Assembly: GCF_019649055.1 (NCBI RefSeq)
Contig: NW_026570256.1
Coordinates: forward strand, 1,054,001 to 1,118,000
Source of the DNA: Paramacrobiotus metropolitanus
Lineage: Eukaryota; Tardigrada; Eutardigrada; Parachela; Macrobiotidae
Length of the DNA: 64,000 nt
Direction: 5' to 3'
Part shown: positions 1 through 64,000 of the stretch, in pieces
Layout: the number at the start of each line of letters is the position of its first letter
Numbering within the stretch: position 1 is the stretch's first letter
Notes under the pieces: generated by a model
The model's input: only the letters and a program-made list of their open reading frames with translations
What the model was told of the DNA's origin: nothing
Database searches by the model: none
Position numbers and translations under genes: made by a program

Positions 1-560
1 TTCTACCAGGGAGGCAAGCGAAGAAATGCTTGACGGCCGCAGAAAATTGGCTAAGTTCCTCCATGACCTTTGATGGAAGTTTGAAGAGAAGTTGGATGAC
101 CTTTGGGATCATTACCGCCCAAGAGAGTCACCGTAGCAGAATTTAAGTCGCATGACCTTTTGGGACCATTAACCCAAACCGAGTCGCACATCACAACGGA
201 TCATCTCAACAAAGGATGACCTTTACCAGGGAGGAAACGAACTACGCTTGTCTATACGACGTCCCTCCGTGACTTTTAACGGATCTCATTTGAAAGTCGT
301 ACAATTGATACGCACCGTATTCCAAAGATTGAAGCAGTATTCCTAAGTCGTACTGGATACGCACCTGATTCTCAAGCGGATTGTGATGAAAAGTCGCACT
401 ACGGATGCGCGGGATCGCTCAACAGAGCGGAATAGGCCAAAAAGTGCGGAAAACGGTGGACAGGACCTGTGACCTTTACGAGTCAGAAGTGGAGGATCCT
501 AGTCTACATTTGATTAATACTTTTGTTGATCTTTTAACTGTTGATCTGTTTTGTATTAAA
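1..560. repeat. Degenerate repeat-like DNA
   Basis: The motif GATGACCTTT or a close variant recurs at about 63, 97, 148 and 208, each followed by related text (for example GGGATCATTA and GGGACCATTA), and a phrase like ACCAGGGAGG appears at both 5 and 218. A second phrase, GTCGTAC then GATACGCACC, occurs twice between 296 and 365. This looks like decayed internal repeats, possibly the end of a transposon running in from the left. No convincing coding frame was seen. Confidence 0.35.
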
Positions 561-1877
561 ATTGATATGGAATAGTATTTTTATAAATGGATCTCTTTAT
601 TCACATCGTATTAAATGGAATTGTGCCTTATGGAATTGATGTGATAAATGGAATAAGAGAATTTGATGTTTTTGAGCACGCACAGACACCGGCGACCGTC
701 TTTTCGTGGATTCGGGAGTGTGTCCAGCCTCAACGGAGCTCGGCATCCCCCCAGAGGCATGTGAGACGAGGCTCACTAGCGTTCACGTCCGTGGCGCTAG
801 GCGCTACGCCTTTGGATTACGGTCTGTGTTGTGTCTCGCTTCTGATTGGCTTGCGCTTTATTAGTGGGCGCGGCTTAGCACGTGCTGCACAGTGTTACAC
901 ACTGTTGAATTGGCTCTACGATTTGTGATCGAGCTGCGCCGATCACTTGTTGATTTCTGGTCTCCAGACTTTCAATATTATTAAAAGTCAGCTATTAGCG
1001 GTGCGACGTTTCGCGATTCCGCGTAGTTCGCTATACTGATCGCATAGCTCACTCCACGGGATCTATTCCGTTTAGGTCTCCGTATCTGGATCACAGTCGG
1101 ATCCAGCATTAGAGCCGTAAGCCGTTTGGCCGCAGCACGAAACCGGAACAGATCTTTACGGAAACGAAAATATATCAAAGTGTCAATTTATTATTGCGCA
1201 AACTGCTGTCTGAAATCCGGAAAGCAGGGTTATGTACACGGTTATTGATAATGCAAATAACGCCTCCTGATCAAGAAGTATATCTTATTGTATTCGGAAA
1301 GTTTCAAAGCAGCTAGCAAGTAGTTTCCAGAACGTATGCGGTGAATTTCGAGCGAAATCATGCAAATATCAGTGCAATATAGAAATGCTAAGGCGATTGG
1401 GGTTAGCATGATCTGTAGAGGGACAGCATAATACGAGTAAGCCGCCCAGGCTGATTATCGCTTAGTTGTCAGTTGCGTGACCCAATCTGGGTTCCGGCTG
1501 GGCAGCGGGTTGCATTTATTAGTTAGTCCCGGCTTCTGTGGTATCGGCTTGCGCTGAAGATTACATCGCTCTGCTCCACTGCTGCAATGGATTCTCTTGT
1601 ATGCGAGACATGCACGTCCAAGTATTTCTTAGAACTATTTACTTCCAAGTATATATTGGAAACCATTCTACGTTTTGAAACATTTCGACATATGTTAAAT
1701 GATATTTAAGATTATGACCATATTTATGATTTAATTTCATAAATTTCGTGGTAGTAGGTCAGTTTCGTGCGGCAATGAATTTTTTTATCATGGATATCCT
1801 GCTGACGCTGGTGATTCTGGTGAGGAATGTACATAATTGTTTTATTTGATAGCACCGTTCAAATGCACTCTAAGGTA
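561..1877. other. Intergenic, no gene recognised
   Basis: Open frames here begin at random starts and resemble nothing. The segment from about 740 to 1160 is richer in GC than its surroundings and contains a TATTATTAAA-like start region, so a solo LTR is possible, but I could not find matched ends or a target duplication. Confidence 0.3.
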
Positions 1878-1944
1878 CAGTTCGTAATAAAAATAGCTTG
1901 TCAATTGCAGACTGCAATTGACAAGCTATTTTTATTACGAACTG
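1878..1944. repeat. Perfect inverted repeat, 33-bp arms
   Basis: The 33 bases at 1878-1910 are the exact reverse complement of those at 1912-1944, with one base between them. The core of each arm is AT-rich around AAAAATAGCTT. Such a perfect, nearly loopless palindrome is rare by chance. It could be a young foldback element or an artefact of cloning or assembly. Confidence 0.9.
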
Positions 1945-2129
1945 CAATTTGCAGTAAATGCGAACGTGCTGCAACTGCCATTTCTTAATTATTTATATTT
2001 CATTAAAAATTACTGCATGCTCTTGTTCCGAAAATATAATTTCATTTGATTGGCTATTTTGATGTCACGTCGGTAACACATCTTCAAATATATTCTTCGG
2101 GTTTGTACAGGTTGCAATGCGTTTAATAG

Positions 2130-2438
2130 TTGAGGCGCAAGGAAGTACCGAAACCAAAGCGCCCGAAATATGTCAAAGGTACGTTGTCAACCCGCCTTTT
2201 TGAAATTTTAATGCAGTACCGGAATGAGGATAAAAGCAGAATTGTGAGGATTTTCCTAGAACCACTGGCCAAACGAAGCCCTGCTACTGCTCACCAAAAG
2301 ACGCGTGTTGGCCAACTGAAAACCAGTGGCAGACATTTAATGACGCACTATCCGGCCGTCTTATCGTTCCGGTACCAACAGGTACCGTCCGTTGTTTCTC
2401 GCTGTGCAAAAGCTGCTTTAGCACGAACTTGCCTCTAG
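2130..2438 (+). other. Possible exon remnant, weak bromodomain-like start
   Basis: An open stretch without a proper ATG (it opens at TTG) encodes a basic Lys/Pro-rich lead followed by RLFEILMQYRNEDKS and RIVRIFLEPL, which loosely recalls the first helix of polybromo-type bromodomains. The signature residues of the ZA loop and the acetyl-lysine Asn are not there. It may be a decayed exon or chance; nothing around it supports a gene. Confidence 0.15.
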
Positions 2439-2836
2439 AAAAAAGTCCAGAGTTTATGTATGTTAGGTAACATATTCGAAGAACATACAGATATCTAGTA
2501 CACTCTGTAGTTTTTACTCTCTTATTCTAGATTGTGTTCAGTTTTTCAGCGTTCTGTGAGTATCAGCGTGTTTTCTGCAGAAAGTATGATTGTGCTGCTA
2601 TGCTATCTGTGGACCTGTCGCACGGTCGACTTTAACCATCGTTAACCACCGTGTACGCTATATAAATGGAAACTTGAAAAATAAATTTTTTTATTGGTAC
2701 GGGGGGGGGGGTCAGACCGGCCATTACGTAAGCGGTAGAGTGGTGAAAAAATTCGTTATGCCAGCGTTATCTCGAACGGTTGGGTGGTAGAAAAGGGTCT
2801 AAAATTCCGTTACGTAATACTTGAATCGCGCCTTAA

Positions 2837-5221
2837 ATGAAGTTGTACGGAACAGCGTTTCCGTGTTATGGTCCACAATCTACAAAGACCAGCGAATGTG
2901 AGAATGTCCAGGCGAATTACCACGAGTCGAAGTTTCTGATCAACAAACCCGGAAGCATGTACATGGCCAACTGGGAGGATATGAACGAAGATCGCTGCAC
3001 GTTTGAAGGAGCTTTGCGCCGTAACGCTGTTTGCCATACTGGGCGTGTTCCACAGTATGCTGTGGAAGCGCATGATGTCGGTGATATCCAAAAGGCTTTG
3101 CAGTTTGCCACCAACCACAATCTGCGCGTCGTGGTGAAGAGCACCGGGCATGATTATGTCGGACGTAGTACCGCGCCTGACGCGTTGCTGATTTGGATGC
3201 GTAACTTTCGCGGAGAAATACAGACGAAGTCATCGCTCACTCCAACCGGCTGCGGCGCTGGTCACGGATATCCAGATCCTGTGATTACGGTACCGGCTGG
3301 AAAAGTGTGGAATGACGTATACGCCAAAGTAAGGTCACGTGTGCTGCGCTCGCTTATTCGAGAAAAAATGTAGTGCTATGTTGCAATTATTTTAGATGGA
3401 AGGGAGCAATGTTGAATTCCACTTTTCAAATAAAATTAAGGCAATTTGTGTTGTTGAGGCTCTGTGAGCGCTTCACACCTGCAAATAATTAAATTTTATA
3501 ACGTTCGCACTTGCTAATAAGCCGACTAATTCAACTGTAGTGCTAACTTTGAATGATATTATTTGAATTTTTAGCTATGAAGTACAATAAAATTTGGCTT
3601 CGAATTTATGGAGTCAGTTTCAACATTTTTCACTAAATAAATAATAATTTTTTGTTTCAGAATTTTTTGGCCGTACTCGAGTAGTCTAATTTCTCACTAA
3701 CGCTCAATAAATAGTTACTGCGAGTAGGAAGAGATTTGATTCGCTAGTTATAACCTTGTAAATTTTGGTAAAAGAGTTGGAAGCAAAGATTGCTGGGTGA
3801 AAAAAAGGCGTCATAATTAAAAATAAAATTTGTTGTATATTTTTGGCAGATCACCCAGTGTTTCAACGGAACATATTGGATCGTCGGTGGATATTGTCCG
3901 GACGTCAGTGCGGCTGGCGGGTTCACCTTGGGAGGCGGTCAGAGTGTCCTTTCCACGTCCTTTGGCTTGGCTGTCGACAACGTATTAGAATTCACGCTAG
4001 TGACAGCTAACGGCACGCTACTGACCGTCAGCGCTTGTTGCAATAAAGAGCTCTTCTGGGCACTGCGTGGCGGTGGCGGTGGAACGTTCGGCATTATCAC
4101 TTCCGTCACATATAGACTGCATCCAGTTTCGAAAGGATTTTTATCATATTCGCTGATGATTACGAACAAAACCGGCACGGGGAATTTCAGCGCCACTCAG
4201 CTGAAGGATATTGTGGAGGTATTGGCACGACACACCGAACGCCTTGGGGAGGTTGGCTGGGGTGGATACCTCATTTTCAGCCCTAACGCAGGAGTAACGC
4301 TGATGTTCTTGGTGCCGGCTGATCGCGCTAATTCAGCTGCACTGATGGAAGTGCTAAAGCAGGATTATGTCGAAATGCAAGAGCAATTCGAATTTCTTGT
4401 TAAGCCGATCACCGAAGCGGGAGGCAGACATCTGCTACGTTTTGAGAATTTCGAGGTATGATAAATTCTGTATTTGTAAAAAAATGTGACTCACTATTAT
4501 ACGCTGTGTCTTCAGTTAAATATTAATTTTATTTATAAAGTGTTTAAAGATATGCGCAAATCCTTAATAGTACTACATATGTAGATGTATCTGTTGCACC
4601 GTACGTATATACAATTTTTATATGATATTGGAAGAATTAATATGGTATATAATTTGAAGTTATTGTTTATTTATTTAATTGATTTTTTGACAGGATTGGC
4701 GCATGTGGACGACTACGATCCCAGCATTCGGTGCTTTTCAATCCGGATACAGGACGGCATTAGGCACGCGCTTTATTCCCATGTATTCTTTATTGGATCC
4801 CCAAAACACCGCGCGTATTATTGTTGCCGGCGCGGCACAGAACAATCTGGCCAACGGTTTCACCATCATCCTCATTACCGGACCGGGAATGCGCAATCGC
4901 GATGCAACGTCACAGGAGACCTCGGTCACACCGGCTTGGCGTTCTGCGGCATGGTTAGCCTTCCTGTTTACCGGCTGGGACGGGACCACATCCCAAGAGG
5001 ATGTCAACATGAAAAAGGCGGCACTGAACAGCGGCTTGCAAGTTTGGCGGAATGCGTATCCGGACACGGGAGCGTATCACAATGAAATCTTTCCGGAGGA
5101 GCCGAACTGGCAGACGGCAGCGTGGGGACACAACTATGACCGGCTATTGAATATCAAAAATTCTGTTGATCCAAGGGGCATATTTCATTGCAGAATGTGT
5201 GTTGGAGATGAAGACAAATGA
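2837..5221 (+). CDS. FAD-linked oxidoreductase, berberine-bridge-enzyme-like, 3 exons
   Basis: Exons 2837-3328, 3850-4455 and 4694-5221 join in phase 0 and give about 541 aa. The first exon carries the start of the PCMH-type FAD domain with [13 protein letters not shown]; His105 is in the position of the histidine that binds flavin in this family. The second exon has [12 protein letters not shown] followed by GGGQS, where Cys180 matches the cysteine that makes the second covalent flavin bond. The third exon ends with the BBE module ([22 protein letters not shown]). Related enzymes oxidise sugars, alkaloids or other small alcohols with O2; the substrate cannot be read from sequence. The ATG at 2837 gives no signal peptide, so an upstream exon may be missing. 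A poly(A) signal AATAAA lies at 5232. The family is common in fungi and plants, less so in animals. Confidence 0.9.
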
Positions 5222-6596
5222 AAATTAAGCGAATAAATTTGTCATTTGAAATTTGAATTGGGTTGCATCTTTTCTAATGCACAATAGGTTTGGTGTTTGT
5301 TTAGCGACTACACAATAAAATATCTGTATTTACATTGTAATACACAATTGTTCTATGGCCAAGATTAATTATGCGGGCTGAATATCAACCTCGTGCTCGC
5401 GGCTGGTAAACGCCTAAAGTAAACATCCAATACAGACTGTACAGTACTGATAACGTGACTACTCAATCGTAAAAACAAAGCATTTGTTGTAGTGATGACT
5501 GATGATCAACTGACCAACAAAAAAGTGAGGAAATGCAGAACAAAATGCGTGCCCAGTAGTAAATAGACGATTAAAACTTTAGCGTTGTGCCGGCATATGC
5601 GTACGTGCTTTATCATTGTAATAGTCTGTATCAGTGTATGCAAATCCACTATCCGTCATCAGAAAAGCATTTTCGATTCAAATTTTTAAAAAAATCAAGA
5701 CTGCAGTATTGCTACTGCAACGAGCACATCGGATATTAATCTTGCGTACGTCTACAGAACCAACAAAACGAAAATAATTATTGGTTTTTACTTTCCATGC
5801 TCCACAGTTTTGTAGAATTTCGCGCTTTAACACCTCATACCGGAAGCGATAATTTTCTTGATGCACAACGAGGATAGTTTGCTAATCGTATTATAAAAGC
5901 GGGAAATGGGGAACTGCCGGTAAGCTTCCGATAAATATTTCATGCGCCCTTCATATCTACTGACATTTGTATTTCCAAAATCAAGTAATGATTTGCCAAT
6001 ATCGGATGAACGAATGATAATAGTAAGTTTCTTTACTTGTGCAGGTTTTCTGTTTCCCAGCAGCTTCAGACTATTCTCGTGGGAAACAAAAAAACTTAGC
6101 TGGCTGCTTTGTAGAATTTTCAAAAAATTGTTCACTGAAGTTCAAGTAGCCACTATAATTTATTCCTACGTGCTCCATCCCGGAAAGGGGAGACATTTTC
6201 TGCTTTTTGCATCAATGTTCGCGAGTACTAGGAAGCCCCAATCGGTAGGATTGGGCCAGTCGTTGACCAGGTGCCGTTCAAACGTAATGTATTGTTTCTC
6301 AGCGTCTACGAGTGGCCGATCCCAACTTAATGAGACGTCCATCCGGGCGACTAAGACGTCCGCAGGAAGTCAGGGCCATTGACACATCCATAGATATTTA
6401 CTGGTCTCGCTAATGTTGAAGCAGAAATTTCGTAAAGACTAATTTCATCTTGGGAGCGGAAACCAGTCAAATCAAATCAAAAATCGGCTGAATGTAACCT
6501 AAGGTCGGATATCTGCAAAATTGTTAAACGATTTGTCACCGTTATACAGGAAGCAGGCTGACTCATTTGGGCTTCCTGCAAAGATATCAAAGTCGG
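5222..6596. other. Intergenic; unassigned coding-like stretches on minus strand
   Basis: On the minus strand, 6370-6190 reads as an open stretch containing SWDRPLVDAEKQYITFERHL and DWPNPTDWGFLVL, and 6130-5830 and 5866-5720 hold further open stretches near plausible splice sites. The amino-acid mix looks protein-like, but I recognise no family and could not join them in phase. They may be decayed exons of a minus-strand gene. The rest is AT-rich spacer. Confidence 0.25.
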
Positions 6597-6604
6597 TATA
6601 AAAG
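6597..6604 (+). promoter_or_regulatory. TATA box of first cathepsin L gene
   Basis: TATAAAAG in the context GGTATAAAAGC lies 83 bp before the ATG at 6680. The second copy of the gene has the matching but weaker GGTATTAATA about 95 bp before its ATG, and the text between box and ATG is partly alike (TTGTCTATTTTAGTGACTT against TTGTCAATTTCGGTGACTT), so the duplication included the promoter. Confidence 0.7.
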
Positions 6605-6679
6605 CTAATAAAAGTGTTAACGCGTATGTTGCTTGTCTATTTTAGTGACTTGAAAATCACCCCGGACAGAAGCAGTAAA

Positions 6680-8374
<1,695 letters not shown>

Positions 8375-10038
8375 CTTTGCAGTTATTTGCTTTCCGGTTT
8401 ACGACTACAAAAATAATGTGTTTGTTATTGGTTTTTTCGGAATTTCTGTTCTGTCATCTTAGTTCGTTCTCGGCTTTATGAAATCGAACGCCGGGAACAG
8501 TAAAACCGCGTTTGCTTGATAGCGACGTTTATTGGTCGGGCTTCCTGTGACTGGTTTTATTTTCCGTCTTTTTCCAAGTATCGAGTACAAATGAAGATTT
8601 CTGGATGGTAATTAGCTCAGTGCTTGTACAAAATATTGTGATCGCGAATAATGAATTCTTATGATCGCGAGTTCAGGAAACCGTAAATATTGAATATCAA
8701 AGCTTCTTTACGTCTTAAATTAATTTACTTTTTAGTCTGCATAATATTTCTGTACGTATGATTCCGCATTTTAGCCATACGTGTAATAATCAGAGAATGG
8801 CCGCACATCATAGACTGAGATACTAAATTTTTTTATGAGGTATACCTCCTTCGATCAGAACATAACGAGAACATAACGCAGTTTTTGTAGAAACATGTAC
8901 CGTAGGTGTAGAACTCAGCATGTAAATGCGGCTTGAGTTTGGTTATATCTATATTGTATAAATCTGGGTGCACAGGAACCAGCATCTGATGACCTTTTTA
9001 CAATACAGTACTTTTAATACGATGTCTAGCGTTGGTAAGTATTATCAAATTAAGCCAAATTATAAAAAGCATGAAATTTCTGGACTTCATAACGTCCAGT
9101 GACAAAAAGATCAGTACAGGGATGTAAAACGACGGTAACATAATTTGTTTGCTTCTGAGCTACCGTTTGGACGACCTGCGAGGATTCCAACGCGCCTTAG
9201 ACATACCGGTTATTGTGGTTATCATCCAACAGAAAGACACAAACTTGGGACAATGATGGCATTTTCCGATGTCCACCGTTCAGCTATTTATCGCACCGGT
9301 TCGCATGCAGCACAGCGTTCTGATTACGTCAAGCCAACTTAACATGCTTTGAGATTTCGAATAAAGTAGTATATAATACATAATATACTTGGATGTTATG
9401 CCTCCAGCTCACTGGTCAGGGAAACGGCTCAACAAGAAATTCACAGTCAGCGAATTGACGTGCTACCATCACAGTTATCCAAAAAAAGCAGAGTTAACAT
9501 TTCTCGCCCGATTTTGAGAAAATCGCTAGTGAGTATGATTCAGATCCTTTCAAAACTGGGTGCAGTTTGGAAGTGACGAAACTCGAAAGTGACGATGCCG
9601 AACATTCCGTCGTCACCGCCACGGAGCGCTCAGAACACTTCTTTATTGCGATAAGCACTGCCGGTTAGCACTACGTAGAAGTATGTCGAAAATGTGCCCC
9701 ATCCGGAAGAGGCGATCCTTGCTGATCGCATCGCTGCTTCCGATTTCTGACAGGATTCACTCGGTTCGCGTTGATTCGTAAGCAGTACTAACGTCATTCA
9801 TGGATGCTTTTACTCTGAGAAGACTGATTCAGTGTCCACAAGCCAACCGATCGTGATTCTAATTTTCCATTTCTAAGCGAGATATCCGGACAGCTAAGGC
9901 GTTGGTTGAGACCGGGTGCTTCATGTGCATTCCTTGCAAAACTGGTATTAATATGCATAAAACTAAGCTTTGTTGTTTGTCAATTTCGGTGACTTAGGAT
10001 CGTTGATCTTGAGTCAGTCGAGAAAACTAAAATCGAAA
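8375..10038. other. Intergenic spacer between cathepsin genes
   Basis: AT-rich spacer of 1.7 kb. No coding stretch with family resemblance was seen; the open frame near 9145-9342 has no proper start. The last 100 bp hold the presumed promoter of the second gene. Confidence 0.5.
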
Positions 10039-12042
<2,004 letters not shown>

Positions 12043-13035
12043 ATTTTCCACTCGCACAATGCAACAGGTGCTTGCGGACTGATACGTAATAACAATGCAT
12101 TGTTATCAAGTATACACTATACACGATTAACGCATGCTGCTTGTTCAAGCTGTTTCTTGGTCTGCTGGTGATTATTATACATTCGTTTACGTTGGCAGTT
12201 CGGAAATCATCTTCATCAGTATCGGTTGAGGCACATGGTGATTTGTTTCAATAAAGACGATAAAGATAAAGACCATGATAATTAAAATACACCATCTAAT
12301 AATGATCGTTGCAACTGCAAGACTGCAGAATAGCCAACTGGGTTATTTGTTATAAAAAAACCAGCACAATAGACTGCCAACAAATTTCAACTTTGGGGAC
12401 ACGGGAAATTCGTATGCCTGGACGTTGCTGGACATTACCAAGGCAACGAAAGTTCCTTTTTCTTATTTACTTTTTCGTTGTAAAATTACGTATAACAGTA
12501 ATATTTTAGCGGCCACCGTTGCACGTCTTTTCTTCTCCTGAAAACTCCTGCAACGACAAAAGCGCAGTTGTTGAACTTGTAGTGCAGCGAACGCAGAAAG
12601 AGCGAGAGGAAATTCATTAAAAAATATCTTTATATACGTACTAGTAAGAGAAGAATCGCCTTCGTTCAACAACATGTCAACAGCGACTGCATTTGTCGTC
12701 ATTTCCGGTTACAAAAAACCGAACAGCTTTGCCTGCGGTTATTTTCGTAAATCTGCTTGCGTATTGCATGAGGTAAGCTTTCCTGATACGAGTACATGGC
12801 ATATTACATTCTTGAACATTGCAAATGACAAGTTACAAATGCTAGCGGCGTAAGGTACACCAGTTCCATGAGCAGTAAAAGCGTTTATCGGTACTCATTC
12901 CATGCTTTTAACTAGTAGTAAGAGTTGATGTTGCATTGCCGAGAAGGCGAGGCGAGACGTTACGACGCACGACGTTACGCGTTCCAGATAGACGGGGGAC
13001 ATTTACTGAGTGGGGACATTTCCTAAATAATCCCA
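12043..13035. other. Intergenic, no gene recognised
   Basis: The 1-kb gap between the second cathepsin gene and the first astacin-LRR gene. Short open frames on both strands overlap each other and show no family features. Confidence 0.4.
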
Positions 13036-16000
13036 ATGGGAAATTACTTGTATTGCTGTATACAATACGCAGTGACGGCTGCAGTGTTTTTATGCAGAAC
13101 AACAGCCGTATCGAACGAAAACGATGAAGTGTTTATTACGGAAGGCAAGTGCTATCATTCTTGTAAAAAAAGCCGTTGCAGGTCTTTTGGCATTATATAT
13201 AACATTATTAGTGTTCAACTGCAGCACTCAAACTCCATTAACGGAGATAACTTCTCCTGCTTTTAGAATACCATGTAATTTTGAAATTTGTTTTGCATGC
13301 CTGTTAAGCGCTTCCATTGTGAAGTGTTGATAAAATAGCACTATTAAGTACAAGATCTATACTACGCGCGGCGCCCCATAGTTTTGAGATCTCTATAACC
13401 ATAAAACTTCTGGAAAAACGGACAACGCCATCAGATCCGTAATAGTTCAGAAGTGGCCGGCATGTGTTTTTTTTTATGAAAATATCGAGCCGGCATCAAG
13501 CCGGCATCAAGACCAGATTGATCCAACCCATCTTAAAGGTCACCTTGAAACTTAGAAATATTTGCCTAGATACAATACAAAATACCAATTGACATAATTA
13601 TCACACTAATTAAACCGAAAAATAAATAAGTTATTGTACTTATTCAAACACTCGCGTTATTCAAACATTGCTGCCGGTGTTGCCGAGCTCGAAACAAGTT
13701 TAAAATTAACCGATATAAAATGTAAAAATATCAAATATAAAATCAATACGAAAAATCACTGGACGAGTGAGTGACCGAAACACTATCACCGACCACTGAG
13801 CGGAATCTCTAGATGAGTGGGTGACCGAGCTACCACCACTGACCAGTAAGAAAAATCACTAGACAAGTGAGTGACCGAAACACCATTACTGCCCACTGAG
13901 CGGAATTTCTAGGTGAGTGAGTCATCGAGCGGGCTTTGCTCTGCTCACCTATAAAGGGCTCTGTGCACTGGACAGTAGTTGTAGCAGGGTCACATCCTCA
14001 CCTAGCGATTTTTCTCCTTACCTAGCGATATTTCTTACTGGACAGGTTGAGCTCGGTCAGTCACTCACCTAGTGATTGAGTGCGTCAAAAAATCGCTAGG
14101 TGAGTACGTGACCGAGCTACCACCACTGTCCAGTGCCCAGAACCCGTTAGGTGAAAGAGTACCGAGATACCACTACTGTCCAGTGCACAAACTCCGTTAA
14201 GTGATCTAGTGACCGAGCTACCACTACTGTCCAGTGCATAGATCCCGTTAGGAAGATGGGTGACCGAGCTACCAATACTGCCCAGCGCACAGAGACCGTT
14301 AGGTAGATGGGTGACCAAGCTACCAATACTGTCCAGTGCATAGATCCCGTTAGGTAGATGGATGACCGAGCTACCAATACTGTCCAGTGCATAGATCCCG
14401 TTAGGTAGATGGGTGACCGAGCTACCACTACTGTCCAGTGCACGAACTCCGTTAAGTGATCTAGTGACCGAGGTACCACTACTGTCCAGTGCACGAACTC
14501 CGTTAAGTGATCTAGTACCGAGGTACCACTACTGTCCAGCGCAGAAACTCCGTTAAGTGATCTAGTGACCGAGTTACCAGTACTGTCCTATGCATAGATC
14601 CCGTTAGGTAGGTGGATGACCAAGCTACCAATACTGTCCAGTGCATAGATCCCGTTAGGTAGATGGGTGACCGAGCTACCACTACTGTCCAGTGCACGAA
14701 CTCCGTTAAGTGATCTAGTGACCGAGGTACCACTACTGTCCAGTGCACGAACTCCGTTAAGTGATCTAGTACCGAGGTACCACTACTGTCCAGCGCAGAA
14801 ACTCCGTTAAGTGATCTAGTGACCGAGTTACCAGTACTGTCCTTTGCATAGATCCCGTTAGGTAGGTGGGTGACCGAGCTACCAAAGCTATCCAGTGCAC
14901 AGAGCCCGTTAGGTAGATGGGTGACCGAGCTGCCGATACTGTCCAGTGCATAGATCCCGTTAGGTAGATGGATGACCGAGCTACCAATACTGTCCAGTGC
15001 ATAGATCCCGTTAGGTAGATGGGTGACCGAGCTACCAATACTGTCCAGTGCACAGAGCCCGTTAGGTGAACGTATGACCAAACTGCAATTTTACTGAGCA
15101 AAATAGAGCAGGGCCTGCTTTAAGTTCTTAATGGGTGACCTATCTAGCACCACTGTCCAGTCTTAGCGTCCTTTTAGTTTGTAATGTGATATTCTCGTGG
15201 GTGATTAGATTCGGATGGTTTTTCGCTAAGAAAATTTAACAAAAAATGATCTGTAAAGTCAAAGTAATTGCGTTCGACTGCACGAAACCAAAACATCCAT
15301 TTTTTTTATAAAATTTTTGTTATCGGGCTCTTCAGATTTATCCGTTCTAAGTTAACAATCCGCAAACCGGCCAAGGAGTTTAGAACCCAAGAAACGCGGA
15401 GGCGAAGCCGAGGCTGTTTCTTGTAATACAATATTTCTGGAGTTGCGTTGGTTACAGAGTGTTAAATGCATAAGCAACGACCTTAAGTGTATCACGCAAA
15501 CATTGCGGAATGTGATTTTGCAGAAAATTATTAAAGCATTCTGTCGGCAGATTTGTTCTATACACCACTCAATGTTTCGGACGCCAATGCCATGGCGGAA
15601 GCCGGCGCGAAATTGTGGCCGAACCGCACCGGCATCCCGTATCTTTTCAGCAATGATTTTGGTGAGCATACCAGTGAGGGTGTTATAATGCATATGTATT
15701 ACAGTATTTCTAAAATGTTTATGTTGTAATAAACCGACGGAGCAAATTGCGATCGGCGCTGCAAAAACCAGATTCGTCTAAAATTTGCCACAGATCATAG
15801 CAGATTAACGGAAACTGCTCTTCAGTCTTGGATTTCCAGTTTTCTTGCTATTTTCACAAGATTTCCACTAATAGTGCGAGCACTGGGTCGGAGCTCGTGA
15901 GTAGTGTACTGTATTACAACATGATAATCGTTACTATCGTACCTAATATTGAGGTCCCCAACTTGATGGGTAATGGTACAAGTAACGTATTGCAGTGCAC

Positions 16001-17703
16001 ATGCAGCGACCCGGCAACTGCAGTACTAATTACCGACATTCAGTTTGTAAAAACCGATCACCTTTTAATTCTTCTTGCCACGTTGTGTTCTGCAGATGAT
16101 TCGGATAAGAAAGTTGTGCTGAAAGCTCTTAGACAAATGGAGAAGAAGACAAAAGAATGCATTCTGTTCAAAGAAAGGACTGACGAAAGGGATTACCTAT
16201 ATTTTGCGCTAACTGATGACGGCGAGTGTGTGAACATTGGGCAATAACTTAAAGAACTGTCGTAAAACTAATAAACCGATGTGCCATGCTTCGCAAAAAG
16301 ACCAAGAAAATCTTGCGTATAAGCGCTTGCCTGCTCTCTGCTGTTTCAGATGCCGATTTTTACCCGGGCCGGGGCGATTGTACGGGGGACAAGAAATCGC
16401 ATTGGGAGGAAAAAACTACTCGTCATTATTCAGGCGTTGTTTCAGTACATCTGATATTCAGCAACTCGTAATGCGTTCTTTGGGTTTTGATTGGGAGCAC
16501 CTACGTCCCGACCGTGACTGTTACGTTGATATCATACCAACCAGCATCGCCGCAGAAGATGACTATAATTCGGATTTCCAAATCAATTCAACAATCTACA
16601 CTTTTGGGACCAAGTATGACTACCATTCCGTCTTACACTTTCCTGCATTCTACGACGCCATATCGCGCAAAAGCCCTTCCATTGTGCCGAAGCAAGGGCT
16701 GATTGTTAGGATGGGACAAAGCGGCCTGAGTCCGACAGATATTGCGCGAATCAAAATCGCCTACAAGTGTCCGCTGAAAATCCACCCGGCTGCTAAAACA
16801 AAGAAAACTCAGGAAGATTTTCCAAAGTTTTCGATGGAGCAAATGACGGAGGATGAGTGCGGTGCGCAGTTTAACCGCTACTGCAAACCGTACGTTGCCA
16901 CAACCGCAGACTGCGCAGACTGGAACCACTTCCAGATTGAATGCCAGTCGAATGTATCGGTGGCGGTACTGGAACATATGGCGCTGGAAATGGCAGACCC
17001 TCCACTGAAGCCAGTGTCTGTTTATGTCAGTGAAGAAGTCATAGCTAAATATTCGTTCTCACCGGTACAAATTCAGGTCGTTATGTTATTCCTGCGCTCA
17101 TGTGCCACAAATCGCGTGACGTCCAGGCTGGTCCAATTGAATTTTACCAATCTACTGAACTTAGAATTTTCCCGCTGTAACCGCTTGACTATCGAGAAGG
17201 GGGACTTTGAAACAACACGGCACCTACGAATAATATTGTTTTACCGGAGTACGATTGATAGCCTAGAACCGGGTACGTTTACGGACTTGCCGCATCTCGA
17301 GATAGTGTCCTTGGAATCACAGTTTAGGATTCATAAAACCTATAATTTTGATCCACCGTTCCGGAATTTTTTGCGCCGTTTGCATTGTGACTGCGAGTTT
17401 GCTTGGTATCGATCGTGGTGGCGAAACAACAAAAAGTTGCGGGCGAAAGTCGAAACCGGCCAACTGTACTCTTTTGAAGCACGATACACAAACACAAGGC
17501 TTGAAAACGATGAGTACACTTACGAGGATGTCTATCATCCCATTAACTGTAACGCGGATCCGTTCCCTCTCGGTCCTGAGTGGATCAGCTATTACACTCA
17601 GGCTGAATACTCCATTAATGAGCCAAACTGTACCGATGCCGCTACTAACGGGACCTTAAATGAAGTAACGTCCAAATCGTTGCAAGCAACAACATCTGCC
17701 TAA
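13036..17703 (+). CDS. Secreted astacin-like pseudoprotease fused to LRR domain, copy A
   Basis: Exons 13036-13144, 15551-15661, 16096-16225 and 16350-17703 give 567 aa in one frame. Intron 1 uses a GC donor (AAGGCAAGT) and is 2.4 kb because it holds a minisatellite. After a hydrophobic leader come the astacin start (KLWPNRTGIPY), the middle with Cys118 and GGQEIAL, the motif LGFDWEHLRPDRD, YDYHSVLHF where active enzymes have a Met-turn, and the end LSPTDIARIKIAYKCP. Where astacins have HExxHxxGxxH this protein has Gln155, Leu156, Arg159 and Trp165, and the Met of the Met-turn is Leu, so zinc binding and catalysis should be lost. The second half has leucine-rich repeats (residues about 310-390) closed by an LRR cap (LHCDCEFAWYRSWW). 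A role as a binding or decoy protein is inference. Confidence 0.85.
13745..15080. repeat. 51-bp minisatellite array in intron 1 of astacin-LRR copy A
   Basis: From about 14090 to 15075 a unit of 51 bp repeats almost without break; a typical unit runs from CCGTTAGGTAGATGGGTGAC to CCAGTGCATAGATC. From 13745 to 14090 a longer, more diverged form of about 100 bp is seen (GAGTGAGTGACCGAAACAC). A block of 254 bp at 14401-14654 recurs at 14655-14908, a higher-order duplication of five units, one of which lacks 2 bp. Because 51 is a multiple of three, the minus strand shows 17-residue repeating open frames in several frames; the 2-bp deletion breaks them, so they are by-products. Confidence 0.9.
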
Positions 17704-18120
17704 AATTATTATCCGCGCACTGCTACTTTGCCTTTCGAAACGGCAGAAATAGCAATCGATTAGCCTTGAACAGCAAGTAGAGTAGCAGACCACCTCAAAC
17801 GAATTTGCGCAGCGAGAGAATTTTTTCTTCGAAATGTAGATTTAAATTATAAACTGCGAAAAATGTCATTTTTTTCATGTTTTCATTTGGTCAAATTCTG
17901 TTCGTTGTTAGTAGTCCGTCGTTGTGCTATACTCTTTTTTACGCTCTTTGACATTGTTGAATCGTGAAAAGCGGCTTTTTCTGAAAATCTACAACTTTGT
18001 CAAAATCATCTTCTGCCAGTTGCTGGTAAATCAGATAAAGTATACTGCATATGGCTGCACATATATATACGAACTGATATATATAGTATACGAACCGAAA
18101 TTGTCATTTGGCAGCTGAAT
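17704..18120. other. Intergenic spacer
   Basis: AT-rich sequence after the stop codon of the astacin-LRR gene and before the LINE remnant. It holds a run of TATATA text near 18060-18090. No gene seen. Confidence 0.4.
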
Positions 18121-18860
18121 GCCCTCCCTGCACCTAACCTGCGTACATTTTTGCGTGACGAAGAAGTCAGAGTTGGCGTTGCACTCCGTTTTGGGTTGAA
18201 CGTGGTTGAACAGCACGCCTGCGTAAATTGTGGAAGTCGTGTAGAAGTAAATGACCACCATGGATTGTCTTGTGCAAGCAGTAAGTAAGGGCAGATGGTC
18301 GCGCCACGTCGAGCTGAACAACGAAACCAAACTTGGCTTGGAAATCGCAGGCTATCCTTGCCAAAGCGAGCCGCTTGGGCTGTCAGACAAACATGGTAAA
18401 CGGCCTGACGGTATGACTCTAATTCCTGTGCGCGACGGTAAAGCAGTGGTGTGGGACACAACGTGCTGGGACACTGTGGCCGTGTCTCATATACGAGCTA
18501 GCTCTATGAAAGCCGGAAGTGTTGTACAGCTAGCTGAGGACAGTAAACGCCGGAAGTATGATTTTGTCGAGGAATGGGATACCTTTTCTATCCTCTGGTG
18601 GTTGAAACGTTTGGGACATTCGGTACGGCTTTCGCAGAGCTGATCCGCTTCGCCGGCCGGAAGATTACGGGAGAACCTCGATCGACGGCCTTTTTAAGAC
18701 AGCGTTTAAGTCTAGCAGTGGTTAGAGGAAATGCAGCAGCCGTCTTGGGCACTTTGAATAGACATCCTAAGGTTCCCGTGATACTAACGATTTCGGGTGT
18801 TTTTTTAACGTTTAAAATTTGATAATTTTAATTAGTGTAAATCTGCGCAAGCGTACTGAC
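18121..18860 (+). mobile_element. 3' end of a non-LTR retrotransposon, decayed
   Basis: Frames read as the end of a LINE-type ORF2 protein: a Cys-His knuckle (HACVNCGSRV then HHGLSC), WSRHVELNN, PLGLSDKHGKRPDGMTLIP, KAVVWDTTCWDTVAVSH, then in another frame FYPLVVETFG and FLRQRLSLAVVRGNA. This order is known from the C-terminal region that follows reverse transcriptase in some animal non-LTR elements. Frame shifts near 18290 and 18590 break it. The tail from about 18781 to 18855 has a close relative at 48122-48198, so it is likely the element's 3' untranslated end. No reverse transcriptase is left. Confidence 0.7.
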
Positions 18861-19150
18861 ATTTGATTACACTCTGGCAGATTACAGCACTCCAAAAGAA
18901 ACGTTCTGTAGAAGAATTACGTTAATTCAAGCCGTCGCGTTGTTGTCCGTCGCGAGAGAATGACCAAGTTAAAACAATGGCATTAGTTTTCTTCATTGAC
19001 TTGCACTGGTTCGACTGAGCCAGCGCTGTTGCAGTACACATAATAATGATAATATACTGCCAGCCGCCTGACACACATCTCAACTCAAAACTTGTTGCAG
19101 CAATGATTTCGGGCGTTTTGCCTTTAATCAGCACTACATGTATTTATTGC

Positions 19151-19154
19151 ACGA
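19151..19154. repeat. Target site duplication (left) of Ty3/gypsy element
   Basis: ACGA lies directly before the 5' LTR and again at 27102-27105 directly after the 3' LTR, as expected for integration with a 4-bp stagger. Confidence 0.85.
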
Positions 19155-19478
19155 TGTTACATAACTAGCTTAGTCATGTACCGCCGTTAACCTATGGTCA
19201 TATATGTTTTCTCCTATGGTCATGCACCTATGGTCATGTGTTCGTTTGTCCTATGGTCATAGTCCATGTTTTGCCTTTCTCATGCCCTTGTGAGCCAGAT
19301 GTACTGACAATGAGTGATTGTCTGATATTAGGTCGACTCCCTTGATGTTCTGTTATTTCCGGCTTAGGTCGTTATATAAGCCTATGTTTACTTGTTATTT
19401 GTTAGTTCTTAGCTGAGTATTATTAAAGTGGCTAAAACCCGATATTCATTACGCCTTACGGGTAGTGTAAGCGTATCA
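19155..19478 (+). repeat. 5' LTR of Ty3/gypsy element
   Basis: 324 bp beginning TGTTAC and ending GTATCA. It contains four copies of CCTATGGTCAT between about 19190 and 19262 and a TATATAAG box at 19373. It differs from the 3' LTR at two positions only: ATTTCCGGC against ATTTCAGGC, and ACGGGTAG against ACGGATAG. Confidence 0.95.
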
Positions 19479-19480
19479 TT

Positions 19481-19494
19481 TGGTGCCGAAAACC
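19481..19494 (+). other. tRNA primer binding site
   Basis: TGGTGCCGAAAACC starts two bases after the 5' LTR. The leading TGG pairs with the CCA end of a tRNA. Which tRNA serves as primer was not decided. Confidence 0.75.
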
Positions 19495-19541
19495 TTTTGA
19501 TACCGTTACCTTTAGTACGTTCGTTTCGTGGTGGTAGTCTT

Positions 19542-22500
19542 ATGTCAGTAAAGGGGGAGATTGACTCCCTGGGCAACTTATTTTCTGACGACGAAGATAA
19601 ACCGGTTGTGGACGACTTGCCGACTGTGGAGACTACGATGTCGAAGCCGGACGTATCAGGTGGACGGCAGGCTCCGGCATTCTCTGTGAATGCCCGAGAG
19701 TTGGCGGACGCGATGGGATCGCTAGCCGTGGCGACGGACGTGCGACCGCCGGTGTTCACCGGGAAAGCCGGTGAGAACGTTGCGCAGTGGGTTCGTAGGT
19801 TCCGGACGGTTGCGCAGGCGTTGGAGTGGGACGATGCGAAGCAACTGACGCAAGTCCCTGTGTACTTGACTAGCCACGCGGGTCAGTGGTACAACAATGT
19901 GTCGGAGGACGGGATGAAGCCCTACACGACGTGGAAGGCCTTCAAGGACGCCCTCCTGGCACGCTTCCTCACGGAAGATTGGAAGTTGCAGTTGAAGCTG
20001 AAGATTAGTCAACGTAAGTTACAAAAGAACGAATCCGTTGAAAACTATTATAACGACATGGTTGACCTATGTTACGAATACGACACCAAAATGGACGATT
20101 TGGATGTCCTGCTGAAGCTGCGGAACGGACTTTACCCGGAGATCGACAAGATGCTAGTCACCTCCGCAGCCAAGACGCCTCAGGGATTCTTCGCGGACCT
20201 GCAGAAGGCGGCGCAGTCCTTGCGGCGAGAGGAGCAAGCCAACCAGCGACAGCAGGCGGCGGATCAGCGTGCCAACAACCATTTCCGTCGAAGTGGCGGT
20301 AAGCCAGAATTTCATTCTAAGTTAACCGCTGCTGATTCCAACCACAGCGACGCATCGAAACCGGCACGCACCGGAAACGCATTGACCACACCACGTAAAG
20401 ATAAGTCCTGCTGGAACTGCGGATCAACGGATCACTTGCTTCGGGATTGTCCGAAGCGGGCAAAGGATGCCAAGGGAGCTGCGCCGAGGGCGGGACTCCG
20501 GATGATGCGCGGAAGCGCATTGGACCGCACAGGCACGGACGACCAGACACTGGAAGCGGCAGCCACGCTGGCCGCTATGTCCGGGGCGGATGCCGGCTGT
20601 GCGGCGTATGGGGCAACGGCGTGTGGGTATGTGTACCGTATGATAGACGGATACCCGGTTGCGTTGTTAGCAGGTACGTGTCCTGGCTGTATTGAATCCA
20701 CGCCATTCCGAAGCCGACCTTTGGACACAACTGCGGCGCATGAGCTGCGCGTGTACCAGGCCGAAATGGAGGACAAAGGTCAGTCATCGGATGATTCTAG
20801 CGATACCATCAGCATTTATGCCGACTCAGTCTGTGAACCGCGCAATCGGCGTGGATCAGCTGACAGCACTGCTACAGTTAACGGAGATGCACGGCATGCA
20901 AGCACGCAAACGGACGCCGGCATACAAACGGTCAGTACAGTCAGTGTCGGTGTGCAAGCTAATAATTTACTGCTAGTCAAAGCGGAGGATGCAGATGAAT
21001 TGATCGATGTGGATGTCCAATTTCATTGCGGTAAGACGTTGCGTCCGCTTCGGGACGGTGATTTGTTACCATACAAGTATGAGATTGGCAAGGACTCCTT
21101 CGGATTGTGGGAAAAGATTCCACGAAAGCGCCCTCTGTACACGATGATGCGTACGTCTGGCGATGGGTGCGAAGGTCGTCACGCTGTGCTCGGAACGCAC
21201 ATGTGCGTGGATGTGACCTTGAACGGACAGGCTGCACGTGCCTTGGTGGACACTGGTGCCAACCTCTCCGTTGTGAATCGAGGCTTCCTGGAGCGGAAGC
21301 TGGATGTCATGTCGGATCCACTGATGATGCCGGTGGAACTGGGTGATGGGAGTACGATCCGTACAACGGGTAAGATCGTACTCGATGTTGCGGTAGCAAA
21401 CCAGAAGCTGCCGGTGGCTTTTTGTGTTTTTGACAATGTCAGCAACGAGGGATACGAGTGCGTGCTGGAATGCAACTTCCTGCGCCAACCCGGCTGGCTG
21501 GTGGATGTGTGCAATGCGACGCTCTTGTACGTGGGACAGGATGGTACCACGGTCACGCATGGAGGATGTGGTGACACGGTGGTGACGGATACCTGCGGCC
21601 ACGCCCGGGAGGCGGTCATGATGCCGGCGGCGGCCCTGTGCGCCCGGATGACCGCGGATCAGGAATCCATGCTGACGACGCCACGAGTGAATCAGCTTAT
21701 GAAGTATGGCGATCCGGATGTACCGGAGGATGAGCTGGCAATGTGGGAGTACGATTGGCCACGCCGTCCCGTTTCGGATTTTGACATTGGAAACGCTGAT
21801 ACAACCGACGGGGTGAGTCGGATAACTAAGTTGATTGAGAAGTACGGTGACCTTTTTCATACTGAGGGCTGTAAAATGGGTCAGGCTAAGGTAGAGCCGT
21901 TCCGTATTGACCTGATGCCGGGTACGAAGCCGAAGTTTCGGAATCAGTACCGGTATGCACCGCCGGAAGTCGCGGAGATTAACCGGCAAATTAGCGCAAT
22001 GATTGACAAGGGGGTGATTAGACCGTCCCGCAGCGACTGTTCTAGTCCCATTGTCTTAGCGCGAAAGGATCATGGGCGCAGCTGGCGCTTGTGCAATGAC
22101 GTCAGGGGTGTTAACAGTATAACGATTTTTGATAAGCACCCTCTGCCGCGTGTGGACGATTGTTTGCAGGCGTTGTCTGGCAAACGGTATATCTCCACGT
22201 TGGACTTGGTTTCCGGCTACTGGCAGATGCCATTAGCGGAGGAGTCGAAGCCGTTGACAGCCTTCCAGTCGCCAATGGGGTTCTACGAGTACGAGGAACT
22301 GTGCTTTGGGCTCAAGAACGCTCCATCGTACTTCCAGCGTACCATGACAACAATCGTGGGGGACCTCATCGTGCGGGGCGTCGTTGCGGTCTACTTGGAT
22401 GATGTGATCATCGCGACGTCTACATTGGAGGAGCATGAAGAAGTATTGGAGGCGCTGTTTTCTCGATGTCGGGAGATCGAGTTAATGTTCAAACCGAAGA

Positions 22501-23390
22501 AGTGTCACTTTCTAAAAGCGACAGTCAACGTACTGGGATTCACGGTAACGCGGGAAGGCGTGGTGGCCGACCCTGAAAAGGTACGTGCCATTACAGATTT
22601 TCCGGTTCCCGCAAATCTTAAAGCCGTACGTGCGTTTCTCGGTCTAACCGGGTATTACCGGTGCTTCATCAAAGACTATGCGGCGCTGGCCTGTCCGCTG
22701 TACGAGCTGACGAAGAAGGACGTGCCGTTCGTCTGGGAGCAGCTGCAGGAGGGGGCATTCGAGGCGTTGAAGAACCGTCTCGTCTCGTCGTTGGTGCTTG
22801 GACACTTTGACGTATCGCGACCGGTGGAGATCCACCCGGACGCCAGTGAATACGCCATCGGAGTGGTCATTCTGCAGCAGGATTGCGACGGTGTCTTGCG
22901 TGTGCTGGCTTATGGGAGCCGCCGCTTGAACGCCGCGGAGCGGAACTACAGCACCACGGAGCGGGAGTGTTTGGGTATCGTCTGGACCGCAGATAAGTTT
23001 CGCTACTATCTGTTAGGTCGTGTTGTGACGGTCATCACTGACCACCATAGTTTGTGTTGGTTGGTGAACATTCAGTCTCCCAGTGGTCGCTTGGTCCGTT
23101 GGGCACTTCAACTCCAGGAGTTCGACCTGGTGATTCGACACAAGAGCGGAGCGAAGCATGCCGATGGAGACTGTCTGTCTCGGTACCCACCGGCTACGGA
23201 AACCGGTGTGCTGGCGGTGATGGCGGTACGTGAGGAGACGGGCCCCACCACGCAAGCAATGTTGGATGCACAGTCCAATGACCCTTGGATTCAGGAGGTG
23301 ATGGAGCAGATGGACTCGGTCAAGAGCGTTCAGAAGGTGTACGCCGTGAAGGGACGGGTTGCTCTATCGCGAGTGGAAGAGTCAAGGTGA
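19542..23390 (+). CDS. gag-pol: Gag-protease-reverse transcriptase-RNase H polyprotein
   Basis: The first ATG of the long frame is at 19542 (upstream codons in the same frame lie inside the LTR and primer site), giving 1,282 aa. The gag part ends with a zinc knuckle CWNCGSTDHLLRDC near residue 290. The aspartic protease has LVDTGANLSVVN (codon for Asp at 21249). Reverse transcriptase shows LDLVSGYWQMPL and the catalytic YLDD at 22392. RNase H follows with IHPDASEYAIGVV and the TTERECLGIVW helix. The frame ends just after RNase H, where Ty3 elements normally run on into integrase; integrase continues in the +1 frame from an overlap at 23359. No clear slippery site was seen, so a 1-base lesion is more likely than programmed shifting. 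Confidence 0.9.
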   Translation: MSVKGEIDSLGNLFSDDEDKPVVDDLPTVETTMSKPDVSGGRQAPAFSVNARELADAMGSLAVATDVRPPVFTGKAGENVAQWVRRFRTVAQALEWDDAKQLTQVPVYLTSHAGQWYNNVSEDGMKPYTTWKAFKDALLARFLTEDWKLQLKLKISQRKLQKNESVENYYNDMVDLCYEYDTKMDDLDVLLKLRNGLYPEIDKMLVTSAAKTPQGFFADLQKAAQSLRREEQANQRQQAADQRANNHFRRSGGKPEFHSKLTAADSNHSDASKPARTGNALTTPRKDKSCWNCGSTDHLLRDCPKRAKDAKGAAPRAGLRMMRGSALDRTGTDDQTLEAAATLAAMSGADAGCAAYGATACGYVYRMIDGYPVALLAGTCPGCIESTPFRSRPLDTTAAHELRVYQAEMEDKGQSSDDSSDTISIYADSVCEPRNRRGSADSTATVNGDARHASTQTDAGIQTVSTVSVGVQANNLLLVKAEDADELIDVDVQFHCGKTLRPLRDGDLLPYKYEIGKDSFGLWEKIPRKRPLYTMMRTSGDGCEGRHAVLGTHMCVDVTLNGQAARALVDTGANLSVVNRGFLERKLDVMSDPLMMPVELGDGSTIRTTGKIVLDVAVANQKLPVAFCVFDNVSNEGYECVLECNFLRQPGWLVDVCNATLLYVGQDGTTVTHGGCGDTVVTDTCGHAREAVMMPAAALCARMTADQESMLTTPRVNQLMKYGDPDVPEDELAMWEYDWPRRPVSDFDIGNADTTDGVSRITKLIEKYGDLFHTEGCKMGQAKVEPFRIDLMPGTKPKFRNQYRYAPPEVAEINRQISAMIDKGVIRPSRSDCSSPIVLARKDHGRSWRLCNDVRGVNSITIFDKHPLPRVDDCLQALSGKRYISTLDLVSGYWQMPLAEESKPLTAFQSPMGFYEYEELCFGLKNAPSYFQRTMTTIVGDLIVRGVVAVYLDDVIIATSTLEEHEEVLEALFSRCREIELMFKPKKCHFLKATVNVLGFTVTREGVVADPEKVRAITDFPVPANLKAVRAFLGLTGYYRCFIKDYAALACPLYELTKKDVPFVWEQLQEGAFEALKNRLVSSLVLGHFDVSRPVEIHPDASEYAIGVVILQQDCDGVLRVLAYGSRRLNAAERNYSTTERECLGIVWTADKFRYYLLGRVVTVITDHHSLCWLVNIQSPSGRLVRWALQLQEFDLVIRHKSGAKHADGDCLSRYPPATETGVLAVMAVREETGPTTQAMLDAQSNDPWIQEVMEQMDSVKSVQKVYAVKGRVALSRVEESR

Positions 23391-24891
23391 AAAACATTTA
23401 CTGCTAGCCGTTCCGAAAGCGTTACGTTTTGAGGTACTGGCGTTCTGCCACGATGACCCGATGGGAGGACATCTCGGTTTTGCCCGGACCTGGGACCGAG
23501 TGCGGAAGCGGTTCTTCTGGCCTCAAGCGATCAACTTTACGGAGCAGTATGTGGCGTCTTGTGCACCGTGCCAGGCGCGGAACCGGTTGACGACGAAGGC
23601 GGCCGGACCGATCCAGTCGTTCTGTCCGGAGCGGCCGTTCGAGATGCTCGCCATGGACTTTCTGGGGCCGTTGCCCAGATCCAAGCGTGGAAACCAATAC
23701 ATTCTGGTAGTGACTGACCTTTTCACTAAATATGTATTGGCAGGCGCATTTCCGGTCCAAAGTGCGATGACGGTGGCGAAATTCTTGGTTTTTGAAGTGT
23801 TTCTGCAGCATTTGTTTCCCTTGAGGATCTTGAGCGATCAGGGGACACGGTTTGTCAACCAGCTGACCAGTGACCTTTACAAGGTACTGGAGGTGAAGCG
23901 TGTTACGACGAGCGGATATATGCCGCAAACCAACGGATCATGCGAGAGGTACAACCAAACGCTTGCGCATATGATGTCGAAGTTCATAGACGCTGAACAG
24001 CGCACCTGGGACGAGGTGCTGCCGTTTGTGGTGTTTGCGACAAACACCAGCAAGCATGACACCACGAAAGAGTCGCCATTCAAGTTACTGTACGGGTGGG
24101 AGCCGACGCTGCCGGTCGACATCGCGTTCCCGACAGTAGCGGCTGCGTTCGTGTATGATGTCGGAGAGCGGATGGAGGCGCTTCACGCGAAGGCGAATGC
24201 GCGCATTGAGGGGAAGCAGAACTACCTCTACGCTCACGACGATCACCCGGAAGTGACGTACAAAGACGGGGATTACGTTTTGGTGTTCAACCCTGCTGGA
24301 AAGCGCGGTAAGGCGACCAAGTTACTGAGTCGTTTTTATGGGCCCTACCGAGTGCTTAGGCAAACGTCGCCCGTGAATTACGAAGTGGAAACTTGCGGGA
24401 TCCGGAAGCGAAGGAACGTTTTCGTTACCCACGTGTCAAAGATGAAGTTGTTCAAGGATCGCAACGATATGTTCGTTGACTCCGAGGATGTGGACGGCGA
24501 AGGATGGATTCCTGTCGCGCGTCCCAAGCAACCGGCGGACCGCGACGAGGGCACGGACACGGTAGCGGAAGAGGAGCCGTCTACCACCCTGATGGGCGCC
24601 CCTGAAATGGCGGCCCCTGTGGTGCCAGCGGTACAGGCCCCTGTGGGGACTGAGGTAGTGACAACGGCGGAGGCGGAGATGCTCGCGCCGGTGACTCGGG
24701 AAAACTCGGAAACGGAACAGCGGCGTTCGGGTCGTGAGCGCAGGGCACCGGACCGGTATGACCCATGCTCTTACAAGCACTTTTACGGCTTGCTGCTGTT
24801 GGTGTTGTTGTTTATGCAATTAAGTCGCAGCACTGGAGGTGGCTGTCTGCGACTGCTCTTCACCACGACATGTCGGTGTCGTCAGTTTTGA
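23359..24891 (+). CDS. pol: Integrase part of pol
   Basis: The frame contains the HHCC zinc domain (HDDPMGGHLG then CAPCQARN), then the DDE core: Asp at 23656, Asp at 23836 and Glu at 23944, the last two separated by 35 residues as in retroviral-type integrases. A GPY/F module follows (RFYGPYRVLR), then an acidic, Ala/Val-rich tail. It overlaps the upstream frame by 32 bp and has no natural start of its own, so it would need frameshifting or is cut off by a lesion. Its last 25 codons overlap the start of the env region. Confidence 0.9.
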   Translation: MLYREWKSQGEKHLLLAVPKALRFEVLAFCHDDPMGGHLGFARTWDRVRKRFFWPQAINFTEQYVASCAPCQARNRLTTKAAGPIQSFCPERPFEMLAMDFLGPLPRSKRGNQYILVVTDLFTKYVLAGAFPVQSAMTVAKFLVFEVFLQHLFPLRILSDQGTRFVNQLTSDLYKVLEVKRVTTSGYMPQTNGSCERYNQTLAHMMSKFIDAEQRTWDEVLPFVVFATNTSKHDTTKESPFKLLYGWEPTLPVDIAFPTVAAAFVYDVGERMEALHAKANARIEGKQNYLYAHDDHPEVTYKDGDYVLVFNPAGKRGKATKLLSRFYGPYRVLRQTSPVNYEVETCGIRKRRNVFVTHVSKMKLFKDRNDMFVDSEDVDGEGWIPVARPKQPADRDEGTDTVAEEEPSTTLMGAPEMAAPVVPAVQAPVGTEVVTTAEAEMLAPVTRENSETEQRRSGRERRAPDRYDPCSYKHFYGLLLLVLLFMQLSRSTGGGCLRLLFTTTCRCRQF

Positions 24892-26740
24892 GCGCTACGA
24901 GCAATGCCGGACCAACATGTCGTCCGTCAAGTTCACCCCGGTCAAGTATGACATCTATACAGAAGATAAAGCCCGGACCGTGTTCAAAGGCTTCAGCTGT
25001 CGGGCCTGGGAGGAGACCTTGCACATCGAGGAAGGATTTCTGGGCTGGAGGGACACGACGAAGTCCTCGAAGGAGAAGCCGTTAGCAGCGGGAGACTGTT
25101 GGGTCATGGCTAACACGTTCAAATGCGGTGTGAATTCGATGGTAAAGCGTGGTAGTGTCTTGTCTTTTACAGCAGAGCCGAAGGGCGACGGAGCCTGGTA
25201 CTCTACAAAGACGTACACTACATACAACTGTGAGCTCGAGGAGTTGACCTTGGAACAGGAGTGCAAAACGTGCCCAATTATGAGTATCGTCGGTGAGGTA
25301 GCGACGGATCGCACCGTAGGCTACGCGATTCTGGCACACCGGACCGTGGTATGGAACGACATTTCGCAAACGCAGAGACCGTGCGAGACGGCTCGGCTGA
25401 CCAGGCGAGTCGGTCAATTGTATAACGATACAAACGGTGTGATGAGAATCCGCGATACTGCCCGGCAAATGGATTTTGTTCTAGGCGCAATGGCGCGCTT
25501 GTGCGGACAGACCGGAACGGAGGCATTCCGTGTTGTCGGTGAAACGAGTATGCTGCTGGGGGTGCTGACGCGTGCGGAGAAGATCCTGTTCCAGGATTTC
25601 AACTACACCGCCGGAAGCAGTGCCTCGGGAGGGGGAGGCAAAGATTCGGCATTTAGAGGCAAAAGGAACTTGCTGGGGTTCGCGGGTGGGACACATCCCG
25701 GATTTCCGTCGGGATCATCGCGCACCATAATGCCGTTGCCTGTGACAGTGGCTACTACAACTGTCGGAAGAAAGACGCCGGAGGCGGAAGGCGCAACCAC
25801 TGAACCTCCGATGACGCTACAACAGTATCTACCAGAACATCTGCAATGGATTATGGACTCGGTGGTGGAGCAGGAGAACCACCTTGCGGAAGCTGTTAAC
25901 GCCGTCGACTGTCGGATAAGTAGACTTAAAATCGAAAATCTTCATTCACTGTCGAAAGTGAGCGGGATTTTGGCTGCGCGTGCTATGCACTTTACAGAGT
26001 GTCAGAGCTTGGAGCGCTTCGGGAGCATGGGAATTTTGCGGCAGTGCCGACCGTTTAACCTGACGTTCGAAGCGCAGAACACCGTCTACTGCGGCGTACA
26101 ACCTCGTTCAGGAAACTTCACGATTTCTCGCGACGGATTCACGGCGATTAAGTGGCAAGAGTGTTACTGGCAATCGCATACGGTGAACTTCCGTGGGATT
26201 CCTCACGTCTGGAGAGACGGAGATTGGCGACCAGTGCAGCCGGTGCAGTATGCTGACCGACAGCTGTTACTCGCGCCTTTCCAGGAGACTGTTGACCTTT
26301 CTGGGGCTTTGCTGGAAGCAGCCGCCGAGAAGGAGCATGCGATGACGTTCCAATTGCTAGGCCAGTTGGCCGGGGCAATGGAACATAACGGAGTAGAGAA
26401 CGTGGAATCGTTCGTCCAGAACGTACAGCAGTCAGCAAGTGTACCTGACCTAATGTCTAAGATACGTTGGTTCAAAACGATGTTCTGGTCGATCACTACG
26501 GTTGTAGTGCTAGTGCTGATTGTGCTGGTCATATTTCAGTGTCGTGGACCGATAGCTGGATGCGGAAAGCGGATTTCGAATCGCTTGGCGGAACGGAGAC
26601 ATCGACGTTCGACTGTGGTAGCGGAACCGGTAACTTACGTCAGCGCTCCTGAGGATCCCGGATATGAAGCGATTAACCCACCGGACAAGGAGGAGGGACG
26701 GATTTTCATCCCGCTACACCGTACGAATTACGGGACTTGA
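24839..26740 (+). CDS. env: Envelope-like glycoprotein of the Ty3/gypsy element
   Basis: About 630 residues rich in Cys. A furin-type site RGKR at 25655-25666 is followed by NLLGFAGG, which sits where errantivirus and baculovirus F proteins have their fusion peptide. A membrane segment (FWSITTVVVLVLIVLVIF) begins near 26480, with a tail of about 65 residues after it. The frame has no good ATG before 24917; an ATG at 24765 in a different frame starts a hydrophobic leader (MLLQALLRLAAVGVVVYA) that overlaps the integrase end. So either splicing or a small lesion separates the leader from the body. Family placement rests on layout and motifs only. Confidence 0.8.
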   Translation: MAVCDCSSPRHVGVVSFERYEQCRTNMSSVKFTPVKYDIYTEDKARTVFKGFSCRAWEETLHIEEGFLGWRDTTKSSKEKPLAAGDCWVMANTFKCGVNSMVKRGSVLSFTAEPKGDGAWYSTKTYTTYNCELEELTLEQECKTCPIMSIVGEVATDRTVGYAILAHRTVVWNDISQTQRPCETARLTRRVGQLYNDTNGVMRIRDTARQMDFVLGAMARLCGQTGTEAFRVVGETSMLLGVLTRAEKILFQDFNYTAGSSASGGGGKDSAFRGKRNLLGFAGGTHPGFPSGSSRTIMPLPVTVATTTVGRKTPEAEGATTEPPMTLQQYLPEHLQWIMDSVVEQENHLAEAVNAVDCRISRLKIENLHSLSKVSGILAARAMHFTECQSLERFGSMGILRQCRPFNLTFEAQNTVYCGVQPRSGNFTISRDGFTAIKWQECYWQSHTVNFRGIPHVWRDGDWRPVQPVQYADRQLLLAPFQETVDLSGALLEAAAEKEHAMTFQLLGQLAGAMEHNGVENVESFVQNVQQSASVPDLMSKIRWFKTMFWSITTVVVLVLIVLVIFQCRGPIAGCGKRISNRLAERRHRRSTVVAEPVTYVSAPEDPGYEAINPPDKEEGRIFIPLHRTNYGT

Positions 26741-26777
26741 CGTCTTGAGAGACCTGCGACGTCTGGGAAGGGGGCAA

Positions 26778-27101
26778 TGTTACATAACTAGCTTAGTCAT
26801 GTACCGCCGTTAACCTATGGTCATATATGTTTTCTCCTATGGTCATGCACCTATGGTCATGTGTTCGTTTGTCCTATGGTCATAGTCCATGTTTTGCCTT
26901 TCTCATGCCCTTGTGAGCCAGATGTACTGACAATGAGTGATTGTCTGATATTAGGTCGACTCCCTTGATGTTCTGTTATTTCAGGCTTAGGTCGTTATAT
27001 AAGCCTATGTTTACTTGTTATTTGTTAGTTCTTAGCTGAGTATTATTAAAGTGGCTAAAACCCGATATTCATTACGCCTTACGGATAGTGTAAGCGTATC
27101 A
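26778..27101 (+). repeat. 3' LTR of Ty3/gypsy element
   Basis: 324 bp, two substitutions from the 5' LTR, followed by the right copy of the ACGA target duplication at 27102-27105. Confidence 0.95.
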
Positions 27102-27376
27102 ACGATATTTCTTTATCGTACAATTCCTTGGCGAGCAGTATTATTATTGTTTTGGCAAAGGGAAAATTTTCCAACAAATACTAGAGTGCTAAACTGACAC
27201 AAACTCTTAATCTCTTTGCTACTAATATAACTGTACTTGCATATTTCCAGATGTATCTGCACCTCACAGTATAACTTATGCACTTTTACGAATTTATCGA
27301 CTGATTGGAGAGAATGATCCATTTCCGGGGGAGCGGACTGTGTGGTGCTTTGACAGTACTCGATGTCTAGCTGGTA

Positions 27377-30300
27377 CTAATGGGAATGCTTGACAGTGTA
27401 TCCGGTAATTTTCTTGGTTGTCAGGGCAAATCTCTTGGCTTTACTTGTAGAATTCGAACGAACCTTACCAGTAGGAGCCTCTGTGAAAAATGCGATAAAA
27501 CACATCAAAAGAAAGTCCGTAGATTTGATGGCATCTGCTTGTGGCTTACCTGTTGCTACTTTTACAGCTGCGTTAGCAGCATACGTTTCCGGACATTCTG
27601 GTTCATTTACGGAGTATGCGGTCTGAGCGTGATAGTCCATCCATTCGACACTGCGAGGAAAGGGGTCAACATGGCAGTCCACCGGATAGTACAATTCTTC
27701 TTTCTTGTAATCCCCACTTTCTAAATATGAATCATTGTATGGCCCACCAAAAGAATAAAGCTCGCCTCTATCAACGCGAAGCCGCAGATTCTTATTGTTT
27801 GTCCACCAGGATCGATACCAGGCGAATTCGCACGCGCAATGAAGCTTCTGTAGAAACTTCTGGAATACCGGCTCGAAAGGGTAGAACCTTTCGGTTTCTG
27901 GCAGGGCTTCTAATGAGACAATTTGAAGATGGGGTAAATTAATAAAGGTGCCAGGCTGCATGGCTGCAATCGTACTGTTGTAAAACATTATAATTCTCAG
28001 CCGCACTGAAGTGGTGAAATCCGATTTATCGATGACCATGTTATAACAGTTGTTCAGTTCAAAGTACAGCAGATTTGTAAAGTTGAGATTTTGTAATTTC
28101 AGAGTCACACGGTCGCTGATACAACTCTCCATACAGAGTTCCACAACTTGGCGCTTTACCGGCTTGAAAGAATACTTGGAGAGTAGTTGTTCGTGTACAT
28201 CGATGGTTACTGGTCGTAATGGCTGTTCGGCCATCGCCAGCGCCATTTGCTCCAGCACCGCAACCGATGCATTCGACTGACAGACGACACTTTAATCTCG
28301 AAATTTTGGCTTTGTGCAGTTCGTGATTATGCTAACATCTGGCTTGCAATAGCGATTAAACTGTGCAGAACAATCGTCGTCCGTCATTGGTTCAAGCGAA
28401 AAATTCGGAAAATCGTTTTCAGGGCCTTCTTCCTTCCCGGGTAAAATGGTTAATGGACATTTAAAGGCTATCAGTATTTTGGCCACATCCGTGGGACTCA
28501 GACGGGCCTGCTGCCCCATGCGAACAATAAGTCCTTCCTTGGGGACGATAGAAGGAGCCGTAGATGCATTGGCGGCGGGGGAAGCCATGAAGGCATCGAG
28601 GTGTAGAATAGAATGATAGTCATACTTGGTCCCAAAAGTGTACATGCTTGGATTGATCTGCCAAGGAATATCGTCGGCATACGGACTGTAGTCGATGTCC
28701 CTTACATGGACGTCGACATACTTGTCGCGGTCGCTGCGTTGCTGCTCACCGCTGAATCCCAGAGCAAGCATAACCCGATACTGGATTATGCCTAATCCGA
28801 AACAGTATTCGGACCGTGTATGGTTAGGCTTTCCCAGGTCAATTACATACAATATACTCGTATCATAAGGGTAACGGGTTGTTCGGTCAATCATCCAGTT
28901 TCTGCACCTGATGGAAAAATTTTGGTAAGTGATAACCATGCAATACCAAGCAGTTTTTGTTGCAGCGTTGCAGTTTAGAAATACAACGGGGCAACGCTGC
29001 CTGTGTTCTTGGTACAGTTGAGTGCAGTCGCAATCTCGATGAACTGTTTTTGTTTTTCTAGAGGTTTACTTTCCTAATTAATCATTTTTAACCCTATTCC
29101 AGCGACCTCCTATCCTATGTTCGAATCTTGGTCCACTAACAGTAATTGCCTATTTACTTCAACAAAAAACCTTTTCAGTATAACAATAACCGTAAATCAT
29201 CTGCGTGACTGCGTCAGTTAATACCATTTGTTCAAACTCCAGAGTAATTCACCCCAAAATTGCTGGAGCCTGTGCTGCAATAGCTACGCGCTGCATCTGT
29301 CACTAGAGCTGCGTGATTCTCTTATAAGCGCATCTGCATTTGGTAGAGAACAATGAAACATACACAGTAGCCGCCGCCAAAATAATGGTTGTTTCGAGTG
29401 GTACATCGTACATATGACATAAACAGCGCACCGACCTGTAGGAATTCGCTATAGATTGCAATCGTACTTGCTCTGATTGAACTTAATTTCTTTAACTTGA
29501 AGTTAATTTTGCAATCGTACTTGCTCTGATTGAAGTTTATGTCAGACATAAACTACAATTAATGTTACCGCTTCCGGAATCCACTGGGGGGTGCTGGAAC
29601 CCCGGCTGCTGGGCGGCTGGTACTCTCGTGATCGGCTGTGTGCGGTGACCCTGGGTCAGCGAGAAGCCGGCCGACCGGGGGTCGGCGCAAGAGTGCGACC
29701 AGTGCCCTGCGCAACCGAAGGCCCCTTTATTGAGCAACGCGAAATAACAGCAGCACAAACAGCAGGGTGTGGCGGGTGGTAAAGAACAAATCACTCGCGC
29801 GCACACGAACAAGAAATGCAAAGAACATCGGCCAGAAATGCAGAACCCAACGCGGGCACAGAAACAGTGCCGAGAGCAAAAAGCAGGCGCGTGAGTGCCG
29901 GCGGCTGCTTTGATCTAAGCGGCCACAGCGATTCGCAGCGCCACCAACACAGGTAGCTGCCTACACAAGGCGAAAAGGGAAACGCGGGAGCACACATCCT
30001 CCAGCTAACATTAACATCAATTAACGTTGTTAATTGTCATCTAATACATTGTTAGAATGCTAAGCTGAACTTACTTTCCTGTGGTGCTGTCTGAAAAGAA
30101 GATGTGAGCATCCTCATCTGTAACTTCTTTAAACTGGATACATCCTTTGGTCTTTCTTTCCATTATGCGCAACGCCTTCATAATGATTTCGCGTTCGGAT
30201 TCGTCTGCAGTTAGTAGTACGAAACCCATAACGAACAAAATATGTTGCAGTTTCGACATTCTACAGATTAAAAGATTTGGTATTCCGACGATGTCACGAT

Positions 30301-31068
30301 ATTGTCAGTGTTAGAAGAGTATCGTAAAAAATAATGGTAAGCGTAAGCCAGTGTCACATAACGTTAAAAAAGTTTTTTAAAAACTGTTTTCTGGTTTTAT
30401 TGATTAAATTTGTGCGTTAGCGTTCCTATTTCAGACAAAGTTTAACGTACGGACAATAGGATTGGTTGTCTTCTTTGAGACTGAATTACGTAAGGGTATT
30501 CCTCCAGTTTACTATGCACTTACTGAAAACTGAGTCTATAAGAAAAGGGATGGCAGTACGGTTTGGCCACAGCCTATGACCAATCTTTGCAGTTTCGTTG
30601 ACTTCCGGAATGTTGACAGGCATGTTAAAAAGGTCTAAAAATAACGTTTAATGAAGTTATCAAGTCTCATGCTGATTATTTTCTTACTTGTAATTATACA
30701 AAGCACACAATATGACGTTTTGTTTACTGTTCTCAGTTCTAGATTCGTTAGGGAAAAAATGCAGTGTCACTGCAGTAGTCGGCATCGGCAGATCTAGGAT
30801 ATAGTCAGTAGTGACCACACAAAAATTTCAGCTGACAAATTATCACTGAAGTAGGTTTATCAGTAAGCAACGAAATTGCAAAATATATCCGGTTTGCCTT
30901 CAGCATAAGAAGTACAACATAGATAAATACTTCAAGCACAACTTGTTCAATTTTTGACTTTCCTTCAGTAATCGCGACATCTTCACTTTCATCCGATACT
31001 GCTGCGACGAAGCTGAGAGAAACTGCAACAGTTATTACGCAAACCAAAGAACAGTATTTGATGAACAT
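27377..31068 (-). pseudogene. Astacin-LRR family, copy C, broken
   Basis: On the minus strand exons 31068-30963, 30634-30524, 30204-30075 and 28907-27377 match copies A and B in size (106, 111, 130 and a long last exon) and phase. Three faults are visible. The first donor is changed from GT to GA (GAAGGAAAG where copy B has GAAGGTAAG). The frame has TAA at 28292-28294, in a region where A and B read on to the next Cys. Intron 3 has taken up a solo LTR. The zinc motif is again lost (Tyr, Arg, Leu and Gly in place of the first His, Glu, second and third His), while YDYHSILHL and LSPTDVAKILIAFKCP remain. The LRR part and cap (LHCACEFAWYRSWW) are intact in the lower piece, and the C-terminal tail is longer than in A and B. 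Confidence 0.85.
29563..30010 (-). mobile_element. Solo LTR in intron 3 of copy C
   Basis: A 448-bp block, richer in GC than its surroundings, begins TGTTACCGC and ends GCTAACA, so its ends are the inverted pair TGTTA and TAACA. TTAA lies directly on both sides (29559-29562 and 30011-30014). AATAAA on the minus strand near 29732 suggests it is read leftward. It differs in sequence from the LTRs at 19155 and 26778, so it comes from another element. Confidence 0.7.
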
Positions 31069-32348
31069 GTGAATAGTATAGCGCTTAGCCGTTCGAATCA
31101 TTCTGCAGCAGTAGTGCGTCTTAAGCAGTAAATCGGCATTCGCGGCCGGGATGAGAGTTAACTCGACAAACCCAACTGTGAAACGCTGTTCTTTAAAATT
31201 AATTACAACTTACAACATATACGTGCTTTATACATAATACGCCTCAAGCAGTGCTATTTATCGCTTAGCACCTTACTGCCTGATGCAAAAAGTAGCAGGA
31301 ATTACAAAAACACCTATACGCCATGCACTCAGCAGTCGCAAAGATTGTTAATCCATTTTGTTACAAAATGGCTGCTGAAATATGGCTGCGCCGCTGCGGA
31401 GATGCCAGAACTGCGCCGGACTCAGAAACCTATTACAGCCTGGTCCCATGGAGCATGCCCGTGGAATCGAGGGGCCGGGTAGCATACACGGGTTGTGGGT
31501 CCGTTAGAAATTAAGAAATAATAAGAATCAACTAAATAATAAAAATGACTGGAACAGGTAATAACACCGGTTATAAACATGTATAAAAGAAGATATAAAC
31601 GATTCTCAAAGCTTGAAGTTATACTTGTAGTATGACCGCGAATGCTAGTTATAATAACTTTGATGGCTACATGTTTGTGCCTTATAAAAATATATAACGA
31701 CAACGAAAAAATTTAACAAAATCGGTCTTATATTGGATGACGACTGGCAACAGTTAGTGTAGCACAAAAATCAACGAAGATTCAATGATTCTTCACATAA
31801 TATTTGATTTATTATGGTTCTTAAGAACTTTACAATAGGACGAACGTCTCGCTTATACTGAGACTTTGGTGAGCACCGGCTGGACTCTGCCAACTGAATC
31901 TCACAAGTCCGATGCAGTGTTCAATGACTTCGCATTTTGAGGCTTAGACTGCAGTTTTCTTGGAGTCCCACATAATCTCCTCGTTGACCAGCAACATTGA
32001 CAAATGTCGTCATTTCCTGTTATAAAGCACTTGCCGATATTGCCTATGGGTGTTTTGCAATGTCTGATACCTACATGTTTGCAACATGATATTGCGATTG
32101 ACAACACTATAAGCGAGCGTAACAATGTTGTACTGTGCGATAACAATTTTTTATAGATTGCTAGCGGCACAGTATAATCAACCTGGTGATAGGGATCAGC
32201 AAAGCAGTATAACAACATCTCCAATTTTTTCGGTTGCTTGTGTAATGCTAATGTCTGTACTATTTGTATTCTGCAGGAAAGCGAATAGCAGACTAGATAC
32301 ACTACACAAATGTAGACATAAGAAACTTGAACTCAAACGTTTTTGAAA
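31069..32348. other. Intergenic between divergent astacin-LRR copies C and B
   Basis: About 1.3 kb between the starts of copy C (minus) and copy B (plus), so it should hold both promoters. No clear TATA box or coding frame was seen. Confidence 0.4.
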
Positions 32349-34542
32349 ATGGAAGAAAAAACATGCAACTGCATACTGTACATAATAGTTGTTGTAAGCT
32401 TTCTTGCCTTCGCCAAAGCAGTGTCAGACGAAAGCGAAGGTGTGGGGATTACGGAAGGTAAGCTCTTTAAATTGTGTTATAGTAATAAGAATAAACGTTA
32501 AACCGCTTGTGTGTCAAATAAATTCACGGTGCAATCGCTGCACTGTTCATTCCAACGATCAGTTAGTCGTTTCGTTTAGAATTGGTATGGAATAATAATG
32601 TTCGATTTCCACATCCTGTAAAAAGCGATAGGAATATCAATGAGTTATAGCTTTTTGTTGAGCGCAGAACTACGAATTTTGTAAAATATTATGTTTTCAG
32701 ACATTTTTTACATCCCGATAAATACGTCGGACCCTAATGTCATTGCGGGAACCGGTCCCAGACTTTGGCCAAACCGTACCGCTATTCCGTTCTATTTAAG
32801 CTCCGAATTTGGTGAGTGCGGCAGACGTGCATCGTAATACAGCAAGGTGCTAACTAAGCAATTCCAACAAATCACAGCCACACTTTCACATGGCATCGTT
32901 TTAAGTTTTACTGCTTTTTGCAGATCAATCAGAGAGGAAAAAAGTTCTGAAAGCTCTTGCTCTAATGGAGAGACAGACAGAAGAGTGCATCATTTTTCGG
33001 ACATGGTCAGGGGAAACAGATTATCTCTACTTCCGCCCAAGAAATGATGGACTGTGAGTTCCAGTCTGGCGACAAACACCGTGCTTTAATTGTTGCAAGA
33101 AAACTTCACCGTACTAAAAACCGAATTTGTACATTCTATGTTAGTAAAACCTTTGCCAGAATTTACTTTTACTGTTGTCTTGTAGGTGTGGAGCATTTAC
33201 TGGGCAACGGGGCGGACCGCAAGCAATCGACTTAGGGCGGTTCAACGAGTCGGCCAAATACTCCTGTTTCACTATAACGGACATTCAACGTTACACTATG
33301 CGCTCAATTGGCTTTGAGCATGAGTACAGGCGCCCCGACCGCGACGAACACATCGACATGCGCAAAGGAAACTTGATGAACAATGAAGATTACCCCACTC
33401 TATTTTCAATCGATGCAACGATGTACACCTTTGGACTCAAATATGACTACCACTCCATTCTGCATTTAGGAGCATTGGCGGGCAGCAAAACAAACGAGCA
33501 TCCGACAATGGTACCGAAAAAGGGGCTCATTGTTCGTATGGGACAGAACGTACCTCTAAGTCCGTCAGATGTTGCAAGAATCATGATAGGGTATAAATGT
33601 CCACTAAACATTCGCCCCGGCAAAAAAGAGGCCAACGTCGAGGAGAATTTTATAAATTTCTCGATGGAACGAATGACTGATGATGAATGTGCCGCGCAGT
33701 TTAACCGTTACTGCCAACCAGACGTGACCACCATCGATAACTGTAACGAACGGAACGATTACCGTATTGGGTGTCGATCGACCGCATCGGTTGCAGTACT
33801 GGAACGGATGGCGTTGGATATGGCAGGCCCCCCACTTAGACCAGTATCCATCCATGTTGAAGAGCAGCTCCTTTCCACATATTCATTTACGCCAGTGCAG
33901 GGTCAAGTCGTGAAACTCCAGCTGAGTAACTGTACCACAGACCGCGTAACGTCCAGATTAATCAAACTGAACTACACCAATCTGTTGCACTTTGAGCTGT
34001 ATCACTGCTTTAATTTGACTATCGAGAAGGCAGACTTCAAAACATCCCAGCAACTGGGAATGATACTCTTCTACAACACTACCATTGTTGATATGCAGCC
34101 AGGCACGTTCTCTGACCTGCCAAATCTCCAGATCCTGTCTTTGGAGGCTTTGTTGGAAAGTCAGAAAAACTACAATTTTGATCCGAATTTCCGAAACTCC
34201 TTACATGATCTCCATTGCGGCTGCAAGTTTGCTTGGTTTCGCTCGTGGTGGCGCGGCAGTCATAACCTGCGACTTAGAGCGGAAGTCGGCCAAGTATATT
34301 CATTTGAAGCTCCCTACTCGGACAGAAGGCTGGAAAATAGCGAGGTCGCTAAAGAAGATCTATATCATCCTGTGAACTGCCGTGCCGATCCATTTCCTCT
34401 CGGACCCGAATGGATCAACTATTACGCGCAGATTGAATACTCTGTTAATGAGCCAAACTGTATCAATGCAGTCGCCAATGCAACTGCGAATGGGCTAATA
34501 TCTAAACCAACGCTACAACCAAACATCCTCGGCCGGCGCTGA
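32349..34542 (+). CDS. Secreted astacin-like pseudoprotease fused to LRR domain, copy B
   Basis: Exons 32349-32457, 32701-32811, 32924-33053 and 33186-34542 give 568 aa. The first three exons are 109, 111 and 130 bp, exactly as in copy A. The leader (CILYIIVVVSFLAFAKAVS) is a good signal peptide. Astacin features: RLWPNRTAIPFYL, CGAFTGQRGGPQAIDLG, SIGFEHEYRRPDRD, YDYHSILHLG and LSPSDVARIMIGYKCP. In the zinc motif the first His, the Glu and the second His are Arg, Tyr and Arg; the third His is kept. Catalysis should be lost. LRR repeats and a cap (LHCGCKFAWFRSWW) follow. All splice sites are GT-AG and no frame fault was seen, so this is the best-preserved copy and is likely expressed and secreted. 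Confidence 0.88.
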
Positions 34543-36950
34543 ATATCACAGGTGTTGTTAAAATATCTTCATTGCACACCAGAGCTTCTCCTTGGAAAGG
34601 TGATGACCGTGATGTTATCAACCAATCTTCAATCACGACTTGCACAATAAAGCAATTTGTTCCATAAGCAAGAAAAGCAGCCGCCCTTTTTAAGGGCATC
34701 ATGGCTAAAGGAAAGGATTTTGCTTGAAAAAGTGAAGATTTATTATTAAAAACGTACGAGTTATGAATGAAGAAGTCGAGTTCTAAATAACGACAAAATT
34801 GTAGTCAACGTTTTGGATTTTGGATAAACTAGACACAACAATTATGCTATGTTCGCTGTTGTTGAACATTATGGAGTGGCTGCAGTCCCTTTTGGTGTTG
34901 TCGAGTCATACAAGTACAGATACGTACGTAAGTAACCAATAAGAACGCCGTTGAGTTAATTTACAAATGCGACGACAAGTCTACCATCAAGCAGAGCGTC
35001 GGTCAGTGAACGACTGACAGACGCTCAAATGCCAGTTGTACGGTAACTGGATTCCTTTAAAAAGAAGGTGACCTGTCCCAAACACCGGGTGGCTGAATAA
35101 ATCGGCCCTATGGTTTACTACGGTGCGCTGGGTTTATCCAATGCTTTATTGACAGCATATTTGCTTAACCCATTGACGGGCATTGGCGTTCAGGAGGCGA
35201 CAAGGTGTTTGGGATTTTTTCCGCAGCGATCGGTAACATTTATTCGTTATCCCTTAATGTAATAAGCAACAGGGGACTTTAAAGCAACGTTAAAAACACA
35301 ATTTGAAGTTGTGTCTCAAGTCAATTAAGAACAACAGGTTCGCGAAAATCGCTAATTTTGAATTTTTCTAACTACTGTAGGTCGCGCTAATTAACTAATT
35401 AGCGGATGAACAAATAAACCGGAGATAAATCAACAAGGTAGAATTGACAACGCTTTATTCAAATATGCCTAATATGGATTCTATAAGCTGAACCATAGCT
35501 GACCACAGTCCGCCAAAAACTTGTGTCGCCTGCTAAACGCCAATGCCCATGAAGGGTTACGAATTCATGGGCGGGTGCAATTTCGACAGTTATTTTTTAT
35601 TGCATAATCGGATCAAAATTACTGTCGGTTTGGCGTTTGCACACTAACATGCGCCACACGATTCCGGTTGTCGCAAGCCGGCTAAAACCGCTGCCGCTGA
35701 CTAGCACCCCGGGCGGTCGACGAAAAAGCAAAATCGTATCAAAAGTTGTCAGCTTCCGGACAACAAACAGCGTATATAACAAAGTAAAGGGCAGCACAAA
35801 ACTGGGCGTTCTGCCACGTTTCTACCTATGCTGGCGATTCATCGCTTGGGCAAACAAAGGCAAGGCAGCCGGGTAGCTTTGAGAAAACATGGGAGTTTTG
35901 AGTTTTGACCAGCCTCAAGCGATTGCTAACTCTAAAGTGCTCATTGGTGATGTGCACATTCTTCCGGGTTACATCCGGTTGCTAGCGCGTTCCAACAAAT
36001 GCTAGTGACCACTAATATCTAAATCGGCGCCAATCTCCAATGCAGCTGGACCTTCCCCACCGCTTTTCTGATAATGGCACCTGCGGCCAAATCCAGGAAA
36101 AGTGCCACTGTGCGCAATATGCAGGCAACTAGGCGCAGCCGCACTGCAGCAGTGTAATGCTGAACTGTATAAAGAGTGCTTTGTACAGTACCATATGACT
36201 TATGAGACTGTAATAAAAGTTTTTGGAAGCAGAAATGCTGCTAACATCGTTTATATTTTATTTCTTTATCTGTAGTAGTGGTCACAATACATGGAAACGA
36301 GTTTTGGTAGTTTTTAAGTTTTTGCTGACCAGTGGTCAATGCGTTGACCACTTCTATACTGCTGTTTTAAAGTACTTTTTTTTGTACTATTTAATGAACT
36401 AATTGCTTCTACTTAGTTCCTGTTCGCCTAATTATTACAAAATTAAACATTTTTATGCTGTAGACTGTCCATGGGCATTGGCGTTGGCAAGCGACATAGT
36501 CAGCACCGCTGACCTATGGTCAGCACAAGCTCACAAAAAATTCCCTTACTTAATTGATTTTTTTCGTCGGGAAATCCCAATTTTCAAAAGGAAACTCGCA
36601 CTCCTTCGGGTACCGCCCGCTGGAGGGTTAATTCAAAATAGTAATTATTAAAGAAGTGAAATTGTCACGACGTGGAGCGTCGTGCTCTATTATAATTAAC
36701 CAACTAAAGTACCCAAACACACAAATACCACATATATAACAGGACATTGCAGTGGCAGCCGTTGCCATGCATCACAGAAATCAACAAGTACAAAATACTA
36801 AATTAAAAAGTATTCAAGTACATGGATGATGGATCATTGTACTGTACGCCAAGCTGGGGTCTGTTGCGATCGCCAACTCCCCTCACTACGTCAGATAATC
36901 CTTTTGTGCATTCATAACCAGCCACCACCCGGGTGAGTGTAAATTGAGCT
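34543..36950. other. Intergenic with a MITE-like element
   Basis: 2.4 kb without a recognisable gene. It holds the inverted-repeat element at 35167-35558 and a single related arm at 36470-36495. Open frames at 35597-35876 and 36403-36651 are short and lack family features. Confidence 0.4.
35167..35558. mobile_element. MITE-like element with about 45-bp imperfect terminal inverted repeats
   Basis: The left arm begins AACCCATTGACGGGCATTGG and the right arm, read on the minus strand, begins AACCCTTCATGGGCATTGG; both continue GCGTT then AGGCGACA. No protein is encoded in between. A clear target duplication was not found. A further copy of the arm core (CATGGGCATTGGCGTTGGCA) lies at 36470 without a partner. 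Confidence 0.6.
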
Positions 36951-37567
36951 ACCACAGCTGTATTTCACGAACCTTTTGCATTTTGAAGTGTACAACTGTT
37001 ACAATATGGTCATCCAAAAGGTGGACTTCACGACTTCAGAGCGACTGCGAATAAATTTTATTTTACAATGCAACAGTTAATGCCTTGCAAGTGAACTCAT
37101 TTACGGATTTGCCACACCTTCAAATACCACTCATAAAATCTATAATTTCGAACAGCCATTTCGCGCTTTTTTGCGCATTCTTCACTGTAGCTGTGAGTTC
37201 GCTTGGTGCCGATCATGGTGGCGAGCAAATAAAATGTTACGGCTTCATGCAGAAGCAGGCGAATTGTTTTCCTTTGCAGGTCCTTATTCCAACACTAACT
37301 TTGACAGTGATCAATACAGCAAGGAGGACCTTTACCATCCAGTGACCCGACGCCGGCCCGTTTCCTCTCGGTTCGGAATGGATCAACTACTACACACAGA
37401 CTGAATATTCGGTTAACGAGCCCATTTGCCAGCAAACGGTGTCCAATTCGGTTACGGCTACTGCTGTGGAAACGTTCCATAAAACGCCTTTGACGAAACC
37501 TGCGATGGTCAAAGTCATTTCTAGTACTACCAGCGCAAATAGAATATCCGCTTCGACCACCAAGTAA
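36951..37567 (+). pseudogene. Astacin-LRR family, copy D, only the LRR end left
   Basis: The + strand reads LLHFEVYNCYNMVIQKVDFT, then after breaks SFTDLPHLQI, then the cap ILHCSCEFAWCRSWW and SYSKEDLYHPV-like text, and in a further frame PLGSEWINYYTQTEYSVNE down to TAA at 37565. At least three frame changes are needed. The astacin half and the first three exons are absent upstream. It matches copies A-C throughout, so it is a truncated and decayed duplicate. Confidence 0.85.
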
Positions 37568-38760
37568 AGCAGCAGATCGGCTTTGTCGCTAGTGACAAAA
37601 TATGTCTTACACAATCTGATCGGCTCGGATGCTCTACAGATATCGGAAAAAATTTAAAGTTTGGTGTTTGCCTATCAGTTTGTACACAACTTAAAGCTAG
37701 GCATTAAATAATATTCCGTTTTTTTCATCCGATGCCGATTTTTACACCCATGCTCTCATGACTACACCGCACTGAATGTCAACAAGGGCGATGGTCTTCT
37801 GCTATTAAAATTATGGTAGTGGTACGAGTATTTCATTCCAGTTAGATTAACGGTAGGAACCAAGCAACAAAAACCCATAACATCATTCTGTTCATCTAAC
37901 TTAAAAGCAACTTGCACATCTTCCTACTCAACCTGGTCGCTAACCGTACAGAGAACAGAAACCGCATTTCCTGTCTGGATCTAGACACTAATTCTCTGCG
38001 CAAAAACTCATCGAGAGACAACAAATTTGCTGAGTTTTGGAGGTTCTGTGTTATTAGAGAAATCTACTAGAATGTGGGTTTACCGGTTGTTGCGGTTAGA
38101 GTTGCGGCATTGCCGATAGTAGAATCCGCTTGTCCGACAAAAGCCGACAGCCATACAGATCGGGAAAAAAATAACTGAAGCTGGCCCACTTAAGTGTATG
38201 TCGCCCATTCACTTATCATAGTGGCCCACTTAAGTGTCTTTACGAGTAGAGTCAGTTTAACCCCGGATTGCTCTATGTATTTAAGTGCTCATCGAAAACA
38301 GGACGAATGGACGCAGAATATGTTTATTGGAAAAAGCACCAGTGAATTTACGGATTCCTGCTTCAGAACAGGTGAAATACTGCTCGTAAATACATAAAAT
38401 CTCTCTAATCCGCACACCACCGTACAAAAAAAATCGTCCGTAATGTAGAGGTGTACGGTACTCACAGTTATTTGTATGAGTTTACAGTAATTTTGGTACG
38501 CGTTTTGGTATACTTAATACAGAGGGTGTACGTAGCTAAGTGTGTACGTAAGATGGGCATTTGTTTTTCGCATCGAATACATTAATGTTATACATATACC
38601 TTTGGAACCCGATACGGACAAAATTATGACAGTGAGGGAGTTAAGTTGTAGCAGATTTGCGAAGTTTAGTTGGAATATCCTTTAGGTCGCACGGCTAGTA
38701 ATACAGTACATTTCGCTCAACAGCAGCTTTACGAGTTGGACTTGCACGCGTCACACTTGC
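37568..38760. other. Intergenic, short direct repeat
   Basis: No gene seen. A 16-bp phrase TGGCCCACTTAAGTGT occurs at 38182 and again at 38222, each containing the palindrome CACTTAAGTG. Confidence 0.4.
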
Positions 38761-38779
38761 AAGCACTTGTTTGGAAAAA

Positions 38780-38975
38780 TCAGTCTTCATCGCAGATGGA
38801 TACATGTCTCATTGGTGGTACTGCCTTATCCAGCGCCATCCACTTGAACACGGCTACCGATTCTTTTGATCGGCAAACAATTCGCTAATCCACCCGGCAT
38901 GCACAGTTTTCGATGGTGGTAACGTCTGATTTAAAGTAGCGGTTAAACTGTGCGCGAAAGTCTTCTTCGGTCATT
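38780..38975 (-). pseudogene. Astacin-LRR family, copy E, linker fragment
   Basis: The minus strand reads AQFNRYFKSDVTTIENC, then a stop, then SVAVFKWMALDKAVPPM and RHVSIC. This matches the linker between astacin and LRR parts in copy B (AQFNRYCQPDVTTIDNC, SVAVLERMALDMAGPPL). Stop codon and frame change show it is dead. Confidence 0.75.
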
Positions 38976-38997
38976 GTTTTCGACAAAATCCAGGAGA

Positions 38998-39160
38998 CTA
39001 CTCACTTGGCATTTGTAGCCATCCATGATTTTTGCTGGATCGGTCGGATAGACGCACTCTTTGTTCGAATACCCGCTGTTGCATTGACAGCAGGGCTGGA
39101 TGTCCCAGATTATGGTGCCAGCGAAGATAACGTGGTGCGAATGGAATGGCATAAAAAAGG
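38998..39160 (-). other. Unrecognised Cys-rich open stretch
   Basis: The minus strand reads IQPCCQCNSGYSNKECVYP then DGYKC, ending at a GTGAGT that would serve as a splice donor. It could be a true exon or a relic; it does not match the astacin-LRR copies and I recognise no family. Confidence 0.2.
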
Positions 39161-39624
39161 GGGATAAGACTCACTTTATCACTTCTAAGCGCAGAATAAT
39201 GATGTTTTAAACCATAATATAACCACAATCTCAATTAGTGCATTCACTGCCATGTACGATGTAGGAATTAATGGTCACATACTCCCATACCGAGTCGTCC
39301 GTACGGATGTGGCGACAGTGCAGTGTACGACAGCCGAATATTTAAACGTAGTCGTACAGTGCACTGCGCTGCATGCGCACTGAATGTGGATACGTGAGTA
39401 TGCGACCATTTAGTCCTACACTGCGTATTGGTACGTAAATTCCAGATACTAGAGTATCCCTGGAAGTACTTTTGGATACTAAAAACCCGTAATTTCCAGT
39501 CAACATTCAGGGCTTTCCTGTGCAATATCCACACTAGCGGACCAAAAAATTACGGCTTTTCAAGGAATTTACAATGACACGAATTTCGAGAACGATAAAG
39601 TTGGCAGAAACAACCATTGCCATC

Positions 39625-39860
39625 TAGTCGACCGCATGTTGATTCGTTTCCTCTTGGTACGAGACCTTGTCCGCCGCTCGTTTGGATGAAGCTACTTTGC
39701 AAGATGTTTTGGCAACGTATAGCCGTTTCGTTCGCTAATCGGTAAATGCCATATTTTGCAGTCCCATTTGCCACAGCACAGGAGTGAATTCCTTACAGTT
39801 TGGCTAGTTAACGGAGTATTCAATTTGAGTGTAGTAGTTGATCTATTATTTGCCAAGGCA
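39625..39860. pseudogene. Astacin-LRR tail fragments on opposite strands
   Basis: At about 39630-39655 the + strand reads HVDSFPLGT, like the VDPFPLG/ADPFPLG tail of the family. At 39785-39845 the minus strand reads INYYTQIEYSVN then a stop and PNC, which in intact genes directly follows. The two pieces are therefore inverted relative to each other. They are debris from a rearranged copy, perhaps the same one as 38780-38975. Confidence 0.6.
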
Positions 39861-39869
39861 CTTTGACAA

Positions 39870-40782
39870 GGGCATGTACCAAAGAATCATCGTGCATTAG
39901 AATAATAGGCAGCTCTTAATGCAGTAATTGCGGTTGATACTGATAGACGCGCCGATTCGTTAATACAACGTTAGTGACACTGTGACACACTCGTAATACC
40001 AAAAAATAATGACAGTTTCCAGGAATACATGGTTAGTCGACTAAAGAGCTGGATCATAAAGTGTTGACAGTGCGTCACCAAACTGCCTATTTTGTATGTG
40101 TAACAACGCTCCGTCATGTGCTGTAATTGGAAACGATATTGCCTGAAGGGATTATTACTATTCATGAGTAACTTTATTAACAAAGCATTTCGCATTAACG
40201 AGCGGGCAAAATTACAAACATAACATTTTGGATAGTTAGGCTCAAAAAATGAATACTTTATTCACAACAAAAAGTCACTAAGAGAAACGGCTTTTGAACG
40301 TCACTGATCAAAACTATAAGGTTTTTACACAGACAATGCATACTCACACACAAACATACACGTCTTGACATCCGCCTGACGGTCTGAGACTCTGAGTGAT
40401 ATTGCCCTAACGGCAACTGATAAAAATGAACGGACTGGCTGTTCTCAAAATATCCATCAGATGTTAAGCGCTGTCAAAACAAGCCGAGTCATTGAGAATG
40501 CGGTTAACCTATAAATGCGCAACTCAGTTTTGTTTGCAGTTTTTCCGACCGGATGCGACTTTCCGCAAACGACAGGACGACATCGCGTTTATTATTTTCT
40601 CTGGAAATTAATTACCGCTTGAGGGGAAAAATGCCGGTGAATTGTATAAAATAGTGTAAATTCAACGGTAGCTTAGAAATCATGCTGCCTTGTCTTCGTT
40701 CTCAATTAGATATTTTAAACAGTACTTTTGCTAACCAGAAAGCACTATATTGCCAAAGTGGCACTGTCAGATCCTGAAAGCC
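39870..40782. other. Intergenic upstream of GH19-like gene
   Basis: No coding stretch recognised. CCTATAAATGCG at about 40509 is a fair TATA box; it lies about 270 bp before the ATG of the next gene, so an untranslated first exon would be needed. Confidence 0.35.
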
Positions 40783-41728
40783 ATGAATCTCAACGTTCTG
40801 TTCGTAATTTTGTCGATGTTTTTGGTGAGTTTTGGTTTTTGTCCATGTTTTCGGTACTCCTTTTCCTTTGCAGCAGAAGCTTCACTTTATAAAACTGGCT
40901 TTTTAGCTCGTTTAGGTTTTGTACCATTATGTGGGGCGAAACCGGTAATGGTCGACCATAATGTAATAAATATAATTTCGTGCTGGGCCCTTGGCACTGA
41001 TAATTGCAAATTGTTGTCTAAGACTCTAAGTCATGGCTTTTACCATGGCGTTTCATTTCTCCCATTCATGAATTACGAGCAAAAATCATCTTCCATTTCG
41101 CTAGGTTTTCGTTGGCAGAGCAGACTCTGCCCACCGGACGGACACAAACACCTCCCCGCTTGTAACGCGGGAGATCTTTCAGAAAGCCATAGAAAAAGCC
41201 GGTTACGGAATGTCCACGTACCAGCAGTATAAGCCTCTTGTCGTCACCGCTCAGTCCAAAGCCAAGATCAGCTCAATGCGGGAACTAGCCATGTTTATCG
41301 CCAACGTCCTCCAGGGAACCGACGGCCTGTGGACCACGGATGGGACGTCGTGGTCCGGTGCTCCCGACCCGGCGCATCCCAATCGAGATTACCACGCACG
41401 AGGATACCTGATGATGCGTGGATTCCCGCTGTACAAGGAAGTATCAAAGGGACTGTATGGCGATGACCGGTTGGTGAAGAACCCGGCTCTCGTAACCAAG
41501 AACCCGGCAGCTTGGGACACGGCGTATTGGATTTGGGCCAACAAGGTGCACAATCGGCCCGGCATTGCTGAAGGGAAATTCGGCGTTTCCCGAAAGATTC
41601 TCAGTGATGACAGAGACTGCGGGAGTAATGCTGTGGATCGTGACCATGCGACGGAAAGCTTTCAGTTTTATTCAGCGCTTTTGAGCGTCTTCGAACCTAC
41701 TAGCAAACCTGATAAATCCGGTTGCTAA
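40783..41728 (+). CDS. GH19 chitinase-like protein, probably lacking the first catalytic Glu
   Basis: The main exon starts at 41119 after TTGGCAG and ends at 41728. It encodes REIFQKAIEKAGYGMSTYQQ, MRELAMFIANVLQGTDGLW, YHARGYLMMRGFPLYK, GLYGDDRLVKNPALV, AWDTAYWIWANKV and FGVSRKILS, the order and spacing of glycoside hydrolase family 19. A signal peptide exon begins at 40783 (MNLNVLFVILSMFLVSF); the phase fits if its donor is at 40856 (TTTCG then GTACTCC) rather than the stronger GTGAGT at 40825, so this boundary is uncertain. In active GH19 enzymes the helix reads roughly H-E-T-x-G-G with Glu as the acid; here the same place reads LQGTDGL. If the alignment is right, chitin cleavage is lost and the protein may only bind. 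Confidence 0.72.
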
Positions 41729-42156
41729 ACCGTGCTGAAAGAAATTACCTGCAGCGACGTGTGTTTTTGAAGATGTTTGTCAAAAGATCCTTTTTTGCAA
41801 TGCAAAGTTACCTTTTGCGATAAACGCGAAGTCTAAGTGCAGTGTTTATGATTGTTACTGTATTAATGTTAACTACTAGAAGTAGTGACAAAATTTAGCA
41901 AGCGAAGAACTTGGCATACTTTTATGCAGGCCATTGCATTTTTATACGTATGACTGCGGCGATCACAGTTGACTGATGAATTTATGCACCTCTGCTATAA
42001 TTTAAAAATTTGGGTCACACTCACACATATTTTATGAGCTTCGTTCGTACAAATTGTCCGATGGGCGCAACTTGTGTGCGATTTTTACGCGGTTTTTAAC
42101 CCAATCACTCTCTAAGCAGGGCGCAATCCGAGGGAAACCGAGAAACGGCTGAAAAA
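41729..42156. other. Intergenic spacer
   Basis: AT-rich, no gene or repeat noticed. Confidence 0.4.
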
Positions 42157-42228
42157 GGCGCCGATGGGGGAATCGAACCCCGGCTACGTCGTTAGATCCG
42201 CGCAGGCAGTACCACTGCACCACGGCGC
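42157..42228 (-). tRNA. tRNA-like Pol III unit with enlarged anticodon loop
   Basis: On the minus strand a 72-base sequence has a six-pair acceptor stem (GCGCCG with CGGCGC), an A box (TGGTGCAGTGG), a perfect B box (GGTTCGATTCC) and T5 directly after the 3' end. The start and A box resemble animal tRNA-Gly. The T arm is GGGG-TTCGATT-CCCC. The anticodon stem can pair CTGCG with CGTAG, but this leaves a loop of 12 bases in place of 7, and no standard anticodon is framed. One base too many lies between T arm and acceptor. It is either a tRNA pseudogene, a tRNA-derived element head or an odd tRNA. Confidence 0.5.
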
Positions 42229-42875
42229 AATACGTTAAAATCCTTTGAAAGATTTTGTCGCTTTACGTGAGCCGCTTCTCGCCTCACAACTCGTTATGGG
42301 ACGGAACATTTATATGGAATATGGGGCCGAGACGCATTTTGCCGATAAGTACTCCACAAGTGCGCCGTAACCATTCAGAATTTTTAACAGCTGAAAATTG
42401 GTAAAAACACATTATTGCAAACATCTGTCGCATCGTTCGAACTTTAATATTAATTATTAACAGAAATAGCTTGACACATCCAGGCTTTCAGCCATAGAAA
42501 AGCATTTTATCCAAGCTCGAGTGGTACTTCTACGAATACGAACAATGCTAGCTTTCCCTTGAGAAGCATCAGCAAAAAAAATCGCGTAGGAAGTTCGAAG
42601 AAGCAAGGTTACATAAGAGGATACCGGCAACTGGCAAGCGCAGTACTATCCCAGTGTTGGTACTGCGCTTACATGTACGGGTAATCCGTTAAATATACCC
42701 GTAATCGGATACAGTTATTGCGATTATTATACAAGATCATTTATTGCTCCCGCGTGTCAGTCTTCACTGTTATTCAATGCCGGCATCACACGCACCGGCA
42801 GTGTTTATCTCATCCGACAAGCATCTTGCCAGACGCTGCGATTACCTTTCCATGCATAACGACTGACGCTCCACA
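42229..42875. other. Upstream region of receptor guanylyl cyclase gene
   Basis: No gene in it. It presumably includes the promoter of the gene starting at 42876; no clear TATA box was seen. Confidence 0.35.
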
Positions 42876-45800
42876 ATGCCGCCTTACTATGCCTTACCTG
42901 TGAATCTGCTAATAGTAATATTTCTGCCAGAAAAATTTGCACTTGTTTACAGTGCACGGCCACTGCGCGTTAACATTGGCAGTGTGGGATTTTTTCAAAA
43001 TGCTCTGGCGGGAGCGTTTCCCAACACCGGGCCACCGTATGACATGGCGCTAGACGATGTGCGCGATTTGTATGGAGATACGCTGCAGTTTAACCACACG
43101 TACATTTCCAAGTGGTCCATTAAGAACTGTGATCCAGAATTGGTGGAAAATGCTGAAGATCTAATGGCGGATTACTACTACAAAACACAGGATGAAGCGG
43201 ATTTAACTGTTTTTATCAGTCCAGGTAATATTGTTCAGGTTGTAAAAAAGGTAAGTAGGTAGTAAAAGGTTAATGGCGCTACCGCATGCAGTCGTCGTTT
43301 GTTTTATTGTCTACGTCTGTAAGTTTAAACCAAACGGTAATTGTTTTGTATCGTTTTTTTTTGTATCTGCTTATCAATCTTACGCTAAAATGTTTTCTTG
43401 AAAATACCTGCACAAGGATGCGAACAGCGAAATTAATGTAAGATAAATTAAAGGAGATTTATCGGAAATGGCAATGCCGTCATCTAAAAAGAACGGATTT
43501 TACGAGATGAGCCTAAGCCGAACGTGCGCCGGGTGTCTTATCCCGGATCAGCACAAATAGAGATTTTACAGTACGTCCGTTAAGAACACATGCCGCGTAT
43601 TTCGAAACGGCATGGAGCAGTGGAACAATCCAGGGTCGCTTCTCTTTCATGTAGCTAATTAAGTACATTCTCGTTAACTCCAAACTTTTGCTTATATACC
43701 AATGTAGCGGACGTCGACAATGGCTGCGAAATATAATGTAATGTATACTGGAATACTATGTACAAATTTGTATATTCTACATATTTCATTCACAAAGTCA
43801 CAATTAACAACCGGTCGTTCGCATTTACGCTTTGTTGCGCCTGAAAAACTGTAATTCTGCTAGCGGTTATTTAAAAATTCCTGTGTTGCTGTTGCTACTG
43901 TTTTGCTACCTGTTACGCCCATTTCGCTCTAATCAGACGGTGAAAAGGCCGCTGCACGTGATCAAAGACTATACATTCATACCGGCACTTTTAACCGTCT
44001 AACAGTGTCATGTGAGGCAGGCTGGGAAAACCGGAAACTGGGCACATGGGGACACATTGCTCACTGACTGCTTAATCGATAATTAATAACGTGATGCTCG
44101 TCGCAGTTATCACAAGAAACTGCCAAACTGGAAGCTGAGATGTTGTAATAGATTGATTCTGTGCTTTCTACTTCCAGGTTGCAACGAAATTGAAGCCACC
44201 AGCAAACTCGCGGCACAGTGGAACGTTCTGCAGATATCGACGTTAGTCCGCCCATTATTTAACCAAAAGTCCAAAACAAGAAGATTATAACTATTCATCG
44301 CTAACGGTAGTCTGTAACAAATGCTAAAAGCTATACCATTACGATACATTATGTAACAAGTGATTAGCATAATATCGTGCCAATTTACATTCTGGTGCCA
44401 ATTTTAGATTATAATAACTTTTAACTTTAGAATTGCAAAATATTTTAATGTTACCTGTAAGCAGAAGTATAAAGCAATATGCTTTTTTATGTGCGCGCAG
44501 GAACTGGATACATAGCTATAAGAAATATTTTACAGAACGTCAGACAATGGTTTTATCGCTAACCGGCAGCAGAATCCGGTGTGGATCTCATTGGCCACTG
44601 GCAGCTTCACAAATGTTGTTAAGGCCTACATGCAGTTATTGCTGGATTACAATTGGACGAATGTTTTTATTGTCTGGGAAACCACATCAAACCCGATTTT
44701 TCGCGGCAGTTCTGAGGTGATCTCCAAAGCACTGCGTGATCGGCCGCAGATGCAACCCGTCTATCGCTCCATGAACGCTCAAAACGGGACGAAAGAGCAG
44801 CTGATTTCGCTTTTAGAAGAATTCAGGCGAACGAGTCGCGGTACGAATTATCTGTGAGGTTTTGGACTTAAGTAATTTGTTAATGTTTTTGTTTTTTGCA
44901 GTGCTGCTGTTTTTTGGCCACTCAAACCATCTAAGAAAATTGCTGGTAATCTAATTTTTTATGTTCCGCTCAAATGTAAAATTAAAAGGAGTTGTTTCAG
45001 ATTGCCGCTTATCGCTTAAACATGACAACGAGCGAGTTTGTATGCAAATGTTTACTTCCTGCTTTAGTGGTAATCGCTGTGCTTTAATCTCACCGGTTAC
45101 CCTGTATACGATAAAGGTTTACATTGGACTACAGCCGTTGTTCCATTCGGCATCCATTGGGAATTTTTCCTGGAGGTTTAATGATTCACTTGATCCGGTA
45201 AAGAGCACGATCTTCGTTCAATTCTTTATAAAGGCAGTTTTTTATGTTAATCTAGATTGCCCGCGAGGCTTATAAGAACGTGCTCTTATTGGGTGCCGAG
45301 CATTTAGACAATCAAACCGAAGTGGATCAGATGGATCCTATAATGCGTGAATGGAGGCGGCAGTCCTTTCTCAAATGGAATCTAACCTACGTTGAACCGG
45401 TAGACTTTTGTTCTGTTTCCACGTGCGATGAAGACCTTTAAGGTTTTTTCTTGGCAGTCACCATATCTGCGCCCTGCCTACGCTTCGATCGTTATGCTGG
45501 CTCAGGTATGGTTTCTACTGTTTCACTTATTCCCGTCCTATGTAATCGATTTGCACAAAACCATAACGACAAGTAACCTTTGTTGTGAGAATTCAATGTA
45601 AAGAAGAGTACTTTACGGGCCTTTCTGTAAAGATCAGCGTACAAATTTCTAAAGCGAATCAGTTTTACAATATATACATTTATATACGGGTACCTAACAG
45701 TTCACGCTGGTAGATGCAAAGATTTTATTGCGAATTGCATTGTTCAGTAGTTGCATGCTGACGGATTTCGTTATGTTGACAGATATTCTATGCTTCCGCA

Positions 45801-48800
45801 TGATTCATTATTCCGACACCTCCGCCATTATATATCATATTTCATATTCGATATTTGCCATTAAAAAGTCTAAACTATATTCCGCTTAGCAGTAACTATA
45901 GATATAATGCTTTAATGTATTGCTTTAATGCGTCATTACAGTTTCCCCGGAAGTAATTAGTGGTCACTATGCATCAAAATCCGCGTAATGTTTCTTGTTT
46001 GCTGACGACTGAGCATCTCATCATTTCAGGTGTTAAACGAAACATTCTCAGCCAACTCCCAGTTTAATTTCCGTAATGGAACCGCTCTGGCCGATCTGTT
46101 CCTTAACAGGGAATTCGAGACAAAGGTTATGCGAGCGGCAATCGGAGAATATGGAAATATTCTCGTTAATCTCAGTCTACGTTTCACCGATCCAGAAACT
46201 CAAGAGCTACGGGTAATATTATTTGTTATTTTGGAGGGTCATTACTAATCGGTCTACAAACAAGTATTTCCGAATCATTACATGCCGTGCACGATAGATC
46301 GTTCTACAATGGGACGGGGTGAAACAGCGTTATATTAAAGTGGCTAACTTTTCTTGGCCTAACGGACCACCTCGTAATCGACCGATCTGTGGGTACACTG
46401 GAAACGATCCAGTTTGTGCAAGCTCCGGTAAATAATTGTCATTTGGCACAGATTTTTAGGTCAAATTTTTCTGTTAACTGCGATATTGGGTTTTTTGCGT
46501 GATTTTCGTAGAGTCGAAGAGCGTCGTAATCGGCGCAACAATGGGAGCTCTGCTCGCGCTTTTTTCATTGATCGCTGGATTGATGATGATAGATACCAGG
46601 TTAGAAACAACGGGTGTGTTAGAACTTACCATGGTTAGAAGCAACAAACAACGGTTAGAAAAAGCAAATTCGCAGTTCGCATTGTGGCCTTCATGTTTGG
46701 CAGTTCGTAACAACTTTGATTTATCGCACTGACGACGAAGCGAATGATTTTTAGAATGAGAAAGATGAAAACGGCGTTGAATGACCGAACCTGGGTTATT
46801 GATGAAAGGGATCTGGTGGCTGGCAATGAGGCCAACACTACGGCGACGCTGCCACATCGAGAGAGCGCTTGTTACAGTGTGGTTGGTATCTTGGAAAGTC
46901 TAAGGCCAGAAAACATCCTCATGCAACACCTTTACAGATGCTGACGCTGAAAGGCAAGTACAAGCGAAAGTGGCACGGCATGGAAGTCTGGACCGATGCA
47001 CTACATGCTTCGCCGATCGGCAGTCAGGCTGCACATAACCTGCTGTACGAAACGAATCCGACGTTTCAACTGACTATTCGTGAGGTGCGATTTGACTGGG
47101 TACAGTATCGCAAAGGTTTACATAAGTGTTCTTCAGTTTTATTTTTTCTGAGAAAATTAAACCGCTTACTGCTCAAGTCTGCCTACTCCGGTAATGATTT
47201 TTTCTCCCTTTTAGATCAAAGAATGCGCTCATCCAAACATAAATCGCTTACTTGGGCTGTATGCCGCCAGAGGAATAAGAGAACACTGCTTTATTCGAGC
47301 GGTAACGACATGGTCTGCTCGCGGCTCCATTGGAGATGTGATCGACTCCCGACGGGAACTGGACTGGATATTCTGTGCTTCGTTCATTCAGAATTTACTC
47401 AATGTATAGACCCCGTATACTGTAGTATAGCGCTGATTATCGCGCACTTTAATCAGGTTTACCATGGTTATTTGTACGAGGCAAGCGGCAACTCTTTCCC
47501 ATCGCTTTAGTAAATTACCTCACTTTCCCTGCTGCATCTTACCCGTGTGCAGGGCACTGCAGGCGCTCACGTGATAACGTATCCATCTGTGATCACTGAT
47601 CAGCGCTTACTGAGCCGGCGATAAATCTCGCCTGCCGTGCTTTTCTCTATATAGGGGGAAAAATGTGTCTAGCCGAACCAATCCCTTGTACTTCTGATGT
47701 AAGCCAGCTGGTGGTTTACGTTGTGGCTTGACAGTGTTTTATGTAAAGCGCTGCTATTAAGATTGCAGGTACTGATAACAGGTAAGCTGCACTCGTACAA
47801 CTGCAGGTAAACAGGCTAAAACTGCATTATAGCCCGGACCTGCCTGGTGCAGCTAATACCACATGTACCGTCAATGCCGCACAGCTTTAATAGCAGCGCT
47901 TTACATAAAACGCTGTGCAGCCACAACGTAAACCACCAGCTGGCTTACATCAGAAGTACAAGGGATTGGTTCGGCTAGACACATTTTTCCCCCTATATTC
48001 TTTATCAGTTTGCGTAATCAACTATAGCCGCAAACCGGTTTAGACGTGAAACGGCTGAAATCAAATATTGTACTCGTAGCGGCTGTTTTGGGTTCACTTA
48101 ACGCACGTCCCAAGATCATGCGTGACACTAACGATTTTGGATGTTTTTTAATGTTAAAAATTTGATGCTTTTAATTAGTGTAAACCTGCGCAGGCGATTT
48201 GTTATGTATGCTGGCCGAAGCCGAATAAAATTATTAATCAAATATCACGTGAGCGCCTGCGTACGGGTAAGATGCAGCAGGGAAAGTGAGGTAATTTACT
48301 AAAGCGATGGGAAAGAGTTGCCGCTTGCCTCGTACCCTTAATGCAGGCAGTCCAGTTCATCCATTCAAGTGCCATAAGTTACCACGGATCGTTATCAACC
48401 AGGAAGTGCCTGCTAGACCAGCATTTTACCTTGAAGTTATCCGGTTTCGGCTACCATGCCGTTGCCAAACACGTGGAACACCCAGAGCAAACATGGAATT
48501 TGCCATCACCACCAACAGCACTCAGTCGACCATGGTCGAAAATTGGTACTGTCGAAACTGCACAGATGGACGATATGTCCAGTGTGGGAAAGATCATGTT
48601 GGAAATTTTGCATTGGCAGCATTCGGATGACTGGTTGGACAACTCTGGTCAGTATATACTGAAATGACTTTAATTATTGCTCAAAGATTTCACCAAAACC
48701 CAAATGATTAGCTGTGTGAAAAGCAGTACGTTACATCGTTTAAATTAAAACGGCTTCTATTTGTAGCGTATGATATGCACCCAAAGGGCGTCTTATCTAA

Positions 48801-50103
48801 GGAGACTGACACACATATCAGGCGTAACACTGCCTTGGAAACACTTCCTGCTACCGTATCCATTGAAGACTTGGCGAATTCATGCCTCAACATTGATTTC
48901 ACGCTGCGTCCATCGGCTTTGTCGGCATGCATGGAAGTCGAAGAAATTCTCGGTGAAATGAAAGACTTTTCCGGTAACGTTGTGGATAAGATTTTGCGGC
49001 GCTTGGGAACGTATTCAGAAAAATTGGAGGCGGAGGTGTCCGCAAAGACGGCGCAGCTTATCCATGAGCGCGAGAAGAGTGAACGCTTATTAGTGCAGCT
49101 TCTGCCACGGTTGGTTCTACTGGATGAGTGGCGATCGCATGGGACGTATATCTTTGGTTGTGATTAGGGATCTTGTGGAGAACCTGCGAAAAGGCGAACA
49201 TGTGATGGCCGAGGAATACGAGAGCACGACCGTGTTTTTCAGCGATGTAATGGGATTCGACGAGATTGTTGTCAAATGTATGCCGATTGCTTCGCTGGAG
49301 ATCTTGACGCATATCTTTAAAACACTGGATACCGCGATTGCCGGCTTCGATGTATATAAAGTGGAGACGATAGGCGATCACTATATGGTAAAGCAATATT
49401 TTTAATATACCACTTTTTGCATCATCTACGCTTTCAACAGGAACAGAAGTCCTTGTACCACTGTAGCAAAATAATGTTGCTTTTGCGAAATGTAGCTGTT
49501 TTGCTGAATTTACTGTGATTTGTTTCATATGGATTTACTACGTTTTACTGGTACATTTAAGGTTGCTAGTGGACTACCTGTTCGAAATGGTCAGCAACAT
49601 GCCCGCGAGATTTGCCTCATGGCGTCGAAGATGCTGGAATTGTTTAGACGATCAACAACGCTACGCACTCTGTCGCTATGGCTGCGCGGCGGTTTGCATT
49701 CCGGTATTACCAATCTAAACGTTCTTTACACGAAATAATTTAATATACCTAACCGGATTTTGATGCACTCCAAAAGGAACGTGTGCAGCTGGAGTGGTTG
49801 GTCTCAACAGGCCTCGGTATTGTTTGTAAGTACGATGGACTTCCATGATATATTTTTAAAATGTCCCGACCGGCCTCCATAACTGCTATTTTTATTCACC
49901 GCCGATCTTTCAGGTTTGGCGACACGGTTAATGTTGCAGCACGGATGTGTTCTAGCAGTGAAAGCGATAAAGTGCAATTAAGTTTAGTGACATCGCAAAT
50001 TTTGACGGAGAATTTTCCTGATGTGGGTTTTCAATCACGTGGCATGGTGTTTGTAAAAGGTCGTGGAGAAATGCAGACATTCTGGCTGCAGCAAGAAGAG
50101 TGA
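42876..50103 (+). CDS. Receptor-type guanylyl cyclase, 18 exons
   Basis: Exons 42876-43224, 44178-44241, 44536-44840, 44902-44945, 45256-45399, 45458-45505, 46030-46212, 46328-46427, 46512-46599, 46755-46881, 46938-47084, 47215-47403, 48347-48647, 48767-49109, 49168-49387, 49562-49703, 49777-49825 and 49914-50103 join without a frame fault to about 1,010 aa. Order: signal peptide, ligand-binding ANF-receptor domain (WISLATGSFTNVVKAYMQLL), membrane helix (VVIGATMGALLALFSLIAG, about residues 417-438), kinase homology domain with HGSLSTRKC and SGFG in place of HRD and DFG (so a pseudokinase), dimerisation coiled coil (about NVVDKILRRLGTYSEKLE), and cyclase domain. Both metal Asp (FFSDVMGF, ETIGDHYMV), the guanine-reading Glu (KVETIGD) and Cys (RYCLFGD) and the Asn/Arg pair (NVAARM) are present, so cGMP synthesis is expected. 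Ligand unknown. Confidence 0.9.
47474..48335. mobile_element. Large foldback in the guanylyl cyclase intron
   Basis: 47474-47546 is the reverse complement of 48263-48335 (73 bp) and 47650-47760 that of 47887-47997 (111 bp, a few mismatches). A further pair, GCAGGCGCTCACGTGATA and its complement, lies between. The right half is about 160 bp longer and includes, at 48122-48198, a piece like the LINE tail at 18781-18855. The whole lies inside the intron 47404-48346 and reaches to within 12 bp of the next exon. No protein is encoded. Confidence 0.85.
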
Positions 50104-50539
50104 TCGGCGTCATACTGTGAAAAGACGGTGCTTGCCTTAGTACGGTAATATTAAAAGGCTTTCACAAAAACGATTAGCTTATGGAACGCGCAGCGAGAAA
50201 ACAACGTACATACAGTACTTCAATATGAGGACTGTAATTTATCATTGCAAAAATGATTTTGCAATCGCCAAATAGCGACATTCTAAAGTGTACCAATGCA
50301 CTGCAGTACAGATACATGCATTGTGGTGGCTGTGAATTATCACAACTCGCACCGCTTTCTGAGGTTTTGTCAAGATAGGTGGAAATTTTCTTTATTTTTG
50401 CACGTCGCGGCAATCGGTACAAATTTTAGACTTTGCCCAGAACTAAAAAAATGGGTGCGTGCATACTAGCTATTATGCATTATGTAATTAAATTTTAGTT
50501 AGAGCCAAAAGGATGGTGCGCTTAAGGTTCTAAAGGTAC

Positions 50540-52343
50540 TTATATTTGTTGGCCGGGAAATTCTTCAATGTCGCCGACAAAGTTTCTGGCTCTCATTTTC
50601 AGAAAAACTCGGCAACATTTGTAGTAGTCCGGCTGGTCCAGTTTATGCTTACATGTATCGGAACAGGTGGCTAAAATTCGCGTCCTCATGTCTAAAGCGT
50701 TTGGCGCCTCTTCCATAAAAGCTATCAAAAACAATGCCGCAAAAGCTTATTGCGTTTGCTTCGAGAAAGATTCTTTTAAAATGTTCCGTTTCTTCAGTTT
50801 GTGTTCAATGTAAAGATGGATTTTAGGGGCTGACATGAACCGTACCTTGCCAGGGTCGGCCAGTACAGATTCCGTTGGTACACGTCAAGTAGCCGCAGCA
50901 TCCCAGCGTGTTCTCACATTCGCTGCCGAGGAGCGCACATTCAGCCAGCGCGCTGTGTTTCTGTTGTACAAAAGAAACAAAAACTTGCAATGAGCTGCTA
51001 AAATGGCAGAGTTTCTATGAGACTGGTGGTTGTTCTCCATAATAAGGAGCATTTCGCAATGAGTGATCATGTTTAAGTTAATTTTTGTAGCTCCCATGCG
51101 AAGCGTATAAAGTAAGTTTTCTTGAAATTGTTATTAAATTTTTGCCGGTGTTTCTCTATGCAAAAAAGTTAATAAGTAATAAAAAAGCACGCTTGAGACT
51201 GACGTCGTCTCGGCATCAAACGTTTGTAACCGTATTAAAAAAAAGGTCTGTAACATTATGCCAGCGTTTTTTTTCTTACCGGCTTCCAGTCTGTCGGCTG
51301 TATGACCGATACCACCTCGTTGATGACCGTCAGATTCGTTCCAGTGATGTTGGCCACGATCCATGTATTGCCATCTCGATTTGGTACATAGAAACGGTCC
51401 CATAATTCATTACCGCGGTAAATCTGCAACACGGCTCTAGAATCTTTCATTGCCGAACTGTTAAGGTTCTCGCGAGTCTCTCAGTCGTAGACAATGATTT
51501 CGTATGTACCGCTCAGCTGTTTCGCAATCAATATGCTCTGAGCAATCAAGCCATTGAAATCATTTCGCATGTGGTTCTCGTTCCTTATCTTGGACAGCGC
51601 AGGCTCAACCCGCCTTCGCTCCTGAATACCTTCAACGGGCCCTTTCACCACTAACTGCAGACACGGAGAACACTGCATCTGTGTATCGTAACGTCCTCCT
51701 CTTAGTACTATACGAATTTCGTCATTTCTCGTTTGACCTTGAGGCAGCATTTGGAAATCATCAGCTGTATACGGACCGCCGAAATTCCCGCCAACTGAGA
51801 TCACAGTAAACGATTCTGTCCGGTAGTTTCTCCGCTGCACAGTAGCAGTGTAGTAACCTGTCGGGTTGATCATAACCCAGTCTCCCTCATTGCGTGTTTC
51901 CTGCCTACCCACGACCTTGCCATCATAATTTCGTAGACCAGACCGCAATGTTATCGTTGTTCCAGTCAAATTGCTACCATACACTGATTTCTCCAAAAGC
52001 ACCTGTCCTGCAGCCAAATAAGCACCACGGAATCGGTTGTGAATGAAGATTAAGGGCTCCAGAAACGTATCACGATTTTGTTTTATGTCAGAATCGAACA
52101 CGGGCAACGTAATAGCACGATAGTCCGGCAACTGGAAAACGATAGTATAATTGCTGTTATCTCGCAATGTCTGGCAACTTTCTGGTAGTATCAGGGTGAA
52201 CTCTCCGAACATATTGGTGGACTTTGTAAGCTTCCGGAAAATAACACCGTTATTGCTCCGTAAAGTAGCGGTTAGGGATACGTTAGCCAGGGGCGAGGCA
52301 TCTTCGACTTTTCTGGCCTGAAAATGAAATCGGTGGGCATCAC
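50540..52343 (-). CDS. Secreted-type protein with YfaP-like region and knottin-like exon; in-frame TGA
   Basis: Exons on the minus strand at 52343-51281, 50963-50846 and 50721-50540 join in phase to at least 450 residues; the 5' end is missing. The first exon has beta-rich text resembling a carboxypeptidase-regulatory-like fold (WVMINPTGYYTATVQRRNY), then FGGPYTADDFQMLPQG and NDEIRIVLRGG, then RAVLQIYRGNELWDRFYVP and GNTWIVANITG, an order seen in YfaP/DUF2135-type domains. TGA at 51481-51483 lies in frame between the two halves of this region. The second exon has CALLGSECENTLGCCGYLTC then NGIC, an inhibitor-cystine-knot spacing (C-x6-C-x5-CC-x4-C-x4-C). The last exon adds a Cys-containing tail. 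It is either a recent pseudogene, a sequencing error or a readthrough case. Family naming is tentative. Confidence 0.6.
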
Positions 52344-53427
52344 CTGCAATGAGACAAGATATAATTATCTGGTGGTGAAGACGGTATTTTTTATACAGGA
52401 TAACAGGAAAATACCATGGTTGCTTTTACGCTTGACGCATCATCGCTGCTATGGTTTAGTCCGTTTAACGCTGTAGCATTTGCCTATTACCCGTAACCTT
52501 CCGACTACTTGTTAAGTGGTAGTACATATTCTACCCTGCTGCTGAAATATTACATAGCGTTCATGTAATTCATTCAAGAATTCGTATTACTGACATGCAG
52601 TAAAGTTACGAGCACTTTACAAACCAAATTTACTGAACTTCCGCAACTGAAAAATTATACCTTTCCATAGGACCGCGGAAAACAATAGTATTATCAGCGA
52701 GGGTCTTAATTTTTGACAAGCCATTTTATTTTGGCGGAATACAGCAAAATGATTGTTTTCCGATAACGGTAATAGCTCGATTCTGTAAAAATCTTAACAG
52801 GATCTTATTGCACCGTTGTAGCACGTTTAATTCATTCCAAACAAATCATTCTAAATTCATTCTGAACTTAAAATTGCATCTGATAAGCGCAGATCACGCG
52901 TTAAAGTGGTAAAGTATTCTTAAATATACTCTGTATATCTGTAAAATCTTATCGCATAGAAGCGCTTAAGATCTTGCCATCGGATCACAAGCACAAACAC
53001 AGACTTTCTTGTAAACGTGGCAACCAACTCATCGCATTGGGTGTTTTGGAGAACGTTTTTAGTGTTAATCGTCAGGCAAAAAATCCTTTCTGCCGCTAAA
53101 ATTACCCAGCGCCTGCAAAAGTTAGCTGTCGTCTGGTAACCTTCCTTTAAATGGTGACGGCTAACGGACTGCAAATTGCTATCAGATTGTCCTCTAATTT
53201 ATCAGATTTTACTGATAAAAGTAAATGTAGCCCCATTCATTACAATCCGTGTTTCCTTACTTTTCTTTGACTGACTCAGTCATGACAAGAGTTTTTGCCT
53301 TGAATCGTGAAGTTATTGCTTGAAATTATTCAACTGTCTGTAGTGCACCAAATTAGTGCAAGCGAGAGGTTGTCCAAGGAAAACGTGCAAAAGCATTGGG
53401 GAATGCCGCATCAGCCATCAATCAAAG
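52344..53427. other. Intergenic or unseen introns of the minus-strand gene
   Basis: The upstream exons of the minus-strand gene should lie here or further right, but I could not identify them. No other gene was seen. Confidence 0.3.
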
Positions 53428-53685
53428 CTCTGGTAAATTCACGCCATAACACTGATCTGGCGATGCGGCCATCAACTTCTTCGGCTGATGGCGCCATGAC
53501 ATGAAGTTGCAGAGATCCTCAGTGAACAGCATGATTTTACCGGTACCATAATTGAGAAGTTTCTGTGCCGGGTACAAATCTACTAAGACAAACAACTGGA
53601 ATAAGACCTATCGGTTAAAACAGCGCGTCTCAAAATCGACCAGCAGGAAGTGAACACCTATTAGAGCAGCTTCTACCACGGTTAG
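53428..53685 (+). pseudogene. Receptor guanylyl cyclase fragment, decayed
   Basis: The + strand reads LVNSRHNTDLAMRPS, then after frame changes text like the dimerisation segment, and ends with LLEQLLPR before GGTTAG. This matches exon 14 of the gene at 42876 (LANSCLNIDFTLRPS to LVQLLPR). Stops and shifts throughout show it is dead. Its place 3.3 kb past the intact gene suggests an old tandem duplicate. Confidence 0.75.
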
Positions 53686-53953
53686 TTAAAAAAACTTTGC
53701 TGTAGTTTAAATTAGCGCGCCTAATTTCTTTACTTCATGCTCCGGAATGTTGTGAAAAAGCTATTCCAAGGCTGTCATGCGGTATACTACCACGTTATGC
53801 TACCATAACACCATTTTTTCGGCATTGTATCAACCTGCGTTACCTTTGGTTACTTGCTGCGATGTACTACCATACTTTTCCAACATTTTCAATATGTACT
53901 TTGACACTATTAGTCTATTTCACAAACGTTCATCCAGCAGGCTAGTATATACA

Positions 53954-54152
53954 TACGAGGGTCATTCAATATGTATTTAGCATTACCGCGCCATTTTCCA
54001 CTGCATTATTTTTTTCCCTATTACCATACTTTTTTCCCATAAGTTCTGTATATTTCTGCAGTCTATGTGCACTGCAAACATCTATTCACTAAATCTTGAA
54101 GGGGATCCACACAGGAGTTACACGGCGGAGAAGAGATCGAATGACCCTCGTA
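53954..54152. mobile_element. Mariner-like MITE, 199 bp
   Basis: Left end TACGAGGGTCATTC at 53954 and right end GAATGACCCTCGTA ending at 54152 form a 14-bp perfect inverted repeat whose outer TA would be the target duplication. The motif ACGAGGGTCATTCAATA resembles ends of mariner-type elements. No transposase is encoded. Confidence 0.7.
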
Positions 54153-54214
54153 CATATCTAGACTTCCGAATGCAGAGACATCATACGAGGATTATAGGAA
54201 TATACAGTACTCAC

Positions 54215-54430
54215 ATCGTGTTCGTTCACAAGAGGAATGAACAGAGAAACTTTGCTGTGCCACCTATTTTCTAATACGGGAAAAGGCTGATCGTCCACTG
54301 CCGTGCAACTTGAAATTTGATTGTAGCATCGGATAAAATAATGATTCAGCATGCTTCGGTTTGCTTTATGTTTTGCAGCAGCAGCATAATCTCCCGCATC
54401 CAAAAGATACGGTGAGCACTGCAACTGATT
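54215..54430 (-). other. Candidate exon on minus strand, unassigned
   Basis: The minus strand reads LQCSPYLLDAGDYAAAAKHK on to VSLFIPLVNEHD and meets a strong splice donor (GATGTGAGT) at 54215; CAG lies just upstream of its start. It might be a 5' exon of the gene at 50540-52343, but its phase-0 end does not directly fit that gene's first visible exon, which needs one base. Confidence 0.3.
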
Positions 54431-55528
54431 TCAAATTAAAGCGTCGCTGTTCCTGTTTGCGAGCTACTATAAAATCACCGTTTGCGATTACCGCGTCCCA
54501 CTTTTCCATTCATGAGAAAATATAGAAAACAGGAAGTCAAGCAACGCTTATACCCGTAAGCGGACATCCGGCTCCGTGGTATCGATTTAACCACTGTAGT
54601 GCGGCAGCTGCTTGTAGCAGCTGCGTGTAGAGTTGTAGATCATTATTTAAGCGTATAGTATCACGCATGATTTATACTTTATCCCTGAAAATTACAAATC
54701 CTTCAACCAAGCCTTTTCGAATGGATCAATGGCTTATTTGGTTCTTTAGAAATCCAAAAGAAAGAAAAAGAAAAAAAGAAGCAACCAAAAGAATTTCTAG
54801 GTCTTGATGCACTGTAAGTTAGATTATATGTTTAGCCAATGCTTTCGACGGTAAGTTTAGCTATAGAAAAAAAGAATGCTATTAAATAAGAGGATAGTAA
54901 CCAAAAAAACCGAAAGTTCAATGTGTGGAAGCAGTGTTGTCGCTAGGTAAGGTTGTACTGAGTCTGGTTTACGCAGCAGTCAAACATGCTGCACGATTCT
55001 CTATGACGTAACTTGCGCGATTTCCGACAAGGAATGTATTGGATGATGAGAAAGATTTGACTGTCCCGGCAAATTGAAATCTGCTTATAACCGACAAGAT
55101 GAATCCAAGAAAGATGATGATGATGAATCCAACATGAAGGTGATGATGATTGTCGAGATGACCAAGCCGGACATAACTTACTATATACAAACTGCAGTTA
55201 ACTTCCATTAGTTCAGTTTTTTATAGATGTCTGTGCAGACCTGAAGATTTTCTTCCCGCTCGCCACTCCTCTTCTTCCAGTGTGGGCCCGCTCTCACGCT
55301 GAGCACCCTCGCATTTGTGACCTTTCCTGTTTTTGTTTGATCAGTGCTCGTCTTAGTGGAGGTGTGTTTTATTGCTTTGAATTGGATGTTTTATGTTCGG
55401 TATGTGTGATGCAAAACTACAGTGCGACAAACACCACACGACGATGAACATACGTACTTACTAGACACTAAAACATACTAATTTGAACAAAACATATGTA
55501 AACCAATTTAAGCTTGAAAGATTCTAGT
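54431..55528. other. Intergenic, no gene recognised
   Basis: AT-rich with purine runs near 54755-54790. No gene or repeat family recognised. Confidence 0.4.
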
Positions 55529-56521
55529 TCAAACTCGACAGAAAAATATCTTTTTCAGCGACTTGTAAATATGCGGCGAAGTGATAGCAATGTAGATGGG
55601 ATCAGCCGCCGCTTGCAAAAGATTTAGAGTCCCGGATAAATCGTAAAACAGATCATTATTATACGCATTCAGTAAAGTCAATTTGAAGTAGATCATACTG
55701 GGAATCCAGCCCACCACGGCCGTGGCGGTCAGTATGGTGAAAACTCGATAGTTATTGCTCGAACGTTGTGTCGGTGAATTTTGGCTGTCAGTTTTTGTCT
55801 TTGAAAGGTCAGCAGGAGTTGTATCTCGTAGTGCGGTAGTAATTTGCTTTCGCTTGTGCCGGTGTCGTAGCATGATATAGGGAAAGCCGGCAAAGACCGT
55901 GACTTGCGGTAATAAATAGCTCCAAAACTCATTGAAAGCAATCAGGTTCCATTGCGCTACGGGTGCATCATAATTTATTATGCAAAATGGCCTTTCCGGT
56001 AGCATGAAACGATACCACAGCGCATCGCGAACTAACTCCGGCAACAATAGTGAATGGATGTACAGCCACATGGAAACGCACATGCCGGTGGCGATGACCT
56101 TGGTGTGCCGGTTGCGATAGCTGAGAGGAAAGGTCACCGCCCAGATTCGGTTGACGGTGATCAGCATTTGACTGTGAAATATGGCCGATATGATGATGCA
56201 ACTGACGTACAGGTAGTATGTGCAGCCGGCAGTACCCATGGCCAGCGGCCATTTATCGGTCAGCATGGTGACCAGGTCCAAAGGCGTAACGAGCAAAAAA
56301 TACAGCAGGTTTGTCAGCATCAGATTAATCAGATAAACCGTAAAGGGAGAATTGCCGACATGCGTCTTCCAAAATGCCACAAGGGTGGTGAAGTTGGTTA
56401 TGGCGCCGGTAAACGTTAGGATAAGTACAAGAATGGGAAAAACACCCCAGTCGGCGGTAAACGCCACGGTGTCTGTTTTAGTTAAATTCGAAGCGTTCGC
56501 TGCGCTTTCCGTGCGGTTCAT
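55529..56521 (-). CDS. Rhodopsin-like GPCR, single exon, orphan
   Basis: The first true ATG on the minus strand is at 56521 (an open TTG five codons before it is not a likely start), giving 330 aa. The N-terminus has three N-glycosylation sites (NRT, NAS, NLT). Seven hydrophobic segments follow. The helix 3 Cys is in GTAGCTYYLY and its partner in RPFCIINYD. DRY is replaced by NRI (VNRIWAVTF), helix 6 reads VGWIPSMIYF with a Trp-x-Pro, and NPxxY is replaced by DPIYI. The gene has no introns, unlike its neighbours, which fits expanded orphan GPCR families. Ligand unknown; the altered DRY may change basal activity. Confidence 0.88.
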   Translation of the reverse strand: MNRTESAANASNLTKTDTVAFTADWGVFPILVLILTFTGAITNFTTLVAFWKTHVGNSPFTVYLINLMLTNLLYFLLVTPLDLVTMLTDKWPLAMGTAGCTYYLYVSCIIISAIFHSQMLITVNRIWAVTFPLSYRNRHTKVIATGMCVSMWLYIHSLLLPELVRDALWYRFMLPERPFCIINYDAPVAQWNLIAFNEFWSYLLPQVTVFAGFPYIMLRHRHKRKQITTALRDTTPADLSKTKTDSQNSPTQRSSNNYRVFTILTATAVVGWIPSMIYFKLTLLNAYNNDLFYDLSGTLNLLQAAADPIYIAITSPHIYKSLKKIFFCRV

Positions 56522-57550
56522 TGCGAATCGAGCCAACTGACGAAGAATTCAAATGGGGCAATAAGAAACACACTGCAATTGCTACAACTTGGATTGCCAT
56601 ACACTTTGGCACTTTGCAACTGCTACTCTGTTTTGTTAACGTGAGAAGCACATGGGTCATTCGAAGAATGATCGTGGAGTGAATCGATAGTGATGGGGCA
56701 AACGGAAGTACATTACAACTCAGCAGCTGCGGCAATTTTACTCTATAGAGTAATAAGCGGTGACGACCGCCCGCTGTTCGTACTCATCAAATGCAGCCAT
56801 TATGAAGTTGCATGAATGAGTACGCACAATTCGGCACAATCCGTATCATAGGCAATACCAGAAGAATCGGCGTGTTACAAACGGAAGGAGTTTCCCCCCA
56901 ATTAGAGCGACACACTTCCGGGATGGAGATACCGCCTATTACTATCGCTTTCGGTTAGTGCGTCCCGTTTATCCATTCATACACGCAGGCAGAACACAGG
57001 AAGTTTGGTACAATAATCCAGTAGCGTAAATCCAAAAAGGCTGAATCGCAAAATCGTGTCAATGCCGAAAAAGAGTACTTGTAGTCCCGTTCCGCATGAA
57101 TCGGATGATCGGTGTACTGTCAGTTTTCATTAGCTCATGACCGTCTTTCCTTTAAGACTAATAGTTATTGACAATTTGAATTCTCTAAGATTAAAAATTT
57201 TCTGCGTCAGTTAGCGAAGATGCCCAATTTTGATGTTGCCTGCTGCCTGGCCCTTCAAAGAAACAATTTAACTATTTCGTGACAATGACATTGTCGCCCG
57301 GCCATAACAACTCCATCTAAGTGCTTTGCTACGTTTCCCTGCTTCCAGTGGGAATTATTCGAGAAGCGGGGATTTTTTAGCTGAATGAAAGCAAAGAAGC
57401 AAGTAGTTGCTTTTTCTTAAACTGTAATAACGAGATCAAACTGTTTTTATATAAGGTTTGTTCATGTACTTATACAAAGCTTTGATGCACTTATTTGAAG
57501 CTTAGATACATTGGAATCAAGTAATATTAAGGAATTTCAGCACACTCTGC

Positions 57551-57577
57551 CTTATCGTAAGTTTAACTTACGATAAG
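57551..57577. repeat. Palindrome, 13-bp arms
   Basis: CTTATCGTAAGTT and its reverse complement around a single T. A related palindrome with 14-bp arms (AGCTTATGATAAGT) lies at 57673-57703; both share CTTATnnTAAG text. Confidence 0.85.
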
Positions 57578-57672
57578 TCAAAAACCATGAGTAATCACAT
57601 TTGACTCATAGAAAAACTATCCAATAATGCGATAACAGAGCAACGGTTACGGCTGCGATATATGAATGCCCC

Positions 57673-57703
57673 AGCTTATGATAAGTTAGACTTATCATAA
57701 GCT
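57673..57703. repeat. Palindrome, 14-bp arms
   Basis: AGCTTATGATAAGT, TAG, then the exact reverse complement. Related in sequence to the palindrome 120 bp upstream. Confidence 0.85.
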
Positions 57704-58063
57704 CGACGTTGTAAATGAGAGCGTGAAATTACTGCCTGATTAACTTAATTACCTTTAATACATCAGTAAAGCTAGCCACCGCCGTCTTGAATGACTATCT
57801 AATTAGCTCAAATATATTTATTGCCTAATTATTTATTAATCATTGCGGGAAATTACTGCCTAATTAGTAATTAATGCCGTCTCGAAGTCATTAAATTATT
57901 AATGGTAGCATACGCGTTACTCTGCGTTCGTAATTATGTTAAATCTAAATTTGTTATTACATAGGGTCGATAGCACGGTATTAACGGGGCAGTGCAGTCC
58001 ATTGCACAGTTTGCACTCACCGTCTACAATACAGCGTGTAACACGCGCAATGCATGGATAAGT

Positions 58064-58154
58064 CAACGATGCCCAACGGAAAATCTAGTCGAGAGTGACG
58101 CGCCCGAGTCGGGCCGCCCGACTCGAGACTAGATTTACCGTTGGGCAATGTTGC
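58064..58154. repeat. GC-rich hairpin
   Basis: GCCCAACGGAAAATCTAGTC at 58071 pairs with the reverse complement ending at 58146 with one mismatch, and nested inside are GCCCGAGTCGGGC and GCCCGACTCGAG, which can pair with each other or themselves. Its GC content stands out in an AT-rich spacer. Confidence 0.8.
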
Positions 58155-59125
58155 CTTAAAGTGGGCATGTGTTGACTGTTGCAACAAACCAATGCACAAC
58201 GCTTGCGTTATCTCGGCATGACACATAGGAGCATGACGCACAGTCCGTTGGGCTGCTTTATCATAAGGCAGTCAGAACTGAAAGTACCTAATGACTGTAT
58301 TAGTTCAATAGAAACTTAATGGGAAAAAAACTAATGAAGAACTCAAACTGAGTTATGTGGACGGCCGCATCGCACGACTGATAACGAAAACATTTCCATT
58401 TATTTAATACGCGACAATTCTGCAATTGTGGAGGGAAGCCAAAAGAAACAAAACTAAATCGCCAGTTGACCGCCAACCATTGTCGTGCATTATACAAACT
58501 ATAACGGTATGCTAAACCGGTGGTAACTAAGATCCAGATGACTGGTAAAACCAACAGTAAAACGGTTAAGAAAATTTTTTATTAATGTTCAGTAGCATGA
58601 TACAGAACAAATTTGGTTGTGTGGTATGTGTACATACTGTACCTTTTAATAAAAAGTGATTATGCTCTAGTGTCGATTGCAATTTGCAACACACCATTGT
58701 GTGAGATTTTTAAGACGTATACAACTTGCAACACTAACATATCACAGTAATAATCGAACATCAAGCTATTAAATCGCACCGTAAAAATTTATTTAAGATT
58801 GGACTTTGAAGTGTACGAGTACAAATACATAGCATACCTACACTACAAATGCCGCCTTCTCCTATAAAATGTTATGCACACTGCAAGACAGCTAACCACG
58901 ACGGTAAACACTGCGTAGCCCATATTTGCTAATGAGCCATGCAGTTAGCAATACCAGTTCAGTCAAGTGGTTGCTTTCCAGAAAACGCTGAGATTAACAC
59001 ATTTTTCGAGGCAGTTGTTCCGCATATCGCACAAACGGAACAAAAACCGGAAACATCCTTCTTTGTTGCCTTGCGCTGTTGAATTTTAGTGAGGCTTAAG
59101 AGTACCAAAGGGTTACAAAAATAAT

Positions 59126-59524
59126 ATGGGTAGAATTTCCGACGTTCTACTGGTTGCCGTTATTCTCGGTATAACTGCTGTCTTGTCCGCGTCGCCAGGT
59201 AACAGCCGTGTTCTTCTTATGATGATGTTTGACCCTAATTTTACCGTTTTTTTTTTTATAGGCGAGCAAAGACAGCGAGCCGCGCCCACATCTCTACCCG
59301 ATCTATGCTCCGATTGTTTGGAGCCATGGAGCCAAAAGTTCCGCTGTGGCCGATGGCAGAATGGGCAACGGGTGCGTGATGACTGTCCGCGGATTTGCCA
59401 CAAAATGGGGTACGGGCAAGGCCGTTGTGAGAATGCCCCGCGAAGGTGCTGCGGGAGGGTCTATACCGGAAATGTGTGCAACTGCACCGCAGCCACCGAA
59501 CCGTTCTATTTTTGGGACATTTAA
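59126..59524 (+). CDS. Macin-like cysteine-rich secreted peptide
   Basis: ATG at 59126 starts a signal peptide (VLLVAVILGITAVLSASP). A 63-bp intron (59199-59261, GTAACA to a T-run and ATAG) is a multiple of three with no stop, so unspliced reading is possible but unlikely. The joined product is 111 aa. The mature part has ten Cys: CSDCLEPWS, RCGRWQNG, DDCPRICHKMGYGQGRC, RRCC and VCNC. The C-x3-C, x9, C and final C-x-C spacing fits a cysteine-stabilised alpha-beta fold, and the CLEPWS start resembles the C-x-x-W-S of macins (theromacin, hydramacin), antimicrobial peptides known from annelids, molluscs and cnidarians. Function as a defence peptide is inferred from family resemblance; other Cys-rich secreted roles are possible. 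Confidence 0.7.
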   Translation: MGRISDVLLVAVILGITAVLSASPGNSRVLLMMMFDPNFTVFFFIGEQRQRAAPTSLPDLCSDCLEPWSQKFRCGRWQNGQRVRDDCPRICHKMGYGQGRCENAPRRCCGRVYTGNVCNCTAATEPFYFWDI

Positions 59525-59744
59525 GCAACTGGGAAAAAACTGTGGCGACCGTGTTTTTCTATCGTTGGTGCGCCTGGTGTAATAAACCAAACTGATAACA
59601 AACCGTAATGTCACCACTCTATTCTGCAGCGTTTGCTTAGTATATTTTGGCCGACTTTGTACTATACATACCTGTTGGCTTTGCCACCGTGGTTTTGTTT
59701 CCGATGTTTCATATAAGCACGTGATTTCTCACAAAGGTGTCTAC

Positions 59745-60278
59745 CAGAGGTTGCCCATTTCTGCTTTTTCCATATCCCATCCATACCCCATTTTCTTACA
59801 GTTTTCCCTACGCAATTCCCTCCCAAATTTTTTGGATCAGACCCATTTTCGTCCGTTCTCATTTCAGTGTCCCATTTTTCAAAAATAAAAATACAACATA
59901 CATCCGAAAATTTGCTTAACGCCGGGTTACGGAAAACCTCGTTGCCAATCAGCTATTCACGCAAAGCGTGAATTCAGCGCTGTTATTGCCGAAATTTTTG
60001 AGATCCCACCATGCAAAAATTATTACGATTTCGCGCGAAGCGCGAAGGTGTCGGCGGTTTTTGTAAATTTTGCCAACCAAAATGGTTGTAGAAATGCATT
60101 AATTCGTCGTTTTTATACAGTTTTCTAAATTTCCCATTTCCGCCAGTTTTTTCGTTTTCCCGTCCATCTCCATCCATAAATACAATTTTCCCATCCATAC
60201 CATTTTAGTATGGAAAAATGGTAAATGGGGAAAAAATGGGATCCATTCCCATAATAAAATGGAGATGGGCAACCTCTG
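59745..60278. mobile_element. hAT-type MITE with 8-bp target duplication
   Basis: The element starts CAGAGGTTGCCCAT and ends with ATGGGCAACCTCTG, its reverse complement. GTGTCTAC lies on both sides (59737-59744 and 60279-60286). An 8-bp duplication and CAG-starting ends are hAT features. The 534 bp hold only short frames and two small palindromes (TTCACGCAAAGCGTGAA, TTCGCGCGAAGCGCGAA). Confidence 0.85.
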
Positions 60279-60440
60279 GTGTCTACGTAGTACTTATGTT
60301 ACGGTGTAGCCTATAACCGCCCATGATGGCGATTAGCTATAGAAATGCCCCTGTTAATGGATTTCCAACTGGATTATCAGTGTCTCTGATCTTGAATTAT
60401 CCATTTTTATGTATTTTCTCCCATTTATGAATAAAAGCTA

Positions 60441-60767
60441 TTATTTAGGGACACCCCATGTTTCCCCATATTGTAGATTATAGGATATAGGTAGCACTAC
60501 GTATGACAAATGGCGCTCCTGGTTAGAACACCGTACCAACCTGACGGTGGCTGTGGTTCTGCCCCAGCCGAATTTGGGTCGCCGACGCCGACACAGTTGC
60601 CGTCGGTTCCCGGCGCGATTTCGCGGCATTGAGCCGCATATGCCACATGTCCTGCCTATGGATGGCCGCAGGAAGCACCCGTCCATTATCCCCTCGCAAT
60701 TTCCGTGGAACAGAGGCGTCACGCGGTCCCCGAAGAGGCCGGTGCAGTTCGGCCATTTCCACAACAT
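60441..60767 (-). other. Cys-rich open frame, faintly RING-like
   Basis: A 108-codon frame on the minus strand reads CTGLFGDRVTPLFHGNCEG, DGC and TCGICG, a spacing faintly like a RING finger with missing ligands. It ends in SYVVLPISYNLQYGETW, and this tail lies in the left inverted arm. It overlaps the plus-strand coiled-coil frame, so both cannot be ordinary genes. Chance or decay is possible. Confidence 0.25.
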
Positions 60768-60938
60768 ATTCCGGACTATCCTAAGGGTTTTTCCAACCCT
60801 TTATTTTATGGATGTCTCCCTACTACGGTTTCACAAACGGAAGGAGCCTGCAGGGATCGTTATGTGCCAGACAGTGCACAAAAGGTGAGCACCGTTGCTT
60901 GCAGTGGCTGTCATTGGTATAGGCAGCACGTCCGTCGA

Positions 60939-61466
60939 ATGGAGTCAGCAGTCGCTCAACAGGCCGAGGAGCACCAAAGAGAGTGGACTGATTTGTGGGA
61001 CGAGAAAGAGCGCTACAGGGCTCTTGCAGTTCGGCTAGAGAGAGAAATGCGTTTCTTTAAAGGAGTCGCTGACAGAAGTAATGCACTTCTACAAGAGTTG
61101 CAAAACTCTTTTCTCCCTGTACGATGCCAATCGGCACAGCGCAAAATAACAGAGAATTTCTCTGTTCCGCTACAGCAAGCAATACCGTTTTCGCCTGAAA
61201 AGCCCCAGCGCCCCGGCGAAATTTTTGTCGACCTTGTGGGCAGCCGGGATAAATCAGCCGCTTTTACCGAACTTCCAGATACTTCAGCAATGGCAGTAGC
61301 TGCCATTTCAGAGCCGCTCGGGTTATGTGGCGCAGACCCCCGTATGCAACCTAGCCAAGCTTCCCCCCAAAGCCCTATGTCATCGGTAAGCCCCAATAAT
61401 GACAGCGAATTTAGTGATGCGCTTACCAAAGGAAAAAGTGGCTCGCAACCGCATGCCCCTTGCTGA
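60939..61466 (+). CDS. Coiled-coil protein inside the inverted-repeat element, hypothetical
   Basis: The open frame extends upstream to 60705 but lacks an earlier ATG; the first is at 60939, giving 175 aa. Residues 1-60 (AEEHQREWTDLWDEKERYRA, then RLEREMRFFKGV) are charged with a heptad pattern, typical of a coiled coil. The rest is Ser/Pro-rich (SQASPQSPMSSVSPNNDSE). A CSGC pair lies just upstream of the ATG in the same frame, so the true start may be an earlier spliced exon. No family recognised. Codon composition is GC-richer than the spacer around it. Confidence 0.4.
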   Translation: MESAVAQQAEEHQREWTDLWDEKERYRALAVRLEREMRFFKGVADRSNALLQELQNSFLPVRCQSAQRKITENFSVPLQQAIPFSPEKPQRPGEIFVDLVGSRDKSAAFTELPDTSAMAVAAISEPLGLCGADPRMQPSQASPQSPMSSVSPNNDSEFSDALTKGKSGSQPHAPC

Positions 61467-62375
61467 CTACCGGACGATGGATTTGGCAACGGAACTCAAA
61501 CGTGTTGCCGCTTGTCGAACACCACAATACAGCGGTAGCTGTCCATACGCCCGTTCTCATCCGCAAGCCGCACACAGTGCTGCTCAAAGGTTGCCCCTTT
61601 CAAAAAACGTTCCGCAGCAGTAATACGGAGGTTTACTGCTGCGTACCGAAGTGAAAGCCCTCCGATCTCGGAGGAGGCCAAGATGGAATGGAACCGTCTC
61701 CTCCTCTGCTGCTGGACCGAGAAGCAGATGAATCGTGCAGTGCGCATCAGCATGGCCGGTGTGGCCAATGCACCTGCGCGGATAAGGGTCTGGAAAGATC
61801 CGGACAAGTCGGATGCTGCGGCTGTAGTTACCGAAGGGCCACAAGCGGCCCTTTTCCCCGTCCTGCTTCCAATGATTTGTCCTGATTAGAGGACACCAGT
61901 AGGACCGGCGTTCGGCTTGAAAGAGCGTTAACTGCTCTTTGTTGTTCCTTTTTGTTTTTTTTGCGAGCATGTAAGCATGCATGCAACTCTGTTTTCTTTT
62001 ACCTACGGGCTGAGGGCAGCCCTTGTTGGGAGGAGGGGCATGTGTCACGGTGTAGCCTATAACCGCCCATGATGGCGATTAGCTATAGAAATGCCCAGCT
62101 TCGTACTTTGCATTTCACAAAAATGCACCCTTCGTTACTGCCCATTGCCTTGGAAGTCTACTGAAAACTGCAGAATTACAATTCCAAGATCCAACTCCTT
62201 TTGGTTTGAATACATATTGTCATACGTAGTGCTACCTATATCCTATAATCTACAATATGGGGAAACATGGGGTGTCCCTAAATAATAGCTTTTATTCATA
62301 AATGGGAGAAAATACATAAAAATGGATCATTCAAGATCAGAGACACTGATAATCCAGTTGGAAATCCATTAACAG

Positions 62376-63808
62376 AGTCATATCATTGGATTAAAAGTTT
62401 TCTGTCAGAAAGAACTAATTTTTTTTTCTGTTAACAGTTTCTATTTCTAAATCGACTATTTGATTACATCGTTTTGTGAGAAAACGAAAGCGAGCCTTTC
62501 TCCCCTTAAGTGTGTAACTCTGTATTCCAACACAGCAGAGCTGTGGAACGCGGAATTTCCAGGAGCGATTAAGTTATTAAATGAGACAGTATTCAAATTT
62601 AATGAAAGGAGCGGCTGATTCCGGATTTGAAGTAGACTTTGCGCTCGTACGCTTTGGAGTGATGCAAGCTTTCAGAAGGCACCATTAAGAAAAATGAAAC
62701 AACTCATCATAAAACACATAAGCACTCTTCGACCAGTTATTATTTTTATTATTATTCATCGTGGAGCAGGTAGCCCATTTCCGGCTAGGGAACGCGAGTA
62801 AAAGCGAAGTACTCGTAATATTCTTTTTTCATGCTTTGCTGCTTAGTTTATTAGACCAGCCGATTGTTTTCGCCATCGCACAAATCGAAAAGAACTCACT
62901 AGCCGCAAATTTAAGATTGGGTAGATCTGCAGTACGGTTGACGGAATGCATGAATGAACAGTGGCTTTTATTGTAATAAAATTCAATAATAAAATGCAAG
63001 CACAACAACAGAAAAAGTTTGGGAAAACCTAGCCGCAGCAACTGGATAAAACGATCAAAAGAGTTCTTCCGGCATCGGTTATCCATACAGCTTCAGCGAG
63101 GAAATGTCATCTGCGTGATATGAACGCAACCTGACCAGGATAAAAGACCTAGAACAAGAGATAGATATTACTTTTGTTATTTTGTAGAATTTTTCTGTTG
63201 TTTGTTGCAGTTAAGTTACCTGTCAATAGTATTAGATCCATTATTATTGCATACGCTAAAGGTGTCCTTAGAAGGAAAATACGTAAATACCCTGTCTTTT
63301 AACGCTAAAGGTGTCCTTAGGAAAATAGAATACCCAGTCTTTTAACACAACAGCGTTATCATGCCTTTGCTATGCAATACAGTCAGAACACGGCAGGCTC
63401 TTATTAATCGTACGACCTGTGTACGTTGTATAACAATGGCTGCATTTGATTGCAGGGTGTTTTTCTTGAAATAAACTTTGTAATTAATTACTTGTTGCGT
63501 TTCAAAGGCGAGACCGCCCAAAAGAATTTTGTGTTCTGTTCACAACAATTCTTGCACTTTACACGTGCGTTTGATTGGCTGTCAAATAAAAGTGGCTCTG
63601 AAATTATCAACAGTTCTTGTACAAAAGTGAGTCATACATAGCCTAATCGTTGTTGTCGATCTCGCTTGCCGCAATTAGTGGTCGCTCAAGCCGTTTGTAG
63701 CGAGAAGCAGTATATGTGTTCCCGTCATACCGCACCTTTTGCCCGAAGAACACGCAAGATTCACAGCAAATGTTCGCAGCGTGGGTAAGAGATCCAACCC
63801 AAAACCGG
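62376..63808. other. Intergenic, small tandem repeat
   Basis: No gene seen. A unit of about 49 bp starting ACGCTAAAGGTGTCCTTAG occurs twice at 63253-63345. Confidence 0.4.
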
Positions 63809-63814
63809 TATAAA
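63809..63814 (+). promoter_or_regulatory. TATA box of the gene at the right edge
   Basis: TATAAA in the context CCGGTATAAATGGC, 78 bp before the ATG at 63887. The distance equals that seen for the first cathepsin gene. Confidence 0.6.
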
Positions 63815-63886
63815 TGGCTCAGCAAGTTAGCAGCAAAACACAGATAGAAGTTGTTGTCGTTGAGCCACATCCGTTGTCTTCCAAAC

Positions 63887-64000
63887 ATGATTTCTGTAGG
63901 ATTACTCTTCCTCTTTCCGGGCCTTGTTGTAAGTTGCAAAACAGTCGCTGCTTTTATCAAACACTGTGGATCTGATTATAATTTAAAAAATTGCAGGTGT
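63887..64000 (+). CDS. Start of a secreted protein, cut by window end
   Basis: ATG at 63887 begins a hydrophobic leader (MISVGLLFLFPGLV). GTTGTAAGT gives a donor after 63928, and TTGCAG before 63997 gives an acceptor, so an intron of 68 bp would lead into a second exon of which four bases are in the window. The protein family cannot be told. The TATA box upstream supports a real start. Confidence 0.5.
   Translation, partial: MISVGLLFLFPGLVVSCKTVAAFIKHCGSDYNLKNCRC

Follow-up and report, generated by a model that had tools for sequence, protein, structure and literature searches.

Astacin peptidases (M12A/PF01400; astacin, BMP1/tolloid, meprin and the hatching enzymes) carry CUB, EGF, MAM or ShK domains downstream of the protease domain, and leucine-rich repeats (LRRs) are borne by the LGI proteins. 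Pseudoproteases are known from several metalloprotease families, and the dead ADAMs ADAM11, ADAM22 and ADAM23 are receptors for secreted LGI proteins (PMC11266112); in the passages of that review consulted, the word "astacin" occurs once, within a list of metzincins, and no astacin pseudoprotease is named. In tardigrades, metalloproteinases are among the gene families with changed expression during anhydrobiosis in two species other than the one considered here, in an article whose available sections do not use the word "astacin" (PMC5531438), and the available main text of a paper on Paramacrobiotus metropolitanus contains no "astacin", "protease" or "metalloprotein-" (PMC11191345). A limited literature search of titles and the first lines of abstracts found neither an astacin-LRR fusion nor an astacin pseudoprotease; the initial annotation of this locus knew of no such fusion.

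The 64 kb stretch of DNA analysed here (the window) comes from the tardigrade P. metropolitanus. By splice modelling, two copies of an astacin-LRR gene, A and B, are intact, each with four exons whose phases match between them (Table 1), and the proteins of copies A and B are identical over their full length to the public records LOC129589602 and LOC129589626; record P0001 is copy B (protein search, 100% identity and coverage) and record P0002 is copy A (string identity). Intron 1 of copy A has GC-AG boundaries. In both genes the zinc-site helix and the LRR half lie in a single uninterrupted exon, so the fusion is independent of predicted splicing and an annotation error is ruled out; the proposed order of an astacin-type domain followed by LRRs and a cap thus stands for A and B. 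With N-termini that look like signal peptides by eye, A and B are probably secreted astacin-LRR pseudoproteases. The third proposed copy, C, does have the astacin and LRR halves and the dead motif, but it is a broken rather than an intact gene: an in-frame TAA (28294-28292) separates the two halves, and by eye its exon-1 donor is GA where GT would be expected. Between about 36.9 kb and 39860 there are two relics only, D and E.

Table 1. Features of the astacin-LRR copies and relics (window coordinates).
Feature	Position	Strand	Basis
Copy A, whole gene	13036-17703	+	splice model
Copy A exon 1, start resembling a signal peptide (by eye)	13036..13144	+	splice model, protein = P0002
Minisatellite arrays within copy A intron 1	13750..15069	.	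repeat analysis
Copy A exon 2, short proregion, then LWPN opening the astacin domain	15551..15661	+	splice model, P0002
Copy A exon 3, N-terminal lobe of astacin domain	16096..16225	+	splice model, P0002
Copy A exon 4, QLVMRSLGFDW dead helix, remaining astacin domain, LRR module, cap; one open frame	16350..17703	+	Pfam, splice model, P0002
Copy C, nearly whole copy	27377..31101	-	open frames, splice signals, homology; exon 1, 3, 4 limits by eye
Copy C exons 1-3, recognisable	about 31101-30963, 30635-30525, 30204-30075	-	exon 1, 3 limits by eye
Copy C exon 4, YRVMLALGFSG dead helix and LRR half	about 28907-27377	-	limits by eye
Copy B, whole gene	32349-34542	+	splice model
Copy B exon 1, start resembling a signal peptide (by eye)	32349..32457	+	splice model, protein = P0001
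Copy B exon 2, proregion and LWPN	32701..32811	+	splice model, P0001
Copy B exon 3, N-terminal lobe	32924..33053	+	splice model, P0001
Copy B exon 4, RYTMRSIGFEH dead helix, SILHL Met-turn, LRR module, cap; one open frame	33186..34542	+	Pfam, splice model, P0001
Relic D, decayed LRR-half fragment, internal stop	36949..37560	+	36949-37344 homology, 53% to P0003; rest by eye
Relic E, scrambled fragments of the astacin end and the LRR half, with stops	38541..39857	-	homology

Copies A, B and C match the Pfam astacin profile (PF01400) in their last-exon frames at 63.8, 76.3 and 67 bits (cut-off 22.5 bits). The motif HExxHxxGxxH is absent from all three, as the initial annotation had read it, and the zinc ligands and catalytic Glu are replaced in A (QLVMRSLGFDW) and B (RYTMRSIGFEH), with the third His still present in B; copy C reads YRVMLALGFSG. 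None of the six frames of the whole window contains the motif, which rules out an intact zinc site through another reading of the exons. The SxMHY Met-turn likewise has no match in A (SVLHF), B or C (both SILHL). The Leu at the Met position is present as first described, but it is no sign of inactivity, since the motif-intact paralogs P0003, P0007, P0013, L009 6147, L015 2857 and L011 2531 have it too. Other features have been kept: E163, the Glu adjoining the third ligand position, and the cysteines C95, C118, C144 and C255 are invariant in a 12-row alignment that includes A and B and leaves out C, that Glu is invariant also in all 17 rows of another alignment, and the SD element of the proregion is retained in 7 of the 10 dead copies of the subfamily (absent from C and P0014, the model of P0012 being without that exon). 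A first structure model, from an alignment of 12 close paralogs, had a low pLDDT (43.1) and was set aside; a second still predicts an astacin fold, and its fold search, which barely probed the LRR half, was filled by astacin and other metzincins. That the dead copies are still enzymes, working through a different metal site or mechanism, seems to us very improbable. The predicted fold is kept, the constraint is similar to that of the motif-intact paralogs, B has its third His, and in two further members, L025 and L026, the three His are all present and the Glu alone is replaced (Glu to Leu); against this, the zinc-site replacements vary from copy to copy, the only recurrent one in the subfamily being second His to Arg (6 of 10 dead copies).

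The LRR module of the family is 269 residues long. Against Pfam LRR_8, whose cut-off is 27 bits, the last-exon frames score 19.5 (A), 16.4 (B) and 13.1 bits (C) and so fall short; a profile of the family has a sequence match to Toll-like receptor 13, an LRR protein of solved structure (E 1.9e-7), and, more weakly, to LRRC4B (E 0.0036) and chondroadherin (E 0.006); the fold matches to GPIb-alpha are poor (rmsd 12 A). Pfam finds no disintegrin or cysteine-rich domain in these three frames or in P0003, P0011 and P0023. That the matches take in receptor and matrix proteins, and that both the astacin and the LRR parts are conserved, would suit structural or adhesive extracellular proteins that attach to matrix or cuticle by the LRR, the astacin shell serving only as a stable spacer, with no relation to the substrates of the active paralogs. 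We consider this unlikely, as a bare spacer has no obvious need for the Glu beside the third ligand or for the SD element of the proregion.

Within the P. metropolitanus genome the dead copies belong to a larger astacin-LRR family, of which they form a derived subset. The zinc-site motif is intact in 29 of 37 cases over 36 fetched loci, a non-random set selected on score and position, and HExxHxxGxxH is kept in 5 and lost in 9 of the 14 closest annotated loci, so that the initial description of a family that had lost its protease does not hold for the family as a whole. The motif-intact paralogs (among them P0003, P0011 and P0023 "nas-29-like") resemble the dead copies in domain order, LRR module and cap, and differ from them in the intact motif, in a C-terminal membrane helix in one branch and in a second LRR module in several distant members. 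All eight full-length dead models are without the membrane helix; "soluble" and "dead" do not coincide cleanly, however, as the helix is also missing in motif-intact P0003, P0005 and L015 2857-4383. L024 is another dead astacin (LKILHALGFFY) with no LRR module detected. The family is large and partly in tandem, with copies born and dying: the frame of P0014 (locus L017) is broken inside the LRR half, and decay is not restricted to dead copies, since the reading of motif-intact L011 2531 is likewise divided between two frames. Nearby lie cathepsin-like genes together with a weak chitinase-like exon. All 16 P. metropolitanus records examined bear only "uncharacterized" or "nas-like" names, and the family thus appears unexplored. 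In protein searches, matches covering the LRR half came from P. metropolitanus only, searches which cannot show absence in other organisms because they also missed divergent members in this genome (e.g., L006, 45% identical to P0003).

After the loss, the dead copies are as a group under strong purifying selection in the last-exon astacin part and the LRR half, the regions covered by the codon tests (the N-terminal lobe being excluded). In these models omega for the astacin part is 0.20 in dead copies and 0.24 in motif-intact ones, neutrality is rejected for the dead astacin part (p 4.8e-27; strict test p 8e-20), and omega for the LRR half is 0.16 on post-loss branches, a label that presupposes loss on the stem branches. 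The tests did not include P0010, P0012, the broken P0014 and C, L006, L011 2531 or any of the distant members. Neutral dN/dS, which the initial annotation had offered as a check on its reading, is thereby rejected for the dead group, not for A or B singly; either of these could be a young loss of function, and between them the astacin part is near saturation (dS 2.4). It is thus highly unlikely that the dead copies are decaying duplicates with frames open by chance, even with a stop in C, relics D and E and the broken frame of P0014. In all seven dead pairs dN is lower for the LRR half than for the astacin part; of the six pairs with usable dS, omega is lower for the LRR half in three, the same in one and higher in the other two. 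Such conservation speaks against immune or self/non-self recognition factors, that is, expanded LRR proteins with varied ligands that lost the protease in some members, and although a large, partly tandem family with birth and death of copies and the neighbours noted above would fit that role, we find it distinctly improbable. The tree neither establishes nor rejects a single loss of catalysis among the ten dead copies (AU p 0.293), L025/L026 represent a separate loss, and the supported branches demand at least two changes. The tree, from which the zinc-motif loci L002, L005, L007, L023, L024, L027 and L028 were left out, joins A and B as sisters with support of only 93/97.

The proposal of pseudoproteases joined to an LRR domain is thus borne out by the motifs, the shared exon, the rejected neutrality and the predicted astacin fold, and loss of the active site with continued selection points to a binding or regulatory job rather than cutting; the roles first suggested (decoy, inhibitor or recognition factor) remain inference. 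The reading we prefer, in which our confidence is evenly balanced, is that the dead copies are secreted pseudoproteases with the LRR and the astacin shell as their binding parts, and that they most likely compete with or regulate the active paralogs. The LRR module would be the main target-binding part in dead and motif-intact members alike; in the latter it may fetch substrates for the protease or fix the protease at a surface. Soluble dead members would attach to those targets or to overlapping ones, or else to the active paralogs, and thereby act as non-cutting competitors or regulators of cleavage, although their role may be unrelated to that of the active ones. More tentatively, and with rather less confidence, we suggest an extracellular protease system with two arms, peculiar to tardigrades or the Paramacrobiotus lineage, in which membrane-anchored and soluble LRR-guided astacins are accompanied by soluble dead copies selected as dedicated antagonists sharing their LRR address; if true, this would be the first pseudoprotease arm among astacins and the first astacin-LRR architecture. 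Because dead and motif-intact members of the same domain order occur in one gene cluster, the question of why a non-cutting protease fold is kept is directly testable here, and the LRR fusion suggests a means of aiming an astacin.

Compared with the M12A astacins, copies A, B and C share a profile match above the cut-off, and the family copies share the predicted fold, the cysteines and the family Glu; the dead copies differ in the lost zinc ligands and catalytic Glu, in the replaced Met of the Met-turn and in having an LRR module downstream instead of CUB, EGF, MAM or ShK domains. With ADAM11, ADAM22 and ADAM23 they share a similar degradation of the zinc motif and the pairing of a metzincin pseudoprotease with an LRR protein. 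The ADAMs are a different metzincin family, whose pseudoproteases typically retain the Met-turn, and in the ADAM-LGI pairs the protease and LRR are in separate proteins and the pseudoprotease is membrane-bound, whereas the dead astacin-LRR copies unite the two in a single fused protein.

The astacin-like genes A (protein record P0002) and B (P0001) and the minus-strand copy C are part of a larger family of Paramacrobiotus metropolitanus genes that join an astacin domain to a module of leucine-rich repeats and cap (the LRR half). The genome searched spans 169.8 Mb in 533 contigs, with the window on contig C36 (1054001-1118000). Public protein records are identical to both A and B, and splice models give each four exons with matching phases: a start that by eye resembles a signal peptide, a short proregion ending LWPN, the astacin N-terminal lobe and one long last exon. 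This last exon is open throughout, from the former active-site helix into the LRR half; since helix and LRR half share one unbroken exon, the joining of the two domains is independent of predicted splicing. In C, exons 1-3 are still recognisable and the long last exon is present, with a single in-frame TAA where the two halves meet and GA at the exon-1 donor. The cluster described by the initial annotation therefore holds two intact genes, A and B, whereas C is broken and the remainder consists of two relics, D and E.

Features of the window
Feature	Position (strand)	Zinc site	Met-turn	Remarks
FAD-binding oxidase exons	2837-5221 (+)			berberine-bridge-enzyme-like; FAD_binding_4 21.8 bits, below cut-off 26.4; remainder by eye
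Cathepsin-like cysteine protease exons	6846-7382, 10185-10796 (+)			tandem pair with propeptide inhibitor domain
A	13036-17703 (+)	QLVMRSLGFDW	SVLHF	
Minisatellite	13750-15069			large; within intron 1 of A
Gypsy-like retroelement	19413-26740 (+)			between A and C; gag-pol frames and an extra long env-like frame, by eye from frame list
C	about 31101-27377 (-)	YRVMLALGFSG	SILHL	
B	32349-34542 (+)	RYTMRSIGFEH	SILHL	
D	36.9-37.6 kb			relic
E	38.5-39.9 kb			relic
Chitinase class I (GH19)-like exon	41105-41728 (+)			22 bits, below Pfam cut-off 25.5
Rhodopsin-family GPCR	55529-56548 (-)			one exon; 7tm_1, 70.6 bits
Small cysteine-rich protein	59093-59524 (+)			weak gamma-thionin match (15.3 vs 25.1 bits)

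The reported loss of the zinc motif in A, B and C stands, as HExxHxxGxxH was sought in every reading frame of the 64-kb window and found in none. Below, copies that have lost this motif are called dead and those that keep it motif-intact. The Met-turn methionine is indeed replaced by Leu in all three copies; however, this is no sign of inactivity, because P0003, P0007 and P0013, all motif-intact, have Leu there too. Among the ten dead copies of the subfamily, six carry Arg at the second His position and seven retain the proregion SD element, which may correspond to the aspartate switch of astacin zymogens; the element is absent from C and P0014, and the P0012 model does not include that exon. 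Invariant columns in a 12-row alignment of close paralogs (A2, A and B included) comprise E163, the Glu adjoining the third ligand, and C95, C118, C144 and C255.

Loss of the protease site, correctly read for A, B and C, does not extend to the family as a whole. Among the 14 nearest annotated loci, P0001-P0014 (not counting P0015, an isoform), five keep the full motif and nine have lost it. Across 36 fetched DNA loci, a non-random set chosen by score and position, 29 of 37 zinc-site motifs are intact and 8 are not, identical strings in one locus being counted once. A 269-position profile built from A2 detects the LRR module in 29 of these 36 loci. It did not find the module in L012, L013, L019 and L020, which are also without a zinc-site motif, nor within the stretch fetched for L002, L007 and L024. 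L024 (C50:810134) is a further dead astacin (LKILHALGFFY), with no LRR module detected in the 9 kb fetched. The distant motif-intact L004, L029, L030, L032, L034 and L035 carry two LRR modules in tandem, and the motif-intact record P0023, annotated 'nas-29-like', also carries the module. Genome-wide, exon-by-exon scoring gave 164 astacin matches, which are matches and not genes.

In a midpoint-rooted tree of 35 rows, with zinc and Met-turn columns left out, ten dead and ten motif-intact members form one subfamily (support 97/97), adjoined by motif-intact L006 with distant motif-intact lineages outside. Parsimony on this midpoint-rooted tree makes the intact motif ancestral. Five dead members (P0004, P0006, P0009, P0010 and P0012) form a clade (100/100) and A and B are sisters (93/97), while C takes no settled place. 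By parsimony three changes of the zinc motif are needed over the whole tree, two of them forced by supported branches, and the AU test does not reject a grouping of all ten dead copies (p 0.293). A second type of loss, HLxLHxxGxxH, in which the catalytic Glu is Leu and the three His are kept, occurs in a separate astacin-LRR clade (L025 on C31, HLTLHALGFFH; L026 on C104, HLVLHALGLFH).

Codon tests covered the LRR module and, from the astacin domain, the 133 columns encoded by the last exon (the astacin part). Pairwise omega among P0004, P0006 and P0009 and between A and B is 0.13-0.18 for the astacin part and 0.09-0.20 for the LRR part; the corresponding values are 0.23 and 0.13 for B-P0008 and 0.10 (astacin dS 4.9) and 0.12 for B-P0004, and the astacin part of A-P0008 is saturated. 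In a tree model of 15 sequences, with the P0008 branch and the stems as a third branch class, omega on post-loss versus motif-intact branches is 0.201 versus 0.243 for the astacin part (difference p 0.3) and 0.162 versus 0.192 for the LRR part (p 0.19). Neutral evolution of the dead group is rejected (post-loss branches, astacin part p 4.8e-27; LRR p 1.9e-66), and the result is robust to relabelling: p is 8e-20 when only the P0004/P0006/P0009 clade counts as dead (3.2e-17 without zinc and Met-turn columns) and 2.6e-39 when all dead copies are held together (3.6e-33 without them). In the latter model stem omega falls from 0.81 to 0.26 when the active-site columns are left out, suggesting a change focused on the active site; this is suggestive only, since the strict model gives no such difference on the ambiguous branches (0.224 versus 0.228). 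Invariant astacin columns number 40 among 8 dead rows versus 86 among 4 motif-intact rows, a direction that row number alone favours.

The C-terminal tails were scored as hydropathy sums over 19 residues rather than by a membrane predictor. Five motif-intact members that form one branch (P0007, P0011, L009 6147-7814, L014 2018-3613 and L015 6843-8549; support 78/100) end in a hydrophobic stretch of mean hydropathy 2.36-2.77, and motif-intact L006 has a terminal stretch at 1.80. By the same score no such stretch is present in any of the eight full-length dead models (maximum 0.63) or in motif-intact P0003, P0005 and L015 2857-4383; the P0010 tail, at 7 residues, is too short to score.

The dead members thus combine the absence of a canonical zinc site with a conserved scaffold, continuing selection and an LRR module shared with motif-intact members. 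The LRR module may bind a target that the motif-intact members cleave or dock on, and soluble dead members would then occupy that target or pair with active paralogs. We put the chances at about even that the dead astacin-LRR proteins are regulators that act by binding; the other half is divided among structural and recognition roles, unusual chemistry and decay. Protein-database matches spanning the LRR half came from P. metropolitanus only, in searches that missed divergent members of the same genome and so are no proof of absence elsewhere. A word search of open papers, at the level of titles and abstract openings, revealed no astacin-LRR fusion and no pseudoprotease of the astacin family. 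A parallel to the regulators proposed here is ADAM22-LGI1, a dead metzincin with a secreted ligand, a pair showing that such a combination can function through binding alone (PMC11266112).
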